Assembly (NCBI GenBank): GCA_945861615.1
Contig: CAMAVH010000021.1
Coordinates: 1 to 32,932, forward strand
Direction of reading: 5' to 3'
From: Rhizobium sp. Q54
GTDB taxonomy: Bacteria > Pseudomonadota > Alphaproteobacteria > SMXQ01
Length of the DNA stretch: 32,932 nt
Shown here: piece by piece, positions 1 to 32,932 of the stretch
Numbering within the stretch: position 1 is the first letter of the stretch
Layout: every line of letters starts with the position of its first letter
Notes under the pieces: model-generated
The model's input: the letters and a program-made list of their open reading frames with translations, nothing else
Told to the model about the DNA's origin: nothing
Database searches by the model: none
Position numbers and translations under genes: made by a program

Positions 1-174
1 AAGCATCTGCGCGAGACGGCTTACGCCTTCGCGGTCGAGGTCGTCGCCGTCGATCAGGAAGCCAGCCAGGAAGAACTTCGCGTGTTGGAATTGATGCGCC
101 ACCGCCTCGATGTGGAGCGCCTCGTCGCCGCCGGCATCGAACGCGGCGCAGCCGCCCGCTACGCGCGGGCGTAA
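1..174 (+). CDS. TerB-like protein, 3' end only
   Basis: The frame is open from the first base to a TAA at 172-174 and gives the last 57 residues of a protein whose start lies outside the window. The helical sequence (LRETAYAFAVEVVAVD, then QEELRVLELMRHRL) resembles the C-terminal part of TerB-like proteins annotated as tellurite-resistance TerB family, an all-helical family of uncertain biochemical role. It is convergent with the globin gene, with only five bases between the two stop codons and no obvious terminator. Family assignment is from pattern recall and is moderate; no function in tellurite resistance is implied. Confidence 0.55.
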   Translation, partial: KHLRETAYAFAVEVVAVDQEASQEELRVLELMRHRLDVERLVAAGIERGAAARYARA

Positions 175-179
175 ACCCC

Positions 180-626
180 TCAGTTCTCCGTCCGGTGGAA
201 GCGCTCGCCTTTGCGTAAGCTGACGCCCTGCCCGATGGCGACGCCCATCTCCAGGCTATTGGCGATATTGCGCGCCCGTTCGAGGAAATGATCGGCGGCG
301 GCCGGCGGGCAAAGCTCGCGCGCCGTCGCTTCGAACAGCATCAACCAGCGGTCGAAATGCGCGGCATCGACCGGCAGCTTCATATGGATCGGCATGGGTG
401 TGCCGCTGTAGCGGCCGTTGAGCAGCGCGACCGACGACCAAAAGGCGAACATGCGCTGCAGATGCGGCTCCCAATCTTTGATGCGCGCGGCGAACACCGG
501 ACCGATCAGATCGTCCTCTTGAACCTTGGCGTAAAAGCCTCGCACAAGACGCTCGATCATCGCCTCGTCGATGCCGGTGCGGGCAACGATGTCGGCGGTG
601 ATCTGGGCGCGGGATTCGACGGACAT
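180..626 (-). CDS. Group III truncated hemoglobin
   Basis: A 148-residue protein with the 2-on-2 globin pattern of group III truncated hemoglobins. FYAKV (31-35) places Tyr32 near the B10 position. H-F-D-R-W (90-94) gives His90 as the likely proximal F8 heme ligand. Known relatives bind O2 or NO and are linked to nitrosative or oxygen stress in bacteria. The gene is the last of a minus-strand operon: its ATG lies four bases after the stop of the large flavoprotein gene, so the two are almost certainly co-transcribed. Sitting behind a siroheme sulfite/nitrite reductase and its likely reductase, it may deal with NO made during nitrite reduction, or scavenge O2; this is inference. The Shine-Dalgarno is weak, consistent with translational coupling. 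Confidence 0.88.
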   Translation of the reverse strand: MSVESRAQITADIVARTGIDEAMIERLVRGFYAKVQEDDLIGPVFAARIKDWEPHLQRMFAFWSSVALLNGRYSGTPMPIHMKLPVDAAHFDRWLMLFEATARELCPPAAADHFLERARNIANSLEMGVAIGQGVSLRKGERFHRTEN

Positions 627-630
627 CAGC

Positions 631-3600
631 CTATTCAGCAGCCGTCGCGCGCAGGTTGAGCCGCTTGAGGCAGCGGTCGATCCACTGCGCGGTCAGCTTC
701 TCCTGGGCGCGGTTCTGCCCCAGGCGTTCGCGCAAGGAGCGGAAATCCACCACGTCGAGCGGCTGGTCCTGGTTGTAGCAGGTGAAGACGACGTGGCTCT
801 TGCCGGTGATCGGATCGGTGTGCGTCTGCAGGCACTGGGCGCAGATTTCCTTCATCATGCATTGCATCGGCGAGTTGATGCTGCCGAAGGCCTGATGGTC
901 CGGCTTGAGATAAGGCTTCAGCACCGTGTGGCGGGAACGGCCGACCGCCGCCATCATGCCGTCCGAGCCGATGGCGATGATGCGGTTCACGGCATCGAGC
1001 TTGATCGGAATCTCGCCGAGCGCGCCCGAGCCGTAAGAGACCATCGCCTCGACGATATTGCCGACGAAGCGCTTATCTTGCGGGCGCGTCGGATCGAAGC
1101 CGGGCCCTTCGTCGGAGCACCAGATCACCACGTCGGACGCCGCTTCGATCTGCTCGACCTTGTAGCGGTCGATGAGTTTCTTATAGCCGGCGAAATAGAG
1201 CACCTTCGAGCCGGCGGCGCGCAACGCCTGGCCGATCGAGAACAGCACGGCGTTGCCGAGGCCGCCGCCGACCAGCAGCACCGTCTCGCCGGCCGGGGTT
1301 TCCGTGGCGGCGCCGGTCGGGCCCATAAGGATGACCGGCTCGCCGATCTTGAGCGAGGCGCAAAGATCGCTCGAACCGCCCATCTCCAGGGCGATCACGG
1401 AGATCAGACCGCGCTCGCGATCGACCCAGGCGCCGGTCAGCGCCAAACCTTCCATGCTGAGGATCGTGCCGTCGATGCGCGGCGCCAGGCTCTCGAAATT
1501 CTGCATGCGGTAGAACTGGCCCGGCTCGAAATTCTTCGCGGCAAGCGGCGCATGCACCACCACCTCGATGATCGTCGGCGTCAGGCGATTGACCGCATGC
1601 ACCGTGGCGCGCAGCGCGCGGTTCATGTCGGCGACGAGGTCGGCAGGCGTCACGGCGGTCGGGGCGCGCTTGGCGAGCACGCGGCTGACGACGGGATATC
1701 CTTGCTTCGCGCTGCCCATGGCTTTCACCACGTTGCCGGCGAAGGACGGATGCAGATCGCCGAAAAAGCTGACGGCGCGGCCGTCGGGCTCGATCGCGGT
1801 GAGCACGCGCACGTTCTCGGGCTTGGCGAGCTTCTCCGGCGTCGCCGGAGCGCCGTCATCGTCCAACGCGCGGAAATATTTGCCATCGAGCGACATGTGA
1901 CCAGAGTCTTCGCGCGCCAGTACGGTGTTGGGCTGGGTGCCGGCGGCGATCAGCACGCTTTTGGCGGGCAGCTGCACGGTCTTGCCTGAGTCCACCAGGC
2001 GGCCATCATCGCCAGCCTCCATGCGGGCGCAGGTGATGGCCCGGGCATGGCCGAACTCGTCGACCTCTATCTCGACCGGGCTGAGGCCTTCGGCGAAATC
2101 GATGCCCTCCTCCATCGCCTTTTCCACTTCCTCGTGGTTCAGCGTGTAGCTCGGGCTGTCGGTCATCCAGCGGCGATAGGCCAGCGTCGCGCCGCCCCAA
2201 GAACGCAGCAGCTTGATCAGGTTCGCTTCGCGCTTCTCTTTCGCGGCCAACTCACGCTCGGCGCGGATGGCGCGGGCATGGGCGAGGAATTCGTCGGCGA
2301 TGAGCGTGTCTTCCGGATTCCAAGTCGCGCGCACCTTCGCCTCGCCGCGCTCGGCGGCCAGCGTCTCGTAGCGAGCCAAGAACTTCTCGACCTGCACCGG
2401 ATAATAGGCGAGCGATTCGGTCGCCGTATCGATGGCGGTCAGGCCGCCGCCGATGACGACGACCGGCAGGCGCAGCTGCAGATTGGCGAGCGAGCCGGGT
2501 TTGGCCGCGCCGGTGAGCTGCAAGCCCATGAGGAAATCGGAGGCCTGGCGCACGCCGCGCGCCAGCGCATTGGGCATCTCGATGAAGGTCGGGCGGCCCG
2601 CGCCGGCGCAGAGCGCGATATGGTCGAAGCCGCGCGCCAGCGCCGATTCGATGGTCAATGTGCCGCCAAAACGCACACCGCCGAACATGGCGAAACTGGC
2701 GCGGCGCTCCAAGAGCAGGCGCACGATCTTGAGGAAGTTCTTGTCCCAACGGACCGTGATGCCGTATTCGGCGACGCCGCCGAAGCCGGCCATGGCGCGA
2801 TCGCCCAGGGATTCGGTCAGTTCGGCGATGTCGCGGATCGGCCTGAAGGGGACACGGGCCCCGTCGAGCGCCACGCCGGAGATCTCCTCAGGCAACGGCT
2901 CGATCTTGAGTCCGTCGACCGCGACGACGGTGTGGCCGTCGTTCATCAGGTGATGGGCGAGCGTATAGCCGGCCGGGCCCAAGCCGACGACCAGCACCTT
3001 GTAGCCGGCATCCGCCTTCGGTAGCGGGCGGCGGATGTTCAGCGGATTCCAGCGCGTCAGCAGACTATAAAGCTCGAAGCCCCAGGGCAGCGCCAGCACG
3101 TCTTTCAAGGTGCGCGTCTCGACCTGCGGGATGTTGACCGGCTCCTGCTTCTGATAGATGCAGGACTTCATGCAGTCGTTGCAGATGCGATGGCCGGTGC
3201 CCGCCGTCATCGGATTGTCGATGACGACGACGGCCAGAGCGCCGAGCGTATGGCCCGCCGCCTTCAGGCTGTTCATCTCGGAGATTTTCTCTTCGAGCGG
3301 GCAGCCGGCGAGCGTCACGCCGAACGGGCTCTTCTGATAAGCGCCGGTCTTGCGGTCCTTCAGGCCCTTCGAGCAGGAATCCTTGCCCTGGTTGTGGCAG
3401 AAGATGCAGTAGTTCGCCTGATCGAGCGCGGCATTGAGGTCCATGCCGGCATCGGTCAGCGCGAATCCCTGGCGCTGGCGCCAATGATGCGGCGACAAGC
3501 GGATCATCGTTACGCCGTCGCGCACTTCGGTTTCGACCGGCACAAGATGCTGGAAATCAAGCTTCTTCGGCACCTTGAACAGCACGCCGCCAGCGAAGCG

Positions 3601-4146
3601 CGCCTGGCCGGCCGGATGCAGCGTCGCCCAGGCGGCGAAGGCTTCGGCGAAATCGAGCGCTTCCTTGTTCGCGGCCTCGTCCTTCTGCCAATCCAACACG
3701 GCTGTCGCGAAGGCCAACTCCGTCACTGGCACGCCGAGCTTGGCGACCAATACCGCTTCGATCGGCGCGATGTCGAGGACGGCCAGTTCGTCGGGTTTGA
3801 AGCGCTTGACGGCGCGGCGCTGCACGAATAGGCGCTTCACTTCGTAAAGCGGCGACAGCGCATCATGCCTGGCGGCCAGCGCACGCAACTCTTCGGAAAT
3901 GCCGAACAGGCTTCCGATGAAGTCTTCGAGATGCGGCGCAAGATCGATGATCAGCGCCGACTCGTCCTTGTCCTCGACCGCGTCCGGCGTGGCGCGCGCC
4001 GCCATCAGGCGGTTGAACAGATCGACGTCCGCCGCTTGCAGATGGGCGACGAAGGCGCCGTCGAGCTTGATCAGGCCATCCCGCGCATAAAGATCGGCGA
4101 AAGCGAGACCGTGAGAGAGGTTCAGGGGCGCGGCGGACTGGGTCAT
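631..4146 (-). CDS. Single-chain GltD/NfnB-PyrK/NfnA-like iron-sulfur flavoprotein
   Basis: A 1171-residue multidomain oxidoreductase. Residues 1-240 match nothing I recognise. A GltD/NfnB-like iron-sulfur segment follows (C247, C250, C258, C282 and C322, C325, C329), then an FAD-binding Rossmann motif (G388-x-G390-P-A-G393) and a second nucleotide-binding motif (IGGGLTAID, 565-573). From about 845 to the end there is a ferredoxin-NADP reductase/PyrK-like half with VGGGLGNA (959-966) and a C-terminal [2Fe-2S] cysteine set C1096-x5-C1102-x2-C1105-x17-C1123. NfnA and NfnB, or GltD and PyrK, are normally separate chains; here both are in one polypeptide with an extra N-terminal domain. The gene lies downstream of a siroheme reductase, so it probably passes NAD(P)H electrons to it. 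Automated tools may call it glutamate synthase small subunit, but no GltB is nearby. No good Shine-Dalgarno precedes the ATG, so the start is less sure than the frame. Confidence 0.82.
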   Translation of the reverse strand: MTQSAAPLNLSHGLAFADLYARDGLIKLDGAFVAHLQAADVDLFNRLMAARATPDAVEDKDESALIIDLAPHLEDFIGSLFGISEELRALAARHDALSPLYEVKRLFVQRRAVKRFKPDELAVLDIAPIEAVLVAKLGVPVTELAFATAVLDWQKDEAANKEALDFAEAFAAWATLHPAGQARFAGGVLFKVPKKLDFQHLVPVETEVRDGVTMIRLSPHHWRQRQGFALTDAGMDLNAALDQANYCIFCHNQGKDSCSKGLKDRKTGAYQKSPFGVTLAGCPLEEKISEMNSLKAAGHTLGALAVVVIDNPMTAGTGHRICNDCMKSCIYQKQEPVNIPQVETRTLKDVLALPWGFELYSLLTRWNPLNIRRPLPKADAGYKVLVVGLGPAGYTLAHHLMNDGHTVVAVDGLKIEPLPEEISGVALDGARVPFRPIRDIAELTESLGDRAMAGFGGVAEYGITVRWDKNFLKIVRLLLERRASFAMFGGVRFGGTLTIESALARGFDHIALCAGAGRPTFIEMPNALARGVRQASDFLMGLQLTGAAKPGSLANLQLRLPVVVIGGGLTAIDTATESLAYYPVQVEKFLARYETLAAERGEAKVRATWNPEDTLIADEFLAHARAIRAERELAAKEKREANLIKLLRSWGGATLAYRRWMTDSPSYTLNHEEVEKAMEEGIDFAEGLSPVEIEVDEFGHARAITCARMEAGDDGRLVDSGKTVQLPAKSVLIAAGTQPNTVLAREDSGHMSLDGKYFRALDDDGAPATPEKLAKPENVRVLTAIEPDGRAVSFFGDLHPSFAGNVVKAMGSAKQGYPVVSRVLAKRAPTAVTPADLVADMNRALRATVHAVNRLTPTIIEVVVHAPLAAKNFEPGQFYRMQNFESLAPRIDGTILSMEGLALTGAWVDRERGLISVIALEMGGSSDLCASLKIGEPVILMGPTGAATETPAGETVLLVGGGLGNAVLFSIGQALRAAGSKVLYFAGYKKLIDRYKVEQIEAASDVVIWCSDEGPGFDPTRPQDKRFVGNIVEAMVSYGSGALGEIPIKLDAVNRIIAIGSDGMMAAVGRSRHTVLKPYLKPDHQAFGSINSPMQCMMKEICAQCLQTHTDPITGKSHVVFTCYNQDQPLDVVDFRSLRERLGQNRAQEKLTAQWIDRCLKRLNLRATAAE

Positions 4147-4163
4147 GACGGCAAGCGGCTTTG

Positions 4164-4215
4164 TAAAGAAAGAAGGGGCGCGCCGGCTCAGTCAGGCATG
4201 ACTGGCGGCGCGCCC
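4164..4215 (-). terminator. Intercistronic terminator/attenuator-like nested hairpin
   Basis: Between the siroheme reductase and flavoprotein genes, a 10-bp outer stem (4176-4185 with 4206-4215, GGGCGCGCCG/CGGCGCGCCC) encloses a perfect 6-bp inner stem (CAGTCA/TGACTG, 4189-4194 with 4199-4204). Read on the minus strand it is followed by the tract TTCTTTCTTT. This is the shape of an intrinsic terminator placed inside an operon and could lower expression of the two downstream genes or mark an mRNA processing site. A second, smaller inverted repeat (TGGCCG/CGGCCA) lies at about 4233-4252. Confidence 0.6.
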
Positions 4216-4267
4216 TATTTACAGCATATGGGGTGGCCGGCCTAGATCGGCCAGCCGGATCGCGGGG

Positions 4268-6436
4268 CTAGCGGCCCTTGATCATATCGAGCACGGAGCC
4301 GCCGGCCGAATCGTCGAGGCCGGCGCCGAAGCCGGCGAAGCCCGCCGCGGCGACCGGCTTGGCGATGACGTCCTCCACCGTGTCCTGCCACAGGGCGAGG
4401 GCCTCGCGCAGGGCATCGATCTGGCCGTCCTTTTGGCTCAATTTGGCGCGGGCGGCGAGATAGCCGTCGAGCGCCCCGATCACCTCGGCATCGCTGGGAT
4501 AGGCCGAACGCACGCCGCTGATCGCCATCTCTTCGCTGTCGTCCTCGGCGCCCGGCATCATGGCGCGGATGCGCAGGCGCTGGGCCGAGTAGCGGAAGCC
4601 GAGATCGGCGAAGTCGCGGGCGCGATCGTTCTGGCCGGCGGCCAGGGCGCGGTCGGTCGAGATCAACGCGTCGTCGGCCAGGTCCTTCTGCACGTCGTCG
4701 TCCGCCGTGGCGGCAGCGCATTCGGCGGTGCGGCCGGCCGGCGGCATGAATTCCCAGTCCTCGCCGAAATCGAAGAACAGGCCTTCGTTCGCCGGATCGA
4801 CTTCCTTCTCGACCGGCTCGATCAGGGCGCGGATGCCGTCCTTGCCGAGGCGCAGCGACCAGTCGCGCACGCTCTCGTCGCCCTGTTTGCCGGCGGCGTA
4901 GCCATCGAGCAGCAATTCCAGCGCGCGCTTGGCGAGGCGGGCCGGCACGACCGGACCCAACAGGCCGAGATGGCCGTTCTTGCGCTCTTCGCCGCCGACA
5001 TAGATCTGGTAATGCGGCGCGTTGCGCGAACCGATTTTCTTGCCCATGCCGCGGAAGCCGAAGTCCGCCACGTGATGCAGGCCGCAGCCGTTCTGGCAGC
5101 CGGAGATCTTGATATTGAGATTCGGCTTGGCCGCGTAATTGGTGGCCAATTTCTGCACTTCGAGACCGAAGGTCTGCGAAGTGGTGATGCCGATGCCGCA
5201 AGTCGTCGTGCCCGGGCAGGCGATGACGTTGGCGACATCGCCGGGGTGCTTCTCGACGCCGAAGCCGAGGGCGCGCACGGCGGCGACGACTTTTTCCACC
5301 ACTTCGGGCTTGAGGCCCTCGATGACGAGATTCTGGTCGCGCGTGGTGCGCAGGCCGGCGGCGCCATTCTGCTCGGCGATGGCGACGAACTGATCCATCT
5401 CGTCGGACGACAGCAGGCCCAATTCGGGCTTGGCGACGACGGCGACCTTGCCATTGTGCTGTTGCACGACGCCGCCAGGCGACGTCGGCTCCGGCGCGTT
5501 CTCGCCCTGGCGCCAATCGAGCGGCTGCCAGGGGCGTTGCGGCATGGTCTTGGTACGGGCGAATTCTTCCTCGAACAGCGCGCGGAACTTCTCGGCGCCG
5601 AAGCGCTTATTGACGAACTTGATGCGCGCTTGGTTGCGGTTGCGGCGGTTGGAATAGCGCTGATGGATGCGCACCAAGGCCTCGACCACCGCCGGCAGGT
5701 CCTTCTCCTCGACGAAGTCGGCGACCAGCGCGGCCGGCACGGCGATGCCGCCGGTGCCGCCGCCGGCATAGGCCTTGAAGCCCGGGCGACCGGACGCGTC
5801 GCGCAGGGCGACGAGGCCGAGATCGTGGATCGACGAGGAGGCGCAATCGGTCTCGCAGCCGGACACGGTGATCTTGAACTTGCGCGGCATGTGCTGGACG
5901 AGCGGGTGGCGAATCCAGCTCAAGGCAAGACGGTCGGCGACCTTGCCGGCGTCGACATGCTCGCGCGGGCAGATGCCGGCGAGCTGGCAGGAAGTCATGT
6001 TGCGCAGCGTGTTGCCGCAGGCCTCGCGCGAGGTCAGGCCGCGTTCATAGAGGAATTGCAGCAGGTCCGGCGCGTCGTCCGGCTTGATGAAATAGATTTG
6101 CAGATCCTGGCGCGTGGAGACGTGAATCTTGGCGCCGGCGAACTTGCGGTTGGCCTCGGCCACCGTGCGCGCCCAGTCGAACGGCAAGAGGCCGCCCGGC
6201 ACCTTGATGCGCAGCATATGGACGTTCGGCTGCAGCTGGCCGTAGAGGCCGAAACGCAGGCGGAAGCCCTGCCATTTCGTGGCGTCCCATTCGCCCGACT
6301 TCACTTTCGCGTAAGCCGCGCGAAATTCGTCGGCGTCGGAGACGCGCGCCAAAGGCTCGAGGCCGTTGGCTTCGTCGAAGGACGGCGGGGCTTGCCGGGC
6401 GCGCGCGGCGGCAGCCAGATCGAAGGTCTCGGACAT
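4268..6436 (-). CDS. Siroheme sulfite/nitrite reductase homologue with cysteine motifs in both halves
   Basis: A 722-residue protein of the sulfite/nitrite reductase hemoprotein family, which reduces sulfite to sulfide or nitrite to ammonia by six-electron transfer at siroheme coupled to [4Fe-4S]. The C-terminal half has the expected ligands C407-x5-C413 and C447-x3-C451. The N-terminal half also has C150-x5-C156 and C194-x3-C198, where typical assimilatory CysI/NirA proteins have lost these cysteines. It is longer than the usual 550-600 residues: about 560-722 is an extra, mostly helical and acidic extension I do not recognise. The start is supported by a GAGGGAG Shine-Dalgarno upstream of the ATG. 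It is the first gene of the operon; the next two encode the likely electron donor and a globin. Sulfite versus nitrite as substrate cannot be decided from sequence. Confidence 0.85.
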   Translation of the reverse strand: MSETFDLAAAARARQAPPSFDEANGLEPLARVSDADEFRAAYAKVKSGEWDATKWQGFRLRFGLYGQLQPNVHMLRIKVPGGLLPFDWARTVAEANRKFAGAKIHVSTRQDLQIYFIKPDDAPDLLQFLYERGLTSREACGNTLRNMTSCQLAGICPREHVDAGKVADRLALSWIRHPLVQHMPRKFKITVSGCETDCASSSIHDLGLVALRDASGRPGFKAYAGGGTGGIAVPAALVADFVEEKDLPAVVEALVRIHQRYSNRRNRNQARIKFVNKRFGAEKFRALFEEEFARTKTMPQRPWQPLDWRQGENAPEPTSPGGVVQQHNGKVAVVAKPELGLLSSDEMDQFVAIAEQNGAAGLRTTRDQNLVIEGLKPEVVEKVVAAVRALGFGVEKHPGDVANVIACPGTTTCGIGITTSQTFGLEVQKLATNYAAKPNLNIKISGCQNGCGLHHVADFGFRGMGKKIGSRNAPHYQIYVGGEERKNGHLGLLGPVVPARLAKRALELLLDGYAAGKQGDESVRDWSLRLGKDGIRALIEPVEKEVDPANEGLFFDFGEDWEFMPPAGRTAECAAATADDDVQKDLADDALISTDRALAAGQNDRARDFADLGFRYSAQRLRIRAMMPGAEDDSEEMAISGVRSAYPSDAEVIGALDGYLAARAKLSQKDGQIDALREALALWQDTVEDVIAKPVAAAGFAGFGAGLDDSAGGSVLDMIKGR

Positions 6437-6535
6437 ATGAAATCTCCCTCGCCCCCGGATGAAGGGGCGGTCAACAGGCGCGCATTATGGCCAGGGGCCC
6501 TCCAAAGTCAACGGAAGGAAGTGTAAAATATATTA

Positions 6536-6558
6536 TATTACATATTATAAATGTAATA
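6536..6558. promoter_or_regulatory. 23-bp near-perfect palindromic operator
   Basis: The arms TATTACAT (6536-6543) and ATGTAATA (6551-6558) are perfect reverse complements, and the 7-bp centre is itself symmetric except for one pair. It stands in an AT-rich island within GC-rich DNA between the divergent siroheme reductase operon and ctaA. The length and shape suit a dimeric repressor, for example an Rrf2-type (NsrR/IscR-like) regulator. No such regulator gene is in the window and the regulator is unknown. It is not an FNR box (TTGAT-N4-ATCAA). Confidence 0.6.
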
Positions 6559-6571
6559 ATGCGGATTTCAA
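6542..6571 (-). promoter_or_regulatory. Predicted sigma70-type promoter of the siroheme reductase operon
   Basis: Read on the minus strand there is a -35 TTGAAA (6571-6566), an 18-bp spacer and a -10 TAATAT (6547-6542). The palindrome at 6536-6558 covers the -10, as expected for repression. Transcription would start near 6535, leaving a leader of about 100 nt before the ATG at 6436. Prediction only. Confidence 0.4.
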
Positions 6572-6643
6572 ATTGGGAATCCTTGCATCCGGCAGTCCCC
6601 GCGCGCATATCTGCCGCGCCCCCCAGCCGTTCCAGGTGCCGAT

Positions 6644-7723
6644 ATGTCCGCCAGCGCGTCTCTCGCCGCTCTCCGCCCCCAGCCCACGCCGGACCGCCTG
6701 ATCGGCGGCTGGCTCGCCCTCTCGGCGGCGATGGTCTTCGTCATGATCGTGATCGGCGGCGTGACCCGCCTCACCGAATCGGGCCTCTCCATCGTCGAAT
6801 GGCAACCCCTGATGGGCGCGCTGCCGCCCTTGAGCGAGTCGCATTGGCAGCAGCTGTTCGACAAATACCGGCAGTTTCCCGAATACCAGAAGGTCAATCT
6901 CGGCATGACCCTGGCCGAGTTCAAAGGCATCTTCTGGCTCGAGTATATCCATCGCCTGTGGGGCCGGCTGATCGGTCTCGTCTTCGCCTTGCCGGCCCTC
7001 TATTTTTTCCTGAAAGGCTGGCTGCGCGGCAAGCTGCTGGTCCAGGTCGCCGTACTCTTCCTGCTCGGCGGCGCGCAGGGTGCCCTCGGCTGGTTCATGG
7101 TCAAAAGCGGCCTGGTCAACGATCCGCAGGTCAGCCCCTACCGCCTGACCGCCCATCTGCTGCTCGCGCTCGCCGTGTTCGGCTGGCTCTTATGGCTGGC
7201 GCTCGCCCGCCTGCGCCCCGATGACGGCTGGACGGCGGTCGAGGGCGGCTTTTCCGCCGAGGCGCGGCGCCTGCGCGCATTCAGCCATCCGCTCGCGCTT
7301 CTGCTGCTAATCACCATCGCCAGCGGCGGCTTCGTCGCCGGGCTCGACGCGGGCCTGACCTACAATACATTTCCCTTGATGGACGGCCGCTTTATTCCCG
7401 AGGGCTACGCCGCGCTCTCGCCCTTTTGGCACAACCTGTTCGAAAATATTCCCTCGGTGCAGTTCAACCACCGCTGGCTGGCGATGACGACGGCGGCCCT
7501 GCTGATCGCTTTCGCGCTTTATGCCCAGAGCAAGGGCCTGCCCCCAGCGGCCAAACAGGCCAGCCGCGCATTGCTTGCCATGGCGCTGATCCAGCCGACG
7601 ATCGGCATCGCCACGCTGCTCGCCGTCGTCCCGGTGTCGCTCGGGGCGCTGCATCAAGCCGGCGCGGTCGTTTTACTGGGCTGCCTGCTCTGGACGATGC
7701 GGACGCTGAAACAACGCGCTTGA
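6644..7723 (+). CDS. ctaA: Heme A synthase CtaA (COX15 family)
   Basis: A 359-residue integral membrane protein with about eight hydrophobic helices. It oxidises the C8 methyl of heme O to a formyl group, making heme A for aa3-type cytochrome oxidase. The two-fold repeat and its four heme-ligand histidines are visible: His103 in EYIHRLWGR, His171 in LTAHLLLAL, His276 in FNHRW and His337 in GALHQAG. Glu100, the conserved acid close to the first histidine, is also present. Length is normal for alphaproteobacterial CtaA. It is transcribed divergently from the siroheme reductase operon and stands alone, without other cytochrome oxidase genes. The start chosen is the ATG that begins the soluble N-terminus ahead of helix 1. 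Confidence 0.95.
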   Translation: MSASASLAALRPQPTPDRLIGGWLALSAAMVFVMIVIGGVTRLTESGLSIVEWQPLMGALPPLSESHWQQLFDKYRQFPEYQKVNLGMTLAEFKGIFWLEYIHRLWGRLIGLVFALPALYFFLKGWLRGKLLVQVAVLFLLGGAQGALGWFMVKSGLVNDPQVSPYRLTAHLLLALAVFGWLLWLALARLRPDDGWTAVEGGFSAEARRLRAFSHPLALLLLITIASGGFVAGLDAGLTYNTFPLMDGRFIPEGYAALSPFWHNLFENIPSVQFNHRWLAMTTAALLIAFALYAQSKGLPPAAKQASRALLAMALIQPTIGIATLLAVVPVSLGALHQAGAVVLLGCLLWTMRTLKQRA

Positions 7724-8050
7724 GCGGCATGCCGAACGGCTTGACCAGGACTCTCAGAATGTTAAGGTTTCGAAAAGTTAGAATAGTAAGAATTTAACGT
7801 CGATCCGTTCGCCCGCCCCCGAGACCGTTATGCCTGCAGCCTCAGGTTGCCTTCTTGCCTGCGGACACCCTACGGGATCGCCCATATCGTCCTGAAAGTC
7901 GCGTTTTTGCAGTGCAGCATCTGTCCTACACGGTTGCGCCAAGGCGAGGCCGTGCCACAATCCGAAACAGGCATTTAAAGAAGACGGCGCCGGGGAGCGC
8001 CGAATGCAGCCGTCCATGCTTCACCGTCCATATCTGCAAGGGAGACTCGA
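7724..8050. other. Intergenic region upstream of the TRAP importer
   Basis: These 327 bp hold no convincing gene. There is an AT-rich patch at 7757-7797 but no clear -35/-10 pair. A GC-rich inverted repeat, CGGCGC (7985-7990) with GCGCCG (7997-8002) around a 6-nt loop, lies about 50 bp before the importer start and could fold in its leader. A GGGAG Shine-Dalgarno is next to the ATG. The TTGATATCTAA motif found at the two catabolic promoters is not present here. Confidence 0.4.
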
Positions 8051-9040
8051 ATGAACAGCAAATTGCTCGCCCTGATCGGCGGGGCCGCGCTCATGGCGAC
8101 GGCCACGGCAGCCTCGGCCCAGAGCTACAATATGACGATCGCCGGCGCGAGCCCAGGCGGCCTATGGACGCTGATCGGCACGGGCGTCGATTCGGCGGTG
8201 AAGGCCGCCTATCCCGGCTCCACGATCACCTATCAGACCTCGGGCGGCGGCATCGCGAACGTCGGCCTGCTCGACCAGAAGCGCGTCCAACTCGGCATCA
8301 TCCACGACGTCGAGTTGAAAGACGCGCAAGACGGCAAGCCGCCCTTCAAGGCGCCGATCAAGAGCATGCGTGTTCTCGCCTACATGTACGACTGGTCGCC
8401 GCAGCAGCTGATCCTGACGAAGGACTTCGCCGACAAGCACGGCATCAAGACCTTCGACGACATCATCAGCAAGAAGGCGCCAGTGCGCATGGTGCTGAAC
8501 CGCCAGGGCAACATCGCCGCCACCGTCGGCACCGAGCTGTTCAACGCCGCCGGCGTCAACGTGAAGGACATCGAGAAGTGGGGTGGCCGCGTGATTTATG
8601 CCGCGTCCGCTGAACAGGCCGATCTCCTGAAGGACCGCCGCGTCGATATGATCAACAACTCGCTGTTCGTGCGCCATGCCTCGTTGCTCGAAGTCGGCCA
8701 GGCCCTCCCAGTCGTTATGCTGCCGATCTCCAAAGGCATCATCGACAAAGTCTCGCAAGAACTCGGCACGATTCCCTACGTCGTGAAGGGCGGGTCCTAC
8801 CCCTATCAGCCGCAGGACGTGACGACCGTGAGCTTCGGGGCCGCCGTCGTCACCAACAGCGCGATGTCCGATCAAGAGGCCTATAACCTGACCAAGGCTT
8901 TGGTCGAACGGATCGACAAAATCCAAGGCGTCCATAGCTCGATGAAGGCGCTGACGCCTGAATTGATGGCGAGCCTCAAAGCCTCGCCCTATCACCCCGG
9001 CGCGATCAAGCTTTACAAAGAAAAAGGCTTGATGAAGTAA
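8051..9040 (+). CDS. TAXI-family TRAP transporter periplasmic solute-binding protein
   Basis: A 329-residue protein. Residues 1-23 form a Sec signal peptide ending in A-S-A before Q24. The mature part opens with the TAXI-family pattern (MTIAGASPGGLW, then a GGGIANV segment) and keeps the two-lobe layout of TAXI receptors. These bind organic acids in the periplasm and deliver them to a sodium-driven TRAP permease. The permease gene follows 46 bp downstream, so the two form an operon. Because catabolic genes begin immediately after, the ligand is probably an aromatic or related carboxylate; this is inference, and the ligand cannot be read from sequence. The start is supported by GGGAG upstream of the ATG. 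Confidence 0.9.
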   Translation: MNSKLLALIGGAALMATATAASAQSYNMTIAGASPGGLWTLIGTGVDSAVKAAYPGSTITYQTSGGGIANVGLLDQKRVQLGIIHDVELKDAQDGKPPFKAPIKSMRVLAYMYDWSPQQLILTKDFADKHGIKTFDDIISKKAPVRMVLNRQGNIAATVGTELFNAAGVNVKDIEKWGGRVIYAASAEQADLLKDRRVDMINNSLFVRHASLLEVGQALPVVMLPISKGIIDKVSQELGTIPYVVKGGSYPYQPQDVTTVSFGAAVVTNSAMSDQEAYNLTKALVERIDKIQGVHSSMKALTPELMASLKASPYHPGAIKLYKEKGLMK

Positions 9041-9086
9041 ACCCGCTCCGCTTGCAACTCACGCAACAGTCGTAAGAGTACGTCCG

Positions 9087-11030
9087 ATGATGCCAGACGA
9101 AATAACCGCCACCTCTAAAGGCGCGCAAAAGATCAACTGGACCGATCTTTTCTTCGCCACGGGGCCGCGGCGCAATCCCGCCGGCATCATCGGACGCCTC
9201 ATTCCGCCCTACGCCTTCGCCATCGCCTGCTGGGTGCTGTACGCCACGGTGATCGCCTACGTTGATCTGCTGTTCCTGACCATCACCTTCCTGGCGATGA
9301 TTTTGGTGCTGATCTTCCTGACGATCGGCGCGCACGGCAAGGCAGACCCCGCGAGCATACCCTGGTTCGACATGATCGCCGCCGCCGTCTCGGTCGGCGT
9401 GGGCCTGCATTTCGCCTTCAACAGCGAAACCATCATGACCCGCATCGTCGGCTTCAGCGAGTTGACGACTTGGAACCTCGTGTTCGGTTCGGCGCTGTTT
9501 TTGCTGACTTTAGAGGCGACCCGCCGCACCGTCGGCTTCGGCATCACCGCCATCGTACTGATCTTCGTCGCTTACAACTTGCTCGGCCACCTCATCCCCG
9601 GCGCTTTGGGCCATGGCTATATCGACTATCCCTACTTCCTCGACACCATGGCTTTCGCGACGGACGGCATTTTCGGCGTGCCTGTCCGCGTAACCGCGAC
9701 TTACGCCTTCCTCTTCGTAATGTTCGGCACGTTCCTGCAACGTGCCGGGGGCGGCGATTTCTTCTTCAACGTCGCCGCGGCGTTCAGCGGCCGCAGCCCG
9801 GGCGGCCCCGCCAAGATCGCCGTGGTGTCTTCGGGCCTTTACGGCACGATTTCCGGAAGTCCGACCTCCGACGTCGTCACCACCGGCTCGGTGACTATCC
9901 CGATGATGAAACGCCTCGGCTACAGCGGCTCGCTCGCTGGCGCCGTCGAGGTCGCCGCCTCGACCGGCGGCAGCATCCTGCCGCCGGTGATGGGCTCCGC
10001 CGCCTTCATCATGGCCGAGTTCACCGGCATCGAATATCGCGACATCGCCATAGCCGCGATCATCCCTGCGCTGCTGTATTATTTCTGCATCTACACCCAA
10101 GTCCATCTCCGCTCGGTCAATCTCGGCCTGCTCGGCATCGACAAGTCTCAGATTCCGAAATTGAGCGCGACGATGCGCCAAGGCGGCATCTTCATCGTGC
10201 CGCTCGCGGCGCTGACCGGCGCGTTGATTCTCGGCTATTCGCCGAACTACGTCGCCGTTTACGGCGCCATCGCCGTCCTCGCCGTCGCGGTCCTGAAAAA
10301 GGAGACGCGCATCGGCCTGAAGGGCATCTACGAAGCGATGGGCGAAACCACCATGCGCATCGTGCCGGTCGCCGGCGCCTGCGCCGCAGCCGGCCTCGTC
10401 ATCGGCGGCATCACCATGACCGGGTTGGCGCAGAAATTCTCGGCCTTGATTTTCCTGGTGACCAATCAAGACCTTTTCCTATCGCTGCTGGTGGCCGCGG
10501 CGCTCACCATCCTGCTCGGCATGGGCATGCCGACGCCGAGCGCCTACATCCTCGCCGCCGTGCTCGTCGGGCCGATGTTGCAGGAACTGGGCGTCGACAA
10601 ACTGGCAGGCCATCTCTTCCTGCTCTATTTCGCCGTGCTGTCGGCGATGACGCCGCCCATAGCGGTGGCGGCCTATGCGGCGGCAGCCTTGGCAGACGCC
10701 AATCCGCTATCGATCGCGGCGCAAGCCGTGAGGTTGTCGCTCAGCGCCTTCCTGGTGCCCTTCGCCTTCGTCTATGGCCAGGAACTGCTGCTCGTCGGCG
10801 AGGTCTGGAGCATCATTCTCGCGGTCACGACGGCGATCATCGGCGTCTGGCTCGTCTCGCTCGCCACCGAAGGCTACAAGAAGCTGCTGAATCGCCCGGC
10901 CCGCCTACTGATCGCCGCCGCCGGTTGCTGCTTCATCGTGCCCTCTGTCGAAGCCGTGTTCCTCGGAGTGGCCTTGGCTGCGGCCGGTGGGGCCCTGGGC
11001 TATGTCGCCATGAAGCGCGCCAAAGCCTAA
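9087..11030 (+). CDS. TRAP transporter permease, fused 4TM/12TM (DctQM type)
   Basis: A 647-residue, very hydrophobic membrane protein. The N-terminal third corresponds to the small four-helix DctQ-like unit and the remainder to the large DctM-like unit, the fusion usual for TAXI systems. Family motifs include GSPTSDVVTTGSVTIP near residue 257 and GMGMPTPSAYI near 478. It moves the ligand delivered by the upstream TAXI receptor across the inner membrane using an ion gradient. An ATG-ATG pair begins the frame with only a weak Shine-Dalgarno, so the start could be one codon later. No terminator is obvious after it, and the promoter of the oxygenase genes follows. Confidence 0.93.
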   Translation: MMPDEITATSKGAQKINWTDLFFATGPRRNPAGIIGRLIPPYAFAIACWVLYATVIAYVDLLFLTITFLAMILVLIFLTIGAHGKADPASIPWFDMIAAAVSVGVGLHFAFNSETIMTRIVGFSELTTWNLVFGSALFLLTLEATRRTVGFGITAIVLIFVAYNLLGHLIPGALGHGYIDYPYFLDTMAFATDGIFGVPVRVTATYAFLFVMFGTFLQRAGGGDFFFNVAAAFSGRSPGGPAKIAVVSSGLYGTISGSPTSDVVTTGSVTIPMMKRLGYSGSLAGAVEVAASTGGSILPPVMGSAAFIMAEFTGIEYRDIAIAAIIPALLYYFCIYTQVHLRSVNLGLLGIDKSQIPKLSATMRQGGIFIVPLAALTGALILGYSPNYVAVYGAIAVLAVAVLKKETRIGLKGIYEAMGETTMRIVPVAGACAAAGLVIGGITMTGLAQKFSALIFLVTNQDLFLSLLVAAALTILLGMGMPTPSAYILAAVLVGPMLQELGVDKLAGHLFLLYFAVLSAMTPPIAVAAYAAAALADANPLSIAAQAVRLSLSAFLVPFAFVYGQELLLVGEVWSIILAVTTAIIGVWLVSLATEGYKKLLNRPARLLIAAAGCCFIVPSVEAVFLGVALAAAGGALGYVAMKRAKA

Positions 11031-11106
11031 CTGCGGGGCGCAGAACAATCCGTTCAGGTTCCCTAAAAAACGCCGGAATCGGTTCAGCTATGGTGTGATC
11101 TGGGGC

Positions 11107-11135
11107 TTGATCCCGGCAATTTAATTTGATATCTA
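11107..11135 (+). promoter_or_regulatory. Predicted promoter of the ring-hydroxylating oxygenase operon
   Basis: A -35 TTGATC (11107-11112) and a -10 TATCTA (11130-11135) are separated by 17 bp. The -10 lies inside the repeated TTGATATCTAA element, so a repressor bound there would block RNA polymerase. The transcript would begin near 11142 and carry a leader of about 165 nt. Confidence 0.45.
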
Positions 11136-11146
11136 ACCTTTATCTA
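11126..11146. promoter_or_regulatory. Operator element shared with the 19388 promoter
   Basis: TTGATATCTAA (11126-11136) is identical to the 11-mer at 19388-19398. A second TATCTA follows at 11141-11146, exactly 11 bp (one helical turn) after the first at 11130-11135. The AT-rich element lies between the TRAP permease and the oxygenase genes. A MarR-type regulator such as the one at 24049-24570 is a reasonable candidate to bind it, but that is not shown. Confidence 0.5.
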
Positions 11147-11308
11147 GGAGAGCCGACCACACCGTCGAAAAACCGCTGACGGGGCGCACTCCCGCACCAG
11201 GTTAACGGGCCAAGATGCCCGTCATCGCGCGGAGGATTGCGCCGGCCTTTCGACCTTCACGCCGCGCCGATTCGGAGCGGCCCCCTTTCGACAACAGGGA
11301 CGCAGCCC

Positions 11309-12562
11309 ATGGCGACCGCCGTACAGACCGACAATCTGCTCAATCTCAAATGGCCGAAAGAAGGCCCCTCGCGGGTGCCTTATTGGGTCTATTCCTCGCC
11401 GGAGATCTACAAGCGCGAGCAGGAGCTGGTGTTCGGCGGCGCGAGCTACAATTACATCGGCCTCGAATGCGAGATCCCCAATTCCGGCGACTTCCGCCAG
11501 ACCAAGGTCGGCGACAAGCCGGTGATCTTCATGCGCGACGAGGACGGCCAGGTGCATGTCGTCGTCAATCGCTGCGCCCATCGCGGCGTGCAGTTCTGTT
11601 ACGACATGCACGGCACGGGCAAGACCGAGTTCATCTGCCCCTACCATCAGTGGACCTACAATCTGAAGGGCGAGACCACCGCCGTGCCCTTCCGCCGCGG
11701 CTTGCAGAAGATGGGCGGCATGCCCACCGACTTCGACCTGAAGGCCAACGGCCTGCAGAAGCTGAAGGTGGCGACGCGCCACGGCGTGATCTTCGCCAGC
11801 TTCGACCACAGCATGCCGTCGTTCGAGGACTATATCGGCCCCAAGATGGTGGGCTGGTTCGACCGCGTGTTCAGCGGCCGGCCGCTCAAGGTGCTGGGCT
11901 ATCAGCGCCAGCGCATCCGCTGCAATTGGAAGCTGGTGTTCGAGAATATCAAAGACCCCTACCACGCCTCGCTGCTGCATGTGTTCCTCGTCTCCTTCAG
12001 CCTGTTCCGCGCCGACAATCCGTCCAAGGTACAGATGGACGAAAGCCTCGGCTTGCATTCGGTGCTGGTCTCGCAGCGCGGCGAGAAGAAGGCCGACGAC
12101 ACGACCGCCGACATCCGTCAGAACCAGGCGAGCTTCACCCTGGCCAATCCGCTGATGCTGCAGCCGGAGAAGGAATTCCCCGGCGAAGCGACGGTGGTGA
12201 TGCAGACCATTTGGCCGAACCTGATGGTGCAGCAGCAGTCCAACACGCTGGCCATGCGTCAGATCCATCTCGTCGGCCCGGAGGAATTCGAGCTGCATTG
12301 GACCTACTTCGGCTTCGCCGACGAATCCGAGGAGATGACGCAGAAGCGCCTGCGCCAGGCCAACCTGATGGGCCCGGCCGGCTACGTCTCGGCCGACGAT
12401 TCGGAAGTGATGGAAGCGATCCAGGCGGGCATCTCGAAATATGCCGCGGAAGACGCGGTGGTCGAGATGGGCGGCCGCGGCGTCGAGGACACCGACCATA
12501 TGGTGACTGAAACGGCGATTCGCGCCTTTTACGACGGCTATCGCAAAGTGATGGGGCTTTAA
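11309..12562 (+). CDS. Rieske ring-hydroxylating oxygenase alpha subunit, salicylate 5-hydroxylase-like
   Basis: A 417-residue oxygenase subunit. The Rieske [2Fe-2S] ligands are C89-x-H91 and C110-x2-H113. The mononuclear iron site is H219 and H224 (D216-x2-H219-x4-H224), with D363 or D364 as the third ligand, and D216 is the electron-bridging aspartate. The pattern (WPKEGPSRVPYW near the start, SADDSEV and DTDHMVTET near the end) closely follows the NagG/salicylate 5-hydroxylase and anthranilate dioxygenase group, which act on ortho-substituted benzoates. The ATG at 11309 is preferred to one 72 bp upstream because AGGGA stands just before it and the family N-terminus starts here. The beta subunit follows after two bases. 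Ferredoxin and reductase are encoded at 18949 and 21614. The exact substrate is unknown. Confidence 0.9.
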   Translation: MATAVQTDNLLNLKWPKEGPSRVPYWVYSSPEIYKREQELVFGGASYNYIGLECEIPNSGDFRQTKVGDKPVIFMRDEDGQVHVVVNRCAHRGVQFCYDMHGTGKTEFICPYHQWTYNLKGETTAVPFRRGLQKMGGMPTDFDLKANGLQKLKVATRHGVIFASFDHSMPSFEDYIGPKMVGWFDRVFSGRPLKVLGYQRQRIRCNWKLVFENIKDPYHASLLHVFLVSFSLFRADNPSKVQMDESLGLHSVLVSQRGEKKADDTTADIRQNQASFTLANPLMLQPEKEFPGEATVVMQTIWPNLMVQQQSNTLAMRQIHLVGPEEFELHWTYFGFADESEEMTQKRLRQANLMGPAGYVSADDSEVMEAIQAGISKYAAEDAVVEMGGRGVEDTDHMVTETAIRAFYDGYRKVMGL

Positions 12563-12564
12563 GC

Positions 12565-13065
12565 ATGACCACGACCACCAAGCTCCGCCCCGCCGACCTC
12601 GCCGCATTACGCGCCGAGATCGAGGACTTCAACACCGCCTACGCCGACTGCCTGGACGACGGCGATCTGGCCGACTGGAAGAGCTTCTTCACCGAAGACT
12701 GCATCTACAAGGTGCTGCCGCGCGAAAATTACGAGTTGAAGCTGCCTCTCGCCGTGATCTTCGCCGAAGGCCATGGCGGCCTGACCGACCGCATCGTCGG
12801 CGTGACCAAGACGACGGTCTACCGCAAGCGCTACCTGCGCCATTACATCACCAACACGCGCATTCGCAGCGTCGACGGCGACAGTGTGCGCGCCGAGGCC
12901 AACTACCAGGTGCTGGAGACTTTGCCCGAGGAATATACCAAGATCCTCAACGCCGGCCGCTACATCGATCATTTCATCCGTCGTGGCGGCACGCTGAAGC
13001 TGAAAGAGCGCCTCTGCGTCTATGATTCGGAAATGGTGCCGGCAACCATCGTTTATCCGCTTTGA
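12565..13065 (+). CDS. Ring-hydroxylating oxygenase beta subunit, NagH-like
   Basis: A 166-residue small subunit of the SnoaL/NTF2-like fold found as the structural partner of Rieske oxygenase alpha subunits. It keeps features of the salicylate 5-hydroxylase small subunit group, such as the LPRENYELKLPL region (residues 51-62), ILNAGRYID in the middle and RLCVYDSEM close to the C-terminus. It has no cofactor ligands. It starts two bases after the alpha stop codon and is followed directly by a strong terminator, so alpha and beta form a two-gene transcription unit. Confidence 0.9.
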   Translation: MTTTTKLRPADLAALRAEIEDFNTAYADCLDDGDLADWKSFFTEDCIYKVLPRENYELKLPLAVIFAEGHGGLTDRIVGVTKTTVYRKRYLRHYITNTRIRSVDGDSVRAEANYQVLETLPEEYTKILNAGRYIDHFIRRGGTLKLKERLCVYDSEMVPATIVYPL

Positions 13066-13087
13066 CGGCGGCAGACCGCCAGCAAAG

Positions 13088-13115
13088 GCCCGGCAGGCAA
13101 CTGCCGGGCTTTTTT
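13088..13115 (+). terminator. Rho-independent terminator after the oxygenase genes
   Basis: A perfect 9-bp GC-rich stem (GCCCGGCAG 13088-13096 with CTGCCGGGC 13101-13109), a 4-nt loop and six T (13110-13115). It overlaps the stop codon of the convergent REC-EAL gene. Confidence 0.93.
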
Positions 13116-14364
13116 ATACCCGGCAGAAAGCCGGAATCTCCGCCGCCGGCATCGGCTTGGCGATGTGATAGCCCTGCGCCAGGTCGCAGCCGTTGTTCTT
13201 GAGAAATGCCAGAATCTCCGGAGATTCGACGCCTTCGGCGATGCATTTCAGGCCGAGCGCATGGGTCAGCGACATGATCGCCAGCACGATAGAGGCGCTC
13301 GCCTCCGACTTCAGCACGGACGACACGAAGGAACGGTCGATCTTCAGCGAGGTGAACGGCAAACGCTGCAGTGGAGCGAGCGACGAATAGCCGGTGCCGA
13401 AATCGTCGATCGACAAATCGAACCCCTTCGAGCGCAAGCGCACGAACAGCTCCATGGCGCGGGCGGGATCCCCCGTCGCCGCGCTTTCCGTCAGCTCCAG
13501 CGCGATGGCAGATTGCGGCACGCCGGCTTCGTTGCACATGCGCTCGAGGCGTTCAGGCAAGTCGGGATCGGGAACGCTGGCATTCGAAACATTAACCGCG
13601 ATTTTAAGGATGATGCCGGCCTGACGCCAGGCCGCCGCCTGCTTCACCGCTTCCGCCAAGGCCCAATCGGTCAAGGCGCCGATCAACCCGCCCTTCTCCG
13701 CCACCGGCACGAAGGCCGCCGGCATCACCAGGCCGAGGGTCGGATGATGCCACCGCACCAGCGCCTCGACGCCGACAGCGGTGCCGCTGCGCAGATCGAC
13801 GATCGGCTGGTAATGCAACGTCAACTCATCGCCCGAAAGCGCGGCCGAAAGATGCGGCACACTCACCGGATTGACCACATCGACCTGGCTTTCGAGCAAC
13901 TGACGCAGCGCATCGAGATCGATCGGTTTGCGGATGATGCCGGTCATGTTCAGGCCTTGGGCGCGCCCGAGGGAAATGGCGCTATCGAGCGTGCGGCTAT
14001 CGGCGCCGCTGGCGAGCAGGATGTTGGCGCGCACGCCCTCTTCGGCCAAGCGGCGCAAAGCCTGCATGCCGTCTATCCCCGGCATGAGCAGATCGAGCAC
14101 GATGACCGCCGCAGGTCGGCCTTCAATATGTCGAAAAAACTCTTCCGGACGGGTGGTGAAGAAAGCCTCGTAGCCGGAAAGATCGGCTGCCTCGCCGACG
14201 AACTCGCAGAACATCGCCTCATCGTCGAGCACGGCGAGACGGCCGCGCGTCGATCCGGCGCGGGGCGCCGAAGTGGACAGACTTGTCGAGCATTCACGCA
14301 AAGCGAACTGCATCGTGACATCCTGCAGCGTCATGCCGCCCCCGTTCGGCGTGAAGAAAACCAT
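13114..14364 (-). CDS. Response regulator with REC and EAL domains (c-di-GMP phosphodiesterase)
   Basis: A 416-residue REC-EAL protein, the architecture of RocR-type regulators, expected to hydrolyse cyclic di-GMP. The receiver (about 42-160) has acidic D47/D48, phospho-acceptor D91 (VLDLLMPG), S119 and K146. The EAL domain (about 175-412) keeps its catalytic signature: E200-A-L, N258, E290, D320-D321 in DDFGTGYSS, K341, E377 and Q397, so it looks active. No partner kinase is adjacent. It is inserted between the oxygenase genes and the catabolic operon and is probably unrelated to them. ATG 14364 gives the longest frame; ATG 14334 (residue 11) has a better Shine-Dalgarno (GGGGG) and may be the true start. 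A candidate EcfG promoter lies upstream. Confidence 0.93.
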   Translation of the reverse strand: MVFFTPNGGGMTLQDVTMQFALRECSTSLSTSAPRAGSTRGRLAVLDDEAMFCEFVGEAADLSGYEAFFTTRPEEFFRHIEGRPAAVIVLDLLMPGIDGMQALRRLAEEGVRANILLASGADSRTLDSAISLGRAQGLNMTGIIRKPIDLDALRQLLESQVDVVNPVSVPHLSAALSGDELTLHYQPIVDLRSGTAVGVEALVRWHHPTLGLVMPAAFVPVAEKGGLIGALTDWALAEAVKQAAAWRQAGIILKIAVNVSNASVPDPDLPERLERMCNEAGVPQSAIALELTESAATGDPARAMELFVRLRSKGFDLSIDDFGTGYSSLAPLQRLPFTSLKIDRSFVSSVLKSEASASIVLAIMSLTHALGLKCIAEGVESPEILAFLKNNGCDLAQGYHIAKPMPAAEIPAFCRV

Positions 14365-14419
14365 TCATATTGCTTGGTATCGAAATCTCTCCGCCTGCTC
14401 TCGGCGTTACCAGACAACT

Positions 14420-14445
14420 AACGGCTGTCGGAGGAAGCGAGTTCC
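14420..14445 (-). promoter_or_regulatory. Candidate EcfG (general stress sigma factor) promoter for the REC-EAL gene
   Basis: On the minus strand, GGAAC (14445-14441) and CGTT (14423-14420) are separated by 17 bp, matching the known alphaproteobacterial EcfG consensus GGAAC-N16/17-CGTT. The start would be near 14411, about 47-77 nt before the possible start codons. The -35 overlaps a perfect inverted repeat, CGGAGGAA (14429-14436) with TTCCTCCG (14442-14449). Confidence 0.5.
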
Positions 14446-14574
14446 TCCGGAACGGCATAGGGATTCTCACCTATCCTTAAGATCATACCAAGGGAAGGCC
14501 ACCCCTGACGGTGCGCATCCGCGTCTTACGAACTCATTCGCCGAATTCATTCGCGACCTCATGCGCAAATGGGC

Positions 14575-14607
14575 AAAAGAAAAGCCCGGCGGATCGCTCC
14601 GCCGGGC
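14575..14607 (-). terminator. Rho-independent terminator of the ferredoxin-to-aldolase operon
   Basis: A perfect 10-bp stem, GCCCGGCGGA (14584-14593) with TCCGCCGGGC (14598-14607), and a 4-nt loop. On the minus strand it is followed by TTTTCTTTT (14583-14575). It lies 23 bp after the stop of the DapA-type gene. Confidence 0.92.
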
Positions 14608-14630
14608 CTTAATCTTCCGAAGAGAGGGGT

Positions 14631-15560
14631 TTAGGCCGCTTTCTTCTTCGCTTTCTTGCCGTTGGTCAGGCCGGCGCGCTTCATGACGCCGTCGAGACGG
14701 GCGGCGACCTCGGCGGTGGCCGACATCATCGGCAGACGATGCTCGTTCTTATCGAGAACGCCCATCTTCATCATGATGTACTTAATCGCGATCGGATTGG
14801 TGTCGTAGAACACCGCCTCGTTCAGCTCGGCCAGCTCGAAGTGCAGCTTGCGCGCCTTCTCGATGTTGCCGGCGACCGTCTGCTCGTAGAGGTCTGCGAC
14901 CTTGCGCGGCGCGACGTTGCCGACGGCGTTCATCAGGCCGCAAGCGCCGACGCAAAGCATCGGGAAGCTGAGGTCTTCGAGGCCGACGAACACGCGGAAA
15001 TCGAAGCCGAAGCGGTCGAGCGCGTGCGTGACGAAGCCGAGATCGTTGACGGCATGCTTGATGCCGACGAGGTTCTCGGTGCGGTTCATGATCTGCTCGA
15101 CGGTGTCGAGGGTCACGCCGACGGCGGTGCGGCCGGGGATGTGATAGATCATGAGCGGCAGGTCGATCTTCTTGCCGATCTGCACGTAATACTCGACCAG
15201 GCCGCGCTGCGGCGGGCGGACATAGTACGGCGTGACGACGAGCAGCGAATCGACGCCAGCCTTCTCGGCGGCGTAGCTCAGATCCATCGTCTCGGCTTCC
15301 GACTGCGAGCCGGTGGCCGCGACGACGGGGACGCGCTTGGCGGTGACGTCGACGGCGATCTTGTAGAGCTGCTTGCGCTCGTCGCTGGTCAGCGTCGACG
15401 GCTCGCCGGTCGTGCCGGTGATCAGCACGCCGTGGCTGCCGTTGGCGATCATGTAATCGACGACTTCCTCGAACTTGGCATAATCCACCTTGCCGTTCTT
15501 GAACGGGGTGACGGCGGGCGGATAGGAGCCGCGCAGGAAGTTCTTCTTCAGTTTAATCAC
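14631..15560 (-). CDS. DapA/NAL-family class I aldolase or hydratase-aldolase
   Basis: A 309-residue TIM-barrel enzyme of the dihydrodipicolinate synthase/N-acetylneuraminate lyase superfamily. Visible are the carboxylate-binding GTTGE (49-53), Tyr139 with Arg144 (YHIPGR), and the Schiff-base Lys168 in VGIKHA. The lysine-rich C-terminal tail is odd. Family members condense or cleave pyruvate-containing compounds. As the last gene of a catabolic operon it is more likely to act in degradation than in lysine synthesis, for instance splitting a 4-hydroxy-2-oxo acid to pyruvate plus an aldehyde, as hydratase-aldolases of aromatic pathways do (inference). It starts with GTG, one base after the bicupin stop, so the two are translationally coupled. 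A strong terminator follows. Confidence 0.88.
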   Translation of the reverse strand: MIKLKKNFLRGSYPPAVTPFKNGKVDYAKFEEVVDYMIANGSHGVLITGTTGEPSTLTSDERKQLYKIAVDVTAKRVPVVAATGSQSEAETMDLSYAAEKAGVDSLLVVTPYYVRPPQRGLVEYYVQIGKKIDLPLMIYHIPGRTAVGVTLDTVEQIMNRTENLVGIKHAVNDLGFVTHALDRFGFDFRVFVGLEDLSFPMLCVGACGLMNAVGNVAPRKVADLYEQTVAGNIEKARKLHFELAELNEAVFYDTNPIAIKYIMMKMGVLDKNEHRLPMMSATAEVAARLDGVMKRAGLTNGKKAKKKAA

Positions 15561-15561
15561 G

Positions 15562-16701
15562 TTAGGCCACCTTGGTGCGGTTGGTTTCGAAACCGGCGTG
15601 CGAGCCGAGCAGCGAGATCGGACCCTTGAGGTCTTCCTGCCACAGCAGCGCGTCGGTGTTGATGCAGAACGGCATGTCCTGAATGGTCATCTCGTACACG
15701 GGGCCGACGTCGGTCGCGTGGTTGTGGATCGCCCAGCCCGGCGCCGAGAACATCAGGTCGCCGGCCTTCCAATCAAGCCGCTGGCCCTGCACCACCGAAT
15801 GGCCTTCGCCGCCGAAGTAGTAGTTGATGGCGGCCGAGGCGTGACGATGCGGACGATCGACGATGCCCTGCGGACGGATCGTGATGGCCGAGAAGAAGTT
15901 CGGGTTGGTACCGTTGGTGCGACCCGTCGCCGGATCCCACAGCAGGTACAGGCGGCGACCCTTGTAGGACGCGCCGAGGTCGGCGAGCTTGTCGAGCTCG
16001 GTCTTGACCTTTTTCCACGGCCACTGATGCGGCGTGATCGAGATCGGCTCGGGATTGATGAGCTTCTCATAAGGCATCATCCAGGCGCCGTCTTCGGTGA
16101 GCTGGAAAGTACCGTAGGGGCTCTGCGGCAATTCCTTGCCCTTGGCCTCGTACTCGGCCATCGCGTCGTGAACGTCGGTGGTATGCTCCGGCGGGTTTTC
16201 GTCGAGCCAATGAATCTTCAGGCGCTCGAGCAGCGGCGCGTTGTCGTAGCGCAGGCGGACCTGAATTTCCTTGGTGTCGTTGATGTACTCATGCACCGCC
16301 ATGGACGGCGTGGTGAGGACGTCGTACTGGCCGAACTCGAAACGCTTGTCGCCGACGATCATCGAGCCGGCGCCCTTGATCGGGAAGTTGACGATCGACG
16401 AGTTGCTGCGGACGCGCTGCGTGCGCTCACCCGGCAGAAGGACGTCGAGCGACAGGCCGATGCCCGGCGCGAAGCTCTTGAGGCCTTCTTCGCACTGCGG
16501 ATGCACGAACTGCGTGCGGCGCACACCATTGTTCGGGCGCGGCAGGCTGGCCAGACGGTCGACTTCGGCGTCGATCTCTTCCTTGCGGATGATGAGCGGC
16601 GCCCAGAGGTCCATCGAGTGGTCCTTCCAGGTGTGGACGTCGGGCGTTTGACGGCCCGAGGCATCCACCATCTTAAATTTCTGTTCAAAATCGAACGGCA
16701 T
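15562..16701 (-). CDS. Gentisate 1,2-dioxygenase-like bicupin
   Basis: A 379-residue bicupin related to gentisate/salicylate/1-hydroxy-2-naphthoate dioxygenases, which cleave an aromatic ring next to the carboxylate with Fe(II) and O2. The C-terminal cupin has the metal motif H285-x-H287 (RPHRHAS) and H326 or H328 (AIHNH). The equivalent stretch of the N-terminal cupin is QRVRSN (95-100), without histidines. In canonical gentisate dioxygenases it is the N-terminal cupin that carries the iron ligands, so the active site appears exchanged. Start is supported by GGAGGA before the ATG. It lies 26 bp after the OCD-family gene and one base before the aldolase. Ring cleavage of the oxygenase product is the likely role; the substrate is unproven. 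Confidence 0.85.
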   Translation of the reverse strand: MPFDFEQKFKMVDASGRQTPDVHTWKDHSMDLWAPLIIRKEEIDAEVDRLASLPRPNNGVRRTQFVHPQCEEGLKSFAPGIGLSLDVLLPGERTQRVRSNSSIVNFPIKGAGSMIVGDKRFEFGQYDVLTTPSMAVHEYINDTKEIQVRLRYDNAPLLERLKIHWLDENPPEHTTDVHDAMAEYEAKGKELPQSPYGTFQLTEDGAWMMPYEKLINPEPISITPHQWPWKKVKTELDKLADLGASYKGRRLYLLWDPATGRTNGTNPNFFSAITIRPQGIVDRPHRHASAAINYYFGGEGHSVVQGQRLDWKAGDLMFSAPGWAIHNHATDVGPVYEMTIQDMPFCINTDALLWQEDLKGPISLLGSHAGFETNRTKVA

Positions 16702-16727
16702 TTGTTCCTCCGTCTCGTCGAGAGAGA

Positions 16728-17735
16728 TTACAGCAATTTCGGCTGCGAGCGCTTCGGGTGGGGATAGTCCGTTCCCACCTTCTTGGCCACGGCTCGCTGG
16801 TAGACTTCGACGGCGGACGCCATGTCCGCCAGGCCCATACCCATGAACTTATATATAGTGAGGTCCGCGCCGGCCGGGCGGGGTTTTTGCTCTTTCACAA
16901 GATCACAAATCGGTTTGACCTTGTCCCAACTGCCGCCAGCCGCCACATAATCGATCAGTTCCTTGGCGCCCTTCTGGACCTGCGCAAGATTGTCGCAAAT
17001 GATCTTGTCGCAGCGCTTCAGCACGCTGGTGTCGATCTCCTTGTTGGTCGGTATGATTGCGCCGCCGGCGTTGATATGCGCGCCCTTCGCCAGCATGTCG
17101 GCGAAAATATAGGGTTCCTTGGCGCGCGTGAAGGTCGTGATGATCGGCGAATTCTTGACCGCCTCTTCCGGCGAGGGGCAATCGACGACCTCGATCTTCG
17201 GATAGGCCTTCTTGATCTCGGCGACGAAAGCGGCGCGGTTGGCCGGGGTGCGGCTCCACACGCGCACGCGCTTGATCGGACGCACGGACATGACGGCCGA
17301 GACCTGCGGCAGGGCCTGATGGCCCGAGCCGATCATGGTCATCTCGTCGGCCTTCTCGTCCGCCAGCCATTTCGTGGCGACCGACGACAAAGCGGCGGTC
17401 CGCATCTGGCCGAGCGCGAAGGCCTCGATGATGGAACGGATCTGGCCGTCTTCCGAGCCGTGCAGGATGATCAGCGGCGCGGCGCCGAGATTGGCGTTCG
17501 ACCAGACCTTGGCGCCGACCAGGCCGGCGCCGGTGAACTGGGCGCCCGTCACGTTCAGGCTGCCGCTCTTCCACACGGTCTGCGTCTTGGTCATGTTGAT
17601 GGCTTCGCCATTGGCTTCCATCATCAGGCCCTTTTCCAGGGCGGTGATGCTGTCCTTCAGGTCGATCAGCGAGCAGACGTCCGCTTCGCTGATCCACAAG
17701 AAGGTGTCGGGAATGACGATATCGTGCGTGGACAT
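16728..17735 (-). CDS. Ornithine cyclodeaminase/mu-crystallin family dehydrogenase
   Basis: A 335-residue NAD(P)-dependent enzyme. The conserved Lys76 (GAKVWSN), R112-T-A-A (112-115) and the dinucleotide-binding G136-S-G-H-Q-A (136-141) define the OCD/mu-crystallin family. Members include ornithine cyclodeaminase, alanine dehydrogenase, ketimine/pyrroline-2-carboxylate reductases and related imine or amino-acid oxidoreductases. It sits in a catabolic operon between a CMD-like gene (24 bp before) and the bicupin (26 bp after). An AGGAGA Shine-Dalgarno supports the ATG. The context suggests that it oxidises or reduces an amino, imino or keto acid intermediate; whether the pathway substrate contains nitrogen is unknown. 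True ornithine cyclodeaminase activity is unlikely, as no arginine genes are nearby. Confidence 0.88.
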   Translation of the reverse strand: MSTHDIVIPDTFLWISEADVCSLIDLKDSITALEKGLMMEANGEAINMTKTQTVWKSGSLNVTGAQFTGAGLVGAKVWSNANLGAAPLIILHGSEDGQIRSIIEAFALGQMRTAALSSVATKWLADEKADEMTMIGSGHQALPQVSAVMSVRPIKRVRVWSRTPANRAAFVAEIKKAYPKIEVVDCPSPEEAVKNSPIITTFTRAKEPYIFADMLAKGAHINAGGAIIPTNKEIDTSVLKRCDKIICDNLAQVQKGAKELIDYVAAGGSWDKVKPICDLVKEQKPRPAGADLTIYKFMGMGLADMASAVEVYQRAVAKKVGTDYPHPKRSQPKLL

Positions 17736-17759
17736 GATGTCTCCTGAGATTTCTTCTGA

Positions 17760-18329
17760 TTATTTCGCGAAAATCGATTTGACCGGCGCAGCCAGCTGCA
17801 GCGTGTTGCTGATCACCGCGTGCGAGATCGTGCGGGTCACCAGCCAGACGACGGCGATCGCCTGCTCGGGGCCGACGGCCTGGACCAGCGCCTCGAATTC
17901 CGTCTCGACGTTCTGGCCGCTGCGCAGCGCCGCGGCGATGGCGTAGTCCTGCACCGCCTTTTCCTTGGCGTCGAACAAGTGCGTCGCGCCCTGGCCTTCG
18001 AGGGCCTCGCGGATCCACTCGTCGGAGAAGCCGAGCTTCCGGCTCAGCTGCTCGTTCTGATACTGCTCGTAGAGATTGCCGAGGCGGCTGGAAATCGACA
18101 GCGAGATGATCTCGGTGAAATTGTCCGGCAGCGCCTTCTTCAGGCTTTCGGTGATGGTAAAGAAGCCGAGCATGGTTTCCGGCTGCGCCGACATGACGCG
18201 GAAGAACTCGCCGAGATAGCCGAGCCGTTCGACGCGTGGGCGGAACAGCTCCTTCAGGGTCGGCTCGATGTCCTCGAACGCGATGCGCGGGACGAGATGC
18301 TCCGTTCCCTTGCCCTTGGTCTCGCTCAT
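17760..18329 (-). CDS. Carboxymuconolactone decarboxylase-like protein, paralogue 1
   Basis: A 189-residue helical protein resembling the carboxymuconolactone decarboxylase/AhpD superfamily (segment Y87-E-Q-Y-Q-N-E followed by LSRKLGFSDEWI). The ATG at 18329 overlaps the TGA of its paralogue as ATGA, so the two are translationally coupled. An open frame runs further upstream, but that stretch belongs to the preceding gene in another frame. Both paralogues share the framework PRI-FED-EP-LKE-RP-VERLGY and end in PVKSIF. At the position of His95 in the partner this one has Asn92, and there is no AhpD-type CxxC. It could be a decarboxylase/isomerase or, with its partner, a heteromer. The reaction is unknown. 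Confidence 0.75.
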   Translation of the reverse strand: MSETKGKGTEHLVPRIAFEDIEPTLKELFRPRVERLGYLGEFFRVMSAQPETMLGFFTITESLKKALPDNFTEIISLSISSRLGNLYEQYQNEQLSRKLGFSDEWIREALEGQGATHLFDAKEKAVQDYAIAAALRSGQNVETEFEALVQAVGPEQAIAVVWLVTRTISHAVISNTLQLAAPVKSIFAK

Positions 18330-18919
18330 GCCGCCTGGCCCTTCTCGAAGATCGATTTCACCGGCGGCTCGAGCTCGAGCACGTTGCGGAAAATCGCATG
18401 CTGCACGCAGCGGCCGATCGACAGCAGGATGCCGGTCGCTGTCTTGGGGCCGACGGCTTCGACGACATCGTCGAACAGCTTGCCGCAATCCTGGCCGCGG
18501 CGATAAATCGCGGCGATAGCGAATTTCTGGATCTTGCGCTCGTCCGGCGACAGCGCCTCGGCCTCGTCGGCCTTGAGCGCGTTCACAGCGGCGATCCAGT
18601 CTCGGCCGTAGCCGAGCTTGTCGGCGAGGTTCTCGTGCTGATTGCGCTCGTAGGTGTTGTCCATCACGCCGGCGACCGTGAGCGCGATGAGCTCGACGAC
18701 CTTCATCGGCATCTCGTCCTTCAGGTCTTCGGTGATGTTGCAGAACGACAGCATGGATTTGGGCACGTTGGCGCCGATCTGCCAGATCTCGCCGCAATAG
18801 CCGAGGCGCTCGACTTTCGGCCGCAGCGACTCTTTTAAGCCCGGCTCGAAGTCTTCGAACGGAATGCGCGGAATCTTCGCGCCGCCCTTCTTCGTCTGAT
18901 TGGTCGCCTTGTCGCTCAT
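18326..18919 (-). CDS. Carboxymuconolactone decarboxylase-like protein, paralogue 2
   Basis: A 197-residue relative of the gene that follows it, with the same N-terminal signature and the same PVKSIF ending. It retains E91 and H95 in TYERNQHENL, the position where CMD/AhpD superfamily proteins often carry active-site Glu and His. It also has several cysteines (C42, C60, C145, C171) but no CxxC. The ATG at 18919 is preferred over a longer open frame because the similarity to the paralogue begins here and the ferredoxin gene ends 29 bp upstream. Together with its partner it probably forms a mixed complex acting on the ring-cleavage product (inference). Confidence 0.75.
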   Translation of the reverse strand: MSDKATNQTKKGGAKIPRIPFEDFEPGLKESLRPKVERLGYCGEIWQIGANVPKSMLSFCNITEDLKDEMPMKVVELIALTVAGVMDNTYERNQHENLADKLGYGRDWIAAVNALKADEAEALSPDERKIQKFAIAAIYRRGQDCGKLFDDVVEAVGPKTATGILLSIGRCVQHAIFRNVLELEPPVKSIFEKGQAA

Positions 18920-18948
18920 CGCCGCCTCCCTGCGGGTTGAGGGACGCC

Positions 18949-19260
18949 TTACGGCGTCTCGATCACGATGTCGTCGCCGTCGATGCGCAGCGGATAGGTC
19001 TTGAGATCGACGAACACCGGCGCGCCCTGCGCCTTGCCGGTGGCCAGCTCGAAGCGCCCCGCGTGCAGCGGGCATTCGACGCAGCCGTCCTCGACATAGC
19101 CGTCGATCAGCGACACCCAGGCGTGGGTGCAGATCGCATCGGTCGCGTAAAATTTGCCTTCGTTATTCCACACGGCGATTTCGAGATCGCCGATCTTGAA
19201 CTGCTTGCCGGACTCCGCCTCGATCTCGCCGACCTTCGCCACGCGGTGCTCTTGGGCCAT
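18949..19260 (-). CDS. Rieske-type [2Fe-2S] ferredoxin
   Basis: A 103-residue soluble Rieske ferredoxin. The cluster ligands are C44-x-H46 and C63-x2-H66 (CTHAWVSL, CPLHAGRF). Such ferredoxins carry electrons from an FAD reductase to the Rieske centre of a ring-hydroxylating oxygenase. The start at 19260 is chosen because AGGAGAG stands about 9 nt before it; a longer frame adds 16 arginine-rich residues with no family match. It opens the minus-strand operon that ends with the DapA-type aldolase. The matching oxygenase (11309) and reductase (21614) lie in separate units, so the three-component enzyme is encoded in three places. Confidence 0.93.
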   Translation of the reverse strand: MAQEHRVAKVGEIEAESGKQFKIGDLEIAVWNNEGKFYATDAICTHAWVSLIDGYVEDGCVECPLHAGRFELATGKAQGAPVFVDLKTYPLRIDGDDIVIETP

Positions 19261-19570
19261 AAAACCTTCTCTCCTGCGGCGCCCGCGCAGGGCTGCCGTC
19301 ATCGTCATGCGGCTCCGCTGAGCCGCGTCCGCGACGCCAAAACGCCGCGTCAGGACAGGGCGCGGAGTTCCAGTGTCTCTACTTTGATTGATATCTAATG
19401 ATTAGATACCTTTGCATTTAGACCCACAACCGTCAAGGGCGGGAACGGCCCGGCGAGCAGCGGGGGCTATCGGCAAGGGGCGCATCCTAAACGGTCGCCC
19501 ACAGCCGGGCAACGGCGATTCCCCGCAATAAGCTCAACAAAACGGGGCGAAAAGGGCCTTGCCCCCGCCC
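19261..19570. other. Leader and promoter region of the ferredoxin operon
   Basis: This 310-bp gap lies between the ThDP-enzyme terminator and the ferredoxin start. The operator at 19388-19408 is its most marked element. On the minus strand TTGTGG (19429-19424) could be a -35, with a -10 (TATCTAAT region) falling inside the operator. That leaves a leader of about 130 nt before the ferredoxin. No gene was recognised on either strand. Confidence 0.4.
19388..19408. promoter_or_regulatory. Perfect palindromic operator of the ferredoxin-to-aldolase operon
   Basis: TATCTAAT (19392-19399) and ATTAGATA (19401-19408) form a perfect inverted repeat around one G. The left part belongs to TTGATATCTAA (19388-19398), identical to the element at the oxygenase promoter. 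An AT-rich 17-bp palindrome in GC-rich intergenic DNA, overlapping the likely -10, is typical for MarR-family and other dimeric repressors. Confidence 0.6.
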
Positions 19571-19606
19571 AAAGAAAAAGGCCGGGCCCGCATGGCGGAC
19601 CCGGCC
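19571..19606 (-). terminator. Rho-independent terminator of the ThDP-enzyme gene
   Basis: A 12-bp stem, 19580-19591 with 19595-19606, with one G-U wobble in the minus-strand RNA and a 3-nt loop. It is followed on the minus strand by TTTTTCTTT (19579-19571). It lies 20 bp after the stop codon and separates this gene from the ferredoxin operon promoter. Confidence 0.88.
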
Positions 19607-19626
19607 CCGACGCCAAAATCGGGCGA

Positions 19627-21456
19627 TCAGCCCTTCTTGCGGCTCGCCGTGGTCATGTTGATTTCGGCATAGCCCGGATCGATACGAACATCGATGACAT
19701 AGGGCTTGCCGGCCTGGACCGCCTTCACGCCGCGCGCGAGCGCCGCCGGCAGATCCTTCAGCTCCCAGATCGGGCCTTCCGAATCGATGCCTTGGGCGCG
19801 GGCAATCCCGGCCAGATCGACCGCCGGGTCGTCCAGGCGCTGGCCGATCCATTTGTTCTCGACCGGACGCCCGCGCACGATGGCCATGCGCTCCTGGTGG
19901 GTCTCGTCGTTGTAGTAGGAACGGTTGTTGGCGACGACCATCAGCAGCGGAATCTTGAAGCGCGCCGCGGTCCACAGGGCGTTGCTGCCCATCATGAAGT
20001 CGCCATCGCCGACGATGGCGACCGGGATGCGGCCGGAACCCATCAAGGCGAGTGCGATGCCAATGGCGATGCCGGGGCCGGAGCCGACACCGCCGCCGCC
20101 GTCATGGCCGTAATAGTCCATCGGGCCGGTGAACTTGCTGGCGAAGCCCGGCCAGCCGAGCGACACGCGGGCGTAGGACACCGGCTTGCCGGCGAGCGCC
20201 TCGGTGACGCAGCCGGCCATCTCGCGCAGGCTCATGCCGTCCTTGGCGCCCTTCTTGGGCGGCGCGGGCGGCTTGGGCAGCTTGACCTTCATCTTCGGCG
20301 TCTTGTGGCGGGCGCCCTTGGTCTTCTTGTCGATGGCCGCGAGCAGCGGGCCGGTGACGGCGTCGGGCGGCGACAGCATGAACAGGTCGGCGGCCGGCAG
20401 GGCCTGGTAGTCCATGCTCCAGCCGCGGTGAATATACATGTCCACCGAGCAGTTGATGACCTTCGCCTTGACGTTGGGCGAGCCCGTGCATTGCGTGAGG
20501 AAGCCGGCGAGATCGAGCCAATCGTAGGCCAGGATGACGTCGGCGGCCTCGATCACGGCCTTGGTCGCGTCGGCCGGACGGAAGCGGCCCTCGACGACAT
20601 GCAGCGGATGCTCAGTCGGGAAGGCCGAGGAGTTGTGCATGTCAGTGAGCACGACAGCGCCGATGGCTTCCGCCAGCTCGACGCGCTTGTCCCAATCTTC
20701 CTGGCTGCGCGAGACGCGGCCGCAGAGGAACACCGGTTTCTTTGCCTTGACCAGCAGATCGGCGGCGATGGCGACGCTGTCGGCCGGCGGGGCCGGCGGC
20801 GGGGCCGGCTCGTAACGCGACATGTCGGGGAATTCGACCTCGCCCGTCAGCTTGCCTTCCTGCAGGCCGGCATCGAGGTTGATGTAGGTCGGGCCGTTCG
20901 GCGCGGTCATGGTGATCTGGCGCGCGCGCGCGATGGCTTCGATGGTGGCCGGCACGGAGGCCGGCTGGTCGTCCCACTTGGTGAAATCGCGGATCAGCGC
21001 GCCCTGATCGCGCGCGGTGTGAATCCAGTCGATCCACGGACGGCGCTGGTCGGCATCGACCGGGCCGGTTGCGCCGAAGATGATCATCGGCACACGGTCG
21101 CACCAGGCGTTGAAGATCGCCATGCTGGCATGCATCAGGCCGACATTGCTGTGGACGCTGACGAACATCGGCTTCTCGGTGACCTTGGCATAGCCGTGGG
21201 CGATGGCGACCGAGTGTTCCTCATGCATGCAGATGACCATCTGCGGATTGGTGTTGCCGAGGTAATTGACGATCGAGTCGTGGAAGCCGCGATAGCTCGC
21301 GCCCGGCACCAGGCTCATGTACTTGAGATCGAGACGCTGCGCGAATTCGGCGATGGCGTCGGAATTCCAGCCCATCCGGCGATTGCCGCCGAGATTCGCC
21401 GGACGGTCGGCGTGCGCCAGCTTGCCGGCGGCAGATTTCTTGTTGCGGGTCGCCAT
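19627..21456 (-). CDS. Thiamine diphosphate-dependent enzyme (acetolactate synthase/2-oxoacid decarboxylase superfamily)
   Basis: A 609-residue enzyme with the three-domain ThDP fold. The N-terminal PYR domain carries the cofactor-activating glutamate in MHEEHSVAIAHGYA (E79 or E80). The C-terminal PP domain has the Mg-ThDP motif G483-D-G to N510-N511. A proline/lysine-rich stretch (about 381-405) links the middle and PP domains. The family includes acetolactate synthase, benzoylformate and other 2-oxoacid decarboxylases, and glyoxylate carboligase; the sequence does not decide between them. There is no small regulatory subunit gene nearby, which argues against acetolactate synthase in branched-chain synthesis. 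A GGAGG sequence ten bases upstream supports the start. Its place inside the aromatic locus suggests decarboxylation or cleavage of a 2-oxo acid intermediate (inference). Confidence 0.87.
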   Translation of the reverse strand: MATRNKKSAAGKLAHADRPANLGGNRRMGWNSDAIAEFAQRLDLKYMSLVPGASYRGFHDSIVNYLGNTNPQMVICMHEEHSVAIAHGYAKVTEKPMFVSVHSNVGLMHASMAIFNAWCDRVPMIIFGATGPVDADQRRPWIDWIHTARDQGALIRDFTKWDDQPASVPATIEAIARARQITMTAPNGPTYINLDAGLQEGKLTGEVEFPDMSRYEPAPPPAPPADSVAIAADLLVKAKKPVFLCGRVSRSQEDWDKRVELAEAIGAVVLTDMHNSSAFPTEHPLHVVEGRFRPADATKAVIEAADVILAYDWLDLAGFLTQCTGSPNVKAKVINCSVDMYIHRGWSMDYQALPAADLFMLSPPDAVTGPLLAAIDKKTKGARHKTPKMKVKLPKPPAPPKKGAKDGMSLREMAGCVTEALAGKPVSYARVSLGWPGFASKFTGPMDYYGHDGGGGVGSGPGIAIGIALALMGSGRIPVAIVGDGDFMMGSNALWTAARFKIPLLMVVANNRSYYNDETHQERMAIVRGRPVENKWIGQRLDDPAVDLAGIARAQGIDSEGPIWELKDLPAALARGVKAVQAGKPYVIDVRIDPGYAEINMTTASRKKG

Positions 21457-21481
21457 AGGTCTAGTCCCTCCGACTGTGAGT

Positions 21482-21528
21482 CCCTGATACGAAAGAGCCG
21501 GTTATACCGGTCGGTTATGCCCCTGATA
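21482..21528. promoter_or_regulatory. Repeat-rich control region of the ThDP-enzyme gene
   Basis: Just upstream of the gene there is a short palindrome CCGGT-tat-ACCGG (21498-21510), a repeated CGGTTAT (21499-21505, 21512-21518; 13-bp step) and a repeated CCCTGATA (21482-21489, 21521-21528). These repeats may be regulator half-sites. They do not resemble the TTGATATCTAA element, so this gene may answer to a different regulator. No confident -35/-10 pair was chosen. Confidence 0.3.
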
Positions 21529-21613
21529 ATAGGGTTTAAACGTACGCGATTGTCCACCGCATCGGCACAAGCGGCACCCAGCCTGTCATGATCGACCGCA
21601 CTTGCGGCTAGGT

Positions 21614-22861
21614 TCAGGCCTTCGCGAGATCCATCATCTTGACTGTTTCATTGGCCAGATCGGCCTCCGGCAGCGATTTCCCGGCCTGCACGATCTGCTT
21701 CGCGAAACGCGCTTCGCGGCCCATGTTGAAGAGATTGATCGCGACCACCTTGCCGGCGTGCAAATAGAACAGCAGGAACTTGCCAGAATCGGGATTGCCG
21801 CGCGTCACCACCTTGTCCCAGCCCGCCGGAACGCCGACGATCTGCAGGTTCACGTCATACTGGTCCGACCAGAACCAGGGCGTGTCCACGAAGGGTTTGG
21901 GCGCGTCGCCCTTCAATTCGGCGACCATGTTTGCCGCAACCGCCATGCCGCCATTCTGCGCGTTGGCCCAGGTTTCGAGGCGCGCCTGAATGCCGTGCAC
22001 GTGGACCGGGATATTGGCGACGTCGCCGGCGGCATAGACGTCGGCCGCGCTGGTATGGCCAAACTCGTCGACCGTGATGCCGTTGCTGGCGGCGATGCCC
22101 GCGTCGGTCGCCAGTTCGACGTTCGGAATGATGCCGATGCCGACCACGACGATGTCCGCCGGCAGCACCGTGCCGTCGCCGAGGCGTACGCCGGTGACCT
22201 TGCTGTCCCCCTCGATGCCGTCGATCACCGCCTGGGTGATGACATTCGCGCCGTTCTTGCGATGCAGCGCGACATACCAGTCGCCGACCCATTTGTCGCA
22301 GACGCGGCCGAGCAAAGTCGGCTGCATCTCGAGAATCGTCACCTCGCAGCCGAGCTTCTTGGCGCTCGCCGCCGTCTCCAGGCCGATGAAGCCGCCGCCG
22401 ATCACCACCACCTTGGCGCCGGCCACCAGTTTCGGCTTCAGCGACAGGCTGTCGTCGATGGTGCGGATGTAATGCACACCGTCGAGCTCGGCGCCTTTGG
22501 TCGGCAGATGGCGCACACGCCCGCCGGTGACGATCAGCAGTTTCTTGTAAATCAGCTCGCCGCCGTGCTTGCCCGACAACGTCAGCTTATGGCCGGCGAC
22601 GTCGAGCTTATCGGCGCGTGTGCCGGTCCACAGATCGATCTTGAACTCGGCATATTGCTCGAGCGGGCCGAGATAAGTCTTCTCGATCGGGGTCGCGCCG
22701 GTCAGCACGTCCTTGGATAGCGGCGGGCGCTCGTAAGGCGGCTCGGCCTCGTCGCCGATCAGCACGATGCGTCCCTCGAAAGGGGCGTGGCGCGCGGCCT
22801 GCGCCGCGCGGCCGCCCGCCTGTCCCGCACCAACAATGACGATATCCGCTTGTTCAGCCAC
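21614..22861 (-). CDS. FAD-dependent ferredoxin reductase (BphA4/rubredoxin reductase type)
   Basis: A 415-residue flavoprotein. An FAD motif G11-A-G-Q-A-G16 opens the protein, the NAD motif is VVIGGGFIGLE (152-162), and the second FAD contact is SAADVYAAGD (271-280). This is the pattern of NADH reductases that feed Rieske ferredoxins in ring-hydroxylating oxygenases. The frame extends to a TTG at 22888, but the GTG at 22861 is preferred: GGGGA lies seven bases before it and the FAD motif then starts at the usual distance. It would reduce the ferredoxin at 18949. It is alone in its unit, with the ThDP-enzyme promoter region right after its stop codon. Confidence 0.92.
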   Translation of the reverse strand: MAEQADIVIVGAGQAGGRAAQAARHAPFEGRIVLIGDEAEPPYERPPLSKDVLTGATPIEKTYLGPLEQYAEFKIDLWTGTRADKLDVAGHKLTLSGKHGGELIYKKLLIVTGGRVRHLPTKGAELDGVHYIRTIDDSLSLKPKLVAGAKVVVIGGGFIGLETAASAKKLGCEVTILEMQPTLLGRVCDKWVGDWYVALHRKNGANVITQAVIDGIEGDSKVTGVRLGDGTVLPADIVVVGIGIIPNVELATDAGIAASNGITVDEFGHTSAADVYAAGDVANIPVHVHGIQARLETWANAQNGGMAVAANMVAELKGDAPKPFVDTPWFWSDQYDVNLQIVGVPAGWDKVVTRGNPDSGKFLLFYLHAGKVVAINLFNMGREARFAKQIVQAGKSLPEADLANETVKMMDLAKA

Positions 22862-23023
22862 GTTCAGTCCCCATGCACTCAAAGTCAAAATGGTTGCGAG
22901 TGGTTAGCATGCCGGACGCGATCCCGCCATGGCTCTCGCTTCATCCGGCACGCGCCGATTATCCTGGTGCGCGCGGCATATCCCTGACCGGTTTGGGGGT
23001 ATATCGGCCGTAAGGCTTGACCG

Positions 23024-23037
23024 CCGCCATATGGCGG
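23024..23037. promoter_or_regulatory. 14-bp perfect palindrome between divergent genes
   Basis: CCGCCATATGGCGG is its own reverse complement. It lies between the ferredoxin reductase (minus) and the TauE/SafE gene (plus), 59 bp before the latter. It could be an operator for either gene; a chance palindrome is also possible in GC-rich DNA. Confidence 0.3.
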
Positions 23038-23095
23038 GAGTACCCCGTTTCTCCCCCCCTGCGCCGCCCGGCGCATTTTTGACAGCATCGCGCCC

Positions 23096-23863
23096 ATGTC
23101 CCTCACAATCTCCGGCACCGAAATCGGCACCATCGCCATCCTGGTCTGCTTCGGCGCCTTGCTCGCCGGCGGACTGGTCAAGGGCATGATCGGCGTCGGC
23201 CTGCCCATGCTGGCCCTGCCGCTGCTCTCGACCGCCGTGTCGCTGCGCGACACCATCGCCATCCTTTACGTCTCGGTGCTCGTCACCAACATCTGGCAGG
23301 CTTTCCGCGGCGGCTATTTCGTCCAGGCCTTCAAGCGCTTCTGGCCGATGATGCTGGCGGTGATCGTCGGCGCCTGGTTCGGCAGCAAGACGCTGGTCGC
23401 CATCGACCCCGTGTGGCTGACCGGCATCGTCGGCGCCACCGTGGCTTTCTTCTCCTGCGTGAACTTGTTCAATCCCAAGCTCAACGTGCCGGCACGCCAC
23501 GAAACCTGGATGAGCGTGCTGATCGGCCTGACCGGCGGCTTTTTCGGCGGGCTCACCCTGTTCATCGGCCCGGCGATCATCATGTTCCTGGTCGCGCTGC
23601 AGGTAAAAAAGGAAGAGTTCATCGGCACCATCGGGCTGGTCTACCTGCTCGGCGTGGTCCCGACCGGCATCTTCTACGTGATCGACGGCACCTTCCGCGC
23701 CGAACACATCATCCCGGCGCTGCTCGCCGCCATCCCGGTCATTCTCGGCATGTTCGTCGGCCAATATATCCGCCAGCATGTGAACGAAGAGGTCTTCCGC
23801 AAGGTGCTGCTCATCGCCCTGGTGCTGATCGGTCTCAACATGATCCGCACGGCGGTCTTTTAG
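23096..23863 (+). CDS. TauE/SafE-family membrane permease (first copy)
   Basis: A 255-residue membrane protein with about eight hydrophobic helices and the repeated glycine-rich helices of the TauE/SafE family (GGLVKGMIGVGLPMLALPLL near the start, GLTGGFFGG in the middle). Family members export sulfite, sulfoacetate or other small sulfur-containing or organic anions. It is divergent from the ferredoxin reductase and upstream of the MarR-UbiD pair, so it may export a product of the aromatic pathway; sulfite would be expected if the substrate were an aromatic sulfonate. Shine-Dalgarno is weak, and the start was set by the first ATG before helix 1. Distinct in sequence from the second copy at 26176. 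Confidence 0.87.
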   Translation: MSLTISGTEIGTIAILVCFGALLAGGLVKGMIGVGLPMLALPLLSTAVSLRDTIAILYVSVLVTNIWQAFRGGYFVQAFKRFWPMMLAVIVGAWFGSKTLVAIDPVWLTGIVGATVAFFSCVNLFNPKLNVPARHETWMSVLIGLTGGFFGGLTLFIGPAIIMFLVALQVKKEEFIGTIGLVYLLGVVPTGIFYVIDGTFRAEHIIPALLAAIPVILGMFVGQYIRQHVNEEVFRKVLLIALVLIGLNMIRTAVF

Positions 23864-23964
23864 GCCATCTTTCCAAAGCCTTTGGGGCTTATCCACAAGG
23901 CCCTGCCTAAAAATTAGCCCAGCCACTCCCCCATTGCTGCGGCGCAATATTTGCAGAATCAATT

Positions 23965-23978
23965 GTTGCGTTTGCAAC
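23965..23978. promoter_or_regulatory. Candidate MarR autoregulatory operator
   Basis: GTTGC (23965-23969) and GCAAC (23974-23978) form a perfect inverted repeat with a 4-bp spacer, about 70 bp upstream of the marR-type gene and in its likely promoter. It resembles TTGCG-N4-CGCAA-type sites only in part. MarR proteins commonly repress their own genes. Confidence 0.35.
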
Positions 23979-24048
23979 TAAATCGAGGCAGAGTCCGCTC
24001 CTCATCAAGCAGGCCAAGACCTGCCCGCAACCCTTGCAGCATCGTTTC

Positions 24049-24570
24049 ATGGCCGACCCCGCCCGCATCGCCAACAATAACGAAGACGCGCCGATCGACG
24101 AATCGGAGCGCACGATTCCGTTCGTGATGCACGAAATCCTCAACCTGGTCGATGGTTCCGTGAAAAAGCGCGCCAAGGCTTACGGCCTGACGCTGGAAGG
24201 CGTGCGCGTGCTGTTTCGCCTGTTGCCGCGCGACAGCGCCTCGGTGAAAGATCTGGCGCGGCTGACCGGCGCGGAAATCTCGACGCTGTCTCGTCTTCTC
24301 GACCGCATGGGCGACAAAGGCCTGATCCGCCGCCAGCGCGATTCGGAAGACGCCCGCTCGGTGCAGGTGAGCCTCACGCCCAAAGGCCGCAAGCTCGCCC
24401 TGCAGAACCGGCCGATTTATTACAAAGATTACGAACGCGTCCTGCTCGCCGGTATGAGCGCGCGGGACTCCCTGCAATTCCGGGATGCGCTGCTGCGCAT
24501 GCTCAGGAATCTTCGCGACCACGACCTGACCGAACTCGATCCGCCGCAGCGCGCGGCGGCGGGCCGGTAG
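24049..24570 (+). CDS. MarR-family transcriptional regulator
   Basis: A 173-residue winged-helix regulator. The helix-turn-helix spans roughly 64-92 (SVKDLARLTGAEISTLSRLL), and the wing carries the family signature D-A-R-S-V with LTPKG (101-113). MarR proteins bind palindromes as dimers and release them on binding aromatic acids or their CoA esters. The ATG at 24049 is used; a TTG 15 bp earlier would also be in frame. It precedes the UbiD-type gene by 65 bp in the same direction and is the only regulator among the aromatic genes, so it is the best candidate to bind the operators near 11126 and 19392 (inference). Confidence 0.9.
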   Translation: MADPARIANNNEDAPIDESERTIPFVMHEILNLVDGSVKKRAKAYGLTLEGVRVLFRLLPRDSASVKDLARLTGAEISTLSRLLDRMGDKGLIRRQRDSEDARSVQVSLTPKGRKLALQNRPIYYKDYERVLLAGMSARDSLQFRDALLRMLRNLRDHDLTELDPPQRAAAGR

Positions 24571-24635
24571 GCCGACCGCGAGGCCCCGTACGACGACCCG
24601 TATAAACGCGTAAAGCCCCCATCAGGGAGAGACTA

Positions 24636-26117
24636 ATGGCTGATGACAATCTGAAACATCAATTCGCCTACCAGGATCTGCGCGGCTGGATTGCCGAAGC
24701 GGACAAGCTCGGCGAAATGAAATACATCAACGGTCTGAACTGGGAACGTGAGATCGGCATGGTGACGGAGATGCTCCATCACACCGATCCGGCGCCCTGC
24801 GGCCTGTTCGACGAAGTGCCCGGCATTAAGAAGGGCTTCCGCGTTCTGACGAACTTCTTCGGCGCCCAGCGCGCGAACATGACGCTCGGCTTTCCGACCG
24901 GCTTGAACCGTTTGGATCTGAGCGAGGCCTTCCTGAAGGTCTACCGCAATCCGGAAAACAAGCCGATCCCGCACAAGATCGTCGAGACCGGCCCGATTTT
25001 CGAAAACATCCTGACCGGCGACGACGTCGACCTGAACATCTTCCCGACGCCGAAGTGGCACGAGGAAGACGGCGGGCGCTATCTCGGCACCGGCTCGTAC
25101 AACGTGACGATGGATCCCGATGAGAAGTGGGTCAACTGCGGCACCTACCGCTGCATGATCCAGACGAAGAACAAGATCGGCTTCTACATTTCGCCGGGCA
25201 AGCATGGCCGCATTCACCGCGATAAGTACGCGGAACGTGGCGAGAAGATGCCCGCCCTGATCGTCGTCGGCGGTAGCCCGATGATGTTCCTGCTCTCGTC
25301 GCAGGAAGTGCCCTACGGCATCAGCGAGTACGACATCCTCGGCGGCCTCTACAAGAAGCCGATCGAATGCGTGAAGGGCAAGATCACCGGTCTGCCGTTC
25401 CCCAAGGATGCCGAAATCGTCCTCGAAGGCTGGATCGATCCGAACGAGTTGATGGACGAAGGCCCGTTCGGCGAATGGACCGGCTACTACGCCTCCGACA
25501 TGCGTCCGGAGCCGGTGCTGCACGTCGAAGCGATCTATCATCGCAACGACCCGATCATCCTCGGCTGCCCTCCGCAGCGTCCGCCGGATGAGTTGGCCCG
25601 TTACCGCGCCGTCGCCCGCTCGGCTCTGCTCAAGCAGTCGATCCAGGCCGCCGGCGTGCCGGACGTCACCAACGTCTGGGCGCATGAAGTCGGTACCGCG
25701 CGTATGCTCGTCGCCGTCTCGATCAAGCAGCGCTACCCGGGCCATGCCCGTCAGGTTGGCCATATCGCCTGTCAGTGCCACGTCGGCGCTTACGCGGGCA
25801 AGTACGTCTTCGTCGTCGACGACGACATCGACGTGTCGAACCTCGAGCAGCTGATGTGGGCGGTCGTCACCCGGTCCGATCCGGCGACCTCGATCGATAT
25901 CGTGCACAACGCCTGGTCCACGCCGCTCGATCCGCGCATCACGCCGGAACAGCGCGAGCGTGGCGACTTCACGAACAGCCGCGCCATCATCGACGCGTGC
26001 CGTCCGTTCCACTGGCGCGACCAGTTCCCGAAGGTCAACATGCCGTCGGAAGGTCAGGCCAAGGAAGCCCGCCAGAAGTTCGGCCATCTGCTCGAAGGCT
26101 GGGGCAAGAGCGTCTAA
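24636..26117 (+). CDS. UbiD-family prenylated-FMN (de)carboxylase
   Basis: A 493-residue UbiD-superfamily enzyme, which uses prenylated FMN to decarboxylate, or carboxylate, aromatic and alpha,beta-unsaturated acids. The catalytic Glu-Arg-Glu set is intact: Arg172 in GTYRCMI, and Glu275 and Glu280 in E-G-P-F-G-E followed by WTGYY. Numbering is almost the same as Fdc1 (R173, E277, E282). Catabolic members act on hydroxybenzoates, phthalates and similar acids. The UbiX prenyltransferase needed for the cofactor is not in this window and must be encoded elsewhere. AGGGAGAG upstream supports the start. It follows the MarR gene and ends at a strong terminator. Housekeeping ubiquinone biosynthesis is possible, but the context favours catabolism. 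Confidence 0.92.
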   Translation: MADDNLKHQFAYQDLRGWIAEADKLGEMKYINGLNWEREIGMVTEMLHHTDPAPCGLFDEVPGIKKGFRVLTNFFGAQRANMTLGFPTGLNRLDLSEAFLKVYRNPENKPIPHKIVETGPIFENILTGDDVDLNIFPTPKWHEEDGGRYLGTGSYNVTMDPDEKWVNCGTYRCMIQTKNKIGFYISPGKHGRIHRDKYAERGEKMPALIVVGGSPMMFLLSSQEVPYGISEYDILGGLYKKPIECVKGKITGLPFPKDAEIVLEGWIDPNELMDEGPFGEWTGYYASDMRPEPVLHVEAIYHRNDPIILGCPPQRPPDELARYRAVARSALLKQSIQAAGVPDVTNVWAHEVGTARMLVAVSIKQRYPGHARQVGHIACQCHVGAYAGKYVFVVDDDIDVSNLEQLMWAVVTRSDPATSIDIVHNAWSTPLDPRITPEQRERGDFTNSRAIIDACRPFHWRDQFPKVNMPSEGQAKEARQKFGHLLEGWGKSV

Positions 26118-26139
26118 ACCTCCGTCCATACGCCGACCG

Positions 26140-26173
26140 GAAGCGGCCCCCGAAACGGGGCCGCTTCTTTTTT
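26140..26173 (+). terminator. Rho-independent terminator after the UbiD-family gene
   Basis: A perfect 11-bp stem, GAAGCGGCCCC (26140-26150) with GGGGCCGCTTC (26157-26167), a 6-nt loop and six T (26168-26173). It ends two bases before the stop codon of the convergent TauE/SafE gene. Confidence 0.95.
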
Positions 26174-26175
26174 GG

Positions 26176-26973
26176 CTACAGCGCCAGCAAGCCGCGGACC
26201 ACGACATAGAGCCCGACGGCGACGACGAGGACGGCGAACAGCCTTTGCAGGAGACGGCGCGAGCCCGCCAAGCGGCCGGCGAGGCGGCTCCCGCCGTAGC
26301 CGCCGAGGGCGGCGCCGGCAACGAACAGTCCCGCGACGGGCCAATCGACGAGACCGGCATAGGCATAGCTGGCCGCCGTGGTCAGGCCGAAGGCCGTCAC
26401 CGAGACAAGCGATGAGCCGATAGCGTTGAGCATCGGCATCGCCGTCGCGCCGATCAAGCCGGGAACGACGAGAAAACCGCCGCCGATACCGAAAAAGCCC
26501 GAAAAGCCGCCGACGGCGAAACCGGTACCAAAGAGCCCGGGCAGTAGGCGCGCGGCATTGGCGCGTGACAAATGCACGTCGGCCGCATCGCCGTCGCGAC
26601 GCGGCAAGAACATCAGAACGCCGACGACCAACATGAGCGCGCCGAACAAGGCCAAGAGCTTCTGGCCATCGAAGGACTGGCCGAGGCGCGCGCCGAAAGC
26701 CGCGCCGATCACGCCTGCGGCGCTAAACGCTGCCGCACAAGGCCAGCGCACCGTCGCGGCGCGCGCGTGGTAAATCAGGTTGAGCGCCGCGGCCGCGGCA
26801 ACCGCCACCGCGCTCGTTCCGATCGCGATGTGGGGCGAGGCGATCCCGACGACGTAAATCAACAGCGGCACGGCGAGGATCGAGCCGCCGCCGCCGATCA
26901 GTCCGAGCACGAACCCAACCACACCGCCGGACAGAACGGCCGATCCATCCTGCCATAGCGTCAGCGCGGACAC
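26176..26973 (-). CDS. TauE/SafE-family sulfite exporter of the persulfide module (second copy)
   Basis: A 265-residue membrane protein with about eight helices and the TauE/SafE signatures (GLIGGGGSILAVPLL near the N-terminus, GFSGFFGIGGGFLVVPGL in the middle). In BigR-type operons this permease is thought to export sulfite formed when persulfide is oxidised. It is the last gene of a three-gene minus-strand unit behind the ArsR-type sensor and the rhodanese, with nine bases to the rhodanese stop. This context makes a sulfite role more certain than for the copy at 23096. Confidence 0.9.
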   Translation of the reverse strand: MSALTLWQDGSAVLSGGVVGFVLGLIGGGGSILAVPLLIYVVGIASPHIAIGTSAVAVAAAAALNLIYHARAATVRWPCAAAFSAAGVIGAAFGARLGQSFDGQKLLALFGALMLVVGVLMFLPRRDGDAADVHLSRANAARLLPGLFGTGFAVGGFSGFFGIGGGFLVVPGLIGATAMPMLNAIGSSLVSVTAFGLTTAASYAYAGLVDWPVAGLFVAGAALGGYGGSRLAGRLAGSRRLLQRLFAVLVVAVGLYVVVRGLLAL

Positions 26974-26982
26974 CGGACGCGC

Positions 26983-27516
26983 CTAGGAGCGCGCCACGGC
27001 GCGCCGGTTCCACGGCAAGCGCATGAGCAACTTGGCCATGCCGCAAAATCCGCTGACGCCGGCGAACAGCAATCCCGCGCCGACGAAGAGCGGCACCGCG
27101 AAGAACGCCGGCGCGACGAAGAACCCGAGCAGGCTGCCGCCCAAGATCAATGCGCCGGCGGCGATTTGAACTTGGCGCTGGAGATCGATCGGCTGGCCGC
27201 GGTCCACCACGACGGGCAGACCGGCGCGCTTCCAAGCGTCAAGCCCCCCTTCAAGCACATAGCCCTGACCTTTGATCGCCGCGGCCAGGCGAGCCGCATG
27301 GGCGGCGGTGCGCGCGCCGCTGCGGCAGTGGAAGATCACCGCTTGGCCTTCGTCGCATGCCGGCGCCTTCCGATCGAGTGCGCTGGCCGCATGATGATGC
27401 GCCTGCGAGATCCGTTCTCGGGCATGTTCGTCCGCTTCGCGGATATCGATTAATTTGGCGCCACCCCGCAACAGTTCTGCGGCGCGTTGCGGCGTGATGC
27501 TTTGCAACTGGCTCAT
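26983..27516 (-). CDS. Rhodanese with C-terminal DUF2892 membrane domain
   Basis: A 177-residue protein. Residues 1-105 are a rhodanese domain with the active-site loop FHC64RSGART, which carries sulfane sulfur as a cysteine persulfide. From about 113 to the end there is a two-helix DUF2892-like membrane segment (ILGGSLLGFF, then LLFAGVSGFCGMAKLL). It would move persulfide sulfur between glutathione, sulfite and the persulfide dioxygenase at the membrane. It follows the ArsR-type gene by about 20 bp and precedes the TauE/SafE gene, matching known BigR/persulfide operons. Confidence 0.93.
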   Translation of the reverse strand: MSQLQSITPQRAAELLRGGAKLIDIREADEHARERISQAHHHAASALDRKAPACDEGQAVIFHCRSGARTAAHAARLAAAIKGQGYVLEGGLDAWKRAGLPVVVDRGQPIDLQRQVQIAAGALILGGSLLGFFVAPAFFAVPLFVGAGLLFAGVSGFCGMAKLLMRLPWNRRAVARS

Positions 27517-27535
27517 GCGAGCACTCCTTGGATCG

Positions 27536-27874
27536 TTAGGAACAGTAAATGTCTTTCAGCAGCGCCAGCAGTCGCGCGACGCGCGGATCGGCGATGCGGT
27601 AGTAGATCGTCTGCGCCTCGCGGCGCGTCGTGACCAACTCGTCGTCGCGCAAGCGCGCCAAATGCTGCGACAAAGCCGACGGGCTCAGCCCCACGCTATC
27701 GGCCAAGGCGCCGACCGCGGCTTCGCCCTCGGCCGCCAGTTGGCAGAGCACGAGCAAGCGCCGCTCATTGGCGAGCAGCCGCAGCATCTGCGCCGCCTCG
27801 GCGGCTTTGGCTTCCAATTGCGCGAAACCGCGCGCATCGGCGGGGATTGTCTTGGCCATGGCTGCGCTTCTCAT
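27536..27874 (-). CDS. ArsR-family BigR/SqrR-like persulfide-sensing repressor
   Basis: A 112-residue winged-helix protein. The helix-turn-helix is in ALADSVGLSPSALSQHLARL (56-75). It has just two cysteines, C44 and C111, 67 residues apart and at the places where BigR and SqrR carry the pair that forms a disulfide or tetrasulfide on sensing persulfides. It lacks the metal-binding pattern of ArsR/SmtB. ATG 27874 gives the longest frame but has no Shine-Dalgarno and almost touches the operator; ATG 27859 (residue 6) follows GAGAAG and may be the real start. It probably represses both its own operon and the divergent hydrolase gene. Confidence 0.9.
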   Translation of the reverse strand: MRSAAMAKTIPADARGFAQLEAKAAEAAQMLRLLANERRLLVLCQLAAEGEAAVGALADSVGLSPSALSQHLARLRDDELVTTRREAQTIYYRIADPRVARLLALLKDIYCS

Positions 27875-27877
27875 ATT

Positions 27878-27906
27878 TTAGTTGATACTAATTTAGTAAA
27901 TACTAA
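27878..27906. promoter_or_regulatory. Multi-half-site operator between the divergent persulfide genes
   Basis: Four alternating half-sites are present: TTAGT (27878-27882), ACTAA (27887-27891), TTAGT (27893-27897) and ACTAA (27902-27906). The central pair extends to a perfect palindrome TACTAA-T-TTAGTA (27886-27898). The AT-rich patch lies between the BigR-like gene and the hydrolase gene, where BigR/SqrR boxes are known to occur, and could hold two dimers side by side. Confidence 0.7.
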
Positions 27907-27949
27907 TATAAAGGTCAAGACATGATCTTCATCCTTCGAGGAGGCGGCT

Positions 27950-28840
27950 ATGACGTCTGACGGCTGGCCATCCATTCGCGGCTTTTTCGACGAGACGACC
28001 AATAGCGTCAGCTATCTGGTCTGGGATCCCGCGACAGGCGACGCCGCGATCATCGATCCCCTGCTCGCGTTCGATCCGGCAACCGGCAAAGCCTCGACCG
28101 CGCCCGCGGCGGCGTTACTCGAGGCGGCGGCGGCGCTCGGCCTGCACATCGCCTGGCTGCTCGAAACCCACGTCCATGCCGACCACCTGTCGGCCGCGGC
28201 CTATCTCAAGGCCAAAACAGGCGCGCCGATCGCCATCGGCGAACATGTCGGCGAGGTGCAACGCATCTTCCGCCCGATCTTCGATGCAACCGATGTCTCC
28301 GGCGACGGCGCGGAATTCGACCGCCTGTTGCGCGACGGCGAACGGCTGCCGCTCGGCCAAGGCGAGATCGAAGTTCTCTACACCCCGGGACATACGCCGG
28401 CCTGCGTCAGCTACCGCATCGGCGATGCCGTCTTCGTCGGCGACACCCTGTTCATGCCCGATTACGGCACCGCGCGCGCGGATTTCCCCGGCGGCGACGC
28501 GCGCCAGCTCTACCGCTCGATCCGGCGCCTGCTCGACTTGCCGCCCGCCACCCGGCTATTCATGTGCCACGATTACAAGGCTCCCGGACGCGACAATTAC
28601 GCCTGGGAGACGACAGTCGCCGCCGAGCGCGACGGCAACGTGCAGGCGCGCGAAGGGATCGCCGAGGACCGTTTCGTCGCCCAACGTCAGGCGCGCGATG
28701 CCGCACTGAGCGCGCCGCGACTGCTGCTGCCCTCCATCCAGGTGAATATGCGCGCAGGGAGTTTCCCCCCCGCCGAAGCGAATGGACGATGCTATCTGCG
28801 AATTCCCGTCACTCTGGACGGCTCGACGACAATCAGCTGA
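27950..28840 (+). CDS. Metallo-beta-lactamase-fold persulfide dioxygenase-like hydrolase (Blh/ETHE1 type)
   Basis: A 296-residue metal hydrolase-fold protein. Metal ligands are H74-x-H76-x-D78-H79 (THVHADH), H148 (TPGHT), D165 (VGDTLF) and H207 (MCHDY). The pattern fits ETHE1/Blh persulfide dioxygenases, which oxidise glutathione persulfide to sulfite with one Fe(II), rather than glyoxalase II. It is divergent from the BigR-like sensor across the shared operator, the arrangement known for bigR-blh loci. A GGAGG Shine-Dalgarno supports the start. Sulfite made here would leave through the TauE/SafE permease at 26176. Confidence 0.92.
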   Translation: MTSDGWPSIRGFFDETTNSVSYLVWDPATGDAAIIDPLLAFDPATGKASTAPAAALLEAAAALGLHIAWLLETHVHADHLSAAAYLKAKTGAPIAIGEHVGEVQRIFRPIFDATDVSGDGAEFDRLLRDGERLPLGQGEIEVLYTPGHTPACVSYRIGDAVFVGDTLFMPDYGTARADFPGGDARQLYRSIRRLLDLPPATRLFMCHDYKAPGRDNYAWETTVAAERDGNVQAREGIAEDRFVAQRQARDAALSAPRLLLPSIQVNMRAGSFPPAEANGRCYLRIPVTLDGSTTIS

Positions 28841-28852
28841 CGGTCAGATTCG

Positions 28853-28877
28853 GGAACTGGCAGCCCGAAAAGACGTT
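28853..28877 (+). promoter_or_regulatory. Candidate EcfG (general stress) promoter of the Gln/Arg-rich protein gene
   Basis: GGAAC (28853-28857) and CGTT (28874-28877) with a 16-bp spacer match the EcfG consensus of alphaproteobacteria. The expected start near 28884 is about 30 nt before the ATG at 28914, a normal leader length. Confidence 0.55.
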
Positions 28878-28913
28878 TAACTACATCTTGGAATCGCCAT
28901 TTTCCGGTGCCAT

Positions 28914-29231
28914 ATGAAGTCGATGAGCAAACGCAGCACCCATTTTTCCGCTAGGCTTACCGGCGCAGTGCTGGCCATCGCCATCGCCGCGATCCCGATG
29001 GCCGGCTTCGCGCAGACGGCGCAGGAACAGCGTCAGGACCAGCTCAACCGCGACCTCGATCAGCGTCGTCTGCAGCGCAGCCTGGATGCGCGCGAACAGC
29101 AAATGCAAAATCAGAGCGAGCAGCGGCTGCAACAGCAGCAACGCCAGATCGAGCAGCGCAATCAAATGCGCAACGACCGCGACTCACGCCGCGCGCGCGA
29201 CGCCAACGAGGCGGAGCGCCGCCGGCCCTAA
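28914..29231 (+). CDS. Small exported Gln/Arg-rich coiled-coil protein, unknown function
   Basis: A 105-residue protein I cannot assign to a named family. Residues 1-34 look like a signal peptide (basic start, hydrophobic LTGAVLAIAIAAIPMAG, cut near AGFAQ). The mature part is almost entirely Gln, Arg, Asp, Glu and Asn in a predicted long helix or coiled coil, and ends RRRP. It would be periplasmic, highly charged and possibly flexible, as some stress-induced small envelope proteins are. A second ATG (28923) is possible. A candidate EcfG promoter directly upstream suggests stress induction. Confidence 0.7.
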   Translation: MKSMSKRSTHFSARLTGAVLAIAIAAIPMAGFAQTAQEQRQDQLNRDLDQRRLQRSLDAREQQMQNQSEQRLQQQQRQIEQRNQMRNDRDSRRARDANEAERRRP

Positions 29232-29336
29232 TTCTAGCCCCTTGAAAAGCCATCAGCTTTCCAGCTTCCATGAAAGCGTGACAAATTATTATCGCCGCAT
29301 GGCTAGTATGGCGCCCCCTTCATATCCCGCCCCGCC

Positions 29337-30662
29337 ATGTCATTGCCCCCGCCCGATTATCTCCCGGCTCCAGCGCCCGCGAACGAGACCGCCCGTCTCG
29401 CCGCCCTGCGCCGTGCCGATATTCTCGATACGCCGCCCGAAGCCGCCTTCGACCGGCTGACCCGCATCGCCAGTCAATTGACCGGCACACCCATCGCCCT
29501 CGTCTCGCTGATCGATGGCGAGCGGCAATGGTTCAAGGCCAAGGCGGGCCTCGATGCCAGCGAGACGCCACGAGATTGGGCATTTTGCGCTCACGCCATC
29601 TTGAAGCCCAATGAAGTGCTGATCGTGCCCGATACCGCCGCGGACGCGCGCTTTCGCGGCAATCCCCTGGTGACAGGCGCGCCCAACATCCGCTTCTACG
29701 CCGGCGCACCAATCATCACCCATGACGGCCACGCGCTCGGCACCGTCTGTGCCATCGACAGCAAGCCGCGCAGCGACATCGGCCAACGGGAAGCCGCGAT
29801 CCTGATAGAGCTTGCCCATGTCGCCGCCGACGAAATCGAATTGCGCCGGCTCGCCCGCCAACTCGACGAGGAGATTCGCCAGCGCCAGGGCGCCGAGGCG
29901 CGCCGAAGAGATGCCGAACAGGCCCGCGCTCGCGCCGAAGCGGAAGCCATTCGCCAGCGCGCCAGCCATTCGCTCATGCGGCTCACCGGGGGGATCGCCC
30001 ATGAATTCAACAATCTCTTCACTGGGCTGATTTTGCTCGCAGAAAACCTGCAGGTCGGCGCCGATGCCGCTTTGCAAAGGCCGTTGGCGCTGATGCTCGA
30101 CGCCTTTCAGCGCGGGAGCCGGCTGACCAACGGCATGCTGTCCTATTCCGGCAAGCAATATCTCGATCCCGGCGAACTCGCGGTCGGGCCGATCCTGCAT
30201 AACGTCGCCACCATGATCCCGGCCTTGCACGGCAAATCCGCCAAGGTCACGGTGGACGTCGCAGCCGACTGCGGCATGATCGAAGCGGATGGCCGACAAT
30301 TGCTCGCCGCGCTCGCCGAACTGGCCGCCAATGCGGTCGAGGCCGCCGCGCCAGGCGGCGCGGACATCCGCCTCTCCGCCGCCAATGTGACCTTGACCGA
30401 TGGCGCGGCACAGGCCCTCGGCGCTGACGCGAGACCTGGCGCGTTCCTGCGCATCGGCGTCGCCGACAACGGGCGCGGCATGAGCCTCAAGGTGCGCGCG
30501 CAAGCCTGCGAGCCGTTCTTCACCACCAAGCCGGTCGGCGGAGGCCCCGGCCTCGGGCTGTCCATGGCGCAAGGTTTTGCCCGTCAGTCCGGCGGATTCC
30601 TTCTCATCGATTCCGCGCCGGAGGCCGGCACCGTCGTCACGCTTTATCTGCCGCAGAGCTGA
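29337..30662 (+). CDS. GAF-domain sensor histidine kinase, orphan
   Basis: A 441-residue soluble kinase without membrane segments. An N-terminal GAF domain (about 25-165) is joined by a charged coiled coil (about 165-212) to a HisKA domain with the phospho-acceptor His222 in GGIAHEFNNL, as in NtrB-like and hybrid kinases. The HATPase domain has an N box at Asn332, D377-N-G-R-G (377-381) and a GGGPGLGLS lid (401-409), so it looks active. No receiver domain is attached and no response regulator gene is adjacent. The REC-EAL protein at 13114 is an orphan regulator in the same window, but a link is speculation. The GAF ligand is unknown. Confidence 0.92.
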   Translation: MSLPPPDYLPAPAPANETARLAALRRADILDTPPEAAFDRLTRIASQLTGTPIALVSLIDGERQWFKAKAGLDASETPRDWAFCAHAILKPNEVLIVPDTAADARFRGNPLVTGAPNIRFYAGAPIITHDGHALGTVCAIDSKPRSDIGQREAAILIELAHVAADEIELRRLARQLDEEIRQRQGAEARRRDAEQARARAEAEAIRQRASHSLMRLTGGIAHEFNNLFTGLILLAENLQVGADAALQRPLALMLDAFQRGSRLTNGMLSYSGKQYLDPGELAVGPILHNVATMIPALHGKSAKVTVDVAADCGMIEADGRQLLAALAELAANAVEAAAPGGADIRLSAANVTLTDGAAQALGADARPGAFLRIGVADNGRGMSLKVRAQACEPFFTTKPVGGGPGLGLSMAQGFARQSGGFLLIDSAPEAGTVVTLYLPQS

Positions 30663-30748
30663 CCGACGGCATCCCGCGCCTTACCCCCGATTCCAATTAT
30701 CGCCGCCTTCGCCTATGATGCGTCAGCCATCGACAAAGGACGGATGCC

Positions 30749-31216
30749 ATGGAACGGGTCAGCATTTCCCTCGACGACGATCTTCTCGTGAAGTTCGACG
30801 CTTACATGAACCGCAAGGGATACGGCAACCGCTCGGAGGCGATCCGCGACCTGCTGCGCGAACGCTTGGAACGCGATCAGGAGAAGCAAGGCGGCGCCGT
30901 GCACTCGGTCGGCTGCCTATCCTATGTCTACAATCATCATCAGCGCGAACTGGCCAGGCGCCTGACCGAATCGCAGCACGATCACCACTCCTACGTGCTC
31001 TCGACGCTGCATGTGCATCTCGATCACGAAAATTGCCTGGAGGTCGTCGTGCTCAATGGAGAAACGGCGAATCTGCGGAGCTTCGCCGAGACGACTATTG
31101 CCGAAACCGGCGTCCGCCACGGCAAGCTGCATTTGATCGGCACGGAAATGGTGCAAAGCCAGCATAAGCATGGCCACAGCAAAACCGGCCACAGCCACGC
31201 CAAGCCGCTGACCTAA
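30749..31216 (+). CDS. nikR: Nickel-responsive regulator NikR
   Basis: A 155-residue ribbon-helix-helix/ACT regulator. The N-terminal ribbon (MERVSISLDDDLL) leads to the helices that contact DNA. The high-affinity nickel site is complete: His77, His88, His90 and Cys96, one residue shifted from the E. coli set 76/87/89/95. The C-terminal tail is rich in histidine (HKHGHSKTGHSH), an addition to the usual length of about 133-140 that could bind extra metal. NikR normally represses nickel uptake genes when nickel is plentiful. No nickel transporter, hydrogenase or urease gene is in the window, so its targets lie elsewhere. AAAGGA upstream supports the start. Confidence 0.95.
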   Translation: MERVSISLDDDLLVKFDAYMNRKGYGNRSEAIRDLLRERLERDQEKQGGAVHSVGCLSYVYNHHQRELARRLTESQHDHHSYVLSTLHVHLDHENCLEVVVLNGETANLRSFAETTIAETGVRHGKLHLIGTEMVQSQHKHGHSKTGHSHAKPLT

Positions 31217-31282
31217 TCCGCGCGGTGGACAATCCGGGCGTGAGCGGCCCGCCCTGCGGCTAGAAGCTGACCAACCAAGCCG

Positions 31283-31717
31283 TCAACAGGCCGTGTGGTC
31301 CAGGCATTTGCTGCCGATGAAGAAGCTCGAAAGCACATTCTCCAACTCCGCATTGCCGGCTTCGCGATAGGCCTTCTGCAAAGCCGCCAGCATCTCTTTC
31401 TGCGGCGAGAGTTCGACGTCTGCAAATTCCTTCCGGCTCATGAATGCCATCGGCCAATCGGGGAAAAGCCGCCGATCCGTCTCGATCGCATATAGCTCCG
31501 TGACGTAGCGGTGCCGCGGATCTCGCTCGATCTTGCGGTAAACCGCTTCGACGACCTCCGCCTCGCCTTCCAGAATTTGCATGAAGGTGCCGTCCTCATG
31601 AAGCAGGATGCCGGTCACACCCGAGAGCATATTGTGCAAGCGACATTGTTCGATAAGGCAGGTGACGTCCCATGCCGTGGTCAACAGAGACGCGCTGAAA
31701 TAGCCCATGCGAAGCAT
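31283..31717 (-). CDS. BLUF-domain blue-light sensor protein
   Basis: A 144-residue short BLUF protein, which binds FAD and senses blue light. The photochemical residues are present: Tyr6 (GYFSAS), Asn29, Gln47 (FMQILEG), and Trp88 with Met90 (DWPM). About 45 residues follow the core and end with Cys138 and Cys144. There is no attached output domain, so it must act through a partner. The start at 31717 is chosen because AAGGAA is well placed before it and the BLUF fold begins at once; the longer open frame upstream has no family character. No partner protein is obvious next to it. Confidence 0.9.
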   Translation of the reverse strand: MLRMGYFSASLLTTAWDVTCLIEQCRLHNMLSGVTGILLHEDGTFMQILEGEAEVVEAVYRKIERDPRHRYVTELYAIETDRRLFPDWPMAFMSRKEFADVELSPQKEMLAALQKAYREAGNAELENVLSSFFIGSKCLDHTAC

Positions 31718-31740
31718 ACGAAATTCCTTGTGATGACGGC

Positions 31741-31806
31741 TTAGGCGGCCTTGACGCCGTCGATATAGTCGCCGACCTCGCGGCGCAAATCGGATGAATG
31801 ACGGGT
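31741..31806 (-). pseudogene. Remnant resembling the C-terminus of a methyl-accepting chemotaxis protein
   Basis: On the minus strand a frame closed by a TGA at 31806-31804 reads about 20 codons ending DLRREVGDYIDGVKAA and a TAA at 31743-31741. The ending resembles the conserved tail of alphaproteobacterial chemoreceptors (L-R-x-E-V-x-x-F-L-x-x-V-R-A-A). No chemoreceptor signalling domain precedes it, so it would be a left-over after deletion. The match is short and could be chance. Confidence 0.3.
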
Positions 31807-32105
31807 TCACAGGCTCCCGCAAATCAGTATCGAGACCATGTCCTTTGCCTCGGCGGGCGTCTGCTAAGCCTTTGTTCTGCCGCTCATCATTTCGGCTGTA
31901 CCTATGTCCTTGGATAACCGTCGAAAGGATGGGTTTGCGAACGGTTCGCGGCGAAATTCCCCGTCGGCCAGCGATGCCATGCCCAACCGGCAGGCCGTAA
32001 CCTTTCCGGCCTGCCCGCGAAAGACAGGACAGCGCCGGCATTCGGCGTCGCGTACCGGCCCTAGCCTGAACGGGCTTGTGAGTTGCGCTGGCGGATTCAG
32101 ACTTT
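31807..32105. other. Non-coding stretch with one strong inverted repeat
   Basis: No gene with codon or family support was found on either strand. The only structure is a perfect 9-bp inverted repeat, GGCAGGCCG (31989-31997) with CGGCCTGCC (32007-32015), with a 9-nt loop and no T-tract on either side. It may be a leader hairpin or a repetitive palindromic unit. With the possible chemoreceptor tail next to it, the region looks like a scar of gene loss. Confidence 0.35.
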
Positions 32106-32932
32106 ATGTTGAGGGCCATGACTGCCGAACCGACGACCGCCGAACCGACCGCCGAGCGCAGCGCGCCGCATTCCGACCGCGGCGTCTTGCTGCTCAAGGG
32201 ACTCGTCCTGCTGCTGGTCATGCTCCCGGGCCTGATTATGGCGGCCGATTTCGCACGCGACATGCTGGGCGCGAAACCGATCACGGAAATCATCCATCGC
32301 AGCGGCGACTGGGCGATACGTCTGCTATTCGTCAGCCTGCTGATCACGCCGCTGCGCCAAGTGCTGAAAGCCCACAAGCTGATCTCTGTGCGCCGCATCA
32401 TCGGCGTCGCCTCTTTCTGCTATATCGCCATCCATCTGGTGGGCTATATGGCCGACGAAATGTTCGACCTCGCCAAGGTCGCCTCGGAGATTCTGCTGCG
32501 CTATTACCTGACGATTGGCTTCGTCGGCCTGATCGGCCTCGCTCTGCTCGCCGCCACCTCGACCGACGCCATGGTGCGCCGGCTCGGCGGCAAGCGCTGG
32601 AAGCGGCTGCATCGCCTCGCCTATCCGATCGGCGCCATCGCCGTGGTGCATTTCTTCATGCAGACGAAGCTGAACGTCTCGGAGCCGACCGTGATGGCAG
32701 GCCTGTTCACCTGGCTGATGCTCTATCGCGCATGGGAAGAATTTCTCAGCCGCAAGAGCGTCACGACGCTTTGGGCGCTGATCCTGCTCGCCGTCGCCTC
32801 CGCTCTCATCACCGTCGTCGGCGAATGGGCCTATTACGCCGTCTTCACCGGCATCGACGCCAGTTTGGTGCTGCAGGCCAATCTGACGACCATGGCCGGC
32901 CCGCGCCCGGCCTGGATCGTGCTGGCGATCAG
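32106..32932 (+). CDS. MsrQ/YedZ-like heme-binding membrane subunit, 5' part
   Basis: The frame is open from the ATG at 32106 to the window edge (275 complete codons), so the 3' end is missing. It encodes a membrane protein with at least six helices of the ferric reductase-like transmembrane family. Motifs typical of MsrQ/YedZ are seen: I-H-R-S-G-D-W-A-I-R-L-L, then L-I-T-P-L-R-Q, R-R-I-I-G-V-A-S-F and IAIHLVGY, with histidines placed to hold heme b. MsrQ passes quinol electrons to the periplasmic methionine sulfoxide reductase MsrP. The repetitive T-A-E-P N-terminus is unusual, and a second start at 32118 is possible. No msrP gene is visible upstream; it could lie beyond the edge. Confidence 0.8.
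   Translation, partial: MLRAMTAEPTTAEPTAERSAPHSDRGVLLLKGLVLLLVMLPGLIMAADFARDMLGAKPITEIIHRSGDWAIRLLFVSLLITPLRQVLKAHKLISVRRIIGVASFCYIAIHLVGYMADEMFDLAKVASEILLRYYLTIGFVGLIGLALLAATSTDAMVRRLGGKRWKRLHRLAYPIGAIAVVHFFMQTKLNVSEPTVMAGLFTWLMLYRAWEEFLSRKSVTTLWALILLAVASALITVVGEWAYYAVFTGIDASLVLQANLTTMAGPRPAWIVLAI

Follow-up and report, generated by a model that had tools for sequence, protein, structure and literature searches.

In the Pseudaminobacter bicupin dioxygenase SDO, Arg127 is essential and is needed for deprotonation of the salicylate hydroxyl, and Asp174 contacts and recognises the 5-hydroxyl of gentisate. In the PhdI/PhdJ and NahE steps of PAH degradation, a DHDPS-fold hydratase-aldolase releases pyruvate after cleavage next to the carboxyl group. 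Known reactions of the OCD family concern C=N bonds and amino acids, and imine reductases belong to it. TauE proteins transport several anions. The mab genes are thought to encode a deaminase and a hydrolase that work towards fumarylpyruvate (PMC9584955). In Sphingomonas wittichii RW1, a gentisate-dioxygenase-like gene and an HpaI-type aldolase are reported to be induced when the strain grows on salicylate, and the authors noted that salicylate and homoprotocatechuate had 'no known links' (PMC3425912).

Here we analyse a window of 32,932 nucleotides of Rhizobium sp. Q54 (contig CAMAVH010000021.1), a block of which was originally predicted to encode an aromatic-acid pathway that starts like salicylate-to-gentisate degradation and lacks its lower half. 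We find a salicylate/gentisate-type bicupin whose companions in several phyla, instead of the usual enzymes of the gentisate pathway, are a reductase, an AhpD-fold protein and an aldolase that releases pyruvate; this suggests a widespread route.

Gene content of the block

Families were assigned to the open reading frames (ORFs) of the window with Pfam and NCBIfam profiles, and those listed in the original prediction were all confirmed. The forward strand opens with a TAXI-type TRAP solute-binding protein (8051..9040; PF16868, 149.5 bits), syntenic in loci L028, L032 and L037, and a fused TRAP DctM permease (9087..11030; PF06808, 265.8 bits). Next come the alpha (about 11309..12562) and beta (12565..13065; PF00866; AndAd 123 bits) subunits of a NagG/AndAc-like Rieske oxygenase. 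The closest solved structure to the alpha subunit is the salicylate 5-hydroxylase NagG (7c8z, 461 bits, versus 333 for terephthalate dioxygenase), and the subunit scores 445 bits against the NCBIfam AndAc model, whose cut-off is 750. With a Rieske ferredoxin (18949..19260; PF00355, 67.6 bits) and a ferredoxin reductase (about 21614..22888; HcaD 341 bits, AndAa 336 bits), both on the reverse strand, gene content suggests a three-component layout of the salicylate 5-hydroxylase type.

The reverse strand also carries, in order of position, a DHDPS-fold aldolase, probably a 4-hydroxy-2-oxo-acid (hydratase-)aldolase (14631..15560), the predicted ring-cleaving bicupin (15562..16701), a probable reductase of the OCD/mu-crystallin family (16728..17735; NAD(P)-dependent; PF02423, 163 bits) and two CMD-like proteins, B (17760..18329) and A (18326..18919), whose ORFs overlap by ATGA. 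Profile matches indicate an accessory ThDP enzyme resembling PRK08327 and benzoylformate decarboxylase (19627..21456, reverse strand). Back on the forward strand lie a TauE/SafE-family transporter inside the block (23096..23863; PF01925, 106 bits), syntenic in genomes of the family, a MarR-family regulator (24049..24570; PF01047) and a UbiD-family decarboxylase, probably an upper-pathway accessory (24636..26117; PF01977, 222 bits).

The TauE-type transporter was absent from the original list, as was an EAL response-regulator gene (13114-14364) between oxygenase and aldolase, which is missing from that place in the relative L032. Antisense ORFs at 22904-23977, 14739-15629 and 4433-6526 have no family match and were set aside because they look like shadows of genes on the other strand. 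In relatives, too, the block is bordered by sulfite reductase and COX15 genes, which look like ordinary neighbours; since, in addition, TauE proteins carry several anions, a sulfonated aromatic substrate, to which the TauE and sulfite-reductase genes might point, is not favoured.

Conservation and linkage

The whole block except the ThDP gene is found in the same order in two relatives in the host's family. The genome-contig scan used the bicupin alone as its query, so linkage is seen from that gene's side. In a set of 80 loci, drawn from alpha-, beta- and gammaproteobacteria, actinobacteria and acidobacteria, an OCD-type gene sits no more than 500 bp from the bicupin in 45 and a DapA-type aldolase gene does so in 49. 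The linked core comprises bicupin, OCD-type enzyme, CMD-like protein and aldolase, and recurs in Alpha-, Beta- and Gammaproteobacteria, Actinomycetes and Acidobacteria. Because order is kept within the family and the core across phyla, chance is a very poor explanation for the grouping. The gene set is thus conserved and linked, as the original prediction asked to be checked, and is not the scatter of unlinked homologues that would have spoken against it.

Around this core the other genes vary. About 13 loci have a copy of the oxygenase alpha subunit, 55-67% identical, in linkage with the bicupin, and MarR or LysR genes recur next to the core. The ThDP gene is missing from the family's other clusters; homologues at 54-56% adjoin the core in L093, L104 and L106. 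A UbiD gene is found no farther than 4 kb from the bicupin in 18/85 loci, and UbiD, a PhtC-like class II aldolase or a third family in 32/85. This third family matches no Pfam entry firmly, and for that reason a decarboxylase was given no weight as a requirement of the pathway. A full-text literature search, whose coverage lay outside subscription journals, came upon no account of the OCD-bicupin-CMD-aldolase cassette.

The bicupin dioxygenase

The best Foldseek match of the bicupin model is SDO (2phd; TM 0.69/0.75), with 3bu7 and 2d40 as further best matches. The iron ligands His285, His287 and His326 lie in the C-terminal cupin and, with Arg249, are invariant in 40 sequences; a bicupin fold with a three-histidine Fe(II) site and a carboxylate-binding arginine places the protein among class III ring-cleavage enzymes at the level of the fold. 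The N-terminal cupin has lost its metal ligands. Profile matches had suggested a reversed domain order, which we rejected: the model aligns over its full length and collinearly with SDO, so the working metal site has switched cupin with the domain order unchanged. Equivalents of Arg83, His162 and Asp174 of SDO are kept, that of Asp174 in more than 90% of members, while Arg127 is replaced by Asn293 in all 40 members and Gln108 by Thr274.

Against the gentisate 1,2-dioxygenase model TIGR02272 the bicupin scores 63 bits (cut-off 442). Its best NCBIfam match is MabB, a 5-aminosalicylate 1,2-dioxygenase, which all 40 members also match, at 75 bits for the window protein, far from the equivalog cut-off of 650. 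By its score, C-terminal iron site and Arg-to-Asn exchange it is no ordinary gentisate dioxygenase, and its iron site is intact but altered. The predicted pocket differs from that of SDO and gentisate dioxygenases (GDOs) at Arg127, yet sequence cannot name the substrate, and the step from 'different enzymes' to 'a substituted salicylate' in the original prediction does not follow. Sphingomonas sp. Root710 has four paralogues, Paraburkholderia largidicola has the homologue BEI72756.1, and the host genome encodes a separate GDO-like bicupin.

Enzymes acting after ring cleavage

The window aldolase matches TIGR02313 (2,4-dihydroxyhept-2-ene-1,7-dioate aldolase) best, at 298 bits versus 266 for dapA; this is below the cut-off of 396.7 set for TIGR02313, the DapA-fold subclass of HpaI-type 4-hydroxy-2-oxoheptanedioate aldolases, as are the 272-276 bits of the homologues in L071 and L100. 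The Schiff-base Lys168 and its partner Tyr139, expected of DHDPS/NAL-fold pyruvate aldolases (PF00701, 242 bits), are invariant in 41 homologues. A role as the lysine-pathway DapA was rejected, the housekeeping dapA being found elsewhere (at C1, 342 bits), and the aldolase is missing from the two genomes of the family without a window-type cluster.

Sphingomonads (among them Novosphingobium album, L112), a Hyphomonadaceae MAG and Cupriavidus N-1 lack the DapA-type aldolase and have HpaH and HpaI in its place, at scores above the NCBIfam equivalog cut-offs (HpaH 355 and 446 bits, cut-off 351.5; HpaI 386, 389 and 402 bits, cut-off 368.8). The Cupriavidus arrangement is unlike the sphingomonad one and looks independent. 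In Sphingomonas Root710 a single operon reads CMD-OCD-bicupin-HpaH-HpaI-ALDH, and ALDHs of this kind have SSADH as their best model, below its cut-off. Within 4 kb of the bicupin, a DapA-type aldolase is found in 52/85 loci, HpaH/HpaI in 10/85 and both in none of the 85 (hypergeometric 3e-5, uncorrected for ancestry). Neither aldolase type is nearby in 12 of the 45 OCD-linked loci, several of them near contig ends.

In the OCD-type enzyme, the catalytic aspartate of the AlaDH/OCD enzymes (Asp219 in 1omo) is Ile227 in 36/36 sequences, and the lysine and RT(G/A) motif are kept; the imine reductases aligned with it also lack this aspartate. Both CMD-like proteins fall below the Pfam CMD cut-off (B: PF02627, 21.6 bits, cut-off 23). 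The AF2 model of A (pLDDT 91.5) has the CMD/AhpD fold by Foldseek (3lvy, 6e8l and 6ohi, TM 0.73-0.83; 3lvy at TM 0.77). Protein B has no cysteine pair, and the alignment of CMD-like proteins contains no conserved cysteines, showing NxYExxQHE where AhpD has its CxxC redox pair.

Proposed pathway and alternatives

Given the gene content, the conserved linkage, the replacement of the aldolase by HpaH and HpaI elsewhere and the intact but altered iron site, we see an even chance that the block encodes the complete catabolism of an aromatic acid brought in from outside, with bicupin cleavage, OCD reduction and a (hydratase-)aldolase leading to pyruvate and a C4 semialdehyde. The acid would be taken up by the TRAP transporter, possibly by the TauE protein too, and UbiD and/or the three-component NagGH-like oxygenase would turn it into an ortho-hydroxybenzoate-type acid, which the bicupin would cut between the carboxyl-bearing and hydroxyl-bearing carbons to a C7 product of the 2-oxo-dienedioate type. 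NAD(P)H-dependent reduction of this product by the OCD-family enzyme would follow, the CMD-like proteins would probably shift a double bond or proton, and the DapA-type aldolase, as a hydratase-aldolase or after hydration, would release pyruvate and the C4 semialdehyde. With 4-hydroxy-2-oxoheptanedioate as the hydrated intermediate, the latter would be succinic semialdehyde. Substrate, reductive step, CMD role and end product are what we infer. Salicylate plus O2 equals C7H6O5, two hydrogens short of the HpaH substrate, C7H8O5; a single two-electron reduction must therefore take place, and the cluster has a conserved NAD(P) reductase for it.

The original view that other enzymes handle the cleavage product is very probable, given the conserved, linked OCD, CMD-like and aldolase set. 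The lower half is not lacking, as had been claimed: these proteins constitute it. More tentatively, somewhat short of an even chance, we propose a widespread, undescribed central ortho-hydroxybenzoate route in which the bicupin would cleave without a para-hydroxyl, the OCD enzyme reduce the dienoate and a hydratase/aldolase yield pyruvate and succinic semialdehyde. It would link salicylate-type cleavage with the lower branch of homoprotocatechuate degradation, and different enzymes could serve its last steps interchangeably (DapA-type aldolase, HpaH plus HpaI, perhaps a ThDP enzyme). Against the pathway outlined first, dienoate reduction would be new for the OCD family, the window aldolase falls below its model's cut-off, and the OCD-linked loci with neither aldolase type nearby are left over.

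The kept Asp174 equivalent, associated with 5-hydroxyl recognition, and an alpha subunit closest to salicylate 5-hydroxylase also speak against that pathway, as they fit a 5-hydroxylated substrate that needs no hydratase. They favour a reductive gentisate-type route, unlikely overall though appreciable, in which NagGH-like 5-hydroxylation and the bicupin would give a (substituted) maleylpyruvate, the OCD enzyme would reduce its C4 ketone to a 4-hydroxy-2-oxo acid and the aldolase would yield pyruvate and a fumaric-semialdehyde-type product. Every core enzyme is employed without a separate hydratase; however, the hydratase HpaH alongside HpaI at aldolase-replaced loci is left unexplained, and Arg127 of SDO, which serves salicylate-hydroxyl deprotonation, is asparagine in all 40 members.

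We regard as improbable a conventional gentisate pathway, whose maleylpyruvate would be processed by enzymes encoded elsewhere. Maleylpyruvate isomerase and fumarylpyruvate hydrolase, whose absence had been noted originally, were indeed not seen among the window ORFs scanned with Pfam and NCBIfam, which by itself is weak evidence because elsewhere the host has eight FAH-fold (FAA-hydrolase) genes and a homologue of MaiA that passes its cut-off (270 bits against 171). However, the MaiA gene adjoins thiamine-biosynthesis-like rather than catabolic genes, and among 85 loci it is matched only at L043 and L044, beyond UbiD; one FAH-fold protein is matched in 3/85 loci, best as DhyDRhm/HpaG-like and below cut-off. 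The bicupin's low gentisate dioxygenase score and the host's separate GDO-like bicupin also argue against this pathway. Equally doubtful is a variant of the mab pathway in which the OCD enzyme would act on the imine or enamine of a cleaved amino-salicylate or amino-hydroxybenzoate: the MabB matches, the imine reductases of the OCD family and the AndAc-like alpha subunit favour it, but the MabB score is far too low, HpaH and HpaI substrates are nitrogen-free and the mab route as published is believed to run through a deaminase and a hydrolase rather than an aldolase (PMC9584955).

The proposed pathway matters for annotation, as such bicupin genes risk the label 'gentisate dioxygenase-like' and placement in the gentisate pathway. 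If it is true, annotations in many soil, marine and wastewater bacteria name the wrong products (fumarate and pyruvate instead of pyruvate and a C4 semialdehyde), and OCD-family and CMD-like proteins acquire new roles. It could also explain the salicylate induction in RW1 (PMC3425912), provided that the RW1 gene Swit_3086 belongs to the window bicupin family.

Comparison with known systems

The bicupin shares with SDO and GDOs its fold, three-histidine iron site and Arg83/His162/Asp174 equivalents, and differs in its low identity (about 15%), in binding iron in the C-terminal instead of the N-terminal cupin and at Asn293 and Thr274. The mab cluster (3-aminobenzoate via 5-aminosalicylate, Comamonas QT12) likewise uses a cupin dioxygenase on an ortho-hydroxybenzoate and supplies the nearest NCBIfam model, but has its own lower part of deaminase and hydrolase. 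NagGH and AndAcAd, the closest relatives of the window oxygenase, share its three-component layout, whereas the window oxygenase does not reach the equivalog cut-off of either AndAc or AndAd and is linked to another lower pathway. As in PhdI/PhdJ and NahE, direct cleavage beside the carboxyl would be followed by a pyruvate-releasing DHDPS-fold hydratase-aldolase, but OCD and CMD-like steps would intervene, and no polycyclic substrate is known for the window cluster. With the homoprotocatechuate lower pathway (HpaG-HpaH-HpaI) the route shares HpaH and HpaI in its sphingomonad and Cupriavidus versions, and the window aldolase is nearest to the DapA-fold counterpart of HpaI. An HpaE/HpaF-type step was not identified in the bicupin cassette; an extradiol dioxygenase opens the ring in the homoprotocatechuate pathway, whereas here a bicupin would do so, with additional OCD and CMD-like proteins.

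A conserved core with exchangeable upper parts

The bicupin (15562-16701, minus strand) belongs to a core that recurs across bacteria. Whether the gene set is found elsewhere, a point that the original prediction left to a genome search, is answered by 80 loci from one bicupin scan of species-representative genomes: the bicupin lies within 500 bp of an OCD gene (16728-17735 in the window) in 45/80 and of a DapA-type aldolase (14631-15560) in 49/80, and within 2.5 kb of a CMD-like gene (17760-18329 and 18326-18919) in 31/80. Sources include Rhodospirillaceae-type MAGs, Sphingomonadales, Paraburkholderia, Gammaproteobacteria, a Mycobacterium, Actinomycetes and Acidobacteria MAGs, with some doubtful MAG labels (among them L077, 'Klebsiella pneumoniae', and L105, Bordetella parapertussis, both carrying the cassette). 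Upper-pathway genes are variable, a NagG-like alpha subunit occurring in 14 loci and UbiD in 22; in Paraburkholderia the upper part includes a VanA-type Rieske protein and a PDR/VanB reductase. The core thus looks like a module with exchangeable upper parts. Sphingomonas sp. Root710 (L127, L128, L114) has four bicupin paralogues, three within CMD-OCD-bicupin groups, which suggests several related aromatic substrates. In five operons (L099, L115, L117, L119, L120), the stretch from the ferredoxin or CMD gene to the core recurrently holds a TauD-family dioxygenase and a 330-aa protein that no Pfam family firmly matches.

All gene classes originally assigned to 8051-26117 are present in Pfam and NCBIfam scans. 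Two further genes lie in the block, one for a TauE-type transporter at 23096-23863 and one for an EAL-domain response regulator at 13114-14364, the latter separating the oxygenase beta subunit from the aldolase. The oxygenase is complete as a three-component system (alpha and beta subunits, Rieske ferredoxin, HcaD/AndAa-type reductase). Its alpha subunit has salicylate 5-hydroxylase NagG as nearest solved relative (461 bits; terephthalate dioxygenase, 333 bits) and anthranilate dioxygenase AndAc as nearest NCBIfam model (445 bits against a 750-bit cut-off). The label 'NagGH-like' is therefore fair, and leaves the substrate unfixed. Downstream, one block (26176-28840) looks like sulfide/persulfide handling, comprising a TauE-type transporter, a metallo-beta-lactamase-fold protein and a rhodanese whose membrane part is YgaP-like; a NikR-type regulator (30749-31216) and a BLUF blue-light sensor domain protein (31283-32401) end the window.

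The host assembly comprises 3.0 Mb in 191 contigs. Two family genomes, G004 and G005, carry the entire block in window order, including the flanking COX15 and sulfite reductase genes, and lack the ThDP gene (19627-21456); G004 (L032) also lacks the EAL gene, so that beta subunit and aldolase are directly adjacent. Neither a window-type bicupin cluster nor the aldolase was found in G001 and G003. A second host bicupin (G000:C3:11162-12268; L027 10166-11269), 62% identical to the first, is solitary beside purH-like genes; G001, a genus relative, retains only this type, in the same arrangement. Housekeeping dapA is a separate gene from the DapA-type aldolase.

Two aldolase types in one slot

In Sphingobium, Novosphingobium, Hephaestia and Sphingomonas loci, a Hyphomonadaceae MAG and Cupriavidus necator N-1 pBB1, the DapA-type aldolase is missing and HpaH and HpaI are present, as in the Root710 operon CMD-OCD-bicupin-HpaH-HpaI-ALDH. 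Representatives exceed the equivalog cut-offs for 2-oxo-hept-4-ene-1,7-dioate hydratase (355 and 446 bits against 351.5) and 4-hydroxy-2-oxoheptanedioate aldolase (386, 389 and 402 bits against 368.8); the best models of the associated ALDHs, under cut-off, are succinate-semialdehyde dehydrogenase. Within 4 kb, 52/85 loci have the DapA-type aldolase, 10/85 HpaH/HpaI and 0/85 both (hypergeometric 3e-5, uncorrected for common descent). Since gene order in Cupriavidus differs from that of the sphingomonads, HpaH/HpaI was likely acquired at least twice. The best model of the window aldolase, under its cut-off, is TIGR02313 (298 bits; DapA, 266 bits), a DapA-fold enzyme with an assigned HpaI reaction. 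That two unrelated aldolase families occupy one position implies that both would act on one kind of intermediate, a 4-hydroxy-2-oxo-dioate. Homologues of the ThDP gene (54-56% identical) adjoin the core in three betaproteobacterial loci, some on short contigs, where no aldolase was seen; the enzyme may offer an alternative handling of a 2-oxo acid, as a lead only.

Core enzymes

The window bicupin falls far under the cut-offs for gentisate dioxygenase (GDO; 63 of 442 bits) and 5-aminosalicylate dioxygenase (75 of 650 bits), the two models matched by all 40 family members tested, with no other strong model. Its AlphaFold2 model (pLDDT 85) best matches salicylate 1,2-dioxygenase (SDO) in a full-length alignment (TM 0.69/0.75, ~15% identity). 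We aligned the metal-binding cupins, taking residue roles from PMC10306065. The SDO iron ligands His119/121/160 correspond to His285/287/326, and Arg83, His162 and Asp174 to Arg249, His328 and Asp342; in contrast, Arg127, essential in SDO, is replaced by Asn293, invariant in 40 sequences, and Gln108 by Thr274, and the iron site lies in the C-terminal rather than the N-terminal cupin. On this match and residue map, the bicupin is an SDO/GDO relative with an altered pocket, in which the retained Asp342 leaves space for a polar substituent on position 5 of the substrate.

The CMD-like ORFs, flanked by the genes for the OCD-family enzyme and the Rieske ferredoxin, overlap by ATGA and score narrowly below the Pfam cut-off; an AlphaFold2 model of one protein (pLDDT 91.5) matches AhpD/CMD-family structures (3lvy, TM 0.77). 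Because their conserved positions include no cysteine pair and are instead NxYExxQHE, Arg170, His174 and Asn179 (numbering of the 18326-18919 product), these proteins are not expected to work as AhpD-type peroxidases. The OCD-family enzyme is a conserved NAD(P)-binding protein and keeps the substrate Lys and Arg; at the position of the AlaDH catalytic Asp, 36/36 sequences have Ile, and aligned imine-reductase branches likewise have other residues.

Proposed route

SDO converts salicylate and O2 to a C7H6O5 dienedioate. As the HpaH substrate is C7H8O5, one two-electron reduction is needed, for which the conserved OCD-family enzyme is a candidate. We propose, at about an even chance, that the bicupin would cleave the ring of an aromatic acid, the OCD-family enzyme would reduce the product with NAD(P)H, the CMD-like proteins would, as a guess, isomerise it, and hydration and aldol cleavage would follow. 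An identical gene set is required by the main rival route, which retains the analogy to salicylate 5-hydroxylase: a 5-hydroxylated acid would be cleaved to a maleylpyruvate-type product whose C4 ketone would be reduced before aldol cleavage. Asp342 and the NagG-like oxygenase favour this route, which we consider rather unlikely; HpaH favours the first route.

Maleylpyruvate isomerase and fumarylpyruvate hydrolase are absent from the window, as originally stated, but the argument from absence is weak because the host genome encodes eight FAA-hydrolase genes and, next to thiamine-biosynthesis-like genes, a MaiA homologue that exceeds its cut-off. The conserved alternative enzymes are a stronger argument: different enzymes do appear to handle the product, and the lower half, rather than lacking, exists and is conserved.

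Comparison with known systems

Searching open-access papers in full text turned up no account of the cassette. The reaction class of SDO is covered in PMC10306065. By its gene content, the cluster would join class III ring cleavage to an aldolase-type lower branch. In S. wittichii RW1 on salicylate, a GDO-like gene (Swit_3086) and an HpaI-type aldolase gene (Swit_3087) are induced, and the authors knew of no link between salicylate and homoprotocatechuate (PMC3425912); gene order at Swit_3086 is unlike that of the operons found here.
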